A model generated the notes under the pieces. It had not been told where the DNA came from, ran no database searches, and saw nothing but the letters and a program-made list of their open reading frames with translations. The translations under genes were made by a program, and so were the position numbers. Below, one piece after another: positions 1 through 64,000 of a stretch of 64,000 nucleotides of DNA. How positions within the stretch are numbered: the stretch's first letter is position 1; every line of letters starts with the position of its first letter. This stretch comes from Hysterangium stoloniferum (taxonomy: Eukaryota; Basidiomycota; Agaricomycetes; Hysterangiales; Hysterangiaceae), in the NCBI GenBank assembly GCA_015178975.1, contig WHVD01000007.1:1-64000 (forward strand). The letters run 5' to 3'.

Positions 1-303
1 TCCTGTGACAAAAAGTGAGTACATAATTGCACGTATCACTGTTAAAACTGTGGAGTATTATTAGTATTGGCCCCCACCCTGGTAGTCACACTGCCTCACG
101 AACTCAGGTCTTTCACAGAAAAGCAAGTTCGCTCACAATACTGTCATGAGACTCCAGACCCAATTCCACAGTCATCTTGTGTTCACTCAGACAGTCCGAG
201 CTCATCTGTGGCAGCCCTGGATATATTTGAGTTCTGTGATGATTGCAACAACTATTTCCCCCCAAAAGGGAATGTCAAGTCTGTCACATTGATTGATTTT
301 TGA
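1..303 (+). CDS. 3' end of an unidentified host gene (partial)
   Basis: Two exon pieces are visible: 1-14 and 65-303, joined over a 50-bp intron (15-64) with a GTGAGT donor and a TTATTAG acceptor. The second exon is open for about 79 codons and stops with TGA at 301-303. It is rich in Ser and Pro and contains a CDDCNNYFPP stretch near the end. The 5' part lies outside the window and no domain is recognisable. The intron matches the size and signals of those in the next gene, so the call rests on splice architecture and open frame only. Confidence 0.5.
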
Positions 304-751
304 CAGATGCTCATGCCAGAACTCTATACTCTTTCATCTCTGCTGCTCACTTTTTTTTTTCTTGTTTGCCTCAATCTTTTATTAATAGTTAAAAAAGTCA
401 ACATTCTTTTAAATTCATGATAATATATAATATACCAAGTAATGATGGTGTTCCCGCAGCATACTGGCTAGAATCGCTGTTTTTAAATATTATTAGTTTA
501 ATGGAGTAGCTGGGGTCTTCTTGCATGTCAAGCGACCCTTGAGTCCGTTCACCTTTTGATGCCATCAGGGACATCCGAGTGGTTACCAATCGACTAGAAA
601 CTCAGTGTAAACTTACACTTTGACACTTTTTTCCCCTTCAATCCAACAAAAAGGGCAAGTCGTGTTCAATATAGAATGCTACAAGCTAACTCTCTGCCCT
701 TCTTGTTCTTTAGATAAATGACACCATACAAAATGAGTACACTTGAGCTCA
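304..751. other. Intergenic region
   Basis: AT-rich, with a run of T at about 350-360. There is no sustained coding frame on either strand. A pyrimidine-rich stretch ending TTCTTTAG just before 713 could be an acceptor for an unseen 5' exon of the next gene, but no convincing upstream exon was found. Confidence 0.4.
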
Positions 752-3700
752 ATGGCATGTTTGTTATTGTTGACGGGGGTCATGGACTAATAGATCTTAT
801 ATCTTCATATCAGACACCAGTAAACTTGATTCTAATCAGGCCCACAAAGCAAAGGCTATTGCCACTGACAGTGCACATAGTCCGTATAGCAAAGGTTGGC
901 ACATTCCCTCCCTTTTCCCTCCTATTTTGTTTAGTATTCATCTCACAGCAACAGATTTGGTCCCATTTCGGCCTTTTGTCCGACTACACAGCAGATCAAT
1001 GTGGGCACTCTCTGACCCAGGTAAGCAATGGGTCATAGATCACATGCCAGTTTATGAGGATATTCGTGCACCACGGGGCATTGACAATGCAGAAGCCATC
1101 ATATCCAAGAAAACAAAACAAAAGGATTGGAAGAAAAGGCTTGCCACTGCCTATATGGATAACTGGCCAGATTTTATGTGGGATGAGGTAGTTGGTGAGA
1201 ATCCCAGTCAATCTGCACTGGATGTCGCTCAGAAGGTCAGTCAACCTATTCACAAGCACAACTATACTCAAATATATCCCCATTCTAGCGACCAATAGTT
1301 TTTATTTCCAACTACATCAGCGATAGGGAGCACCAGAACCACAATAGCAATGATATACTCACATTGCTCTTCAAACGAGTCCGAAAGCCTGCAGCTAAAG
1401 ATCTTTGGGCTGCTGGGACCCAGGACTATATGCAACTCGAAAAGGATGCACTCATTGAGATTGGGTGGACCCCTGGCTTGTCACGCAAGGCTGAGTTTCC
1501 TATGCAAATGAAAGTCAGATCCCAACTTTTTGATGTTTTACCTTCCGAGGAACGTGCCTATTGGGGAAAAAAGGCTGATGAAGCTAAAACTGCCATCCCA
1601 ACCATGCAAGTAACATACACATCATTGTTGAAATCTCACTGAATTTGTTTTTAAATACAATAGTGATGAGCTTTATCAAAGTATCCCAAAGATATATGGG
1701 TTGATTGGAGACGCCTTGGCCAAGCAGCTAAACTTCAGTTCATTAGTCATGGCTGGGGGGAAGACATCAAAAGGCAATGCAGTATTTTATGTGTAAGCTG
1801 TACCTTTTTGTCTGATGTTGGTTGTATTATGTTGAATTTGGTATTGTAGAGAGGAATTTCAGTCACATACCACTGAGAATCCCTTCAAATTCATGGGAAA
1901 TGATACTTGGAAAGGAATTGAAGGCGCATTCTGTGATTCAATTGCCCAGAATTCAAATGGTGAGTGAAAATTTACTTCATGACCTTGCTTTGCTAAGTAT
2001 ATTGGAATCTCAGTGCGTAGAGATCAGGTTGAACAACTGTCAACCTGGAAACCCCTTGGACACTTCACTCTGCCTGTAATTGTGAAGCTGTCAGTTGCTC
2101 TATCCTTCAACAATGCGGGTGAGGTGATTTCCTCTGAGTCTGTTAAGCGCAAAGCACTCAAGAAGTATTTGGACAGTCTATATAGTATGTACTATACTTG
2201 ATACAAGTTAACAAAAGAGGCGCTAATCAATATTGTAGCATTAATTCCTAGTCACAGATATGCCTACTGAAGGGGAAATGGTGTCCCCTGGGCTAGCATT
2301 TCTTGGGCAAATGGGGATATAGGGCGATGGATTGATTCATCTCGTCTTCCCCACTCTAATTTCCCATTAGGACCACCTCATTTCATGAATGAGGCTGTCT
2401 TGGATGAGCTAATAATGTGGATCTTGAAAGGTGAACAGGGTCTACTCCTCCCTGAACAGACGTTTGCATGGCTTGAGCAAAAATATAGGGTTCATCACAC
2501 AACAGCTGTGCCACCGCGCAGGTGAGTTTCATTGCACACTTATCACTCACATTTACCATACCATCACAGACACCGTAATCATGCTATCAAAAAGGCTACA
2601 AAGATATCTCGTTCATGTGCTACCAAAGGTAGCCATACAGATGACAGTATTGAGTCAATTGAGATGCCAGTGTTCTCCGGGTCTGAAACGGAATCTGAAG
2701 AAGCTGTTCTGTATGTCGAGAAGCCAGAAGTATCCATTCAGTCAATGTGAGTCAGGTAATTTTAACACTGCCAGAATGTTAACCTTATATATTACCTTTC
2801 TTGTTCAAGTGCATCTATTGCTGAGGCCAAGTTCCCCACAAATGAAACAGTATCACACCGCAAAAAGGCTGCCTCTTGTGGTAATTTTCTCTGTGATGAG
2901 ACTCAAACAGATACAGAAAGTGGTGAGGATAATGGAGAATCAGAGCAAATCATGTGGCGAGGACAGCCAACACATTCATTTGAATCTGATGACTATTTAG
3001 GGGTAAGCAGCAAGATATTAAACGCAGTGATATTTTTTCTAATCTGTGTTATTTAAAGTGGCTTACTGATTTTGAAAATGGAGAAATTTTGCTCAATTGG
3101 GACAATGATTCTGTGGGTGAATATGGGGCGTCTTGTGTACAGAGCGCACGATTCATTGAAGCAAGTGAAAGGTTTGATGACATGAAGTTTGTGAGTGACA
3201 GCTGTCAACGGAAAGGATTAATTAAAGAACCTCATTATCAGTTGGCTATTATTGATATTACTTCACCTCCACAAGCATACAAAGAGGGAACCTTAATCAT
3301 ATTTGGTGCCCTGTTTGACACTACCCTTCCAGTACCCGATCCAGCTGATTTTCCCAGAGAAAATTGGAATTCAATTTACAAAGTTTTATTGGGTCGTGTT
3401 TCACTTGTGCTCAAGTCAATCCTCAATCACAGGACTAATAGTGTGATGAGATGGTTGCGCTTGGGGGGGCAGGGCAGTGTCGTCAACATGCTGCGTGCTG
3501 TTGAATTTGCCCGCCGTCTCGGGACAGGTGGGTATTCCCCAGACATATTAGAAGATGTGAAGAGTGTGGCACAGAATATGGAACGTGTTTTTGCCCAGGA
3601 AGCTTGGCGGCGCTGGACACTTGGGAGCTTCAAAAGGTCCGAGCATCAGCAGGCTGGTGATTTACTTGCCGTGTGGCAAATTATGATGGAAGTTGAATGT

Positions 3701-5485
3701 CGGGGAACATGTGATGCATCTCGGGTAAGGCTTTCAATTTCATACTGACAGTTTGATGTTTGTGTCACCCGGCATTTGCTCAATTCGGCCTAGTGGTTCG
3801 ATATGAAATGGCGCAGGGATAGCCGGCCTAATATCATTGACAGAATTGCGGAACAAGCGGCAATTCGCATCAGGGGCTGCAGACCAGAAGATACTGTCCT
3901 CACCCTCCACAACATAACGTGGAGTATGCCAACAACATTGCAAGGGATGAAGGAATGGACATGCACAATGTCTGAAGGAATGTTTGAACAAGGCTCTCTG
4001 CTGGAGCAGTTTACCTATGTATATGGACTGTATATGGCTGCTGGATGGGCAGACGGAACAGAAACATCTGAATGGTGCAAAAATGCAGTCGAAGAGACAG
4101 CTGAGTGGATGTGCAAACTCAGGTGAGTCTTAAGTTTTATGTATTGTCTCATTCCAATTCTGATAGATATCATCAGTACTCACAGGGAGCCAGATCTCTT
4201 ACTGAACCGTCGTTGGGTACTAAGGTCTGTGTTAGAGCAAAACATAAAGCAGTCACAATGACACGACCCCTTAATGCAACCCGAGTTGCACTTTTGCGAC
4301 AGAATGACCTGACACTGTATGTTACTATTGTAACATGCTAGATTGCACTAGGCACTAACATTAATGTATGCAGAAAGCGTATGAAATGCTCACCTGTTCA
4401 TTTGGAAAAGGCTGGAGGACCATTTGGTCATCAAATTTTAACCCCAGAGAAGTAAGGCTACTCCCTTATTGTAGATTTATTCTCACCATGTACCATCCAG
4501 CATTGAAGGGATATTGAGTATGAGCCGGATTGTGCCAAAAAAGGCTGACTGTCTCAATGATGAAGAGCAGAAAGACGAGGAGTTTGTCATGAAATCCTCA
4601 TCCAGTGCATGACTGATGGGAGCTCTACAGATTCAGCAAACCTATAGCCACACAATATCGTAAGAACCCAGCAGAGTTCAACAAGGCCTTGGTTTTGAAA
4701 ATTGGCACTATGTATGTTTATCTTTTATCATTCCGTAACAACATCTCTCACACTACATAAATAGCTCATGTGACCATGCCGATAAGGAGAAATTAGGGAT
4801 GACCGACTTACCTGTGAAGCACAGTGATGTAATTAGTTGGAAAAGACCAGCAGAAACTGGGTCCAGACTCGAATCTTCACTACCTTTGCTGAAGCGGATC
4901 CGGGATGATGATAATGACTCTATTATTCAAGGCCAAGGCAAGAGCTGGCAGAATGGGGTCAGGGCTCATATCATTCCCCAGGTTAGTTCGGAGGGGGAAG
5001 GGAGCACGAATACCACCATTATAGCCGTGCAACCGCCAAGGTAACCTACTATATATATCAAAATGATGCTCACCACGATTGACTTGTTCCAGTGGTGCTA
5101 TGGACCAAGATGGTGAACATGGTGTGACCCTCACTACTGGGCCCATGAGAAGGTGAGTAGTCTTGGGTGGTCTTTTTTCAGAATTTTATCTCTATCAGTG
5201 CTGGGGCTGGGGGACATAGGCAGGGACGGAAAGCCAGTCATGTCACTAGGAGTGGGCCAATTGAGAAGCTTGTGGCTGCTATGGGACCGTATGTTCTATT
5301 GCATTGTGTATGTGTGCCTCCAAAAAATAACTTCACCTTAAGAGATAGAGAGCAACCAGGTTGTCATGTGATACAGCCAAGCCAAGGCTTTGCACCGACA
5401 CTGTGAGTGTATTCACTTTTGAATGTTGCATGAATGAAAGTATACTGATGATGTATGCAGTCGGCACTCTGCACACAGAAAATGA
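752..5485 (+). CDS. Many-intron uncharacterised fungal protein gene
   Basis: Start ATG at 752. Exons that join in phase: 752-758, 814-894, 949-1235, 1289-1609, 1671-1792, 1850-1959, 2014-2184, then about 2250-2521, 2570-2746, 2810-3002, 3059-3724, 3794-4122, 4167-4320, 4374-4451, about 4501-4710 and 4766-5040. Short 3' exons follow to a TGA at 5483-5485. Introns are 44-68 bp with GTRNGY donors. The protein would exceed 900 residues. Visible parts are an N-terminal segment with KRVRKPAAKDLW, a segment around LVMAGGKTSKGN, an acidic Ser/Glu-rich linker, and a long conserved-looking middle (about 3059-4122). This order resembles a protein type I recall as common and uncharacterised in agaricomycetes (inference). 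Two places do not join in frame, near 2,290 and in the A-run near 4,540, so the copy may be decaying. No function is assigned. Confidence 0.65.
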
Positions 5486-5815
5486 GAATTATGTGAGCCA
5501 GTGAGCCACTTATTGTTACGATTTGTTGTTATGAGCCCTGGGAATGAGAGGTTACCCCTAAAATTAGATTCTCAACAGAGTGTTCCACATAGATACATTT
5601 ATAAATAATGGATTGGACTACTTCAGAAGCTTCATTGAAATGAATTGCAGTCTGCTAAGGGAGGGGTTTGGAAGACTGTTGCAAAGATGGATATGGTTGT
5701 AACAATCACAGACTAAAGAGCAGTGTCGCTGCATCTACATTAGAGGAGTCTCATGCTGATTGGGCTGGGACCTGGTGAGAGTGTGTAATGCACACCAAGG
5801 TTAGCTGGTCTATTA
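5486..5815. other. Intergenic region before satellite element
   Basis: No open frame or RNA gene was seen. The segment ends where a TATATAGGGAGCTCAC motif begins at about 5,815. That motif recurs in inverted orientation at the far end of the next element (about 9,135-9,155). Confidence 0.35.
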
Positions 5816-6520
5816 AGTATATAGGGAGCTCACTCAGATGTGATTCCTGAGTTTCTTAGGGTAGATACACAACATATGATATGCAGATTATAGCAGTGTT
5901 CACACAGGTAATTTTTAAGATTCCTAGTATACATATCTAATACATGATACATGATTTACAGACTATATGGGTGCCCACACTGAAGTAATTCTTAAGGTTC
6001 CTGGGGTAGATACATCCTACATGCTATGCAGAAAATGGATGTGCTCACACAGAAGTGACTCTTGAGATTTTTAGGGTAGATACACAGCAAGTGATATACA
6101 GATTATAGGGTATTCACCAAAGGTACTTCTTGAGATTCTTAATGTACATACACAGAACATGATATACAGATTATATGGGTGCCTACACTGAGGTGATTCT
6201 CAAGATTCCTAGGGTGAATACATAGTACACACTATGCAGAAAATATATGTGATCACACAGTGGTGATTATTGACTTTTCTAAGAGAGACACAGTGCATGA
6301 TATTCAGATTTGGGACTGCTTCACCTGGAAGGGCTTCTTGAGATTCTTTGAGAAGACACACAACACATGATATGCAGATTAGAGAGGTGTTCACATACTA
6401 CATGTCAATATATCATCTTGTGATTTTGTGAATTAACTGATGGATGAGCCAGTACATATATAGGGGCAGTCACTCAGAGTAAATATTCAGATTCCAGAGG
6501 ATGATCTACACAGTGTTGAG
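5815..6520 (+). repeat. Left satellite arm (about 70-bp monomers)
   Basis: About nine degenerate units. Each has a GATTCT-TGAG-ATTC core, then AGGGTAGATACACA, then GATATGCAGATTAT, then GTTCACACAGAGGT. Units alternate between three variants (ATGCAGATTATA, ATGCAGAAAATG, ATACAGATTATATGGG), the same three that build the right arm in reverse. The motif at about 6,396-6,475 matches the outermost right end in reverse complement. Confidence 0.7.
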
Positions 6521-6587
6521 ATTTATAAGATTGACCTATACAGCTTATCTGGAGATATTTAAGCAAATACATAGAGTAAAGCCTTTA

Positions 6588-6690
6588 TGGGAATTGGGGG
6601 GATTGGGAATTAGGGGGATTGGGAATTGGGGGGAATGGGGGAAATGGGGGGGATCAGGGAGATTGGGAGAATTGGAGAGAGTTGGGGAAT
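6588..6690 (+). repeat. G-rich tract with many G-runs
   Basis: Repeated GGGAATTGGGG / GGGGGATTGGGAA units on the + strand, with at least ten runs of three or more G within about 100 bp. The spacing is compatible with intramolecular G-quadruplexes. A C-rich counterpart lies at about 8,040-8,155, so the two tracts can also pair with each other. Confidence 0.7.
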
Positions 6691-8039
6691 AATTCAACTC
6701 AATCCCAAACCTAATCCCTCTGTCCAACTCCTTGATATATTTTCCTCCATCTCCCTCCCAATACTCCCATCTCAATCACTCCAAATGCCCCAATATCTCT
6801 TCCAATGCCTCCCATCTCTCTCTCCATATACCCCTAATTCTCCTGCCAATACCTCCAATGTCTCTCCCAATACTCCCAACCTCTCTCTCAATACCCCCTA
6901 TTTATTCTCTCTGAGATTTATAGAGAGTTTCAAATAGGGTCTATACCAAATAGCATTACGACCAATTAAGAATTAGTATGCTAATGTAACAAATAGACTA
7001 AGTTGTGAATAATGTACCTTAATCAATATGATGGGGAAAATTGACTGAGGTACATATGAAAGATCAAAAGGGGGTAATTATAGGAGACAAACAACAATTG
7101 AAGTAAAGATTAAGTGGTGGTAAGATGTAGAACAAAGGATGGTTGATAGTAAAATGTCAAGTCAAACAAAGAAGGTTGATAAATGATGTGATACATGATC
7201 AAGGGTTTTCTTATTATTCTCAGGGACACTCCAACCCCACTACTCTCTCGGATACATTTAAATCTCAGTTCACAACAAGTTCACACGTGGCTGCACAAAA
7301 GCTATGGTTTTTTTCTCTCTCAGTACTCAATCTATTAGCTGTTTTCATCTGCTGCAGATATTAGTCTTACAGTGTTCAACTGGTCTATCTGTGGAACTAC
7401 TACACCATTGAAACAGTTCTAACTAAATGAGCATGTCATACAAACAAGGAAGAAATGTTATTCCACTGGAAACAAGGGTTTGTTTTTCACTAACACTTTT
7501 TATATATTATCTTACTGCCACAGAGACTATATAGATCATGGCTGGAATTCTGAATTATTGTAATGGAGTACACCAGAAAATGCTCTATAAGCTAATGAAG
7601 CATATGTCAAGAGAAGGAAACATCATTCCAATAGTAATAGGAATCCATCTTACTACAATAGTTTACATATATTTTACACAACTAAATAAGATTATGATAC
7701 AGATCATCACAAAATTATATTGTTTATAACAGAACCTTCTGTGCATTCATCCCTCAGATAGTAATTATTCTAGCCGTTATGCAGTTGTTATTTGAATAAC
7801 ACAATTTTTGGTTTGGCTGTGATTTGCCATGTTTCAATAGTGCAACAGTTGAATAGTGTAAGATGGATATTTACTGCAAAGGAAAACAGCTAATAGATTG
7901 AGTGATGAGGGGGAATAAACCACTACTTTGTGCAAACTACATGCTTTCAAGTGGGGGGGGATGTGTGAAGGAGTTGGGCAGAGAGATTGGGTTGGATTAT
8001 TTTCCAAACCCAGTTCTTATGCTCTCCTCTAATCATTGT
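6691..8039. other. Centre of the palindromic element, no gene seen
   Basis: AT-rich. A CT-rich, simple-sequence-like stretch spans 6,720-6,905 (repeats of CTCCCAATAC type). The rest is unstructured. Open frames here are short and low in complexity, and I see no transposase, helicase or other domain. Confidence 0.4.
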
Positions 8040-8159
8040 GATATTTTTTTCAAATTACCCCAGTTCTCCTCCAAAATCTCTTCCAGTCCTTCCCATTCTT
8101 CCAATCCAATTTTTCCAATCCCCCCAATCTTCCCAATCTTCCCAATCCCCATGAGGTTC

Positions 8160-9190
8160 CACTCCATGTATATAATTATATTGCTGTGTATGTACACCAG
8201 AAATCTCAAGAATTATCATTGTGTTAATACCCCTATAATCTGCATATCACTTGCTGTGTATCTACCCTAAAAGTCTCAAGAATCACTTCTGTGTGAGTAC
8301 ATTCATTTTCTGCATAACATGTAGGATGTATCTACCCCAGGAACCTTAAGAGTTACTTCAGTGTGGGCATCTGTATAGTCTGTATAGTCTGTATATCATG
8401 TATTAGATATATACACTAAAAATCTTAAAAATCACCTTTGTGTGAATGCTGCTATAATCTGCATATTATATGGTGTGTATCTACCCTAAAAATCCCAGGA
8501 ATCACCTCTGTGTGAATACATCCATTTTCTGCATAGCATGTAGGATGTATTTACCCCAGGAATCTCAAGAATCACTTCAGTGTGGGCACCCATATAGTCT
8601 GTATATCAAGTTCTGTGTATGTACACTAGAAATCTCAAGAAGTACCTTTATGTGAATACCCCTATAATCTGCATACCAATTGCTGTGTATCTACCCTAAA
8701 GATCTCAAGAATCACCTCTGTGTGAGTACATCCATTTTCTGCATAGCATGTAGGACGTATTTACCCAGGAATCTCAAGAATCACTTCAGTGTGGGCACCC
8801 ATATGGTCTGTATATCAAGTTCTGTGTATGTACACTAGAAATCTCAAGAAGTACCTTTATGTGAATACCCCTATAATCTGCATACCAATTGCTGTGTATC
8901 TACCCTAAAGATCTCAAGAATCACCTCTGTGTGAGTACATCCATTTTCTGCATAGCATGTAGGATGTATTTACCAGAAATCTTAAGAATCACCTCAATGT
9001 GGATCCATATAGTCTGTATATCATGATTTGTGTATGTACACCCAGAATCCTAGGAATCACCTCTGTGTGAATACTGCTATAAGCTGCATATTACATACTA
9101 TGTATCTACCCTAAGAATCCCAGGAATCACAGATGTGTGAGCTCCCTATATACTGACCCATTTCCATCAGTTAATACACAGAATCTTAAG
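8160..9190 (-). repeat. Right satellite arm with ~209-bp higher-order units
   Basis: About 14 monomers of ~70 bp. Three monomer types recur in fixed order: TATAATCTGCATA, ATTTTCTGCATAGCATG, and ATAGTCTGTATATC. The identical phrase CCTATAATCTGCATACCAAT occurs at 8,661 and 8,870, giving a 209-bp higher-order period. Neighbouring higher-order units near 8,500-8,980 are nearly identical, which implies recent unequal exchange. Confidence 0.75.
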
Positions 9191-9211
9191 ATGCGTTATT
9201 GACATGTGGTG

Positions 9212-10745
9212 CGACATCATATCTCGGTGCATATCAGAGCCATAATATCGACTGGGGAGGGGGCTCACTTCCTGATAGTTCATCTTCAAGTATTAAAATT
9301 GCCCCAGGATATTTCTTAGGAGTTGGGTTGGAAAGGATTGGAATGAAAGTGCTGTTCAACGCAAAGAAGGTTTGGCTGATGGCAAAGCTGACGCTATACA
9401 AGCGAATGGCACGTGGATACGGAGACGACAAGGGATGTAACAAGCTTCTACAAAGGTATATTACGCTGCAAAGACTGGGAATAGTCATTCAAGAGGGCAT
9501 TGATTTGATGAGGTAGGCCACAACATGGCAATCATTAAACACCGGAAATACTTACTCAATGTTTGTAGACCCATATACCCCTTCCGAATTCGAGAACAGG
9601 CATCAGTGGTATTAGGGGGGTTCTATAGTTCAAGTGTTATACAGCGGAGGAAGGGAGGACACACTGACAAACTTATAGCATCTTTGGGTTCGGCTTTCCT
9701 CTGGCGTCCCAGCGCTTGATCGTCGGATGTAGATCGGCGATCAGCTGTAATTACGTCTTCACTTTACAATGCTGTCATAAAATCACCGCTACACACGAAT
9801 GTTAATGAGGTTGCGTCGACATTTATTCTTCAAATCGCCGGATATTTATCATCCCCATGCAATCCACCTCCCTTCCTCCTTAAGCACCTTGCGGTTATCG
9901 TGGGCATTACTTGTCACGTGCGTCAACTGTAGTGGAGCTCACTGCGATCAGAGGCTTCTTTGAATTCTGGGTACAACCGTGGGTCCCAACATCACATCCT
10001 TTTGTCCTGCTCACCAAAACCACAACAGACAAAATTACTCACACCGACTCTCCTTCAATGAATCTCCTATACAGCGTCTCATGTGATGCATCCACCAAGA
10101 TACCTGGTTTTTAAATATTGCTGGTGATGTATTGGAAGTTGTAGTGGACGACATAAACCTAGATATAGCGTCCTTGACATTTCACATCGATGAGAACACG
10201 TCACATTCACTGTGGCGCGATATATTTTCCCTAGAAACCTTTTTCGACGACAGCACACTCCTCGTGGATCATATCAACCAGCTGAATGTGGTTTCCTCCC
10301 TCAATTAGCCCCTCCTAAGGTGTGTTGATATTGTTTTACCTTCCAGCATCATCTCATATCCTACCAGTCTGATTCTGACACACATGTGTCCAAATTCGTG
10401 GTTCCTGTGGTTAGGCAAACGACTAATCGAGGTCACTCTGAAGCTGATAGCTGCATCTTACGACATCAATTCCGCGTGTACCACAGTGTGCAACCTCAAT
10501 ATCATCCCCATTCTCGCCCGTCTTCTTCCACTTTGTGACGCAATGCGTGGCTCAATCACCGATGAAAATATAGGTACTTCCCTTGAACGAGTAACTGTCG
10601 CGGCTCATTCCTTCCTTTGTGTCATTGCCACACTTTTCACCGGTCTGTGCGTACCATCTAATTCAACATCCAGATTAGTGTTGGAGGACCATGACTAGCG
10701 TGCTGATGCTCTTGTTCCGTCCATTCCGCACGCATTATGTCTCTT
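9212..10745 (+). pseudogene. Family A copy 1, 5'-truncated
   Basis: Begins inside exon 2 (first shared base about 9,212), runs to intron 2 (about 9,514-9,569), exon 3, exon 4 and exon 5. Exon 2 reads through QSHNIDWGGGSLPDSSSSS and the conserved KVWLMAKLTLYKRM core. Stops fall in exon 3 (near 9,718), exon 4 (near 10,305) and exon 5 (near 10,696), so it is not functional. It is nearly identical to copy 5 (19,465-21,040), so one duplication produced both. The 5' part is missing because the satellite element abuts it. Confidence 0.75.
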
Positions 10746-10864
10746 GGATACCACTGATACACTATCCGAACCAGGAGGAAGGATAGTACTATTACTCTTT
10801 CCTTCACTCGCCTTGTGGCGATATTTCTCATTTATGTAAAGCTACATACAGTACATATAGTCGC

Positions 10865-11806
10865 TTTTGACCGCCTTTGTGTCCCTGGAAGCTTCTCGTT
10901 GATGCTATACGCGCGTTGATGTCACCCTCAGAAGTTTCACAGAAAACAGCGTATCAGTTAGTTGGGATAGCATGACTACAGTCATTGAATACCAGAAAGG
11001 AACACCCGCAGCTCACTAATCCATGCCGAGGGGTCAGATTCACGCAATCTTCAAAATATATGTTCAATCTCCTGATTGGCTATCGTGGGGCACAACCTCT
11101 GGAATCCAAGGAGGAGCCTTTAAAACGTACAGCGACTGCGTTGGGCGCATTCTATTAAGTATTTCCCTCCATTCGAAACCCCCCCTCGATCCTGGAGCGC
11201 CTCGGTCCCATGGGATCAGATTTGAGGACAAAGACAAGGCGAACATTGCAAAAAAGGTCAACCAGTATCCAAAGGCACTTGTGAGAGCGCTATACGGCAT
11301 AATTGATAGGTAGCGATACAGCAGACGTGCGAGGAAGCCAGAGGCCATGACCACTTGATAGCAAACGGGTCTAAATTAGGTATTGGAAGCCTACCGGTTG
11401 ACACACCTGTATATCCCCGAGATTCTGTGACCGCGGTTTGGAAGAGGAAAATGAAGAGGAAGAAGCCCCAAGGACACGGGATGTCTTGAAGAAGACGAAG
11501 CATCAGTAAGTTGGTATTTGATTCCGGCCGCTCACTGAAGGAATGCCCCGTAATCTAGAATGCGCGCCTGCACATGGTGTAGGGTCTGGAACAGTCTGGA
11601 GATAGCCGTTCTTCCTCCTAGCTCCTGAAGCCATTGTAGTGATGAGTCTTCAATTCGAACAAGTCTTTTCTTTTATTTAAACAGAACCCTTTTGAGCACC
11701 TGGCTGGATTGGTGCTGCTATTACCACAAACACGCAACTGAATGAGACATGACGTCGCCATTGTCGAGGTGAATACGGTCCTCGGCGTCCGAGCACGTTT
11801 TGCCAT
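10865..11806 (-). pseudogene. Family B copy 1
   Basis: Convergent with A copy 1. The start is ATG at 11,806 (MAKRARTPRTVFTS...), followed by the conserved CGNSSTNPARCSK and LKTHHYNGF segments. The middle part reads FAIKWSW...SLSSNLIPWDRGAP (about 11,180-11,370). The 3' exon has lost the FEVILVDKSDVI segment; B copy 4 shares the same loss, supporting common descent. The frame is broken more than once. Function is unknown. Confidence 0.55.
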
Positions 11807-11829
11807 CACTCACCCACCTTTGTTCGATT

Positions 11830-12365
11830 CCTGGGCGATTCAGAGTTCTCGTTAGTATGTATCTAAGGTTCGTTAGCCTCATCGCGTGGGTTTCAAATGA
11901 CCATACTCCAGGTTAGATTCCCAGCCACTCTTGAATGGACAAAGATATATGTACAAAATGCCGGTCAGGCACGTCAAGTGAGATACCCAGCTGTCAGCTT
12001 CTGAACTTGCATATAATAATCAGGTTAATTATGTACTAATACACATACATCAGCAAGTTTTAAAGCATTAAAAAATATGTCCTCTTTACAAAATATATAA
12101 ACAAAAATAGGTAGAAACATGAAAATGCCACGATAAGTCAGACGGGCAGGATATTACATATGATGTTTTCATCATCAACCTTGCGGGTCCAGGACGGGAA
12201 ATGGGGAGCAGAACCATGATACCATTCAATCATGAGGGGTTCCCCATTACTCCGCTCACAAGGACCGGGTAATACTAATTCTAGCGTCTACTTGATTATG
12301 ACTGAATATAGATTACATGCACAATTTGTTAATGTAAACCTGACGGACTCGCCACAAACAGGTAT
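11830..12365. other. Divergent spacer between B and C
   Basis: AT-rich spacer lying 5' of both B (leftward) and C (rightward). It is conserved at 37,750-38,290 and in part at 25,800-26,190, including an alternating AT-rich segment near 12,030-12,110. It probably holds the shared promoter region of the divergent pair (inference). A hydrophobic frame on the minus strand is open in two of the three copies but interrupted here, so I do not call it a gene. Confidence 0.4.
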
Positions 12366-12777
12366 ATTTACTTTCTAGGCCAATTAGCCCAAGTAAAGAA
12401 TTATTAAAATGGGATGCTTGTTGGAAGTCTGAAAGAATTGAACACGAAGCGGATGCTTCCGCTAAATATAGCGGGAGTGGCGGGGCTGTACCTGAGAAGC
12501 GCTGTCATGGATAGCATCCACTGCATTTACATATTCTATCAATTGTCATTTCACTTCTCAACTAACGTAAGAGATTAATTCCCAAAACTCTAGCGCTCAA
12601 GAAGTCGGAAGTTGCCACAATATGCGGTGAAGTTTCATCGAACTATTCATAACTGCCACATCTGCTCTCTGCCGTAGACAATCTGTTGAAGACCAAGTAA
12701 TTGGTGTATACCATAGTTAGAGAACTTGAGCCAATCCTGGAGCATGTATGAATGAAGGAGGTTGAGGTTTGAGGTTA
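12366..12777 (+). pseudogene. Region C copy 1
   Basis: Carries the segment starting PISPSKELLKWDA (after a CTTTCTAG acceptor) with ERIEHEADAS. The following sequence, down to the C-rich end near 12,777, is shared with 22,110-22,430 and 38,320-39,120. The expected next step, exon 1 of an A gene, is absent: at 12,778 the sequence switches to an unrelated insert. Confidence 0.4.
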
Positions 12778-13430
12778 TGTAGAGTGGGCATCGAGGAATC
12801 AGAGGTGTATTGCAATACCCCTTCCATCTCGGCATCACGGTCCATCCTCCCCCCCTTCCCTGCTAGTGCAGAGCTAAGAGGTTCGGGGCCCGTGGCATGC
12901 ACAGGCGAATAAGTATGACTTACAGAATCAAGAGCCGTATTATCGACCTTATCAACATCCGCCCGTCGTCGAACAATTCTCTTGCTCCAAACGGGGATCG
13001 CACTTCGGACTGTGCCTCGTCGGGTGATTGGTTGATTGATTTCGGACATCTTGAGGGAAGTATTTATGTTGAATTACCGGTGTGTTCGTAGCAAAAAAAC
13101 CTAGTGGGTGATCAGTCCACTAGTAGTGTTAATAAAGAATGTTAAATAGGAATCAAAATACTCAAAAAGTGTAAGGGTTCCGCTAAGAAGATGTAGCGTA
13201 ATCCCTCAGAGAGCTCTTGCAAAAGGGAACGAAATGAGTAGGACTAGGTTCCTATTCGAAAGAGACTATCGTAACCATACAAGATATCTACCTATTTATG
13301 ATAATAGTAGTAGAGCCCCGGGCAACAAGTCCAAAACCCCGTGAAACAAACACAATAGTATTCTAAGACACCTCCAGTCATGCGGGCCCAACAGCCGGAT
13401 GCCAAGTCCTCCCTAACCCAAGTCCGCTAC
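12778..13430 (-). mobile_element. Foreign insert, possible LTR-retroelement 5' fragment
   Basis: Unrelated to the C-A-B module. On the minus strand a frame opens at 13,049 with MSEINQPITRRGTVRS and is basic and open for about 90 codons, like the start of a gag-type protein. The sequence at about 13,170-13,380 is shared with 34,158-34,380, begins TGTAAGG and has a TATA-like CTATTTATGATA, so it may be an LTR. No pol region is present. The family cannot be named; this is a broken fossil fragment. Confidence 0.35.
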
Positions 13431-13790
13431 CGTTACAAAATGATATGATGTCGCGACGCACGGTTGTAACCATACTTTCAAAGGATGATAAATATGCGGC
13501 GATTTGAAAAATGAATGTCGAAGCAACCTCATCCAAGTTGGTGTGTAGTGGTGATTGGATGACAGCATTGTACAGCGAAGACGTCATTGCAGTTGATGGC
13601 CGATCTACATCTGACCATCGAGCACGGGAACACGATTGGAAGGCCCAAGGCAACGTTATCAGAAGCCTAGCAGTTTCTCCTCCGTTCCTCCGGTGTCTAA
13701 GCCTTGAATACCGGAACCCTTCTAAGACCCACCACGCTCGTTTTTGAATTCGAGGGGGATAGGTGGGTCTAGAACGACGTGAGTCTTTTC
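13431..13790 (-). pseudogene. Family A copy 2, exon 3 fragment
   Basis: Minus strand shows ARWSDVDRPSTAMTSSLYNAV and LHTNLDEVASTFIFQIAAYLSSF, the middle of exon 3. It then jumps to TTVRRDIISF, skipping about 40 residues. Only this fragment is present. It lies just outside the left arm of the large inverted repeat. Confidence 0.6.
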
Positions 13791-13989
13791 AATGTATTAA
13801 ATGAATTCCGAAAGAATTGAACACGAAGGGCATATGTCACTTATCCCCCTGGAATTCGAAAAAGGCGTCCGTTGTTTGTATGAGCTTGTGGCATTCACAG
13901 GAATGAAGGTCACACTGCCAGGCTGGGGGGTTGGGCCTTCATTTGTCCCGGCGCTCAATGGTCAGATGTAGATCGGCCATCAAGTGATT

Positions 13990-14260
13990 GTAACGGGTAT
14001 TTCTTTGCTGTTCTTGAATGACTTACTTTATGCTATCCCAACTATCTAACACATTGCTTTCTTTGACATCTTTGACTGGTATTCTATTTGAGGTAATTCT
14101 CGTTGATATATCGGATTTGATTATAGCCACTGCCACGGCCGACGAATATATGCAACGTGTATATAGCATCAACGAGAATCTGCCAAGCACACAAAGGGTG
14201 AAAGGGGTGACTATATGCGCTCTTGAAATGGCTCAAACTATGTCGCTTTACATAAATTAG
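13990..14260 (+). pseudogene. Family B copy 2, 3' exon only
   Basis: Contains the B intron (with branch site CTAAC near 14,040) and the last exon. That exon reads ILFEVILVDISDLIIATATA, then EYMQRVYSINENLPSTQR. Convergent with A copy 3. The 5' part is replaced by a piece of C and A exon 3 sequence (13,814-13,985). Mirror of 45,093-45,310. Confidence 0.5.
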
Positions 14261-14340
14261 AAATGTTTCTAAAAGGCGAGAGTAATATTACTATCCTGCC
14301 TCCTTGGTTCGGATTATGTGTCAGTGTTATCCAAGAGAAA

Positions 14341-16268
14341 TTATGACATATCGGACGGAATGGATGGAGCAAGAGCATCGGCAGACCAGCCATGGTCCTC
14401 CAACACTGATCTGGTGTTTGAATTAGATGTTGCGCAGACACTGGTGAAAGGTGTGGCGATGACACAAAGTAAGCCCTGAGCCGCGAGGAGTAATGCTTCA
14501 AGAAAACCGAGGTATTGATCGTCGAGTGAGCCACGCATTGCCTCACAATGTGGGAGAAGACGAGGGAGAATGGCAATTATATCCAGGTTTCGCACTGTGC
14601 TACAAGCGGATTCGATGTCGGAAGATCCAGCGATCAGGTTCAGAGTGACCTCAATTAGTTTGTCTCCTGACCAGACGAGGTTCACATTTGGACTTGGGTG
14701 TGTCAGAATCAGACTGGTATGATATTTTCCAGGGCGGATATTAGATGATGCTGGAAGGTAAACCACTCTCAACATACCGTAGGAGGGGCTCAATGAGTGA
14801 ATGGACCACATTCAGTTGTTTGATGTGATGCGTGTGAAGCGTTCTGTTGCCGAAGAAGGTTTTCAGATCCGAGATACCATACCACAATGAATACGTTGTG
14901 TCCATATCCATAATAAGAGTCAGGGACGCTATATGGTGGTTTGTGTCAGCCACTATAACCTTCAATACATCTCCAGCAATATCTCGAAACCAGGCATCTT
15001 CGTGAATGCAACGCACCAGAAGCTGCATAGGAGATACAAGCAAGGAACGTCGATGTGAGTAATTGTGTCTGTTGTGGTTTTGGTGGGCAGGATGAAATGA
15101 TGTGATGTCGCGACGCACGGTTGTACCCAGAATTCAATGCAACCTCTAATCGCAGTGAGCTCCTTTACAGACAGTTGCCGCACGTGGCAAGTTTGGTCCA
15201 CGATATACTCAAGCTGGAGGAGGAGGCAGGTAGGTTTACAAAAGGATGATAAATATCCGGCGATTTGTAGAATGAATGCCGACGCAACTTCTTTCAGGTT
15301 GGTGTGTAGCGGTGATTTGATGACCGCATTGTAAAGCGAAGACGTAATTGCAGTTGATGGCCGATCTCTATCTTCCCATCGAGCGCCGGGACACAAATTG
15401 AAGGCCGAAGCCAAATATGCCATAAGCTTGGTAGTTTTTCTCCGCCGTATAACACTTGAACTCCAGAACAGTTCTGAGACAAGTGACGCCTGTTGTCGAA
15501 TTTGACGCGGGTAAGTGGGTCTATAAAGGTGAGTATTTTGAGTGTATTCAATGATTGGCGCTGAAGTATCCCCACCTCATTAAGTCGATGGTCTCTTGAA
15601 TTACTATTCCGAGCCTTGGAGGAGTGAGATGCTTGCGTATTAACCTTATAAAGGCCCCGTCGTTTCCGTACACCATTCGCTTGTATATCATCAACTTTGC
15701 CATCAGTGCAGCTGTCTTTGCGTTGTGAAGCACAGTCCTCCCAACCCTTTCCAAACCGACTCCACAGTAATACCCGGGGCTAATTTCCAAACTTGATGAT
15801 GAGCTAGCCGGCGATGAGACAACTCCCCAATCTATGGCACGCCTACGGTATGGGTTGAGTTTGGATGTAGCGTTGGTGGAGCTCGCTCGAATTTGAATAT
15901 TATTCGGTGGGTCATGGCAATTTCTCTCTCCTTCCCACTGAAAACATCCGGTATGTGAACAGTCTTTAATAAAAAGGACGTTTCGTTTGCGCACCCATTC
16001 CTCCACACTAACTTCCACGTCTTCTTCCGACAGTTCTATGTGCTGGTCGTCATCATGTGCTCGGTAACATAAACAGTGTCCATGTTCGAGACCGCTACAT
16101 CGCTTTCGAAGCTTCATCCGGGATATTTCCCTCTTTCCCGTGTCATCAATCTCCTGTCGCTCCATCCTCAATACAGCCGGGGAAACCAAGGGTTGTAGCC
16201 AGTCAACCTCTTGGAGGAGGGATAGGACATCCTGCCCCACTCGGAGATATCTCGTTGGAAGTTGACAT
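14341..16268 (-). pseudogene. Family A copy 3, full-length but frameshifted
   Basis: ATG at 16,268 (MSTSNEISPSG...). The early frame is shifted before LLQEVDWLQPLVSPA. From there, exon 1, intron 1 (57 nt, free of stops and a multiple of three here) and exon 2 stay open as one frame to about 15,550. Exon 3 spans about 15,490-15,130, exon 4 about 15,030-14,780 and exon 5 about 14,730-14,341, ending ...SIPSDMS and a stop. Intron 3 uses the phase-0 GTACAA donor. It would encode about 560 residues if unbroken. Mirror of copy 15 at 43,057-44,980. Confidence 0.7.
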
Positions 16269-16970
16269 TGGTGGGTAGCAGCCGTACTCGTACCGAGAGG
16301 CAATGCTGCGCTTTGAAGCTGAAGTTAGACCGAGAGTCGGTTTCCAGGCATAGCATTGTGGCCGTGGTCCGCAGGATACACACCGTTTAATCCCTTCTTT
16401 GTACCCAACTTGAAGTCCCACCTATCCTTCTTGAATAATGCAGCCAGATTATTCTCAAGTTACCTTACCATCTTTACACATATTCCTCCCACTTCGTTAG
16501 ATCATCTCCCGCAGAAAACACACATGGCAGCTGAGAATAAATTGACGGGTCGTCACCGTGCATTGTGCTACCTTCCGAGTTCCTTAGTGCCAGATTTCAG
16601 TGCAATCCAGCTTTCCCGTCAGAAGTGACATCTCCACGAATAGAATATGTCAGTGCAGTGGGCGCTATCCATGGCAGTGCTTATTAGGTACAGCCCCAGG
16701 CGCTCTCGACTCTGGCTATATCTAACGGAACTCCACGCTTCGTGTTCAATTATTTCATAATGGCAACGAGGAATCCATTCCAACAAGTCATTACTGATTC
16801 TAATGGGCGTCAACCCTGACTATCCGTCTTTGCGCCGACTCCGTCAGGCTTTTATCAACAAATTGTGCGTGTAATAAATATTCAGTGGCTATTCATTACA
16901 CGCTAGTCTTATCATTACCCTGACCTTCTCAGTAAACTAATTCGTCCCAGGCTCACCTTATTTATCAAGC
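16269..16970 (-). pseudogene. Region C copy 2
   Basis: Minus-strand frame at 16,813-16,619 reads MTPIRISNDLLEWIPRCHYE then SVRYSQSRERLGLYL and STAMDSAHC. Further down, near 16,400-16,360, is KRCVSCGPRPQCY, a Cys-x2-Cys stretch at the same place in other C copies (KRCVRCIKYRHN at about 34,880). Exons cannot be joined with confidence. Direct duplicate at 26,968-27,650. Confidence 0.4.
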
Positions 16971-16984
16971 ACTTTGAGAGGTCG

Positions 16985-17330
16985 CGACGCATGGTTGTAT
17001 CTAGATTTCAATGCAGCCTCTGATCACAGTGAGCTCCACTGCAGATAGTTGACGCAGGTGGCAGATGTTTTCTACAATACCCGCAAGGTCGCGGAGGAGG
17101 AAGGGAGGCTGAATACATGAGGATGATAAATATCCCGCAATTTGTAGAATAAATGCCGATGCAACCTCATCCACGTTGGTGTGTAGCGGTGATTGTATGA
17201 CAGCATTGTAAAGCGGTGACCTAATTGCAGTTGATGCCCGATCTGTATCTTCCCATTGAGCGCATCTGTCAAGGGTTATAGGGAGGAATCCGACGACACA
17301 CATTGCCATCGCCGATGTTGTGGCATCACC
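16985..17330 (-). pseudogene. Family A copy 4, exon 3 fragment
   Basis: Minus strand reads CAQWEDTDRASTAIRSPLYN, LHTNVDEVASAFILQIAGYL and HLRQLSAVELTVIRGCIE, most of exon 3. It is joined directly to C copy 2 at about 16,980, so exons 1-2 and 4-5 are missing. Mirror of 42,010-42,345. Confidence 0.6.
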
Positions 17331-17464
17331 CTTAATGTATAAAAAATGGCTTTCGTTCTACAACTGCAAATGTTGGTAAGATGTGGATTTCGAGACGAAA
17401 GGGATGCATAGGATATATATCACGCATCTGAATTGTGTGTGTGAGAGCGGCATGAATTTACTTG

Positions 17465-17935
17465 ATCATAAGTGTAGTCGATTTTTTATCGGATGATGAC
17501 CTCGACAACGCTGGTGGTTTTCCAGCAAGGAATCCGAAGAACGACCCCCCAAAGATACAGAATCTTGAATATCTTGAACGAGGCGACGTTTCTCATTGGC
17601 CAAGTCTCTCTTTTATCCAAAATGACACTCTTTGACCACCTGGCTAGCGCAAAGTAGAAACATTTCTTGCATTGTCCTAATAAATAGGTTCCTTGGCGTC
17701 CGCGCCTCTTTCGACATCTCTCACCGACCATTGCACGATCTCCATGTTGGCACTCACTATATCCGCCGTTGTAATAGAAAACAGTCACACGCCGGCGGAT
17801 AAACGTAGGAAGACTTTCTTCCTCCATTGCGTGGTGATCGGTCGATTTATCCCTTTCGTATGTCCTTCTAGATATAATAATATCAGGTGAAGGCACACAA
17901 GGTCGACTCCCTCGGCTACAAGACCACCAGCCACT
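17465..17935 (-). pseudogene. Family B copy 3, 5' fragment
   Basis: Minus strand has a diverged equivalent of the B amino-terminal region (near 17,700-17,650) and the part corresponding to SDKKSTT (about 17,480-17,500). The first 230 bp mirror 41,640-41,870. The frame is interrupted. Confidence 0.35.
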
Positions 17936-18650
17936 CATTAATGTTTATAGAAGTACATCAAAAATCCGAGTCAAGCACATCAAGTCAGATCCCGAGATGT
18001 CAAGTTCTCAACTCACAAATACGACTCTATCGCCGTGAAGCTATTAGCCAGCTTTTAGATAGACTGGAATATCTGCTGGATAAAGAATATCACCTTGTGA
18101 CATTGGACTAGATGTAAGAAAATTAAAAAATTATGAACTGCAAGACTTGTGACTTGCACTTACTAACGAAACTCTTGTCCATCGTCAAACTCTGGATCAA
18201 CGCATACAAGCCTCCAGTAATAGGCGGATCATCAATGGCACAAAAGTTTGCACACACGGGGGGTCGTGCGTGCTCAATTGCAGTCGAGAGAATACGGGCA
18301 AGCCGGTATGGGCGCCTTGTCTTTCTATGAAGTAGCCAAAACGAATGCGCAGGTGAACTCTAAGTATTGCATGGACGGATCGGGAAAGGATAGTGGGGAT
18401 GAGAATACTGCAGCGAGAAACATGATATAACTTTGAGAAGAAAACTCTGGGAATATGGCCATGAGGCTTCAGACCCTCCCATCAAGTATGCTGTTGGAAC
18501 GTGAGCCCAAATGGAGGTTCTAGCCCAGGAGACACCACCAGATGTCCCTTAGAAGTTCATTCCGACTGAGAGTACTCATTGATTCAGAACTTAAAAAGAA
18601 AAACACAACGTGATATTCAGGTGTGACCGCAATTAGCATAATTAAGGAAT
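17936..18650. other. Mostly unassigned stretch
   Basis: 17,936-18,010 is a diverged piece of the B/C spacer. From about 18,010 to 18,500 the sequence has no counterpart elsewhere in the window, and frames are short (up to 74 codons) with no domain. A (T)AAAAATTAAAAAATTA run lies at about 18,117-18,131. I see nothing that supports a gene. Confidence 0.3.
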
Positions 18651-19089
18651 GATTAAAATGGGTTCCTCGTTGGAATGCTGAAACGAAGCGCCTGAGGCTG
18701 TACCTGATAAGCACTGCCATGGATAGCATCTCCTCCATTTACACATTCTATCCATTGATATGTCACGTCTGAAATGATGAGAGAAGTTACCACATTATGC
18801 GTTGACAGCTTGTCAATGAATTCCCAGCTGCCACATGTGTTGTCTGCAGTATGCGATCTAATGAAGTTCAGGCATATCGGTAAAAAGTATTAAAGTAACT
18901 TGAGAGTATCCTGGCTGTATTTTTGGAAAAAGACGAGTGGGCCTTCAAGTCATTTAATAGGAAACGATGGAACAGTGGGTGTCCTGTAGGAGCACAGCCT
19001 CAAAGCTATGGCTGAACATTGACTCTCCGGCTAACTGCACCTCAAAAGGGCAGCATTCCCTTCCGGGATGAGCATGACTCCTATCATCA
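18651..19089 (+). pseudogene. Region C copy 3
   Basis: Diverged C sequence: remnants of KELLKW...SERIEHEA (18,655-18,700), a GCTGTACCTGATAAGCACTG segment, and the leader just upstream of A exon 1. No continuous frame remains. Confidence 0.35.
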
Positions 19090-21040
19090 ATGTCAACTTC
19101 CAACGAGATAACTCTAAACAGGCAACATATAATACCACTCCTACAAGGGGTTGAGTGGCTACAACCCTTGGTTTCACCGGCTATATTGAGGGTAGAACGA
19201 CAGGATATCAATGAAACGAGAATGCGGGAAAGATTCCAGATGAAACTTCGAGAACGATGGAGCTGTCTGGAACATGGGCAAGGTTTATTTTACCGAGCAC
19301 CTGAAGACGATGAGCACATACCACTGTCTGAAGAAGACGTGGAAGTGTGGGTGGAAGAATGGGTGGGCAAAATGAAATATGCTTCTCACATACACACTTG
19401 ATAAACCTCATGCTTTCAGTGCCAAGGAGAGAGAAATTGTCATGACCCCCCGACAATTATTAAGATGCGAGGGGGGTCCACCAACACGACATCATATCTC
19501 GGTGCATATCAGAGCCGTAATATCGACTGGGGAGGGGGCTCACTTCCTGATAGCTCATCTTCCAGTATTAAAATTGCCCCAGGATATTTTTTAGGAGTCG
19601 GTTTGGAAAGTATTGGAATGAAAGTGCTGTTCAACGCAAAGAAGGTTTCGCTGATGACAAAGTTGACGCTATACAAGCAAATGGCGCGTGGATACGGAGA
19701 CAACAAGGGTTTTAACAAGCTTCTACAAAGGTATATTACGCTGAAAAGACTGGGAATAGTCATTCAAGAGCATTGATTTGATGAGGTAGGGCCACAACAT
19801 GGCAATCATTAAACACCGAACATACTTAGTCAATGCTTGTAGACCTATATACCCGCTCCGAATTCGACAACAGGCATCAGTGGTATTAGGGGGGTTCTAT
19901 GGTTCAAGTGTTATACAGCGGAGGAAGGGAGGACACACTGACAAACTGATAGTATCTTTGGGTTCGGCTTAGTCTGGCGTCCCGGCGCTCGATCGTCGGA
20001 TGTAGATCGGCGATCAGCTTCAATTACGTCTTCACTTTACAATGCTGTGATCAAATCACCGCTACACACGAACGTTAATGAGGTTGCGTCGACATTTATT
20101 CTTCAAATCGCCGGATATTTATCATCCCCATGCATCCACCTCCCTTCCTCCTTAAGCACCTTGCGCTTATCGTGAACATGACTTGTCACGTGCGTCAACT
20201 GTCTGTAGTGGAGCTCACTGCGATCAGAGGCTTCATTGAATTCTGAGTTCAACCGTGCGTCCCAACATCACATCCTTTTGTGCTGCTCACCAAAACCACA
20301 ACAGACAAAATTACTCACACCGACTTTCCTTCTATGAATCTCCTATACAGCTTCTCGTGTGTTGCATCCACCAAGATACCTGGTTTCGAAATATTGCTGG
20401 TGATGTATTGAAAGTTGTAGTGGACGACATAAACTTAGATATAGCGTCCTTGACATTTCACACCGATGAGAACACGTCACATTCACTGTGGCGCGATATA
20501 TTTTCCCTAGAAACCTTCTTCGATGACAGCACACTCCGCATGGATCATATAAACCAGCTGAATGTAGTTTCTTCACTCATTGAGCCCTTCCTAAGGTATA
20601 TTGAGATTGTTTTACCTTCCAGCATCATCTCATATCCTCCCCATCACAATATCCTACCAGTCTGATTCTGACACACATGTGTCCAAATTCGTGGTTCCTG
20701 CGGTTAGGCAAACGACTAACCGAGGTCACTCTGAAGCTGATAGCTGCATCTTACGACATCAGTTCCACGTGTACCACAGTGTGCAACCTCAATATCATCC
20801 CCATTCTCGCCCGTCTTCTTCCACTTTGTGGCGTGGATCAATCACCGATGAAAATCTCGGTGCTTCCCTTGAACGAGTAACTGTCGCAGCTCATTCCTTC
20901 CTTTGTGTCATCGCCACACCTTTCACCGGTCTGTGCGTACCATCTAATTCAACATCCAGATTAGTGTTGGAGGACCATGAATAACGTGCTGATGCTCTTG
21001 TTCCATACATTCGGCACGCATTATGTCTCTTGGATAGCAC
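19090..21040 (+). pseudogene. Family A copy 5, full-length, broken in exon 3
   Basis: ATG at 19,090. Exon 1 19,090-19,362 is open (MSTSNEITLNRQHIIPLLQG... to VEEW). Intron 1 19,363-19,419 (57 bp). Exon 2 19,420-19,785, intron 2 19,786-19,842, exon 3 from 19,843. A short deletion near 19,970 shifts exon 3 and a second occurs in exon 5 near 20,830. The intron 3 donor is also altered (near 20,245). Exon 4 begins at about 20,345 (LLVCCIHQD). Not functional. Close duplicate of copy 1. Confidence 0.7.
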
Positions 21041-21144
21041 TGATACACTCTCCGAACGAGGAGGAAGGATAGTACTATTACTCTTTCCTTCACTCGCCTT
21101 GTGGCGATATTTGTCATTTATGTAAAGCTACATACAGTGCATAT

Positions 21145-22106
21145 AGTCACTTTTGACCGCCTTTGTGTGCCTGGAAGCTTCTCGTTGATGCTATACGCAC
21201 GTTGATATCACCCTCAGACGTCTCACAGAAAGCAGCGTATCAGTTTGTTGGGATAGCATGAATCCAGTCATTGAATAGCAGCACACAACACCCGCAACTC
21301 ACTAATCCATCCCGACGGTTATCTCGGTCAGATTCACCTAATCTTCAAAATCTATGTTCAATCTCCTGATTGGCTATCGTGGGGCACAACCCCTGGAATG
21401 CAAGGAGGAGGCTTTAAAACGTACAGCGACTGCGTTGGGCGCATTCTATTAAGTATTTCCCTCCATTCGAAACCTCCCCTCGATGCTGGAGCGCCTCGCT
21501 CCCATGGGATCAGATTTGCGGACAAAGACAAGGCGAATATTGCAAAAAAGGTCAACCAGCATCCAAAGACACTTGTGAGAGCGCTATAAGGTATACCTTA
21601 TGCGTAGCGTTACAGGAAGACGTGCGAGGACGCCAGAAGCCATGACCACTTGATAGAAAACGGGTCTAAAATTAGGTATAGGAAGTTTCCCGGGTGACAC
21701 ACCTGTATCTCCGATATTCTGTGACAGCGGCTTGAAGGAGAAAAATGAAGAGGAAGAAGTCCCAAGGACACGGGATGTCTTGAAGAAGACGAAGCATCAG
21801 TAAATTGGGATTTGATTCGGGCGCCTCGCGGAAGGAAGGCTCCGTAATCTAGAATACGCGCCTGGACATGGTGTAGCGTCTGGAATAGCCTGGAGCATCC
21901 CAGCTAGCCGTTCTTCCTCCGAGCGACTGAAACCATTGTAGTGATGAGTTCTCAATTAGAACAAGTCTTTTCTTTGATTTAAACGGATCCCCTTTGAGCA
22001 CCTGGCTGGATTGGTGCTGCTATTACCACAAACAAACAACTGAATGAGACATATTGTCGTCATTATCGGTGAATACGGTCCTCGGCGCCGGAGCACGTTT
22101 TGCCAT
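21145..22106 (-). pseudogene. Family B copy 4
   Basis: Convergent with A copy 5. ATG at 22,106 (MAKRAPAPRTVFT...), LKTHHYNGF near 21,935, FAIFALSLSANLIPWERGAP near 21,500-21,550, then the 3' exon. It shares with B copy 1 the loss of the FEVILVDKSDVI segment. Its 5' end is fused directly to C copy 4 at about 22,107: the ~350-bp divergent spacer present at 11.83-12.37 kb is missing. Confidence 0.5.
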
Positions 22107-22574
22107 CACACGAAGCGGATGCTTCCGCTAAATATAACCGGAGTGGCGGGGCTGTACCTGAGAAGCGCTGTGATGGATAGCATCCACTGCATTTACATAT
22201 TCTATCAATTGACATTTCACTTCTCAACTAACCTAAGAGATTAATTCCCAAAACTCTAGCGCTCGAGAAGTCGGAAGTTGCCACAATATGCGGTGAAGGT
22301 TCATCGAACTATTCATAACTGCCACATCTGCTCTCTGCCGTAGAGAATCTGTTGAAGACCAAGGAATTGGTGTATACCATAGTGAGAGGACTTGAGACAA
22401 TCGTATGAATGAAGGAGGTTGAGGTTTGAGGTTGTGTAAAAGGAAGGGATGAATAGCTGGGTATCCTGTACAAAGCATTGCCACAATGCGATACCTTGAA
22501 ATTTATTCCCTTGATAACTGTAACTTAAAAGCGCAGCATCCCCTTCCGGTATCATAACCACCTGCTACCCACCA
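22107..22574 (+). pseudogene. Region C copy 4 (5'-truncated)
   Basis: Starts inside the EADASAKYS segment because of the B/C fusion, then runs through the conserved leader up to the A start codon. If C carries the promoter or 5' exons of the intact A gene downstream, only about 470 bp of it is left here. No long frame. Confidence 0.4.
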
Positions 22575-24554
22575 ATGTCGACTTCAAACGAGAGGACTCT
22601 GAGCAGCAACGATGTCATACGGGCCGAATGCCTCCTACAAGAAGTTGAGTGGCTGCAACCCATGGTCTCCCCAGCTGCATTGAGCGCAGAAGAACGGGAA
22701 GAGAGATTTGACGCGGTGAGAAGGGAAAGATTCCGGGTAAAGCTTCGAGACCGATGGAACTGTATCGAAGATGGGCATGGTTTGTGTTATCGAGGTCCCG
22801 AAGACGACGAGCATATACCACTGTCTGAAAAAGACGTGGAAGTTTGGGTTGAGGAATGGGTGCGCAAAATACAATAGCCTTTCATGTACACTGTTGACAC
22901 ACTGGACGCTTTTAGTGCCTAGGAGAGGCACATTGTCAAGACCCACCGACTATTATTAGAAAGCGAGGTAGATCCACCAACACGACATCGAACATGAGTC
23001 CATATCGCAGTCATAATAACATCGACTGGGGAGTGGTTTCACTGGCTGATAGCTCGTCTTCAAGTGTTGAAATTAGCCCCGGGTATTACCTAGGAGTTGT
23101 CATGGACAGGATTGGGATGAAAATGCTTTACAGCGCACAGAGAGCTTCGCTGATGGCAAAGTTGATGATATACGAGGGAATAGCCCGTGGATATGGAAGC
23201 AACAAGGCCTTTAACAAGTGTCTACAGAAGTATCTCACTCTGCCAAGACTGGGAACGGTAATTCAAGAGACCATCGATTTGATGAAGTAGGGATACAACC
23301 ACGTCAACCATTCATTACTCAACATACTCACGTCTTTCTAGACCCACCTATCCCCTTCGAATTAGACGACAGGCGTGGGTGGTCTTAAAGGAGTGGACGT
23401 ACTTACACCGGATATGGTATTCAAGTGCTAAACACCGGAGAAACGGACTTCAGACTGCCACGCTTATGACACATTTGGCTTTGGCCTTCCTCTGGTGTCC
23501 CGGCGCTCGATGGTCAGATGTAGATCGGCGATCAACTTCAATTACGTCTTCCCTTTACAAGGCTGTCATCAGATCACCACTACACACCAACGTGGATGAG
23601 GCTGCGTCCACATTCATTGTACAAATCGCCGAATATCATTCATCATCTTTTCCTTGTCCAAATTTCCTCACCAGTGACCTTTGGTATATCGTGGAACAAA
23701 TCTCCCACGTGCGTCAACTGTCTGCAGTGGAGCTCGCTGCGATCAGAGTTTACATTGAATTCTGGTTAAACCCGTGCGTCGCGACATCACATTATTGCAT
23801 CCTGCCCACCAAAACCAGAACAGACAAAATTACTCACACCGAATTTCCTTCTTTGAACCTCCTATAAGGATTCTCGTGTGTTGCATCCACCAAGATTCCT
23901 GGTTTCGAAGTGTTGCTGGAGATTTATTGAAGCTTATTTTAGACGACGCAAGCCTCCATCTAGCAACATTGACACTTCGTATCGATGAGAACATGTCAAA
24001 TTCACTTGTTCGCCGTATCTGCTACCTAGATACCTTCTTCGATGACAGCACGCTTCGCACGGATCATATCAACCAGCTGAATATGGTTTCTTCGTTCATT
24101 GAACCCCTCCTAAGGTATGTTGACAATGTTTGACCTTCAAGCACAATCTCATATCCGCCCATTCAAATATCCTACCAGTCTGATTATGACACACCCGAGT
24201 GAAACCTTTGCTCTCCTCTTTTCAGGCAGGACAATAATCGAGGTCACTTTGAAGCTGATAGCTGCATCTCCCGACATCGAATCCGCGTGTACCATAGTGC
24301 GCAGCCTCAATATAATCGACATTCTCGCTCGTGTTCTTCCACATTGTGACTCAATGCATTGCTCAATCAACGATCAATACTTCGGTGGCCGCGTTGAAGG
24401 ATTTTACCTCGCGTCGCATTCCTTCCTTTGTGTCATCGCCACGCCTTTCACCGGTGTGTGCGTAACGTCTCACTCAAGCTCCCGATCCGTGTTGGAGAAT
24501 CATGGTTGGTCTGCCGATGCTCTTCTTCCATCCATTACGCACAATATATCATAA
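22575..24554 (+). CDS. Family A gene, intact copy 6 (566 aa)
   Basis: Five exons: 22,575-22,859, 22,916-23,286, 23,342-23,764, 23,869-24,114, 24,179-24,554 (285, 371, 423, 246 and 376 nt; total 1,701, i.e. 566 codons plus stop). Donors are GTGCGC, GTAGGG, GTTAAA and GTATGT; all acceptors end in AG; introns are 56, 55, 104 and 64 bp. Phases are 0, 2, 2, 2 and every junction keeps the frame. The start is in context CACCAATG and begins MSTSNE. Exon 1 is acidic (VEVWVEEW end), exon 2 has a Ser cluster and LMAKLMIYEG, exon 3 has RWSDVDRRSTSITSSLYKAV and HVRQLSAVELAAIR, exon 5 has EVTLKLIAASPDIESACT and FLCVIATPFTGVCVTS. No signal peptide, membrane span or known catalytic motif is seen; the protein looks helical and cytosolic or nuclear (inference). 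B copy 5 is convergent, 137 bp beyond the stop. Function unknown. Confidence 0.8.
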
Positions 24555-24691
24555 TTTCTCTTTGGTAACACGGACACATTATCTACCCAGGAGAAAGGAT
24601 ACTACTATTAGTCTTCAGTTAACTCCCCTTTGGCAATATTTCTAATTTATGTAAAGCTACATAGTTTGAGAAAATTAAAGAGCGCATGTAG

Positions 24692-25746
24692 TCACATTTT
24701 ACTTTGTGTGCTTCGCAGCTTCTCGTTGATTCTATACATACGTTTCATATATTGGTGGGCGTTAGTGGTGGCTAGAATCACATCCAATTTATCAACGAGA
24801 ATCACTTCAAATAGAATACGACTCGGAGCTTTCAAAGAATGCAGCGTATCAGTTAGTTGAGATAGCAGGAAGCAAGTCATTGAAGAGCAGCAACCACCAC
24901 CCGTAACTCACTAATCCATGCCGACAGTTATCTCGGGCCGATTCACCTAATATTTAAAATCTATGTTTAATCTTCTGATTGGCTACCATGAGGCACAAAA
25001 TCTGGAATAAAAGGAAGGGGATTTGAAAGGGTGTTGGGCGCATTCAATTAAGTATTTCTCTCCATTCGAAACCTTGACCCGATGATGGAGCGCCTCGCTC
25101 CCATGGGATCCGACTTGAGAAAAACGACCATCGCGAATATTGAAAGGAAGGTAAAACGAGAACCACAAAGCACGTTTGAGACCCATATAGTGTATAACTG
25201 ATACTTAGCGATACAGGAGAAGTTCGAGGAAGACAGATTCCATGACCACTTGATGGCAAACCGGTGTAAATTAGCAATAACAAAGCTTTCGGGGTGACAC
25301 ACCTGGTTGTGACCGATATTATGTGACAGCGACTTCAATATCTTTGATCACAAGTGTAGTTGATTTTTTGTCGGACAAATATTGAGGGAGGAGAATGAAG
25401 AGGAAGAAGGACCCAGTGACACGGGGTATACTGAAGAAGACAAAGCATCAGTCAATTGGTATTTGATGAGGGCGGCTCACGGAGGGAAGTCCCCTTAATC
25501 TAGAGTGCGCGCGTGGACATGGTCCAGCGTGTGGAACAGCCTGGAGCAAGATAGCCGTTCTTCCTCCCAGCGCTTCAAACTATTGGAGTGGTGAGTCTTC
25601 AATTGGATCAGGTCTTTTATTATATTTCAACGGAACCTCTTTGAGCACCTGGCTGCCTTTGGACTCTTATTACCACAAACAATCAACAGAGTGAGACATC
25701 TTGTCTGGGTGAACACGTTCCTCGGCTTCCGAGAACCTTTTGCCAT
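24692..25746 (-). CDS. Family B gene copy 5, probably damaged
   Basis: Convergent partner of intact A copy 6. ATG at 25,746 (MAKGSRKPRNVFTQ...), Cys-containing CGNKSPKAARCSKRFR, then LKTHH; a TGA falls soon after, so either an intron is missed or the copy is broken. The middle has FAIKWSWNLSSSNFSCIAKY and KSDPMGARRSIIG (about 25,080-25,260). The last intron has a GTGAGT donor and CTAAC branch; the last exon (to TGA at 24,692) reads SRILFEVILVDKLDVILATT then YMKRMYRINEKLRSTQ. The whole protein would be about 300-350 residues. No domain is recognised. B always lies tail-to-tail with A, so transcripts may overlap. Confidence 0.45.
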
Positions 25747-26198
25747 CTTTCACCGACCATTGCACGATTTCTGGGGATTCTGAGTTCTCGTCATTATGTA
25801 TCTAAGCATCGTGGGTCTCATCAGTTCAGTTACAAGCGACTATAATCCAATTTAGACCACCAGCCGCTCTTTAAATGGCAATGATATAAATAACAATCCC
25901 GGTCTGGCACGTCCAATGAGATACCCAGCTGTCAACTTATGAACTTGCATATAATAATCTATGTAATTATGTACTAATACACACACACCAGCATGCTTAA
26001 AAACATTACAATATATCCCCTGTACACAATATATTAACAAAACTAGGGCGATAAGAAAATGAAAATACAACGAGAAGTGACGCAGGCAGGATATTACATA
26101 TACCTTTTGCATCATGAACCTTGAAGGTCCAGGAAGGGAAACGAGGAGCATAACCATGACAACATTCAACCATATCGGGGTTTCCGTCACGATCCAGG
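25747..26198. other. Divergent spacer beyond B copy 5
   Basis: Same type of AT-rich spacer as 11,830-12,365. A minus-strand frame (26,190-25,852) reads NVVMVMLLVSLPGPSRFMM and CVLVHNYIDYYMQVHKLTAG. The second part also occurs at 61,030-61,160. It could be a hydrophobic 5' exon of B, but there is no splice evidence for that. Confidence 0.35.
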
Positions 26199-26710
26199 TT
26201 GCTGGGAAAAGACAAAGGACTCAAACTCAAGCTGGGGGATAAAAATACTTTACAGAGCAAGAAATATTCGTTGATGACAAAGTTGATGATATACAACCGA
26301 ATGGTGCGTGGACGATGGGAAGGCCGGAATCTCGTTGATGGGTCTCGGCTCACCTATCTCACCCCACTCAGGCTGGGAATAGTAATTCAAAGGAGCATTG
26401 ATTGATTGAGGTAGGGATACAACAGCGTCAATCAGCGAATACATTCAAAATACTCACATCCTTTTAGACCCACCTATCCCCGTCGAATTCGAAAACAGGC
26501 GGGGATGGTCTTAGAAGGATTCATCTGGGTTTAAAATGGTGGGAGGAACTGACGAAGCACTGCCAAGCTTCTGGCGTATTTGGGTTCGGCCTTCTCCTTG
26601 TCTCCCGGCGCTCGATGGGACGATAGAGATCGGCCATCAACTCCAATTACGTCTTCGCTGCACAATGCTGTAATGAAATCAGCGCGACCAACGTGGATGA
26701 GATTGCACCA
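26199..26710 (+). pseudogene. Family A copy 7, exon 2-3 fragments
   Basis: Exon 2 core from about 26,250 (LMTKLMIYNRMVRG, then LGIVIQRSID), intron 2 about 26,410-26,467, and the first part of exon 3 up to TNVDEIA near 26,707. Exon 1, most of exon 3 and exons 4-5 are gone. It runs head-on into copy 8, which is on the other strand. Confidence 0.6.
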
Positions 26711-26967
26711 CCTTCCGCGTCTTCTTCCGACAGTGCTATGTGCTGGTCGTCGTCATATGCTAGGCAACATAAACAGGACCCATGTTCGAGACAGCTACAT
26801 CGCCCTCGAAGCTTCATCAGAGGTCTTTCCCTCATTCCAGTTTCATCGATCCCCTGTCGTTCCATCCTCAATACAGCCGGGGAAACCAAGGGTTTTAGCC
26901 AGTCAACCTCTTGGAGGAGGGAGAGGGCATCCTGCTCACTCGGAGCTATCTCGTTGGACGTTGACAT
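26711..26967 (-). pseudogene. Family A copy 8, exon 1 only
   Basis: ATG at 26,967: MSTSNEIAPSEQDALSLLQE, then WLKPLVSPAVLRMERQGIDE and DDDQHIALSEEDAE. Exon 1 is open and nearly complete but stops short of VEEW at the junction with copy 7. Belongs to the same subfamily as copies 3 and 15. Confidence 0.65.
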
Positions 26968-27660
26968 TGGTGGGTAGCAGTAGTGCTCGGACCGGGATGG
27001 AATGCCGCGCCTTTAAGCTGAAGTTAGCCCGAGAGTCGATTTCCAAGCATAGCATTGTGGCCGTGCTCCTCCGGATACACAGCGTTCAATCCTTTCCTTG
27101 CAAACAACTTGAGGTCCCACTTGTCCTCCTTGAATAATAAAGCCAGGATATTTCCACGTTACCTTACCCTCTTTACACATATTCCTTCCATTTCAGCAGA
27201 TGATCTCCCGCAGACAACACACATGGCAGCTAAGAATAAATTGACAGGCCGTCACCGCGCAATATGCTACCTTCCGAGTTCTTCAGTGCTAGCTTTCAGG
27301 GAAATCCAGCTCTCCCGTCAGAAGTGACATCTCCACGGATAGAATATGTCAGTGCAGTGGAAGCTATCCATGGCAGTGCTTATTAGGTACAGCCCCAGGC
27401 GCTTTCGACTCCGGCTAGCGCTTCGTGTTCAATTCTTTCATACTTGCAAGCAATCCATTCCAACAATTCATTACTGATGCTAATGGGCGTCAACCCTTAA
27501 TATCCTTCTTTGTGCCGACTCCGTCCAGTTTTTATCAACAAATTGTGCGTGCAATCATCAGTCAATGACTATTAATTACACGCTAGTCTTATTATTACCC
27601 TGACCTTCTCAGTAACCTAATTCGCCCCAGCCTCACCTTATTTATTAAACACTTGTTAAT
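26968..27660 (-). pseudogene. Region C copy 5
   Basis: Upstream region of A copy 8, close to 16,269-16,970 base for base, including the SVRYS..RERLGLYL-like segment (now interrupted) and the Cys-x2-Cys region. Part of the 16.0-17.0 / 26.7-27.66 direct duplication. Confidence 0.4.
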
Positions 27661-28311
27661 CCGACTCGACAATGTCAAGGTAGATGAAACATTGTGAGCC
27701 ACCATAGCCTGACCTCTTGGAGAGCTCTTCGGGTGTGTAAAGATTCACCATACTCTATATGCCTTTACGTACCCTTTTCCTGCCAACTTGTCCGCCCCTT
27801 CGAAGCCGATCGCTCCATTGTCCCTGGTAACTTCACAACGGCTGTTTTAGCAATCTTTATGCCCTCCCACTGTAGTGATTTCCCATCGTATCCGGGGGTA
27901 TTATGCCAGTTGACCCATTCACGTTCACTTGTTTTCATGATTCTTGTGTTCGGACCGAATTAGTACTGTGAGTCTATATCAACCTCTAAGCTCACATCCG
28001 TTGGTCCACCGTTGCTAGAACCATATTTGGCCCGCCTTGAAAACATTATACTTGATGGAGGGCCTGAAGCATAATCGATATTTTTCTCAGAATTTCCATC
28101 TCAAAGCTATGTCATGCTCTCCGCAGCAGCATTTCGATTTCACTATGCCTACACGCTCTGTACACGCAATGATTAAAGCTTGATCTGTGCGTTCGCTTCG
28201 GCCATCATCTCTTCTCCTTACTATTCACTTTATTTTTCCAAAGGCTAGTGTTGTTCCAGGAGGCTAAACCCCCTTCGAACGTTCTTATGGCTCACATCAG
28301 GATTGAACCAC
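27661..28311 (+). repeat. Repeat D copy 1, left part
   Basis: Shared with 53,096-53,530: both start at an ACAATGTCAAG-type motif that also follows other C copies, then share TACGTRCCCTTTTCCTGCCAAC and downstream sequence. Frames on the + strand are related between copies (an FTTVV/FTTAV segment) but interrupted. Interrupted on the right by a solo LTR. Confidence 0.45.
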
Positions 28312-28527
28312 TGTAATCCTGGTGCCCCCAGTCTTACGCACGGACCCTTTAGTTTTATGTGATTACATAATCACCGCGTTTTACGGTATAAGTAGCCGGG
28401 AAGTTTTCAGGACCTTAGATCTTACCGTACGCTGCACTTGCCTGTATCCTGTTCTGTTCTGGACAATACACCGTGGTCCTGTCAACTTGTGTGACCGCCA
28501 GTGATCCCTATTGACGACGGGATTACA
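28312..28527 (+). mobile_element. Solo LTR, family S, copy 1
   Basis: 216 bp. Ends are TGTAATCC...GGATTACA, perfect 8-bp inverted termini of TG..CA type. The flanking 5 bp are ACCAC on both sides (28,307-28,311 and 28,528-28,532), a perfect target duplication. No internal coding region, so it is a recombination-derived solo LTR. The same family is at 60,222-60,475, with GTGGTCCTGTCAACT near the 3' end in both. The intact target duplication suggests relatively recent insertion. Confidence 0.85.
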
Positions 28528-28744
28528 ACCACCTTGAATTGCACTCATGCTGCAGTATTCCTTCTTGTCTCATTTTAACATTCAGGACCGCTCACCCTTT
28601 TCAGAAAAGGTGGTAATTGTACTTCATGCAACATACTCCAACTGAGATGAAAGGAGATATCTACTCGGTTTGCACTGAGCGCCATTCTTGTTTATCAACA
28701 CGTTTGTGCCATGCATAGTCCAGCTATTGGCAAGAACTCTTGAG
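28528..28744 (+). repeat. Repeat D copy 1, right part
   Basis: Continues repeat D after the solo LTR. Matches parts of 53,960-54,330: an AGGACCGCTC segment and a GAGCGCCA-TCTTGT segment, ending with GAGAACTCTTGAGT-like sequence. No open frame. Confidence 0.4.
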
Positions 28745-28935
28745 TATTGTCGGACTCACAACTATATACAACGTGTGTATAGCATCAACAAGAAGTTGCC
28801 AACTACACACGTGCGGTAAAAAGTGACTATATGCGCTCTTTAATTCGCTCAAACTATGTAGCTTTACACAAATTAGAAATACTTCCAAAAGGGGAGCTAA
28901 GTAAAGAGTAATAGTATTATTCTTCCTCCTGATGC
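28745..28935 (+). pseudogene. Family B copy 6, tail fragment
   Basis: Only the end of the last B exon (YIQRVYSINKKLPTTHV-type reading, then the usual 3' flank with AGCTTTACACAAATTAGAAA) is present. It joins directly to a C fragment at about 28,935. Confidence 0.4.
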
Positions 28936-29250
28936 GCAGATCGTCGACGGCAGTGGGCATATGGCAGCTACAAATAGTTTGATGAGCCTTCGCCACATAA
29001 TGTGGCAACTTCCGACTTCTTGAGCGCTTGATTTTTGGGAAATTCAGGTTTTACATGAGTTGAGAGGTGACATCTCGGTTGATAGAATATATAAATGCAG
29101 TGGATGCTATCCATGACAGTGCTTCTTACAGCCTCGGGCGCTGTCCACTATGGCTATATCTAACGGGAACATCCGCTTCGTATTCAATTCTTTCGGAATT
29201 CCAATTTCGATAATTCTTTGCTGAGGCTAAATTGGCGTAAATAGTGAATA
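28936..29250 (-). pseudogene. Region C copy 6
   Basis: Minus strand: AKAHQTICSCHMPTAVDD (about 29,005-28,950), preceded by the ELNTKRMFPLDIAIVDSARG part. Frames are shifted relative to other C copies. Confidence 0.35.
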
Positions 29251-29549
29251 TACCTAATTACACGGTCCATCTGAGTGAAGTCAGCTAACAAGAGTAAAGC
29301 CCGTAGGGAAAGTATCAGGCGCCGAGCGGCGAAGGTTGGAAATAGAAGTCTACGGCACGAGATATGATTCCACAAAGCCAGCACCTAGAGCGACCGTGGT
29401 AGAAAAACTTCATGCTATGAACCGTACGCCTCCTGCAATGATAACTTGGATAATAATCACTTGACACCGACCTGATTAGGCCTGAGACCTTTAGAGAGAT
29501 AATGACGATAACTTTGAATCGCGAGGAATCATGAAATGGTCGGTGAGAG
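29251..29549. other. Second type of C/B divergent spacer
   Basis: Lies between C (leftward) and B (rightward). Shares AAGTCTACGGCAC and TATGATTCCACAAAGC with 45,690-45,780, so the spacer was duplicated with its genes. No gene. Confidence 0.35.
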
Positions 29550-29665
29550 ATGCCAAAAGGTACTCGGACGCCAAGGAACGTATTCTCCCGGATAATGGCG
29601 ACAACATGTCTCACTCTGATCCTTGTTTGCGGTACTCGGAATACGAATCCTGGCAGGTGCTCATC
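29550..29665 (+). pseudogene. Family B copy 7, 5' fragment
   Basis: ATG at 29,550: MPKGTRTPRNVFSRIMATTC and LILVCGTRNTNPGRCSS, the conserved amino end of B, cut at about 29,660 by a junction with A copy 9. Confidence 0.5.
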
Positions 29666-30374
29666 TCTACCTCATCAAATCAATGATCTCTTGAATTACT
29701 ATTCACAGTATTGGCACCGTGAGATAGCTGAGCAGAAACTTGTCGATGACGTTCTGGCCTTCCCATGGTCCACGCGTCATTCGCTCGTATATCATCAACT
29801 TGGTCATCAGGGAAACTTTATTTGCGCTGTAAAGCACTTTATTCCAACCATTTCCAAACCGACTCCACAGTAATACCCGGGGAAAATTTCCACGCTTGGC
29901 GACGAGCTATCCGGCGATGAGACAACCCCCCAGTCTTTGTCATACTGAGAACATGGACTGACTTTGAATGTGGCGTTGGTGGATCTCCCTCGTATCTTAA
30001 TATTATTAGGTGGGTCATCGCCAGTTCTCTCTCCTTGAGTCTGACAAAATCCGGTCTGTAACCAGGGTAAAGAAAAATATTTGCTCCTACGCACCCATTC
30101 CTCGACCCAACCATCCACTCTTCTTCAGACGGTGGTATGTGCTAGTAGTCATCGGGTGCTGGGTAACATAGACTGTTCTCGCGATGGAGACAGCTACATT
30201 GTTCTCGAATCTTAATCAGAAATCCTTCCCTCATTTCGGTCTCATTTATCTCCTGGCGTTCCAAACACAATATAGCCGGTGAAACCAAGGTTGTAGCCAC
30301 TCAACCTCTTGCAGGAGGCGTTCAGCCCGTCCGATATCGTGGCTGCTCAGAGTCGTCGCATTTGAAGTTGACAT
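29666..30374 (-). pseudogene. Family A copy 9, exons 1-2
   Basis: ATG at 30,374. Exon 1 (about 30,374-30,085) is interrupted; exon 2 is recognisable (DDPPNNIKIRGRSTNATFK, YDKDWGVVSSPDSSS). It ends at the end of exon 2, where it is joined to B copy 7 on the opposite strand; exons 3-5 are absent. Confidence 0.6.
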
Positions 30375-31065
30375 TGGTTGGTAACAGATTGTTGTGAAAC
30401 CGAAGAGGACGCTGCGATTTTAAGGTGCAGGCATGAGGGGAATTATTTTCCAGGTATAGCATTGTGGCGGTGCTTTATACAGGATACCCAGCGTTTCATC
30501 CTTCCTTTGAAATCACTTGAGGGTCCGTTCGTCCTTTTCCAATAATACAGCCAGGATACTCTCAAGTTACTTTACCATTTTCGTTTGCCGCTATTCCTTA
30601 ACTTCATCAGATCGCATACTGCAGACGCCACATGTGGCCGCTGGGAATATATTGACAAGCTCTCACCGCATAATGTGGTAACTTCTCAGTTCGTGAGCGC
30701 TATATTTTATATCAATCCAGCCTTTCTGTCAGTTAATAAGTGACATCTCCATGCATGGAATATGTAAATGCAGTAAATGCTATCCAAGGCATGTACAGCC
30801 TTAGACGCTTCTGACTCCGGCTATATCCAACGGAAATATGCGCTCCGTGTTCAATTCTTGCAGAATTCCAACGATCAATCCACTTGAATAATTCCTTAGT
30901 CATGCTTATTGGGGTCAAACCTGAATATTCTAGATTGCAGCCAGTCTATCAGTGTTTTCACCAACAAATTATGTGTAATCTATATTCAATCATTATTGCT
31001 TAGACTTTCCCGTTGAGTGAACCTATTCACCCCGGGCTCAAGTTATTTATCATGGACCTCCCTCT
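30375..31065 (-). pseudogene. Region C copy 7
   Basis: Minus strand: MTPISMTKELFKWIDRWNSA, RIEHGAHISVGYSRSQKRLR (30,918-30,790). Upstream sequence to 31,065 matches other C leaders and ends at the ATGTCAAGGCAGAT motif. Confidence 0.4.
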
Positions 31066-31098
31066 TCGACGCGAAAATGTCAAGGCAGATAAAGTATT

Positions 31099-31380
31099 TT
31101 GAGCCACTGTAGCTGGGCCTCTTGCAGATGGAGCTCCTCAGGTTTGTATTCCGAACTAACCGACACGCTGCTTGCCTTGAGACCTCCGAGTGGTATTCTA
31201 TTTGAAGTGATTCTCATTGAAAAATCGGATATCATTCTAATCACGACTAAGCCCCGCCCATATATGCGACCTCTCTATACCATCAACGAGAAGCTGCCCA
31301 GAACACAAAGGCGGTAAAAAGTGACTATATGCGCTCTTGGATGCGCTCAAACTATATAGCTTTACATAAATTAGAAACAT
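31099..31380 (+). pseudogene. Family B copy 8, 3' exon
   Basis: Reads ELTDTLLALRPPSGILFEVI then LIEKSDIILITT, YMRPLYTINEKLPRTQRR and stop at about 31,317. Convergent with A copy 10. The sequence before 31,150 is repeat-D-like, so most of B is missing. Confidence 0.5.
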
Positions 31381-31394
31381 TCCCAAAAGGCGAT

Positions 31395-33423
31395 TTAAGT
31401 AAAGAGTAATAGCACCGTCCTTCCTCCTGGTTCGGATAATGGATCGGTGTTATCCAAGAGAAATTGGGATATATCGGGTGGAATGGGTAGAGCAAGCGCA
31501 TCGGCAGGCCAACCATGATCCTTTAACACATATTTGCAGTTCGAATTAGAGGTGACCGACACGCCGGTAAAAGGTGTGGCGATGACGGAAAGGAGGGAAT
31601 GACCCATGAGGCGCAATTTCTCAAAGGGGATAAGAGTGGATTGATCGTTGATTGAGCCACGCATTGTGTCACAATGTGCGAGAAGACGATCGACAGTGGC
31701 GATTATATCTAGGTTGCGCACTGTGGTACACGCGGATTCGATGTCGGAAGATCCAGCTATCAGCTTCAGAGTAACGTCAATCAGGTCTTCGCCTGACCAC
31801 AGGAGCCATAAATTTGGACGCTTGTGTGTCAGAATCAGACTGGTAGGATATGTTCATGGGCAGATAGGAGGTGATGCTGAAAGGTAGAGCATCGGCAACA
31901 TACCTTAGGAGGGGTTCAATGAGCGAATAAATCACATTAAACTGGTTGATATAATCTATGCGAGGGCTGCTGTCGTCGAAGAAGGTTTTCAGGGACCAGA
32001 TATCATTCAGCAGTGACCACGATATCTCCTCATCGATATGAAAAGTCAAGGACGCTATATGGCGGTTGGTGTCGTCCACTAGAACCTTCAATACATCTCC
32101 AGCAATATATCGAAACCAGCGATCTTGGCTCATGCAACGCGCGAGAAGTTGTATAGCAGATTAATGCAATACATTTCGGCATCCGGAATTTTGTCTGTTA
32201 TGGTTTTGGTGGGCGGCAGGAAAAAATGATGTGATGTCGGGACGCACGGTTGTACCCAGAATTCAATGCAACCTCTGATGGCAGTGAGCTCCTCTACAGA
32301 CAGTTGACGCACGTGGGAGATCTCTTGCACGATATACACAAGTTCGTCAACGAGGAGGGGATATTGATAGCATGACAAATATCGTGCGATTTGTAGAATA
32401 AACGTCGACGCAACCTCATTCAGGTTGTTATGTAGCGGTGATTTGATTACAGTGTTATAAAGCAATGACGTAATTGCAGTCGATGACCGATCTGTATCTT
32501 CCCATCGAGCGCCGGGACACCAGTAGAAGGCCGAAGCCAAATATTTCATAAGCATGGCACTGTTACCGTGCTTCCGCCATATATCATCTGAAATCCTGAC
32601 CCCCCCTAAGACCACTGACGCCTGTTGTCGAATTCGGTGTGGGTATATGGGTCTATACACATTGAGTAAGTTGGTCCTGTGTGTTTAATGATTGATGCCA
32701 TTGTATCCCTACCTCAATAAATCGATGGTCTCCTGAATTACTATTCCGAGTCTTGGCAGAGTGAGATGCTTGTGTAGGAACTTGTTGAAGGGCTTGTCGT
32801 CTCCATGAACCATTCGCTTGTATACCATTAACTTTGCCATCAGTGCAGCTGTCTTTGCGTTGTAAAGTACATTCCTCCCAACCCTTTCCAAACCGACTCT
32901 ACAATAATGCCCCGGATCGATTTCAATACTTGAAGATGGCGATGAGCTCTCATCATCCAGTGAGACCACTCCCCAGTCCACGTCATGACTGTAGTATGGA
33001 CTGAGGTTGGATGTGGCGATGGTGGATCTACCTCGCATTGGAATAATAATCGGTGGATCATGACAATTTGTCTCTCCTAGGCACTGAATGCTTCTAGTTT
33101 TTCAACAGTTACATACAAGGCCATCTCATTTTGCGTACCCATTCCTCAACCCAAACCTCCACATCTTCTGCAGACAATGGGATATGCTGGTTGTCTTCTG
33201 GAACTCGATAGCACAAACCGTGCCCATGTAAGATGCAGCTCCATCTTTCTCGAAGTTTTACTCGAAATCTTTCCCTCATTCCCGTGTCAATGATCTCCTT
33301 CCGTTCTTCTGAGCCCAATGCCGCTGGTGAAACCAATGGTTGTAGCCACTCAACCTCTTGTAGGAGGGTTTCAGCCGGTCCGATATCGTGGCTGATCAGA
33401 GTCGTCTCGTTTGAAGTTGACAT
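31395..33423 (-). CDS. Family A copy 10, nearly intact, altered intron 3 acceptor
   Basis: ATG at 33,423. Exons 33,423-33,139 (285 nt), 33,083-32,713 (371 nt), 32,652-32,256, 32,148-31,904 and from 31,839. Exons 1 and 2 have exactly the lengths of the intact copies and all their frames are open. Intron 3 has a GTACAA donor (phase 0), but the acceptor that is CAG elsewhere is CAA here (31-strand position 32,149), so normal splicing is probably lost. The usual stop after ...PPDIS is replaced, and the frame runs about 26 codons further to 31,395. It has DDESSSPSSS in the Ser cluster. It may be recently dead, or may use an unseen acceptor. Confidence 0.6.
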
Positions 33424-34150
33424 GGGTGGGTAGCAGGTTGTTGTAACACCGGAAGGGGATGCTGCACATTTAAGGTACAATTATCAGGGGAATGAATTTC
33501 AAGGTGTAGGTAGCATTGTGGCGGTGCTTTACACAGGATACCCATCGTTTCACCCGTTTCTTTTAAACAACTGGAAGTGCTTCAACCTCCTTGGTTCCTA
33601 CAGACTCTACACGATACTGTCAGGTTCATTCACTATGTTATACTCTAGGTCCTTACTCCTCAACAGACCGTCTGTGGCAGAGAGCACATATGGTAGCTAC
33701 GAATGGTTTGATCATCCTTCACCCCATAATGCGGCAGCTTCTGACTTATTACGCGCTAGAGGTTTCTGAAATTCATCTTTTACGTTATAAGTGAGATAAT
33801 CCATCGATAGAATATGTAAATGCAGTGGATGCTATCCATGACACAATGCTCCCCAGGTACAGCCTCGGGCGCCGCCTCCTCTCGGGCTATGTCTAACGGA
33901 AATATGCACTTCGTGTTAAATTCGGAATTCCAATAAGCAACCCATTTCACTAATTATTTACTTAGGCTAATCGGCGGCGAACATGAATGTGCCTGTTTCT
34001 GGCGAGTCCGACATGTTTTCATTAACAAATTATGCATGTAATCCATATTGAGTCATAATTAATTACACTGGTATGATCACACGGTGCTTCTGAGTGGAGT
34101 AAAATTTGCCGCAGGCTCATGTTAATTATGAGACTTTGTTTGTGTGACGC
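33424..34150 (-). pseudogene. Region C copy 8
   Basis: Leader and C segment upstream of A copy 10 on the minus strand, with the KRWVSCVKHRHNA-type stretch at about 33,560-33,510 and the SIHCIYIFYR segment near 33,810. The beginning, near 34,150, ends at the ACAATGT motif where an LTR-like repeat begins. Confidence 0.4.
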
Positions 34151-34157
34151 GACAATG

Positions 34158-34380
34158 TGTAAGGTTCGGCTTTGCAAATAGCGTAATCCTTCAGTTGAGC
34201 TCTTACGAAGAGGAACGAACAGAGTAGGAATAAGCTCCAATTCGAAAAAGACTACTCTAACTAGTGGGGGGTTCACCTATTTATGCTATACATCATAAGC
34301 TACGTCCCCTGACAACATCTAATAAGTCTGAAGCCATTTAGTGATCGAAACTTCCAGTGTCTTCTCGTTACTCCTTACCA
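34158..34380 (+). mobile_element. LTR-like repeat fragment
   Basis: Shared with 13,170-13,380: TGTAAGG start, GCGTAATCC, GAGCTCTT, AATTCGAAA and CTATTTATG motifs in the same order. No target duplication is visible and the right end is not clear. Family unknown. It may be a decayed LTR of the same element as the 12,778-13,430 insert. Confidence 0.35.
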
Positions 34381-34396
34381 TCTAAGACTAGGGCGG

Positions 34397-34999
34397 TTGT
34401 CCGCCCGGTTCAAAATCGGACGGACTCGCCACAGAGAAGCATATTCACTTTCGACGCCAATTAGCCTAAGTAAAGAATTATTAAAATGGGATGCTAGTTG
34501 GAATTATGAAAGAATTGAATACGAAGCGGATGTTTCCGTGAGATATAGCCCGAGTGGACAGCGCCCGAGGCTGTACCTGAGAAGCACTGTCATGGATAGC
34601 ATCCACTGCATTTCCAAATTCTATCAATGGAGATGTCCCTTCTCAACTAACGTAGAAGCTGAGTTACCCAAAAAACTAGCGCTCAAGAAGTCGTAAGTTG
34701 CCATATTATGCGGTGAAGGCTCATCAAACTATTCGTAGCTGTCATATGTGCCATCTGCCGTAGACGATATGTTGAAGAGTAAGAAATGATACATAGTGAG
34801 TGAACCTGAGAGTATCCTGGAGCATGTGTACATGAAGGAGGTTGAGCAGCTTCAAGTCGTGTCACAGGAAGGGAAGAAACGCTGTGTACGCTGCATAAAA
34901 TACCGCCACAATGCTATACCTTGAGATTCATGCCCCTGATAACTGCAACTTAAAAGCGCAGCATCGCCTTCCGGTATCACAACAACCTGCTACCCACCA
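34397..34999 (+). pseudogene. Region C copy 9, best-preserved C frame
   Basis: A continuous frame (34,397-34,696) includes RTRHREAYSLSTPISLSKEL, LKWDASWNYERIEYEADVSV, RYSPSGQRPRLYLRSTVMDS and KKLALKKS. At its end, AAGTC|GTAAGTTGCC is a good donor and TATTCGTAG (34,732) a possible acceptor 50 bp on. Farther down is KRCVRCIKYRHN (about 34,875-34,910). Pairs of Cys suggest metal binding, but the pattern is not that of a family I can name. C may be a separate gene or 5' exons of A. Confidence 0.45.
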
Positions 35000-36950
35000 A
35001 TGTCAACTTCAAACGAAACGACTCTGAGCAGCGACGATGTCGAACAGGCTGAAAGCCTCCTACAAGAGGTTGAGTGGCTACAACCCTTGGTCTCCCCAGC
35101 TGCAATGAGCTCAGTAGAACGGGAGGAGCTAGTTGATGCGGCGATAAGGGAAAGATTCCGGATAAGGCTTTGAGCTTGATGGATTTGTATTGAATATGAG
35201 TATGGTGTGTGTTATCGAGTTCCCGAAGACGACCAGCATATACTACTGTCTGCAGAAGATGCGGAAGTTTGGGCTGAGGAATGGGTGCGTAAAATGGGAT
35301 AGCCTTTAATGGATACTGTTGACAAACTGGACGCTTTCAGTGGCTAGGAGAGACAAGTTGTCATGATCCACCGATTATTATTCCAATGGGAGGTAGATCC
35401 ACCATCGCCACATCCAACCTCAGTCCATACTCCAATCATGACGTGGACTGGGGAGTGTTCTCAGTGAATGAGAGCTCATCGACATCTTCAAGTATTAAAA
35501 TTGAGCCGGGGTATTACTGTAGAGTCGCATTGGAAAGCGTTGGGAAGAATGTGCTTTACAGTGCAAAGACAGCTGCACTGATGGCAAAGTTGATGATATA
35601 CAAGCGAATGGTGTCTAGAGAAGACAGGGCCTTGAACAAGTTCCTACGCAAGCATGTTACTCTGCCAAGACTGGGAATGGTAATTCAAGAGACCATTGAC
35701 TTGATGAGATGGGATACTTCAGATCTTTGAATACATTCAAAATACTCACGGCTTTCTAGACCCACTTATTCGCCTCGCATTCGAAAACAGGCGTGGAATC
35801 TCTTAGAGGGGTTCTGGAAATCAACTATTATGCAGCCGGGGAACGGAGGACACACTGCCGACCTTATGGCATATTTGGGTTTTACCTTCATTTGGTGTCC
35901 CGGCGCTCGATGGGGAGATAGAGATCGGCCATCAACTGCACTTACGTCATCACTTTTAATTCCATCATCAAATCACCGTTACCCAGCAACGTGGATGAGG
36001 TTGCTTCGGCACTCATTCTGCAAATCGCCGGATATTTATCATCCTATTGTCAAAGTAGCTTCCTCCTCGACGACCTCGGGTATATCGTGGAACACACTAG
36101 CCGCCTGCGTCAACTGTCTGTAGAGGAGCTCACTGCCTTCAGAGGTTGCATTGAATTGTGGTTGAAACCGTGCGTCCCGACATCAGATCATTTCATCCTG
36201 CCCACCAAAACTACAACAGACAGAATTATTCCCACCGACTTTCCTTGTATAAATGACCTATAAAGGTTCTCGTGTCTTGCATCCACGAAGATGATTGGTT
36301 TAGATATATTGCTGGAGATGTATTGAAGGTTATAGTGGATGACACAAGCCACCATATAGCGTCCTTGACTCTTATGATGGAAGAGAACACAGCCTATTCA
36401 TTGTGGTGTGGTATCTTGGCTCTGAATACCTTCTTCGACGACATCACGCTTCGCACGCATCATATCAAACAACTAAATGTTGTCCCTTGGCTAATTTAGC
36501 CCCTCCTACGGTGTGTTGAGAGTGTTTTACCTGCCAGCATCATCTAATATTCGCCCCTTGAAATATCATGCCAGTCTGATTCTGACACGCCCGAGTCCAA
36601 ATTACTGACTCTTCGGGTCAGGCGCGGAACTAATTGAGGTTACTCTGAAGCTGTTAGCTGCATCTTCCGACATCGATTCCGCGTGTACCACAATGCTCAG
36701 CCTCAATATAGTTCCCATTATCGCTCGTCTTCTTCCACATTGTGAGGCGATGCGTGGTTTAATCAGCGATCAATATTTCGGTTTTCGGCTTGAAGCATTA
36801 ACCCTCGCGGCTCAGTCCTTCCTTTGTGTCATCGCTACACCTTTCACCGGTGTGTCCGTAACATCTAATTCAAACTCCAGATCAGTGTTGGAGGACCATA
36901 GCTGGCCTGCCGATTCCCTTGCTCCATCCATTCCGTTCGATATTTCATAA
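35000..36950 (+). pseudogene. Family A copy 11, full-length, broken
   Basis: ATG at 35,000 with the 285-nt exon 1 ending at 35,284, but a TGA interrupts it near 35,172. Exon 2 (about 35,346-35,710) is open; exon 3 (35,762-36,150) has a frameshift near 35,965. Exon 4 is open (LVSCIHEDDWFRYIAGDVLK) to a stop near 36,499; exon 5 ends ...IPFDIS at 36,950. Same subfamily as copies 10, 17 and 19 (DDVEQAESLLQEVEWLQPL). Confidence 0.65.
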
Positions 36951-37135
36951 TTTCTCTGGGATAACACTGACACATAATCCGAACCAAGGAGGCAGGATAG
37001 TAATATTACTCTCGCCTTTTAGAAATACTTATAATTTGTGTAAAGCGACATAGTTTGAGTCATTTCAAGAGCGCATATAGTCACCCTTTTCCGCCTTTGG
37101 GTGCTTGGCAGCTTCTCGTTGATGCTATATACAAC
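36951..37135 (-). pseudogene. Family B copy 9 tail, fused to A exon 4
   Basis: Last part of B (VYSINEKLPSTQRRKRVTIC) in the normal convergent position after A copy 11. Its upstream side does not continue into B but into A exon 4 sequence at about 37,135. Confidence 0.45.
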
Positions 37136-37400
37136 GTGAACAGTCAAGGACGTTATATTGAGATTTGTGTCGTCCACTATAACCTTCAATGAATCTCCAG
37201 CAATATGTCGAAACAAGGCAGCTTTGTGGATGAAACACAGAATGTGTATAGGAGATGCATGAGAGGGGAGTCGCTTCGGGTGATTTTGTCTGTTGTGGTT
37301 TGGTGGGCAGGCTAAAATGATGAGAGGTCACGACGCACTGTTGCATCCAGAATTAACTACAACCTCTGATCGCAGTGAGCTCCTCTACAGATAGTTGACG
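37136..37400 (-). pseudogene. Family A copy 12, exon 4 and exon 3 fragment
   Basis: Minus strand: end of exon 3 (near 37,400-37,340), intron 3, then exon 4 (FRHIAGDSLKVIVDDTNLNI) ending at SLTVH, where it runs in frame into the B tail. It is joined to B sequence on both sides. Confidence 0.5.
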
Positions 37401-37740
37401 CATGCGGGATGTCTTGAAGAAGACGACGCATCAGTAAATTGGTATTTGATTCGGGCCCCTCGCGGAAGGAAGGCTCCGTAATCTAGAATGCGAGCCTGGA
37501 CATGGTGTAGCGTCTGGAACAGCCTGGAGCATCCCAGATAGCCGTTCTTCCTCCGAGCGCCTGAAACGATTGTAGTGATGTGTTCTCAATTCGATCCAGT
37601 CTTTTCTTTGATTTAAACGGACCTTTTGAGCACCTGGCTGGATTGGTGCTGCTATTACCACAAACAAGCAACTGAATGAGACATAATGTCGTCATTATCG
37701 AGGTGAATACGGTCCTCGGCGCCGGAGCACGTTTTGCCAT
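37401..37740 (-). pseudogene. Family B copy 9, 5' part
   Basis: ATG at 37,740: MAKRAPAPRTVFTSIMTTLC, then LLVCGNSSTNPARCSKGPFK and (other frame) LRTHHYNRFRRSEEERLSGM, LQAVPDATPCPGSHSRLRSL. One frame change lies near 37,620. Cut at 37,400 by the A copy 12 fragment. Confidence 0.5.
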
Positions 37741-38280
37741 CTCTCACCCACCTTTGTACGATTCCTGGCGATTCAGAGTTTTCGTTAGTATGTATCTAGG
37801 TTTGTTGGCCTCATCGCGTGGGATTAGAGTGACTATACCCCAGGTTAGGCCACCACCCACTCTTGAATTGACAAAGATCCATAAAATGCCAGTCAGGCAC
37901 GTCAAGTGAGATACCCAGCTGTCAACTTCTGAACTTGGATATAATAATCAAGTTGGATATGTACTAATACACATACATCGGCAAGTTTCAAAACGTTAAA
38001 TATGTCCTGTTTACACAATATATTAACAAAAATAGGGTGATAGAAATATAAATAGCACGATAAGTCACACGAGTAGGATATTACATATGCTGTTTTCATC
38101 ATGAACCTTGCAGGTCCAGGACGGGAAATGAGGAGCAAAACCATGATACCATTCAATAATGAGGGTTCCCCATTACTCCGCTCACAAGGACCGGGTAATA
38201 CTAATTCTAGCGTGTACTTGATTATGACTGAATATAGATTACATGGACAATTTGTTAATGAAAATCTGACGGACTCGCCA
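37741..38280. other. Divergent spacer between B and C
   Basis: Counterpart of 11,830-12,365. A minus-strand hydrophobic frame (38,291-37,902) is open here for 129 codons (ISRPGPARFMMKTAYVISYS, DVCVLVHIQLDYYIQ), interrupted at 12.0-12.2 kb. Promoter region of the divergent pair is the simplest reading. Confidence 0.4.
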
Positions 38281-39264
38281 CAAACAGGCATATTTACTTT
38301 CTACGCCAATTAGCCCAAGTAAAGAATTATTAAAATGGGATGCTCGTTGGAATTCTGAAAGAATTGAACACGAAGCGGATGCTTCCGCTAAATATAGCCG
38401 GAGTGGCTGTACCTGAGAAGCGCTGTCATGAATAGCATCCTTAGCCAGGTGACCATGACAACGCAATGGTCACCAGCGTCCACCAGAGCGCCGCTGGGCG
38501 GACCACCACCTTATCACTCGCCGCAAACAGTTGTCTCCGAAGATAGAGCTTTGTCAGCTAGTGTAGGGGGTGGCTAGGGGAAACGGGATAGTAACGGTTT
38601 CGAGCCGACGAGAGCTCTCATCAGGGGGATACCGCTACCCCGACCGTTTCGCCCATCCAGAATTACTGATTAGGAGTCTACTACTGAGCCTGGTCCAAAG
38701 GGAGTGATAAGATAGACGATTCGTGCCGACCTACGCGTGCATCGAACTCTGAGAATCTTGGTGACCCAGTGGTGGGTAGTATACGGTTGGGAGCGAGTAC
38801 CGAGGCCAGCAAGTTTCCTTGCTGGATCGGATTTGTCGATGTCCATACAGCAAGACGATGGTGGAACTGCATTTACATATTATATCAATTGACATGTCAC
38901 TTCTCAACTAACGTAAGAGATTAATTCCCAAAACTCTAGCGCTCGAGAAGTCGGAAGTTGCCACATTACATTATGCGGTGAAGGTTCATCGAACTATTCA
39001 TAACTGCCACATCTGCTCTCTGCCGTAGACAATCTGTTGAAGACCAAGGAATTGGTACCATAGTTAGAGAACTTGAGACAATCCTGGAGCATGTATGAAT
39101 GAAGGAGGTTGAGGCTTGAGGTTGTGTAAAAGGAAGGGATGAATAGCTGGGTATCCTGTACAAAGCACCGCCACAATGCGATACCTTGAACTTTATTCCC
39201 TTGATAACTGTGACTTTCAAGCGCAGCATCCCCTTCCGGTATCACAACCACCTGCTACCCACCA
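38281..39264 (+). pseudogene. Region C copy 10, carrying an insertion
   Basis: PISPSKELLKWDARWNSERI (from about 38,308) and EHEADASAKYSRSG, then interrupted at 38,441 by a 425-bp insert. It resumes at 38,866 with the shared CTGCATTTACATAT sequence and the leader that ends at the ATG of intact A copy 13. Confidence 0.4.
38441..38865. mobile_element. 425-bp insertion of unknown class
   Basis: Defined by comparison: in 12,510-12,530 and 22,170-22,190 the flanks ATAGCATCC and ACTGCATTT are adjacent. The insert is richer in GC than its surroundings, single-copy in this window and has no long frame. GGTTTCGAGCCG at about 38,598 resembles a pol III B box (GGTTCGANNCC), and CAGCTAGTGTAGGGG about 45 bp before it loosely resembles an A box. 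So a tRNA-derived SINE is possible. No target duplication or terminal repeat was found. Confidence 0.45.
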
Positions 39265-41244
39265 ATGTCGACTTCAAACGAGACGACTCCGAGCAGCAAC
39301 GATGTCGTACGGGCTGAAAGCCTCCTACAAGAAGTTCAGTGGCTACAACCCTTGGTCTCCCCAACTGCATGGAGCGCAGAAGAACGGGAAGAGAGATTTG
39401 ACGCGGTGAGAAGGGAAAGATTCCGGGTAAAGCTTCGAGACCGATGGAACTGTATCGAAGATGGGCATGGTGTGTGTTATCGAGGTCCCGAAGACGGCGA
39501 GCATATACCACTGTCTGAAGAAGATGTGGAAGTTTGGGTCGAGGAATGGGTGCGCAAAATACAATAGCCTTTCATGTACACTGTTGACAAACTGGACGTT
39601 TTTAGTACCTAGGAGAAGCACATTGTCATGACCCACCGACTATAATTAAAATGCGAGGTAGATCCACCAACACGACATCGGACATGAGACCATATTGCAG
39701 TCATAATAACATCGACTGGGGAGTGGTTTCACTGGATGATAGCTCGTCTTCAAGTGTTGAAATTGGCCCCGGGTATTACCTAGGAGTTGGCATGGACAGG
39801 ATTGGGATGAAAGTGCTTTACAGCGCACAGAGAGCTTCGCTGATGGCAAAGTTGATGATATACGAGGGAATAGCCCGTGGATATGGAAGCAATAATGCCT
39901 TTAACAAGTGTCTACAGAAGTATCTCACTCTGCCAAGACTGGGAATGGTAATTCAAGAGACCATCGATTTGATGAAGTAGGGATACAACCGCGTCAACCA
40001 TTGATTACTCAACATACTCACGTCTTTCTAGCCCCACCTATCCCCTTCGAATTAGACAACAGGCGTGGGTGGTCTTACGGGAGTGGACGCTCTTACACCG
40101 GATACGTAATTCAAGTGGTATACAGCGGAGAAATGGAGTTCACACTGCCAAGCTTATGTCACATTTGGCTTGGGCCTTCCTCTGGTGTCCCGGCGTTCGA
40201 TGGTCAGATGTAGATCAGCGATCAACTTCAATTACGTCTTCCCTTTACAAGGCTGTCATCAGATCACCACTACACACCAACGTGGATGAGGCTGCGTCCA
40301 CATTCATTGTACAAATCGCCGAATATCATTCATCATCTTTTCCTTCTCCAAATTACCTCACCAGTCGCCTTGGGGATATCGTGGAACACATCTCCCACGT
40401 GCGTCAACTGTCTGCAGTGGAGCTCGCTGCGATCAGAGTTTACATTGAATTCTGGTTAAAACCGTGCGTCGCGACATCACATTATTGCATCCTGCCCACC
40501 AAAACCAGAACAGACAAAATTACTCATACCGAATTTCCTTGTTTAAATCTCCTATAAGGATTCTCGTGTGTTGCATCCACCAAGATTCCTGGTTTCTAAA
40601 TATTGCTGGAGATGCATTGAAGGTTATTTTAGACGACGCAAGCCTCCATATAGCAACATTGACACTTCACATCGATGAGAACATGTCAGGTTCACTTTTT
40701 CAACGTATCTGCGACCTAGAAACCTTCTTCGATGACAGCACGCTTCGCACGGATCATATCAACCAGCTGAATTTGGTTTCTTCGCTCATTGGACCCCTCC
40801 TAAGGTATGTTGACAATGTTTGACCTTCAAGCATAATCTCATATCGCCCCATTCAAATATCCTACCAGTCTGATTATGACACACACGAGTGAAACCTTTC
40901 TCCTCCTGCTTTCAGGCAGGAAAATAATCGAGGTCACTCTGAAGCTGATAGCTGCATCTCCCGACATCGAATCCGCGTGTACCATAGTGCGCAGCTTCAA
41001 TACAATCACAATTCTCGCTCGTCTTTCTTCACGTTGTAACGCAATGCGCGACTTAATCAACGATCAATTTCTCGGTGACTGCGTTGAGGAATTCCACCTC
41101 ATGGCGCATTCCTTCCTTTTTGTCATCGCCATACCTTTCACCGGTGTGTGTGTAACATCTCATTCAAGCTCCCGATCCGTGTTGAAGAATCATGGTTGGT
41201 CTGCCGATGCGCTTGTTCCATCTATTACGCACAATATATCATAG
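39265..41244 (+). CDS. Family A gene, intact copy 13 (566 aa)
   Basis: Five exons: 39,265-39,549, 39,606-39,976, 40,032-40,454, 40,559-40,804, 40,869-41,244. Exon lengths (285, 371, 423, 246, 376) and intron lengths (56, 55, 104, 64) are identical to copy 6, and donors (GTGCGC, GTAGGG, GTTAAA, GTATGT) and phases agree. Exon 1 differs from copy 6 at 11 of 95 residues by eye. Landmarks: LLQEVQWLQPLVSP, LMAKLMIYEGIARG, RWSDVDQRSTSITSSLYKAV, VRQLSAVELAAIRVYIEFW, SWFLNIAGDALKVILDD, and FVIAIPFTGVCVTS. No recognised domain, signal or membrane segment. Preserved frame across five exons after clear divergence argues for selection or for recent loss of constraint only. Convergent B copy 10 follows. 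Confidence 0.8.
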
Positions 41245-41366
41245 TTTCTCCTGAGTAACACCGACACATTATCCACCCAGGAGGAAGGATACTACTACTA
41301 CTATTTAGTTCACTTCCCTTTGGCAATATTTCTAATTTATGTAAAGCTACATAGTTTGAAGGAATT

Positions 41367-41630
41367 CAAGAGCGCATATAGTTACTTTTACTTTGTGTGC
41401 TTCGCAGCTTCTCGTTGATTCTATACATACGTTACATATATTGGTGGGCGTTAGTGGTGGCTAGAATCACATCCAATTTATCAACGAGAATCACTTCAAA
41501 TAGAATACGACTCGGAGCTTTCAAAGAATGCAGCGTATCAGTTAGTTGAGATAGTAGGAAGCAAGTCATTGAAGAGCAGCAACCACCACCCGTAACCCAC
41601 CAATCCATGCCGACAGTTATCTCGGTCCGA
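41367..41630 (-). pseudogene. Family B copy 10, 3' part
   Basis: Convergent with intact A copy 13. Last intron (CTAAC branch) and last exon (SRILFEVILVDKLDVILATT, YMKRMYRINEKL). It is cut at 41,630, the start of the right arm of the large inverted repeat, so the 5' two-thirds of B are missing here. Confidence 0.5.
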
Positions 41631-41639
41631 CCAAGGAAC

Positions 41640-42005
41640 CTATCTATTAGGACAATGGAAGAACTTCTCCTACTTTGCGCTAGCCAGGTGGTCAAAGTGT
41701 GTCATTTTGGATAAAAGGGAGACTTGGTGAATGAGGAACGTCGCCTCGTTCAAGATATTCGATATTCTGTATCTTTGGGGTCGTTCTTCGGATTCCTCGA
41801 TCGAGAACCACCAGCGTTGTCAGGGTCATCATCCGATAAAAAATCGACTACATTTATGATCTCAAGTAAATTCATGCCGCTCTCTCACACAATTCAGATG
41901 TGTGATATATATCCTATGCATCCCTTTCGGCTCGAAATCCACATCTTAGCAACATTTGCAGTTGTAGAACGAAAGCCATTTTTTATACATTAAGGGTGAT
42001 GCCAC
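41640..42005 (+). pseudogene. Family B copy 11, fragment
   Basis: Mirror of 17,340-17,690. Reads LVQDIRYSVSLGSFFGFLDR and SDKKSTTFMIS (about 41,745-41,870), a diverged middle part of B. No start or stop in place. Confidence 0.35.
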
Positions 42006-42009
42006 AATA

Positions 42010-42345
42010 TCGGCGATGGCAATGTGTGTCGTCGGACTCCTCCCTATAACCCTTGACAGATGCGCTCAATGGGAAGATACAGATCGGGCATCAACTGCAA
42101 TTAGGTCACCGATTTACAATGCTGTCATGAAATCACCGCTACACACCAACGTGGATGAGGTTGCGTCGACATTGAATCTACAAATTGCGGGACATTTATC
42201 ATCCTCATGTACTCAGCCTCCCTTCCTCCTCCGCGACCTTGTGGGTATTGTAGAAAACATCTACCACGTGCGTCAACTATCTGCAGTGGAGCTCACTGTG
42301 ATCAGAGGCTGCATTGAATTCTAGATACAACCATGCGTCGCGACC
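42010..42345 (+). pseudogene. Family A copy 14, exon 3 fragment
   Basis: CAQWEDTDRASTAIRSPIYN, LHTNVDEVASTLNLQIAGHL, HVRQLSAVELTVIRGCIEF. Mirror of copy 4. It is followed directly by C sequence, so the exon 3/C junction predates the inversion duplication. Confidence 0.6.
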
Positions 42346-43056
42346 TCTCAAAGTGCTTGATAAATAAGGTGAGGCTGGGGCGAATTAGTTTACTGAGAAG
42401 GTCAGGGTAATGATAAGACTAGCGTGTAATTAATAGCCACTGAATATTGATTACACGCACAATTTGTTGATAAAAGCCTGACGGAGTCGGCACAAAGACG
42501 GATAGTCAAGGTTGACGCCCATTAGAATCAGTAATGACTTATTGGAATGGATTCCTCGTTGCCATTATGAAAGAATTGAACACGAAGCGCGGAGTTCCGT
42601 TAGATATAGCCAGAGTCGAGAGCGCCTGGGGCTGTATCTAATAAGCACTGCCATGGATAGCCCCACTGGACTGACATATTCTATTCGTGGAGATGTCGCT
42701 TCTGATGGGAAGGCTGGATTGCCCTGAAATCTGGCACTAAAGAACTCGGAAGGTAGCACAATGCGCAGTGACGGCCTGTCAATTTATTCTCAGCTGCCAT
42801 GTGTGTTTTCTGCGGGAGATGATCTGACGAAGTGGGAGGAACATGTGTAAAGATGGTAAGGTAACTTGAGAATATTCTGGCTGTATTATTCAAGAAGGAT
42901 AAGTGGGACTTCAAGTTGGTTACAAGGAAAGGATTGAACGGTGTGTATCCTGAGGAGCACGGCCACAATGCTATGCCTGGAAATCGGCTCTCGGGGTAAC
43001 TTCAGCTTCAAAAGCGCAGCATTCCCTCTCTGTACGAGTACCACTTCTACCCACCA
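42346..43056 (+). pseudogene. Region C copy 11
   Basis: MTPIRISNDLLEWIPRCHYE and SVRYSQSRERLGLYLISTAM (42,512-42,670) in an open frame, then the leader with its Cys-containing stretch and the MSTSNE start of A copy 15. Mirror of C copy 2. Confidence 0.4.
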
Positions 43057-44980
43057 ATGTCAACGTCCAACGAGATAGCTCCGAGTGGTCAGGATGTCCG
43101 ATCCCTCCTCCAAGAGGTTGACTGGCTACCTTGGTTTCCCCGGCTGTAGTGAGGATGGAACGACAGGAGATCGATGACACAGTAATGAGGTAAATATCCC
43201 GGATGAAGCATCGAGAGTGATGTAGCTGTCTCGAACATGATCACTATGTATGTTGCCGAGTACATGATGACAACCAGCACATAGCACTGTCAGAAGAAGA
43301 CGTGGAAGTTGGTGCGGAGGAATCTGTGCGCAAACGAAACATCCATTTTTTGGTGACTGTTAGCAGACCGGATGTTTTCAGTTCTAAGGAGAGAGAAATT
43401 TCCATGACGGACCGAATAACATTCACATTCGAGGGAGCTCCACCAACGCCACATCCAAACTCAGCCCATATCGTAGGCGTGCCATAGACTGGGGAGTTGT
43501 CTCATCGCCGGATAGCTCATCATCGAGTCTGGAAATTAGCCCCGGGTATTACCGTGGAGTCGGTTTGGAAACGGTTGGGAGGACTGTGCTTCACAACGCA
43601 AAGACAGCTGCACTGATGGCAAAGTTGATGGTATACAAGCGAATGGTGCACGAACACGACAGGGCCTTTAAAACGCTAATACGCAAGCAACTCACTCTGA
43701 GAAGAATAGGAATAGTAATTCAAGAGACCATCGACTTAATGAGGTGGGGATACTTCAGCGCCAATCATTAATACACTCAAAATACTCACCTTTCTAGACC
43801 GACCTACCCCCGTCAAATTCAACAACAGGCGTCAGTTGTCTTAGCGGAGTGCTGGAATTCTTTTGTTTTACGGCGGAGGAACGAAGGTCAGCGTATGACA
43901 TATTTGGCTTATGTCTTCTACTGGTGTCCCGGCGCTCGATGGGAAGATAGAGATCGGCCATCAACTGCAATTACGTCATCGCTTTACAATGCTGTCATCA
44001 AATCACCGCTACACACCAACCTGAATGAGGTTGCGTCGGCATTCATTCTACAAATCGCCGGATATTTATCATGCCCATGCTATTCACGTACCTACCTCCT
44101 CGCCGAGCTTGGGTATATCGTGGAACAAACTTGCCGCGTGCGTCAACTGTCTGTAGAGGAGCTCACTGCGATTAGAGGTTGCATTGAATTCTGGGTACAA
44201 CCGTGCGTCGCGACATCACATCATTTCATCTGGCCCACCGAAACCATAACAGACAAAATTACTCACATCGACTTTCCTTGCTTGGATATCTTATGCAGCT
44301 TCTGGTGCGTTGCATGCACGAAGATGTCTGGTTTCGAGATATTGCTGGAGATGTATTGAAGGTTATAGTGGCTGACACAAACCACCATATAGCGTCCTTG
44401 ACTGTTATTATGGATATGGACACAACGTATTCATTGTGGTATTAGATCTCGGGTCTGCAAACCTTCTTCGGCAACAGCACGCTTCACACGCATCACATCA
44501 AACAACTGAATGTGGTCTATTCACTCATTGAGCCCCTCCTACGGTATGTTGAGAGTGGTTTACCTTCCAGCATCATCTAATATCCGCCCTTGAAAATCTC
44601 ATACCAGTCTGATTCTGACACACCCAAGTCCAAATTTGGCCCTCCTCTTGTCAGGAGACAACCTAATTGAGGTCACTCTGTCCCTGCTCGCTGGATCTTC
44701 CGACATCGAATCCGCTTGTAGCACAGTGCGAAACCTGGATATAATTGCCATTCTCCCTCGTCTTCTCCCACATTGTGAGGCAATGCGTGGCTCACTCGAC
44801 GATCAATACCTCGGTTGTCTTGAAGCATTACCCCTCGCGGCTCAGTCCTTACTTTGTGTCATCGCCACACCTTTCACTGGTGTGTGCGCAACATCTAATT
44901 CAAACTCCAGATCAGTGTTGGAGGACCATGGATGGTCTGCCGATGCTCTTGCTCCATTCATTCCGTCCGATATGTCATAA
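43057..44980 (+). pseudogene. Family A copy 15, full-length, broken early
   Basis: ATG at 43,057 (MSTSNEIAPSGQDVRSLLQE). Exon 1 is shifted by a short deletion near 43,130. Exon 2 is disrupted in its first third but open from 43,565 (VGRTVLHNAKTAALMAKLMV). Exon 3 is open from 43,895 to 44,190. Intron 3 has a GTACAA donor and a TTATGCAG acceptor (phase 0). Exon 4 has a stop near 44,443. Exon 5 ends ...IPSDMS at 44,980. Mirror of copy 3. Confidence 0.65.
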
Positions 44981-45092
44981 TTTCTCTTGGATAACACTGA
45001 CACATTATCCGAACCAAGGAGAGGGATAGTAATATTACTCTCGCGTTTTGGAAATATTTCTAATTTATGTAAAGCGACATAGTTTGAGCCAT

Positions 45093-45395
45093 TTAAAGAG
45101 CGCATATAGTCACCATTTTCCGCCTTTTTGTACTTGGCAGCTTCCCGGTGATGCTATATACACGTTCCATATATTCGTCGCCCGTGGTAGTGGCTATAAT
45201 CAAATCCGATATATCAACAAGAATCATCTCAAATAGCATATCACTTGAATGTGTCAAAGAAAGCAATGTGTTAGTTAGTTGGGATAGCATAAAGCAAGTC
45301 ATTGAAGAACAGCAAAAAAATACCCGTTACAATCACTTGATGGCCGATCTACATCTGACCATCGAGCGCCGGGACACTAAATGAAGGCCCAACCT
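45093..45395 (-). pseudogene. Family B copy 12, 3' exon plus A exon 3 scrap
   Basis: 45,302-45,093: MTCFMLSQLTNTLLSLTHSS, LFEMILVDISDLIIATT, EYMERVYSITGKLPSTKRRK. The piece 45,335-45,395 is a short A exon 3 remnant (GATGGCCGATCTACATCTGA...). Mirror of 13,930-14,260. Confidence 0.45.
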
Positions 45396-45600
45396 TCAGC
45401 TTGGCAGTGTGACCTTCGTTCCTGTGAATGCCACAAGCTCATACAAACGGCGGACGCCTTTTTTCGAATTCCAGGGGGATAAGTGACATATGCCCTTCGT
45501 GTTCAATTCCGATAATTCTTTACTTAGGTCAATTGGCGTCCATCGTGAATAAGCCTGTTCATGAGGAATCCCACAGCTCTTCATTAACAAATTGTGCGCG
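45396..45600 (-). pseudogene. Region C copy 12
   Basis: Minus strand: TPIDLSKELSELNTKGICHL then SPWNSKKGVRRLYELVAFTG. The first part is C; after GICHL the reading differs from other C copies and is shared only with 13,820-13,930. Crosses the end of the inverted repeat (45,511). Confidence 0.4.
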
Positions 45601-45937
45601 TAATCATATTCAGTGGTAAATAATTACATGCTACTATTATTACACCGTCCTTTTAAGTACAGCATTTTGCATCAACTAACACGGGGAAAGCCCGTATGGC
45701 AAGCAAAAGCATCCGAGCGGCAAAGTGTGGAAATCAAAGTCTACGGCACCGATATATGATTCCACAAAGCTAGGATCCAAAGTGAGAGTGGTGGGGACAC
45801 TTCACGATATGAACCTTATGCCTCCTGTAATGATAACTTGGACGATAGTCAACTCCGACCTGATGACGCCTAAAACCCTTAGAGACATAATGACAAGAAC
45901 TCTTGATCGCCAGAACTCGTGAAATTGTCGGCTGGAG
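45601..45937. other. C/B divergent spacer
   Basis: Counterpart of 29,251-29,549, with TATGATTCCACAAAGC and a conserved GATAACTTGG. No gene seen. Confidence 0.35.
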
Positions 45938-46980
45938 ATGGCACAAGGTGCGCAGATGCCGAGGGACATATTCTCCCGGATAATAGCGACAACATGTCTC
46001 ACTCTGGTCCTCGTTTGCGGTACTCGGAGCGCGAATCCAGGCAGGTGCTCAAAAATGTTCCGTTTAAAAAAAATAAAAGAGTGGGTCAAATTGAAAACTC
46101 ATGAGTAAAATGGCTTTAAGGGCTGTGAGGACGTCCGGCTATCTGGGATGCTGCAAGGCATTCCAGTTCGAGCGCATTCTAGATTTCCGGGACTTCTCCG
46201 CGTGAACCGTCCGGATCAAATACTAATTTACAGATGCCTCATCTTCTTCAATACATCCGGTGTCCTTGGTGCTTCTTCCTCTTTATTGCCATCCCTCAAG
46301 AATTTCGGACGACCAATCAACTCCACTTGTGATTAAAGATATTGAAGCCGCGGTCACAGAATATTGGTCAGATGCAGGTGTGTGACCCGGCAGGCTTAGT
46401 TATATCTATTTTAGAACCGTTTTCTATCAAGTGGTCATGGCATCCAGATTCCTCGCACTTCTCCTGTATCGCCAAGCATCAGTTATACATTATACCCGTC
46501 TCAAAAGCGTCTCCGGCTGCTCGTTTGACCCTCAGTGCAATATTCACGACTGTCGGCTTTGAAACTTGGATCCCATGGAAACGTTTGGATTAGAGAGAAA
46601 TACCGAATGGAATCCGTTCAACGCCATCCCTGTATGTGCTAATGCCCCCTCTTTTGTGCCTCGTGATAGCCGATCCCGAGATTGAAGATAGACTTAAAAG
46701 ATTAGATGAGTCTGATCGAGATAACCGTTTCCATGGATTAGTGAGTGATTTTTGTCGGTGTTCTTTGCTTTTCTTCATGACCTTCTTCATGCTATCCCAA
46801 CTAAGTGACACGAAAATCACGGTCATGGGCTGTCTTCTGAGAATTATCAGTACTATTCAATGTGGACTCGTTGTCGTTCATAAATCGGAGCCCATTATAG
46901 CCACGCCAACGGGAGATGGTGAAAAGTGACTGTATGCGCTATAAAGTGCCTCAAACTATGTAGCGTGATACAACCTGTAA
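45938..46980 (+). pseudogene. Family B copy 13, most complete layout
   Basis: ATG at 45,938 (MAQGAQMPRDIFSRIIATTC, LVLVCGTRSANPGRCSKMF). All B parts follow in order: LLPSLKNFGRPINSTCD region (46,280-46,335), FSIKWSWHPDSSHFSCIAKH (46,430-46,490), LCLVIADPEIEDRLKRLDES, DRDNRFHGL (46,655-46,740), the GTGAGT donor at 46,741, and the last exon region to 46,930. Several stops interrupt it and the last exon is degraded. Useful for gene order rather than function. Confidence 0.5.
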
Positions 46981-46997
46981 GTCCGGTTCCAAACGAT

Positions 46998-47340
46998 TTA
47001 ATCGGGGAGTAATAGCACTATCTCTGTTGTTTTGATAAGATACGTCGGCGTTATCCAGAGAAATGATTTTATGTCGTGCCTAGATCGTGAGGAGGGCCTT
47101 TGACAGCCCAACCATAATTCTTCGACACTGACGCGGAGTTTGAATGAGAGAGACGTTACCGACACACTAGTGAGAGGTATGGCGATCACGGAAAGGAAGG
47201 GATGAAGAATGTGATTTAAAAAATGTAGGCAGTTACTGCACAATTCATCGTTGATTGAGCGGCGCATTATGTTACAATGTGAGGAAACGAGGGAGAATGG
47301 ACATAATATTGAGCCTGCGGACTGTATACAAGACCCAACT
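46998..47340 (-). pseudogene. Family A copy 16, exon 5 only
   Basis: Minus strand: MRRSINDELCSNCLHFLNHI then HPFLSVIAIPLTSVSVTSLS, matching exon 5. No other exon is present; it sits between B copies 13 and 14, in the expected convergent orientation to copy 13. Confidence 0.55.
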
Positions 47341-48235
47341 TGGTCGAATTGAAGACTCATCACTACAATGGTTTTGAGCGCTGGGAGGAAGACGGCGATG
47401 CTCCATATCCACCACATCAAGGCGCATGCTATATTACGGGGACTTCCATCCGTGAGCCGGGAAGATCAAATATCAACTCGCTCATTCTTCTTCTTCTTCA
47501 AGACATCCCGTGTCCTTGGTGCTTCTTCCCCTTCATATTCCTAGCTCAAGAATTACGCGACAAAAATCAAATACACTTGTGATGAAGGATATGCAAGCCG
47601 CGGTCACAACATATGGGTCATTACATACGTGTCTCCCGGCAGGATTTGGTATATCTAATTTAGAACCGTTTGCCATCAGTCGTCATGGCATCTAAATTCC
47701 TCTCAATCTCCTGTATCGCTAAGCATCAGTTATAGCTGTACCCGGTCTCAAAGTGCTTTCGGGTGCTCATTTGGCCTTCTTTGGAATATTCTCGAATTTG
47801 CCTGTTTCAAGTAGGATCCCATGGGAGCGAGGCGCTCACCCATCGGGTCAAGGTTTCGAACGGAGAAAAATACTTTATGAAATCCGCCTAACGCCGTCCG
47901 TGTACCTTGTACAGCCCCCTTCCTTTATTCCAGAACTTTGTGCCTCATGACGGCGAATAAGGATATTGAATGTATGTTTTGAATACTAGATGAAACTGAC
48001 CGAGATAATCGTTGCCCTCGAGTAGGGAGTGATTGTTGCGGGTGGTTTTTTGTCTTCTTCAATGACTTGCTTCATGCCATCTTAACCGACATGCTGCTTC
48101 TTTGAGACTTCGGAGCAGTATTCTATTTGAAGTGATTCTAGGTGATAAATTCCATCTGATTCTGCGACTACTATCCACGAATATATACAAGGTGAATATA
48201 GCATCAAGAGAAGCTGCCAAGCATACAAAGACGGT
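47341..48235 (+). pseudogene. Family B copy 14
   Basis: Starts at VELKTHHYNGFERWEED (47,340), lacking the amino end. Continues with LLQDIPCPWCFFPFIFLAQE, AVTTYGS, the FAISRHGI region and LLIWPSLEYSRICLFQ-type reading, IPWERGAHPSGQGFERRKIL (47,810-47,870), then the last exon near 48,120-48,235. Multiple frame breaks. Convergent with A copy 17. Confidence 0.45.
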
Positions 48236-48259
48236 ACAAAGTGGCTATATGCGCTCTTA

Positions 48260-50046
48260 AATTGGGTGAATGGATCCCTGATTGAGCCACACATTGCGTC
48301 ACAATGGGGAAGAAGACGAGTGAGAATGGAGATTATATTAAGGCTGCGCACTGTGGCGCACGCGAATTCGATATCGGAAGATGTAGCTATCAGCTTCAGT
48401 CTAACCTTAATTAGTTTCTCCCCTGACGAGAGGACCCAGAAATCTGGACTCGTGTGTGTCATAATTAGACTGGTAGGATATTTGAGGGCGGATATGAGAT
48501 TATGCTGGAAGCTAAAACATTGTCAACATACCTTAGGAGGGGCTCAATGACCGAAGAAACCACATTAAGCTGGTTGATATGATCCGTGAGAAGCGTGCTG
48601 TCGTCGAAGAAGGTTTGTAGGGCCCAGATACAATCAAAAGTGGGTATGAATCGTCCTCATAGATATGAAGTGTCAATGACGCTATATGGGGTTTTGTGTC
48701 GTCCATTACACGCTGCAATACATCTCCCGCAATATCTCGAAACCAGGCATCTTGGTGCATGCAGCACACTAGGAGCCGTATCTGAAAGTAATGCGAGGAT
48801 CGTCGGTATAGGTAATTTTCTCTGTTATGGTTTTGGTGGGCAGGATGACATGATTTGATGTCGCCACGCACGGTTGTAACAAGATTTCAATGAAACCTCT
48901 GATCGAATTGAGCTCCTCTACAGACAGTTGACGGACTTCGGAGATGTTTTTCACCATATACGCAAATTCGTCAACGAGGAAGGGATATTGATGGCATGAC
49001 ATGTATCGTGCGATTTTCAGAATAAATGTCGACCCAACCTCATCCACGTTGGTGTGTAACGGTGATTTCATTACAGCATTGTAAAGCGATGACGTAATTG
49101 CAGTTGATGCCCGATCTCTATATCCCAAGTGAGTGCCGGGACACCAGTAGAAGGCCGAACCCAAATATATCATAAGGTTGGCGTTGTGACCTCCGTTTCT
49201 CCGCTGTATGACCCATGAACTCCAGAAACCCTCTGAGACCACCGACGCCTGTTCTCGAATTCGAGCCGGGTAAGTGGGTCTAGCAAAACGGGAGTATTTT
49301 GAGTTTATTGAATGATTTTCCTCAAAGTATCCCCACCTCATTAAGTCAATGGTCTCTTGAATTACTATTCCGAGTCTTGGCAGATTGAGATGCTTGCGTA
49401 GGAACCTGTTACAGGCCTTGTCGCCTCCATACACAATTCGCTTGTATATCATCAGCTTTGCCATCAGTGCAGCTGTCTTTGCAGTGTAAAGCACACTCCT
49501 CCCAACCCTTTCCAAACCGACTCTACAGTAATACCCCGGTTCAATAGTAATACTTGAAGATGTCGATGAGCTCTCAAACGGTGAGACCGCTCCCCAGTCC
49601 CCGCCATGACTGTCATATGGGCCGAGGTTGGATGTGGAATTGGTGGATCTACCTCGCATATCAATAATCGTCGGTGGATCATGACAAGTTGTCTCTCCTA
49701 GCAACTGAAAGCGTCCAGTTTTTCAACAGTGTACATGGAAGGCTATCTGATTTTGCGCACCCATTCCTCAACCCAAACTTCCATATCGTCTTCAGACAGT
49801 GGTATATGCTCGTCGTCTTCGGGAACTCGATAACACACACCGTCCCCGTGGTCTATACAGCTTCATCGGTCTCGAAGCTTGACCCGCAATCTTTCCCTTA
49901 CCCCAGCGTCAATGATCTCCTCCCGTTCTTCTGAGCTCAATGCAGCTGGGGGAGACCAATGGCTGTAACCACTCAACCTCTTGTAGGAGGCTTTCAGCCC
50001 GTCCGATATCGTGGCCGCTCAGAGTCGTTTCGTTTGAAGTTGACAT
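48260..50046 (-). pseudogene. Family A copy 17, long open stretch but introns damaged
   Basis: ATG at 50,046. Exon 1 has a frameshift near 49,945. From 49,704 to 48,769 a single frame of 311 codons runs through exon 2, intron 2 and exon 3: the intron lost its stops (reads WGYFEENHSINSKYSRFA) and could be retained. LGETTCHDPPTII at the start shows the usual beginning of exon 2. Exon 4 follows (CCMHQDAWFRDIAGDVL). Exon 5 is truncated near 48,270, where it joins B copy 14. Confidence 0.6.
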
Positions 50047-50520
50047 TGGTGGGTAGTAGGTTGTTGTGATACAGGAAGGGGATTCTGCGCTTTTACGGTG
50101 CAGACATAAGGCGAATCAATTTCCAGTTTGTCTACGTCAGAGTGCAGATATGGCAGTTAAGAATAGTTCGATGAACCTTCACCACATAATGTGGCAACTT
50201 CCGACTTCTTGAGCGCTAGATATTTGGCAATGAGAAGTGACATATTAATTGATAGAATACGTAAAGGTAGTGGCTGCTATCCATAACAGTGCTTTTCAGG
50301 TACAGCCTCGGCCACTTTCCACTCGGGCTATGTCTAACATATATATGCACTTCGTGTTCAATTCTTTCGGAATTCCAATTTCAATAATTCCTTACTCAGG
50401 CTAATCGGCGTCGATCGTGAATGTTTGTGGGGAGTCCGTCAGGTTTTCATGAACAATTGTGCATGTAATCAAATATTCAGTCATAACTAATTACACGCTA
50501 CTATTATTACACCGTCCTTC
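50047..50520 (-). pseudogene. Region C copy 13
   Basis: Leader of A copy 17 and the C segment (near 50,400-50,290), decayed. The Cys-x2-Cys part is missing: the segment jumps near 50,130 to the HIMWQLPTS end of C. Confidence 0.35.
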
Positions 50521-50594
50521 TGAGTGAAGTGATTTGGGTCAGTTAGCAAGGGTAAAGCCCGTATAAAAAGCAAAAGGCTCCAAGCGGCGAAGTT

Positions 50595-51450
50595 TTACCT
50601 CCTTTGTGTGCTTGGCTGATTCCCGTTGATGCTGCACAAATGTTGTATATATTCATGTGCCCTAGTATGTGATACAATCACATCTGATGTATCACCGACA
50701 ATCACTTCAAATAGAATACCACTGAGACGTCTCAAAGAAAGCAACGTGTTAGTGTGTTGAAATAGCGTGAAGCAAGTCACTGAAGAACAACACAAAAACA
50801 CCCGCAATAATCACTCAGTAATCCATTGCCGACGTTAATCTCGGTCAGATCCACATGACCCCCAAACCCCATGTTCAATCTCCCGATTGGTTATGATGGG
50901 AAAAAAACTCTGGAGTAAAAGGAGGGGCCGCCTTGACAACAGGGAAGGCGTTGGGAAAATTCCATAATGTCTTTTCCTTCATTCGAAACCTTTACCCCAC
51001 GCTAGAGCGCCTAGTTCCCATAGGATCTAACTTACAACACAAATGACAATCGCGAATATTTCACAGAGGGTCAAACGGGCACCACAAGGCACTTGGAGAT
51101 CGGTATAATTTATAACTGATCCTTGGCAATACAAGAGAAGTGCGAGGAAATCCAGATGCCATCACCACTTGTTAGCAAACGTATCCAAAATAGATATAAC
51201 AAAGTATGCCTAGTAGCACGGCTGTATATACCCGATATTCTATGACCGCGGCTCGAATGTCGTGGATCACAAGTGTAGTTGCTTTTTTTTTGGGTAATCT
51301 TGGTGGTAGGAAAATGAAGGGGAAGAGCACCAAGGACACGGGATGTGTTGAAGATAGTAATTTGGTATTTGATTGGGGCCGCTTACGGAGCGAAGTCCCG
51401 TTAATTTCGAATGCGCTTGACATGTTGATTTGGGAATGTCTACACCCACT
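50595..51450 (-). pseudogene. Family B copy 15
   Basis: Last exon 50,807-50,595 (LSGILFEVIVGDTSDVIVSH, EYIQHLCSINGNQPSTQRR), SDPMGTRRSSV-like region near 51,010, then the middle region 51,423-51,172 (SLVLFPFIFLPPRLPKKKAT). 5' end missing. No A gene remains on its 3' side; a C spacer fragment is there instead. Confidence 0.4.
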
Positions 51451-52025
51451 ATGTAGACTCCCTAGCCTTCCTAGGCGGTATTCGTGTATTCGGGCTGATC
51501 TTCACATGAAATACATGAAATTTGATTGCTTTGAGGTGTTGTTCTCGCCGTATTGTTATTGATGGAGCTGAAGGCCATCGTCGGACTCATTTGTGCACTC
51601 GGGCCCGATCGTGGTTTAATTGAGAGGTTTTCGCTAAGAAAAATCATATCAGGCCGACCCCTCAACTGATTCCTACCCCAGGCAGTATCAAAATGGAGAT
51701 TTGGTGAGAATATAAAGTAACAACCAAGGTGGCTAATATCTTTGCAGCGTCTCACCAGCCGCTTACAATCTTTCCTGCCCACCCATTACACCTCCACCCC
51801 CTCTTCATATGAGGATAGTAATCACAAGCGGACATTCCTCTCCTCTTGTTCCCCTTAGTCATCATATAGCAACCGGTGGTAACACGTGGACTTCAAAGTT
51901 ATTGTCAAAACATACTAGCAGTAGTAGTGGCACCTCCTCGTATTCAGCCAGCCTCACGACCCTGACTTTTACGAACTATCGGAAGGCGTGGCAGCCCGTA
52001 ATAACACGTGCAATTCAAAGATATC
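51451..52025. other. Repeat E copy 1 and unassigned sequence
   Basis: 51,530-51,710 matches 54,455-54,640 (GTGTTGTTCTCG, ATCGTGGTTTAA, ACTGATTCCTACC in order), called repeat E. 51,711-52,025 has no counterpart in the window; the longest + frame (51,809-52,030) is Ser/Thr-rich with no domain. Confidence 0.35.
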
Positions 52026-52490
52026 TTTAAAAAAACCCCTTCCTGAAAACCTTCTTCGACGACAGCACGTTTCCTATGAATCATATCAACCAGTTGAATA
52101 TGGGTTCCTCCCTCATTGCCCCCCCCTATGGTACGTTCGCGATGTTTTACCTTCCAGCATCACCTCATATCCGCCTATGAAACTATCCTACCAGTCTGAC
52201 TCTGACCCACACGAGTCCAAATTCGAGGTTTCTCTGGTCTGGCAATCGACTAATCTGAACCTGATAGCTGGATCTTCCGCCATAGAATCCGCGTGTGCCA
52301 CAGTGTGCAGCGTCACTATAATTCCCATTGTGACGCAATGCGCGGCTCAAGCAACTATCAGGGCATCAGTGACTGCCATGAAAAATTAAACCTCATGGGG
52401 CATTCCTTCCTTTGTGTCATCGCCACACCTTTTACCGGTGCGTGAATAACACCTAATTCAAACACAAGATCAGGTAGTTAGTCCGACAGT
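52026..52490 (+). pseudogene. Family A copy 18, exon 4-5 fragments
   Basis: Exon 4 piece from 52,040 (KTFFDDSTFPMNHINQLNMG in one frame), intron 4 (about 52,130-52,195, CCTACCAG acceptor) and exon 5 piece with IAGSSAIESACATV and a deletion, ending near 52,450. Not functional. Confidence 0.55.
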
Positions 52491-53095
52491 CAATTTCCAG
52501 GCATAGCATTGTGGCCGTGCTCCTACAGTATACAGACCGTTCCGTCCTTTCCTTGTACCCAGATTGAAGGCCCACTAATCCTTCTTGTATAATACAGGCA
52601 GGATACTCTCACGTTAATTAATCATTTTTCGTTACATTTCATCAGATCATCTACGCCAGAAAACACACATGGCAGCTGAGAATAAATTGACAGGCCGTCA
52701 CCGCATAATATGTTAACTCCCGAGTTATTGAACGCTATATTTCATGGCCATCCAGTTTTCCAATCAGAAGTGGCATCTTCATGGATGGAATATGTAAGCA
52801 TAGTGGAGGCTATCCATCCCAGTGCTGATGAGGTACAGCCCAAGGCGCTTTCCACTCTGGCCATATCTAACGGAAAGGAGCGCTTCGTGTTCAATTCTTT
52901 TACAATTAGCAAACCATTCCAATAATTATTTAACAAGGTTAGTTGGCGTCGCCCCAATATCTTTCTTTGTGTTGCGAATCCTTTAACCTTTCATTAACAA
53001 ATTATGCGTGTACTCAATATCCAATCACTATTTATTACACACTAGTTATCTTGTTGTTTTCAGTGAACAATTTCCCCCCAGGCTCACGTTATTCT
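52491..53095 (-). pseudogene. Region C copy 14
   Basis: Minus strand C sequence without an A gene downstream: NNYWNGLLIVKELNTKRSFP and SSALGWIASTMLTYSIHEDA readings (52,930-52,770), and the Cys-containing region near 52,560. Adjacent to repeat D at the usual ACAATGTCAAG motif. Confidence 0.35.
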
Positions 53096-53535
53096 TCAGT
53101 TATTTGTCTTTTGACTCGACAATGTCAAGACAGATCAAACATTGCGGGCCTCCGTAGTTGTGACCGGATGCAGGCAGAGCTCTTTGGGTTTCTAACGATT
53201 CAGCATATTCGATATGCTTTTACGTGCCCTTTTCCTGCCAACCTTTCGGCTCCTTCGAAGGCGGCCACTCCTTTGTACCCCCAGTAACTTCACAACGGTT
53301 GTCGTAGTAGCCTTTATTCCCTACCACTATAGTGATTTTGTATCGTATCCGAGTTTGTTACACCAGTTGACCGTTCCACTATTTCACGATTCTTGTGGTC
53401 GGAGCGAAATAGTGCTGTCAGTCCGTGTGAACTTCTAAGCTCAATCTGTTGGTGCCTCCTCTCTCGAAACACTATGTGGCCTACCTTCCAACATTAGACT
53501 TCATGGGAGGATCTGAAAGCCTCATCACTATATTC
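53096..53535 (+). repeat. Repeat D copy 2, left part
   Basis: Counterpart of 27,661-28,100. A + frame at 53,214-53,438 (LLRALFLPTFRLLRRRPLLC, FTTVVVVAFIPYHYSDFVSY) is open in this copy only. Possibly decayed coding sequence. Confidence 0.4.
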
Positions 53536-53720
53536 TCAGAATTAAGGGTTTAAAGTGACTATATGCTCTCGAATTGGCTCAAACTATGTAGCTTTACATA
53601 AATTAGAAGTATTTCCAAAAGGCGAGTTAAGTACAAAGTAATAGTACCATCCTTCCTCCTGGTTTGGATAATGTGTCCGTTTTATCCAAGAGAACTTGTG
53701 ATAAATTGTTATATCATACT
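53536..53720. repeat. A/B 3'-flank fragment
   Basis: Copy of the region between the A and B stop codons (AGCTTTACATAAATTAGAAG, TCCTTCCTCCTGG, TCCAAGAGAA), isolated inside repeat D. No coding part. Confidence 0.5.
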
Positions 53721-54430
53721 TCTCTGTGCTCCATTTTTATCTTAAATGTCCCTATTTGATCTATGTATGCAATAATTAGAGCTTCATCTGTGCATTTGTT
53801 TGGACATCATCTCTCATCCTCATTAACAATCTGACTTCTACAAAGGCTTATTTCTGGCCAAGGTGCTAACCGCTGTTCATGGTTATTCAAGCGGATATCA
53901 AGGTTGGATAGAGTTAAATTGCATTGATGCTACAGAATACTTTCTGTTAGGATTTACACATGCAGGACCGCTCGCCTTCGCTACCCAGAGAATATTCCCA
54001 CTAATATTCGGACCATACGACTTCTCACAGTACAATGTCAGAAGAGGTGATTATAGTAGATCAATCAATATGGCTCCAACCGATATACAAAGAGATGTAT
54101 GTGTTGACTTCTTGACATCTCATCCGGCATCTCTCCACTTGCTACATGGACTTCACTCTCATTAATTACGTCGTATTGACTTTATATAATGCCAAGGCAC
54201 GAAGGCCGGACTGAACGTATCCTTTAGACCTGTACGGAGCGCCACTCTTGTGCGTGCATACATTAGTGCCATGAACGGTCTGGCTACCAGGGAGAACTCT
54301 TGAGTCTTGCTTGCTTTGATCGAGAGTTTGACAATGCAAAAGTCTTTTCAAGTCTCGCAACTCACAATTTGTGACCTGGTTAAATCTAACCCGATGTAAC
54401 AAGGTCATTATAGTTGTCCAGACAGTGTTC
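53721..54430 (+). repeat. Repeat D copy 2, right part, with a 100-codon frame
   Basis: Contains a frame at 53,863-54,165 of 100 codons: MLTAVHGYSSGYQGWIELNC, then HAGPLAFATQRIFPLIFGPY and YSRSINMAPTDIQRDVCVDF, ending at TAA. Related but broken sequence is at 28,575-28,640 and 59,740-59,860, so an ancestral coding exon is plausible. No signal or domain recognised. Downstream (54,170-54,330) matches 28,650-28,745. Confidence 0.4.
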
Positions 54431-54640
54431 GGGCCTATTTTAACATGTAATTTGAATGCTTTGCCGTGTTGTTCTCGGCCGTATTATTATTTATGGAAGT
54501 GAAGACATCGTCGGCCTCGTGCACTCGGTCCCTATCGTGGTTTAAATGGTTAGTTTTTGCTAAAGAAAAGCGTGTGAGGCCGAGCCTGTAACTGATTCCT
54601 ACCGAGGGCGTATCAATGGACATTTGCCGAAATAGAATGC
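54431..54640 (+). repeat. Repeat E copy 2
   Basis: Matches 51,530-51,710 in the same orientation. Here it lies immediately before a B 3' segment. No coding frame. Confidence 0.4.
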
Positions 54641-55075
54641 GCCCCAACGTCGCTGTACGTGTTAAAGGCTCATTTTTCATTCCAGAGTTTGTCCCTCATG
54701 ATAGCGAATCCCCAGATTGAACATAGATTTTGAAGATTAGGTGAATCTGACAGAGATAACCGTCGGCATGGATTGGTGGATTGCGGGTCTTCAATTACTT
54801 GCTTCATGCTATCCCCACTAAATGACACGCTCCTTCCTTTGAAACCTCAGAGTGGGAGAATATTTGAAGTGATTCTCGTTGAGAAATAGGCTGTGATTCT
54901 AGCCATTACTAGGGCCCTCGAATATATGCAATGTGTGTATAGCATCGACGAGAACCCGGAAAACACACAAGGGGTGTTGGGAGTGACTATATGCGCTCTG
55001 GAATTCGCTCAAGCTATGTAGCTGTACATAAATTAGAAATATTTCCAAAAGGGGAGTTAACTAAAGAGTAATAGT
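54641..55075 (+). pseudogene. Family B copy 16, 3' part
   Basis: Begins at the VALQRRCTC..HSRV region (54,650), passes the HDSESPD / ILGESDRDNRRHG part and the last exon (ILGESDR..., VILVEK, YMQCVYSIDENPENTQG). Frame broken. Followed by the usual 3' flank and a scrap of A exon 5 tail (about 55,080-55,165, minus). Confidence 0.4.
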
Positions 55076-55165
55076 ACTATACTTCCTCTGGTTCGGATAA
55101 CGTGTCTATGATCTCCAAGAACACTTATGATATAGCGTGTGGATGGATGGAACAAGAAGCTTTTA

Positions 55166-55620
55166 TATCTCATTTAGAACCATTTGCTATCGATTGGTCA
55201 TGGAAACTAGATTACTCTGACTTCTCCTGCATCGCTAGCCGTCAGTAATACATTGTATCGGTCTCAAAGTGCCTTCGGGTGCTCATTTGACCTTCTTTTC
55301 AATATTCGCGATTGTCCTTTTTTTTTCAAGTCGGATCCCATGGGAGCGAGGCGCTCCATCATCGGGTCAGGTTTCGAATGGAAAGACATACTTTGTGAAT
55401 CCCCTCAACGTCCTCCCTGAACGCTTTCAAGGCCTCTCCTTGCATTCTAGAGTGTTGTGTCTCATGATGGCCAATCAGAAGATTGAACATAGATTTGAAA
55501 TATTAGATTAATTTGACCGAGATAATCGGCATGGCTTAATGAGGAAGCTGCCAACCATGCAAAGGCGGAAAAGGGTGACTATATGCGCTCTTGAAATGGC
55601 TCAAACTATGTTGCTTTACA
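55166..55620 (+). pseudogene. Family B copy 17
   Basis: From ISFRTICYRLVMETRLL-type reading through MPSGAHLTFFSIFAIVLFFS, RIPWERGAPSSGQ and LCLMMANQKIEHRFEILD (open 55,269-55,511). It then skips most of the last exon to KLPTMQRRKRVTICAL. Convergent with A copy 19. Confidence 0.45.
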
Positions 55621-55694
55621 TAAATTAGAAGTATTTATCAAAGACGAGAGTAATATTACTTTTGCTTCGGATAATGTGGCAGTGTTGTCAAAGA

Positions 55695-57545
55695 GAAATT
55701 ATGATATATCGGACGGAATTTATGGAGCAAGAGAATCGGCAGGCCAGCCATGGTCCTCCAACACTGATCTGTAGTTTAAGTTAGATGTTACGCACACACC
55801 GGTGAAAGGTGTGGCAATGACAGAAAGTAAGGAATGAGCCGCAAAGTGTAATTGTTCAAGGGAGGCACCGAGGAATTGATCGCTGATTGAACCACGCATC
55901 GCCTCACAGTGTGGAAGAAGACGAGCGATAATGGGGATTATATTGGGGCTGAGCATTGTGGTATACGCGGATTCGATGTCGGAAGATGCAACTATCAGCT
56001 TCAGAGTAACCTTAATTAGTTCCTCTCCTGACGAAAAGAGACAGTAATTTGGAATCGGGCGTGTCAGAATCAGACTGGTATGATATTTGCTGGCAGGTAA
56101 AACACTCTCAACATACCGTAGGAGGGGCTCAATTAGCCAAGGGACAACATTCAGTTGTTTGATATGATGCGTGCGAAGCGTGATGTCGTCGAAGAAAGTG
56201 TTCACAGCCAAGATACCATCCCACAATGAATACGCTGTGTACTCATCCATCATAAGAGTCAAGGACGCTATACGGTGGTTTGTGTCATCCACTATAACCC
56301 TCAATACATCTCCAGCAATATCTTGAAACCAATCATCTTCGTGAATGCAAGACACGAGAAATCGGGACGCACGGTTGTACCCAGAATGAAATGCAACCTA
56401 TGATGGCAGTGAGCTCCTCTACAGACAGTTTCCGCACGTGGCAAATGCTTTCCACGATATACCCAAGGTTGACCAGGAGGAAGGTACGTTTACAAAAGGA
56501 TGATAAATATCGGGCGATTTGGAGAATGAATGCCGACGCCACCTTATCCAAGTTGGTCTGGAGCGGTGATTTGATTATAGCATTGTAAAGCGATGATGTA
56601 AATTCAGTTGGTGGCAGATCTCTATCTGACCATCGAGCGCCGGTACACTGGTAGAAGGCCTCACTCAAACGCACCATAAGCTTCTCAGTGTGACCTCGGT
56701 TGCTCCACCTTATACAATTTGGATCACCGAGATTCATTGAGACCACCCACGCCTGTTTTTGAATTCGACGCGGGTAAGTGGGTCTAGATAGACGTGAGTA
56801 TTTGAGTGTATGAATGATCGGCGCTATGATATACCTACCTCATTAAGTCAATGGTCTCTTGTATTATGATTCCGAGTCTTGGAAGAGTGAGAGGCTTGAA
56901 TAAGAACCTGTTAAAGGTCCTGTGGTTTCTATACACCATTCGCTTGTATAGCATCAACTTTGCCATCAGTGCAGCTGTCTTTGCACTGTAAAGCACAGTC
57001 TTCCCAACGCTTTCCAACACAAGTCCACAGTAATACCCCGGCTCAATTTTAATACTTGAAGATGTCGATGAGCTCTCATACAGTGAACCCACTCCCCAGT
57101 CCACGTCATGACTATGATGCGGACTGAGGTTGGATGTGGCGGTGGTGGATCTACCTCGCATTTTAATAATAATCGGTGGATCATGACAATTTGCCTCTCC
57201 TAGCCACTGAAAGCGTCCAGTTTGTCAACAGTATGCATTAAAGGCTATCCCATTGTGCGCACATTCCTCAGCCCAAACTTCCACATCTTCTGCAGACAGT
57301 GGTATATGCTGGTCGTCTTCGGGAACTCGATAACACACACCGTGCCCATGTTCGATACAGTTCCATCGGTCTCGAAGCATTACCCGGAATCTGTCCCTTA
57401 TCGCCGCATCAACTACCTCCTCCCCTTCTACTGAGCTCATTGCAGCTGAGGAGACCAAGGGTTGTAGCCACTCAACCTCTTTTAGGAGGCTTTCAGCCTG
57501 TTCGACATCGTCACTGCTCAGAGTCGGTTCGTTTGAAGTTGACAT
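55695..57545 (-). pseudogene. Family A copy 19, almost complete
   Basis: ATG at 57,545. Exon 1 is open (MSTSNEPTLSSDDVEQAESL to AEDVEVWAEE), but one base is missing at the exon 1 end (AATGTGCGC instead of AATGGGTGCGC). Exon 2 is open (57,161-56,835 core: YESSSTSSSIKIEPGYYCGL). Exon 3 is open (56,746-56,400). Intron 3 is mostly deleted; exon 4 starts SCIHEDDWFQDIAGDVLRVI (56,355). Exon 4 and 5 read as one open frame to 55,720 (intron 4 shortened), ending ...WPADSLAP with a stop about five codons early. Probably dead, recently. Confidence 0.65.
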
Positions 57546-58255
57546 TGGTGGGTAGCAGGTTGTTGTGATACCGGAAGGGGATGCTGCGCTTTTAAGTTGC
57601 AGTTATCAGAGGCATGAATCTCGAGGTATAGCATTGTGGCGGTGTTTTATGCAGCGTACACAGCGTTCCTTCCCTTCCTGTTACACGACTTGAAGCTGCT
57701 CAACCTCCTTCATGTACACACGCTCCAGGATACTCTCAGGTTCACTCACTGTGTATAATTTCTTACTATTCAACATATCGTCTACGGCAGAGGGCACATA
57801 TGACACCTACGAATAGTTTGATGAGCCTTCACCGCATAATATGGCAACTTACGACTTCTTGAGCGCTAGATTTTTGGGTAACTTAGCTTCTACGTTAGTT
57901 CATAAGTGACATCTCCATTGATATAATATGGAAATGCAGTGGATGTTATCCATGACAGTGCTTCTCAGGTACAGCCTCGGTCAACTCGGGCTATATCTCA
58001 CGGAAACATCCGCTTCGTGCTCAATTCTTTCAGAATTCCAACTAGCATCCCATTTTGACAATTATTTACTTAAGCTAATTGGCGTCGAAAGTGAATATGC
58101 CTGTCTGTGGAGAGTCCGTCCGATCTTCATTAACAAATCGTGCATGTAATCTATATTCAGTCATAATTAATCCACGCCAGTATTTTTATTACCTGGTCCT
58201 TATGAGTAGAGCAATTCGCCACAGGTACACGTTATTTATCCGGGACTCGTTTTCG
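57546..58255 (-). pseudogene. Region C copy 15
   Basis: Leader of A copy 19 with VTGREGTLCTLHKTPPQCYT-type reading (57,690-57,620), the C segment (58,080-57,900) and the start motif near 58,255 (GACGCGAAGATGTCACG). Frame interrupted. Confidence 0.4.
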
Positions 58256-58560
58256 TGACGCGAAGATGTCACGACAGCTCATGAATTGGCATTACGGCGG
58301 CCTCCTCTGTGGCCTCGACACATGTCGTGAATTTCCTGCATCAGGCCAGATGAAATCTGATCGCAGCTATAGTTTCCCCCGGTGTCTGACCAATTGGGCA
58401 CGTCTCCATATATTGGGGGCTTGATGAGATTTAACCCGAATGGCGGCTTTGCGAAGGATAGGATGAAGAAGGCGTGACGGGGTAAGAGAGCAGAGCCGAA
58501 TGATGCTTCGATGACAGAGCGGGGTGATTAGTAGTTGGATTGGAATGATTATGGCCGATT
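58256..58560. other. Single-copy stretch
   Basis: About 300 bp not found elsewhere in the window and not part of A, B or C. A short minus-strand frame is basic (CHRSIIRLCSLTPSRLLHP). No domain or repeat structure seen. Confidence 0.25.
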
Positions 58561-58800
58561 CCTGTGTTGTTCGTCAATGGCTTGCTTGGTACTATCCTAA
58601 CTAAGTGACATGTGCGTAACAGTGGCGTGGCTGTCTTTGAGACTTTCCAGCGGTGTTCTATTTGAAGTCATTGTTGTTAATAAATCGGGAGTCAAACTAA
58701 CGCTCGTCAATATTATTCTACATATGTATGTCATCAAGGAGAAGCTGAAAGCACGGGTGATGGGAAAATGTGACTGTATGCGCTCTTAAATTGACTCAAG
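58561..58800 (+). pseudogene. Family B copy 18, 3' exon
   Basis: Degenerate last intron and exon (SSGVLFEVIVVNKSGVKLTL reading, then KEKLKARVMG). Convergent with A copy 20. Confidence 0.4.
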
Positions 58801-58909
58801 TTATGTGGGTTATCCTGATCGTGTTACAAAGCGAGTTAATTAAAGAGCAATAATACTATTCCTCCTTCTAATTTGGATGCTATGTGCCTGCGTGAGCCGA
58901 AAGAAATGA

Positions 58910-59670
58910 TTATATATCGTGCCGAATGGATGGTGCAACGCCCTCTGCAGGCCAACTACATGCCTCTAACCCTGATGTAGAGTTCGAATTAGGCGTCACC
59001 GTCACACGGGTGGAAGGTGTAGCGATGACGCAAAGGAACAAATGCGCTATGAGGTTTAATCTGTCAAAGTCGACACCGAGGGATTGATCATTGATTAGGC
59101 CACACATTGCGACACAATGTGGAAGAAGAAGAGCGAGACTGGTAATGATATTGAGGCTGCGCACTGTGGTACATGCAGATTCGATGTCAGAAATCCAGCT
59201 ATCGGCTTCGGAGTGACCTCGATTAGTCCCTCGCTCCTCTCATGACGCACGTGGCAGATGCTTTTCACGATGTGCACAAGTTCATCAACGCAGAAGGGAT
59301 GTTGATTACATGACAAATATCCGGTGCTTTTTATGATAAATGATGCAACCGCAGCGTTATTTGGTTACAGTGTTATATAGAAATGGTGATCGTAATTGAT
59401 GGCCGATCTCTATCTGACCATCGAGCGCCGGGTCACCAATTTAAGGCAAAACCCAAAGCCGTCATAAAGCTTAGCAGTGTGACCGCTCCTTCTCCACTGT
59501 TTACCATGTGAACTCACTCACAACTTATGGAAGACCACCAACGCTCGTTGCCAAATTTGAGGCGAATAACTGGGTCTAGAGGACATGAATATCTTGAGTG
59601 TATTCAATGTTTGACCCTGAAGCATCCCTACCTCATTAAATCAATGGTCCCTTGGATTAGTATTCCTCTC
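58910..59670 (-). pseudogene. Family A copy 20, rearranged
   Basis: Minus strand: end of exon 2 (59,670-59,635), intron 2, exon 3 fragments (59,575-59,250, reading MSCNQHPFCVDELVHIVKSI CHVRH near the end), then a jump directly into exon 5 (GLIEVTPKPIAGFLTSNLHV), so exon 4 is missing. Exon 5 is open from 59,164 to 58,910 (SLNIITSLALLLPHCVAMCG, FLCVIATPSTRVTVTPNSNS). Confidence 0.55.
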
Positions 59671-59729
59671 AAATTAGCTTCCCGACTTCTTACACTAATC
59701 TCTTATCGTTCGTGACAGCTACCAGTAGC

Positions 59730-59895
59730 AGAGAAGAAAAGGCGGTTATAGTAGATCATTCAACATACTCCAGCAGCTTTCATACGAGACGTCTGTATTG
59801 ACTGCTTGACGTCTCATCCGGCACCTGTTCACTTGTTCCGTCGATATCACTCGCATTAATGAGCGTCATATTGACTTGATCCAAAGAGAAGGCAC
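59730..59895 (+). repeat. Repeat D copy 3, fragment
   Basis: GGCGGTTATAGTAGATCATTCAA through CTTGACGTCTCATCCGGCA matches 54,045-54,200, followed by AGGCACGAAGGCC. It is part of the 100-codon frame of copy 2, broken here. Confidence 0.45.
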
Positions 59896-60690
59896 GAAGG
59901 CCCGAATTGCCTAGTCGCCATCCGACAAACGTTAACTACACTCGTGATCAAATATATTGAATCCGCTCTAACAGAATATCGGTCATATATAGAGGTCTCA
60001 CCCTGCAGGCATTCTTATCTCTACTTTAGAACCGTTTGCCATCAAGTGGTCATGGCATCTACATTCCTATCACTTCCCCTGTATCGCCAAACATCAGTTA
60101 TAGATTATACCGATCTCCAAAGTGCCTTGTGGTGTCCTCTTGACCTTCTGTGCAATTTTCGCGATTGTTATCTTTTCCAGTTGGATCTCATGGGAAAGAG
60201 GCGCTCCAGCGTCAGTCAAGGTGTAAGCCTGGCGCCCCAGTCTTACTCATTCCTTTTGTTCCACTCCTTTGTTCTCATTGTCCTTTTGTTCCACTCCCTT
60301 GTTCCACTCCCTTTGTTCTACCACGTGATCATAGCATATAAAGCCTAGGTAGTTTTCCTTCTCTTACCTTACCGTACGCTGTAACATCCTGTATCTCGTC
60401 TCAGTTCTAGACTATACAACGTGGTCCTGTCAACTCGTGTGACCGCCAGTGATCCCAATTGATGACAGGATTACACAAGGTTTCGAATGGAGAGCAATAG
60501 ATTATGGAATCCGCCCAACGCCGTCCCTGTACGTTTAAAAGCCTCTCCTGTTATTCCAGAGATTTGTGCCTTGTGATGACCGATAAGGAGACTGAACGAG
60601 GATCAAGGAGAAGCTACTACGCACACAAAGGCAGTAAAAGGTGACTATATGCACTCTTGAATTGGATCAAACCATGTAGCTTTACATAAA
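59896..60690 (+). pseudogene. Family B copy 19, split by a solo LTR
   Basis: Middle B segment (ALTEYRSYIEVSPC, LEPFAIKWSWHLHSYHFPCI reading, 60,020-60,085; LDLMGKRRSSVSQG, 60,180-60,220), interrupted by the LTR at 60,222-60,475. It resumes with RFRMESNRLWNPPNAVPVRL reading and a truncated last exon (KEKLLRTQRQ). The LTR went in after B was already degraded or at the same time; order is not resolved. Confidence 0.45.
60222..60475 (+). mobile_element. Solo LTR, family S, copy 2
   Basis: 254 bp. Ends TGTAAGCC...GGATTACA; target duplication CAAGG at 60,217-60,221 and 60,476-60,480, perfect. Longer than copy 1 mainly because of a CCTTTTGTTCCACTCC-type tandem stretch at 60,250-60,320. A TATA-like CATATAAAGCC lies near 60,330. 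Inserted in B copy 19. Confidence 0.85.
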
Positions 60691-60699
60691 TTAGAAAAA

Positions 60700-61030
60700 T
60701 TTCCAACAGGCGAATCAAGTCAAGAGTAATAGTACTATCCTTTTTCCCAGATCGCATAAGGTCTGTCGGTATTATCCAAGAGAAATTATAATATATCGCG
60801 CAGAATGGATGGAACAAGAGCGCCGGCAGGCCAAGTCATAGTCCTCCAGCACTGATATTGTGATTGAATTAGATGTTATTCACACACCGGTGCAAGGTGT
60901 GGCGATGACACAAAGGAAAGAATGCACCATGAGGTTTAATTTTTCATGGCAGTCACCGAGGCCTTGATCGTTGCTTGGGCCGCACATTGAGTTACAATGT
61001 GAAAAAAGACGAGCGAGAATGGGGATGATA
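60700..61030 (-). pseudogene. Family A copy 21, exon 5 only
   Basis: Minus strand: exon 5 with ISSPFSLVFFHIVTQCAAQA-type reading in a shifted frame; HTFHLCVIATPCTGV in the right frame; then the usual end and 3' flank at 60,700. It joins a B fragment at about 61,030. Confidence 0.5.
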
Positions 61031-61618
61031 TGTGTGTATTAGTAGACAATTACATAGATTATTATAGGCAAGTTCAGAAGTTGACAACTGGGTATCTCAT
61101 TGGATGTGCAAGACCTGGATTTTCATCTATACCATTGTCATTTAAAGAGCGGCTGGTGGTCTAAATTGGATTACAGTCGCTTGTAACTGAAGGTGCTGGG
61201 AACCAGAGAAACGTATTCACCCAGACAAGATGTCTCACTCTGTTGACTGTTTGTGGTAATAGGAGCCCAAAATCAGCCCGATGCTCAAAGAGGTTCCGTT
61301 TAAATACAAGAAAAGACTTGTTCCAATTGAAGACTCATCACTGCAATGGTTTTCAGCTCAGGGAGGGAGAATGGCTATCTGAGGTGCTCCAGGCTGTTCC
61401 AGATGCTGGACCATGTCTAGGTGCACATTCTAGATATGGGGACTTCCCTCCGTGAGCCGTCCGGATCAAATACCAATTGACTAATGCTTCGTCTTCTTCA
61501 GGATACCCCGTGTCCTGGGTCCTTCTTCCTCTTCATTCTCCTCCCTCAAGAATTGTCCGACAAAAAATCAACTACATTTGTGATCACAGATATTCAAGCC
61601 GCTGTCACAGAATATATT
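61031..61618 (+). pseudogene. Family B copy 20, cut by a Copia element
   Basis: CVLVDNYIDYYRQVQKLTTG, YLIGCARPGFSSIPLSFKER (61,030-61,160), then LLTVCGNRSPKSARCSKRFR, LNTRKDLFQLKTHHCNGFQL (61,235-61,350), LPQELSDKKSTTFVITDIQ region (61,550-61,600). This copy has an open 61,243-61,455 stretch. It ends abruptly in AGAATAT at 61,618. Confidence 0.5.
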
Positions 61619-63111
61619 GTAAAGGGTCACAACTTGTAGATGCAGTGCCACTCAGGAAACTCCTGAGTGCGAGTAGAGGAGTGCGAATAGACTGACTCTG
61701 TTGTTTTACTACTGAGTCCTATTGTTCTATGAGTGGCACAATGGAATCTAATAATAGGTTTGATCAGTAGTTGTTCCCTTTGTTGTTTTAAGTCGCTATT
61801 GTTCTTCTGGGATAATTCAACTGGTATTGTCCCTTTTATTACAACACTCCCCCTCAGTTGAATTATCATTTAATACTAACCGCATTGTTAGAATGTTATG
61901 TTGTTCTCGTGGTAAGGACTTTGTGAAGATATTGGCTAAATTGTCCTCGGTGTTTACTTCATTTACACTGATCATTCCATCAGTGATCCTTTCACAGATG
62001 TAATGATATTTGATATTGATATGTTTTGTTCTCTTGTGATAAACATTGTTTGAGGCAATTGATCGAGCTCCAAGTGAATCACTGAAAAGGTTAATAGGAA
62101 GGTTGATTTCAAAGAAGAGTTGTTGAAGCAAAGATATGATCCATTGTGTGTGTTTGGAGCATTATGTGAGGGCCATGTATTCTGCTTCAGTTGAAGATAA
62201 TGCAACAGTTCATTGTCTTTGTGTGGCCCATGCTACTGCTCCCCCTGAGAGAATGAAAGAATATCCTGTTGTTGATTGGCAATTGTCCTTGTCTCCCGCC
62301 CAATCCGAATCACTGTATCCAATCAGTTCTGTGGAATTACTCCTTCCGTAAGTCAATTTCCATTGTTGTGTTGTTGCGAGATACTGTACGGTATGCTGAG
62401 CAGCATTTAAGTGAGTGGATGTGGGATTGGAACCGTATTGTGAGAGTCGAGTGACTGCATAGCATATATCCAGCCTTGTTCCCAGCATGACATACATGAG
62501 TGATCCAACGAGTTGTTGATAGCTTGTCCTAACTGTGTGATCCGAGTTGGGTTCTGCATTTGCTATTAGAGTAGTCCTTGCAGGGAAGGGGGTGTATGCA
62601 GGCCGACAGTTCTTCATATTAAAATGATCAATTATTTGTTGAATATAATGAGTTTGATCTATTGTTATGGTCTTCTTAGAGCGATTGCGAGTGATGTGGA
62701 GTCCTAGAAAGTGTTCAATTTCCCCTAAATCGGTGTATTTGTACTTGGAACCAATAAAGCTTTTGACATCTTGTATGTTTTTCAAGGTCCTGAAGATTGC
62801 CATGTCATCTACATATACTAGGATTATTGTGAATTGTCCCCCCTTCTTAGTGATATTTGAAAAAGATTGAGACATTGCCAGAGATCAATTTAATGCAGCC
62901 CATGCTTGCCAGGGTGTTCTGTAAATGTTCATGCCATTGCCGCCCCACTTGTTTCAGACCATAGATAGCCTTCATCAGTCGGCAGACCAAATGCTCCTTC
63001 CCAGGGATTGTGGACCCTTGTGGTTGATCCATGTAGATTTCCTCATTCAGAGTTGCATTTAGGTAAGCAGATTTGATGTCAATTTGATGTATGTCCCAGT
63101 TATACACTACT
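61619..63111 (-). mobile_element. Ty1/Copia retrotransposon, 3' half, broken
   Basis: Minus orientation. 3' LTR about 61,619-61,846 (TGTAAA... on +), preceded by a purine tract GAGGGGGAG next to it. RNase H region 62,250-61,860 (STELIGYSDSDWAGD, ADKN-like VNTEDNLANIFTKSLPREQ). Reverse transcriptase region 63,107-62,250 with YMDQPQGS, VCRLMKAIYGLKQVGRQWHE, VYVDDMAIF and FLGLHITRNRS. Frames are interrupted about two or three times, so it is a fossil. The 5' part is separated by the nested element at 63,112. Inserted in B copy 20. Confidence 0.85.
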
Positions 63112-63430
63112 TGTTAAAAGTGACCTGTGACTTACTGTGACACGTGACACACACAAGTCTGAGGAAAGTTGTTGTTATTCAGGTCACTAACTACAAGCTT
63201 ATATATGTTATACATCAGTAGGCTTGTCAGCTGTCATAAGTGACAGCTGGTTGACAGCTGGTTGACAGCTGTCATAAGTGACAGCTGATTGACAGCTTGA
63301 ATGGAAACTGACAGCTGATTGACAGCTGTCATGGGAAATGAACTGGGAATACCCTGGAACATGCTGGAAGCTTCTAGAAGGTTCTAGAAGGTTCCAGAAG
63401 GTTTTGGAGACAGTGGAGGCAGTTTTAACA
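63112..63430 (-). mobile_element. LTR of nested Copia with heat-shock-type elements
   Basis: 319 bp. In the element's own direction it holds, in order: a heat-shock-element array (63,367-63,399), about nine TGACAGCTG motifs (63,220-63,330), a TATATAAGC box near 63,195, and the 3' end at 63,112. This is a plausible U3-R-U5 order with regulatory sites upstream of the TATA box. Confidence 0.75.
63367..63399. promoter_or_regulatory. Seven-unit heat-shock element
   Basis: GAA at 63,367, TTC at 63,372, GAA at 63,377, TTC at 63,382, GAA at 63,387, TTC at 63,392, GAA at 63,397: seven alternating units with exact 5-bp spacing. This fits the consensus bound by trimeric heat-shock factor (known for eukaryotes including fungi). 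Location in the upstream part of an LTR suggests stress-induced transcription of the element (inference). Confidence 0.7.
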
Positions 63431-63466
63431 GACCCCCCTGATCTCACATGTCTCCAAAGAAAAAGA

Positions 63467-63492
63467 AACAGAGAGAGAGAGAGAGAGAGAGA
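63467..63492 (+). repeat. GA microsatellite
   Basis: CAGAGAGAGA... run of about 12 GA units between the LTR and the end of pol of the nested Copia. Purine-rich on the + strand. Confidence 0.8.
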
Positions 63493-64000
63493 CTTTGCTA
63501 AACTACAGAGAGTAAGAAAGAAAACAAGAAACTAAGTCCTTATACCCATTCCATCGCGGCAAAATTGAACCTTGGGAGTAGATAGAGGCTTGGTTAGAAT
63601 ATCTGCAATTTGTTCTGCAGTAGGAATATAGAAAGGAGCAATACACTTGGCATTTACAGCATCCCTAAGCCAATAGTAGCGCAGGTCAAGATGTTTCATC
63701 CTTCCATGATGCTCAGGGTTCTTAGCAACACTGATGGCAGACTGGTTGTCAATGTGTAGAGTGGAGGGTTGATCAACTTGGTAGCCAAATTCACCTAGGA
63801 TTTGCCGCATCCAGGCAATCTCCTTGCCAGCTTCTACAGCAGAGACAAATTCTGCTTCAGTTGTAGAAAGTGTAACAATACTTTGTAGTTTACTACTCCA
63901 GCCAATAGCACCTCCAGCCATCATAGTTACATAACCACCAGTGGATCTTCCAGAATCAATGCAATCACCATGAGCAGCATCAGTGTATGTGGTGAATAAT

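What the first reader, a model, noticed from the sequence alone, without database searches (positions are those of the whole stretch)
9212..61618. A 52-kb array of a C-A-B module on both strands
At least 21 A copies, about as many B pieces and 15 C pieces recur in the same relation: C then A in one direction, B facing A tail-to-tail. The relation holds for both orientations and across several subfamilies, so the linked unit itself, about 3.5 kb, has been duplicated. It could be a lineage-specific gene cluster under birth-and-death evolution, or an unrecognised mobile element carrying two convergent genes.
Basis: partly seen in the sequence, partly recalled or inferred. Interest (0 to 1): 0.85.

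Follow-up and report, generated by a model that had tools for sequence, protein, structure and literature searches.

The report
Hypervariable fungal gene array, mostly pseudogenes
A 52,000-base stretch of what looks like fungal DNA is a tandem family of one gene, mostly broken copies but two intact, whose protein keeps changing at the same few positions, as recognition proteins do when they chase a moving target.

Summary
The array is real: a 4.27-kb unit covers 83% of 9212-61618 and nothing outside. "A" is one five-exon gene for a 584-aa protein; about ten copies are near full length, on both strands, and two (22575-24554, 39265-41244) are intact. "C" is its 5' flank and "B" its 3' flank; B shows no sign of coding, so two convergent genes are not supported. 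Units were duplicated in tandem, then truncated and inverted. No common element ends were seen, but no genome is held, so copies elsewhere are untested.

New: the protein shows strong site-specific diversifying selection (M1a/M2a LRT 105; 15 null simulations at most 7.7). Sites chosen from eight copies are those that differ in three left-out recent pairs, changing 3 to 5.5 times faster than the pairs' non-coding DNA. A fourth pair, with 6 testable sites, shows none. Selected sites follow helical spacing; exon 1 shows no signal. Best reading: a birth-and-death cluster of intracellular helical recognition proteins with a variable face. No relative was found in the libraries searched; the recognition role is inferred.

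The parts
9212..61618 (.). whole array of the 4.27-kb unit, copies and fragments on both strands
   Evidence: self-BLAST; unit covers 83% of the interval and 0 bases outside
22575..24554 (+). intact gene copy g22, 584 aa; exons 22575-22859, 22916-23286, 23342-23773, 23824-24114, 24179-24554
   Evidence: four GT..AG introns of 56, 55, 50, 64 nt, no internal stop
39265..41244 (+). intact gene copy g38, 584 aa; exons 39265-39549, 39606-39976, 40032-40463, 40514-40804, 40869-41244
   Evidence: same intron lengths, no internal stop
31464..33423 (-). near-intact copy g31; one in-frame stop at the start of exon 4 and no terminal stop at the usual place
14341..16222 (-). copy g14: exons 2-5 open, exon 1 recovered only in part (its start missing)
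43057..44980 (+). broken copy g42: exon 1 frameshift and stops, stops at the start of exon 2 and in exon 4
35000..36950 (+). broken copy g34: stops in exons 1, 4, 5 and a frameshift in exon 3
55699..57545 (-). broken copy g55: deletion across the exon 3/4 junction, stop in exon 5
19090..21011 (+). broken copy g18: frameshifts in exon 3, frameshift and stop in exon 5
48190..50046 (-). broken copy g48: frameshifts in exons 1 and 4, exon 5 truncated; exons 2 and 3 open
9202..10728 (+). broken copy g9: 5' truncated at the left edge of the array, stops in exons 3-5
   Evidence: no window over threshold in the head of the aligned copies
   Evidence: no window over threshold; frameshifting indels in B comparisons
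10927..12781 (+). B running directly into the head of the next unit: evidence for tandem order
   Evidence: unit positions 2923 to 4274 then 1 to 539 in one HSP
37415..38440 (+). second B-to-head junction, duplicated without its A
   Evidence: unit positions 3533 to 286; 89% to 11477-12519
13814..17696 (-). recent segmental duplicate of 41631-45509, inverted
   Evidence: 3,895-bp alignment, 92%
38866..41630 (+). recent segmental duplicate of 22186-24941, carrying the second intact gene
   Evidence: 93% over 2,770 bp

Best explanation
A tandem, birth-and-death cluster of one intron-bearing gene in a fungal (probably basidiomycete) genome. Shown: the unit (5' flank, gene, 3' flank) was duplicated in tandem, then scrambled by local segmental duplication, inversion and truncation; most copies are broken, two are intact. 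Shown by site models and a leave-pair-out test: the protein is under site-specific diversifying selection that recurs at the same codons in separate recent pairs, with spacing like that of alpha helices, and with no signal in exon 1. Inferred: the protein is an intracellular helical-repeat (alpha-solenoid-like) recognition protein with a fixed N-terminal part and a variable binding face, and the cluster is a repertoire or reservoir from which new binding specificities arise, in conflict with a changing partner (non-self proteins, invaders, or the partners of an incompatibility system).
For: Tandem unit and junctions. Two intact 584-aa genes with conserved splice sites. Frame is guarded in the intact pair: g22/g38 have 124 substitutions in 1,704 coding sites of the first splice model with 0 indels and 0 stops, although 4.1% of random substitutions would make a stop; their 1,047 non-coding sites hold 4 indels. 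Final splice model: 127 in 1,740. g31/g38: 6 of 6 coding indels in frame (the one stop of g31 lies in a stretch then taken for intron). Site model on 10 copies: M1a/M2a LRT 105, omega 4.4 on 9.6% of codons. First splice model: LRT 110, gap-masked 49.9, largest of 15 M1a simulations 7.7; single exons on their own trees significant for exons 2, 3, 4 and 5, not for exon 1. g22, g38, g31 alone LRT 29.6. Leave-pair-out: sites chosen from the other 8 copies differ between g22 and g38 at 15 of 26 against 77 of 554 other codons (p 6e-7), g14/g42 16 of 38 against 60 of 431 (p 6e-5), g34/g55 11 of 22 against 67 of 395 (p 6e-4); synonymous-only changes at chosen codons 0 in each. Rates at chosen codons against the pair's own non-coding DNA: 17/63 vs 51/1047, 20/108 vs 148/2304, 23/63 vs 74/903 (first splice model). 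Autocorrelation of site posteriors raised at lags 1, 3, 4, 7, 8 (permutation p<=0.005) and not at 2, 5, 6, 9, 10, 11, 12. Selected face 134-177 degrees from the hydrophobic face in 6 of the 7 modelled helices that carry sites with posterior over 0.9.
Against: No homologue, domain or fold identified, so recognition is inferred from the selection pattern alone. Structure models are poor (pLDDT 53.9 and 55.0); in the alignment behind the first, the starts of the exon-3 rows were misplaced by the aligner. Helix faces rest on these models, and only 2 of 7 helices are significant one by one (p about 0.04). Four of the 21 sites over 0.9 lie in exon 2 in a stretch modelled without helix, and lag 11, also a helical spacing, is not raised. 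In the fourth recent pair (g18/g9) 0 of 6 testable sites differ, and its coding DNA diverged less than its non-coding DNA (71/1279 vs 110/1304). Held-out fragments mismatch more at selected sites but do not carry significantly more residues unseen elsewhere (20% vs 16%, p 0.17). Over the whole gene the nonsynonymous excess of g22/g38 is only borderline (p 0.052 at kappa 2). Gene conversion was not formally tested. Only two copies are intact, most rows are broken genes, expression is unknown. Absence of a signal peptide was judged by eye only.
Confidence: 0.6

Rival explanations
1. An ordinary decaying gene family: copies drift under relaxed constraint, and the omega near 1 simply reflects pseudogenes.
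For: Most copies are broken; exons 3-5 have overall omega 1.0-1.2 across all copies used.
Against: Relaxation cannot exceed the neutral rate: chosen codons change about 3 to 5.5 times faster than the pairs' own non-coding DNA, at sites predicted from other copies, and frames are kept in the intact pair.
Confidence: 0.12
2. The same helical proteins act on a host or competitor rather than in self-defence (effector-like), or as a selfish driver; the variable face tracks target proteins of another organism.
For: Clusters of fast-evolving genes near transposons are typical of such families (general knowledge; reverse transcriptase pieces at 62.2-63.1 kb).
Against: No obvious N-terminal signal peptide in the intact proteins (by eye); organism and life style unknown.
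Confidence: 0.13
3. A mobile element carrying the gene, nested in itself.
For: Many copies with sharp breaks, both strands; several heads start near unit position 13-27 with three different upstream sequences.
Against: Breaks scatter over the unit; no base-precise ends, target duplications or terminal repeats recognised by eye at the borders printed (no dedicated search for them was run); direct B-to-head junctions fit tandem duplication; no transposase or other Pfam domain.
Confidence: 0.08
4. An RNA-recognising helical-repeat family, like restorer-of-fertility PPR clusters, tracking changing organelle or viral RNAs.
For: Same genomic style: clusters, possible pseudogenes, diversifying selection at periodic positions (PMC7380019, passages read).
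Against: No PPR or other repeat family hit; selected residues include W, L and F as well as charges, more like a protein interface (interpretation).
Confidence: 0.07

Closest known systems
Fungal NLR sensor repeats, e.g. Podospora anserina hnwd (het-d, het-e, het-r) WD40 family
   Same: Paralogous repertoire with diversifying selection confined to a few surface positions; in hnwd four codons per WD40 repeat at the interaction surface (PMC2873952, passages). Fungal NLR C-terminal sensors carry selected residues predicted on exposed surfaces (PMC10197012, passages).
   Different: No NACHT/NB-ARC, WD40, TPR or ANK domain found in the protein; helical rather than beta-propeller by the poor models; tandem array rich in broken copies.
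Restorer-of-fertility-like PPR clusters of plants
   Same: Clustered genes, some possible pseudogenes; clustered genes show diversifying selection, strongest at PPR positions 5 and 35 (PMC7380019, passages).
   Different: No PPR motif match in Pfam; different lineage; no evidence for RNA targets or organelle targeting.
Genes of somatic incompatibility in basidiomycetes
   Same: Would need polymorphic non-self recognition loci; a 2021 paper says the mechanisms remain completely unknown and that 3-5 loci are likely (PMC8229728, passages).
   Different: No genetic link to this locus; only a hypothesis.

Membership tests
Fungal NLR | central NACHT or NB-ARC nucleotide-binding domain | tested here: not met
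   no Pfam family at E<=5 for two spliced copies of the first splice model, which lacks 15-17 residues of exon 4
Fungal NLR | C-terminal sensor repeats (WD40, TPR, ANK) with selected surface sites | tested here: inconclusive
   selected sites with helical spacing present but no repeat family matched
Rf-like PPR | tandem 35-aa PPR motifs | tested here: not met
   no PPR hit in Pfam
Transposable element | common precise ends with terminal repeats or target duplications | tested here: inconclusive
   scattered breaks, no shared precise end; read by eye at some of the borders only
Transposable element | dispersed copies in the genome | not testable with these tools
   no whole genome is held for the window
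Transposable element | transposase, integrase or reverse transcriptase in the unit | tested here: not met
   no Pfam hit above cut-off for the unit's protein; B has no coding signal
Birth-and-death tandem gene cluster | tandem paralogues of differing age with intact genes and pseudogenes | tested here: met
   direct unit junctions, recent pairs at 86-93% beside old ones at about 70-81%, 2 intact genes
Arms-race gene family | nonsynonymous rate above the neutral rate at defined sites | tested here: met
   in three of four recent pairs; fourth pair 0 of 6 sites

The most novel reading that the evidence does not exclude
This is the specificity locus of a fungal non-self recognition or immune system that is not NLR-based: a tandem repertoire of helical receptor proteins, diversified on one face by selection and refreshed from local duplicates and broken copies; possibly one of the unidentified incompatibility loci of basidiomycetes.
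Probability: 0.15. Interest if true: 0.88.

Novelty: new variant of a known kind. Interest (0 to 1): 0.64.

Why it matters
Families with hypervariable sites inside a conserved scaffold usually mark the contact surface of a biological conflict. If intact members are expressed, the selected residues name the likely binding face of a protein family with no annotated domain, and the locus becomes a candidate for fungal non-self recognition, whose mechanisms in basidiomycetes a 2021 paper calls completely unknown (PMC8229728, passages). The prediction can be tested with population genomes.

Tried and rejected
Known families: Pfam on ten single frames (two weak hits far below cut-off, DUF7571 E 0.077 and TraI_2 E 0.17) and on two spliced proteins (none), PHROGs on four pieces (one weak hit, E 0.047), NCBIfam (none for A), PDB by sequence with one protein and two profiles (best E 0.072, Nup133, not convincing), Rfam at gathering thresholds (none), plasmids with 9212-17000 only (none), viral contigs (none), prokaryote genome contigs (4 pattern matches, none a relative). 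PADLOC, phage records and metagenomes were not searched. Foldseek against the PDB gave no match at E<=0.001 for either model (best E 0.24 and 0.20), little surprise for models of this quality.

B as a gene: rejected. The coding-substitution scan flags 16 windows, all on the A strand in exons 1 and 2 and parts of exons 3 and 4, and none in B or the head. It also missed exon 5, which evolves fast, so a very fast-evolving short B gene is not wholly excluded; the frameshifting indels (25 of 27) argue against it.

Inverted match of 42391-42551 with 45503-45659 (71%): first suspected as terminal inverted repeats; it is a head piece of another unit in reverse.

A first splice model (exon 3 to 4 intron of about 104 nt) was wrong: its donor was not shared by all copies. 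It was replaced by a 50-nt GT..AG intron; the added 15 codons are open in 7 of 9 copies that have them and carry a stop in g31 and g34. The simulations, gap masking, single-exon trees, held-out fragments, helix faces and non-coding rate comparison were not repeated.

Rows left out: the site models use 10 of about 23 A pieces, and of those only exons that keep one frame (exon 1: 6 rows, 2: 10, 3: 7, 4: 8, 5: 8); stops and gaps were treated as missing.

Literature: seven answered searches, of which I saw listings, and passages of four papers. Nothing in those listings described this array or protein. That is no proof of absence from print; no search by sequence against general protein databases was possible.
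Full report
What the sequence is. The window has few frames over 200 aa (65 frames of at least 100 aa, the longest 311 aa), no tRNA and no held genome. It carries short GT..AG introns and reverse transcriptase pieces near the right edge (RVT_2, E 8.7e-15 and 2.1e-23). I read it as a fungal chromosome, probably a basidiomycete; that is inference from intron size and general look, not a test.

Observation. Self-comparison confirms a dense array from 9212 to about 61618. The strongest matches are three recent segmental pairs: 13814-17696 with 41631-45509 inverted (92%), 22186-24941 with 38866-41630 (93%), and 9212-11809 with 19487-22109 (91%); a fourth, 34412-37115 with 55544-58127, is 86-87% alike in two pieces. 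Older copies are mostly 70-81% alike. A unit of 4,274 bp, joined from 12234-12441 and 22108-26173, explains 83% of the array and none of the flanks.

Order. B runs straight into the head of the next unit at 10927-12781 and 37415-38440, and, with a different B end, from 46812 down to 45512 and from 29663 down to 28937 on the minus strand. That is head-to-tail tandem order, later broken by inversions and truncations. Other heads have a third kind of upstream sequence, shared by the copies at 26.7, 29.7, 31.2, 52.6 and 56.4 kb. Pieces of A also sit at chimeric joints, for example 42062-42350 and 37139-37407.

The gene. Aligned copies give a five-exon model. With the corrected third intron, copies at 22575-24554 and 39265-41244 are intact: 584 aa each, introns 56, 55, 50 and 64 nt, all GT..AG. 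The copy at 33423-31464 has one internal stop and lacks the usual terminal stop. The other near full-length copies (g9, g14, g18, g34, g42, g48, g55) are broken or incomplete. A scan for coding-type substitutions flags A exons and nothing in B or the head; in four B comparisons 25 of 27 indels break frame. So the evidence is for one gene per unit, not two.

Selection. In the intact pair g22/g38 there are 124 coding substitutions in 1,704 sites with no indel and no stop, and 51 substitutions with 4 indels in 1,047 non-coding sites (first splice model; 127 in 1,740 with the final one). Coding DNA diverged faster than non-coding DNA in this pair (Fisher p 0.013) and by raw counts in g14/g42 and g34/g55, but not in g18/g9. 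For the whole gene, the nonsynonymous share in g22/g38 is 81% against 73% expected at kappa 2 (p 0.052), so the gene-wide excess is weak; the signal is in particular sites.

On ten copies M2a beats M1a by LRT 110, or 105 with the corrected alignment, omega 4.4 on 9.6% of codons. Masking codons within six of a gap leaves LRT 49.9; 15 data sets simulated under M1a gave at most 7.7. Exons on their own trees: exon 1 LRT 0.4, exon 2 15.7, exon 3 42.5, exon 4 17.3, exon 5 59.6, which weakens a tree-error or recombination explanation but does not exclude gene conversion. In exon 1 no site passes 0.9 and 2 of 95 pass 0.5. The three least damaged copies alone give LRT 29.6.

A less circular test: sites were chosen from eight copies and checked in the left-out pair (the tree came from all ten). 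For g22/g38, 15 of 26 chosen codons differ in amino acid against 77 of 554 others (p 6e-7); for g14/g42 16 of 38 against 60 of 431 (p 6e-5); for g34/g55 11 of 22 against 67 of 395 (p 6e-4). None of the chosen codons shows a synonymous-only change, against 17, 22 and 21 elsewhere. In the earlier run the fourth pair, g18/g9, had 0 of 6. The chosen codons change 0.27, 0.19 and 0.37 per site where the same pairs' non-coding DNA changes 0.05, 0.06 and 0.08 (first splice model). That is more than neutral drift should give. Nineteen held-out fragments, some of them broken exons of the same ten genes, are also far more variable at these sites (mean mismatch 0.78 over 134 residues against 0.36 over 1,190), though not significantly richer in residues unseen elsewhere.

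Geometry. Two AlphaFold models of in-window frames are almost all helical but poor (pLDDT 53.9, 55.0). Without using them, the site posteriors of exons 2-5 are correlated at spacings 1, 3, 4, 7 and 8 and not at 2, 5, 6 or 9-12, much as one face of alpha helices would give, although spacing 11 is then missing. Of 17 modelled helices scored, 7 carry sites over 0.9; in 6 of these 7 the selected face points 134-177 degrees from the hydrophobic face (first-model posteriors). Four of the 21 sites over 0.9 lie in exon 2 in a stretch modelled without helix. This fits, but does not prove, an alpha-solenoid with a variable surface.

Mechanism proposed. Tandem duplication and local rearrangement make new copies; most decay; a few stay open and are pushed to change at contact residues. 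The exon 1 part would carry the common function and the helical part the specificity. The partner is unknown. Comparable patterns are known from fungal NLR sensor repeats (PMC2873952, PMC10197012; passages) and plant Rf-like PPR clusters (PMC7380019; passages); the protein here matches neither family by Pfam.

Limits. No relatives outside the window, no expression data, no species name, no population data, and a home-made site model on ten rows, most of them broken genes. The recognition role is an inference from selection and periodicity alone.

Noticed in passing
window 8184-9141 and 5828-6381: A minisatellite of about 70 bp (higher-order 208-209 bp) just left of the array, with an inverted, about 80% alike copy 2-3 kb away.
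   Followed up: partly
window 62210-63113, minus strand: Pieces of a Copia-type retrotransposon at the right edge; RVT_2 matches in two frames. Neighbouring frames at 61817-62161 and 63532-63999 gave no Pfam match; they look like Copia ends to me, from memory only.
   Followed up: no
window 718-4126, plus strand: Gene-like open frames left of the array (up to 251 aa stop to stop) without any Pfam match at E<=0.01; not compared with A.
   Followed up: no
window 51513-51703 and 54443-54626: A 79% repeat that is not part of the unit.
   Followed up: no
window 60255-60318: Short 13-bp tandem repeat between two B fragments.
   Followed up: no
window 34103-34412: The minus-strand copy g31 and the plus-strand copy g34 stand head to head with about 300 bases between their heads, a possible shared promoter region.
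   Followed up: no
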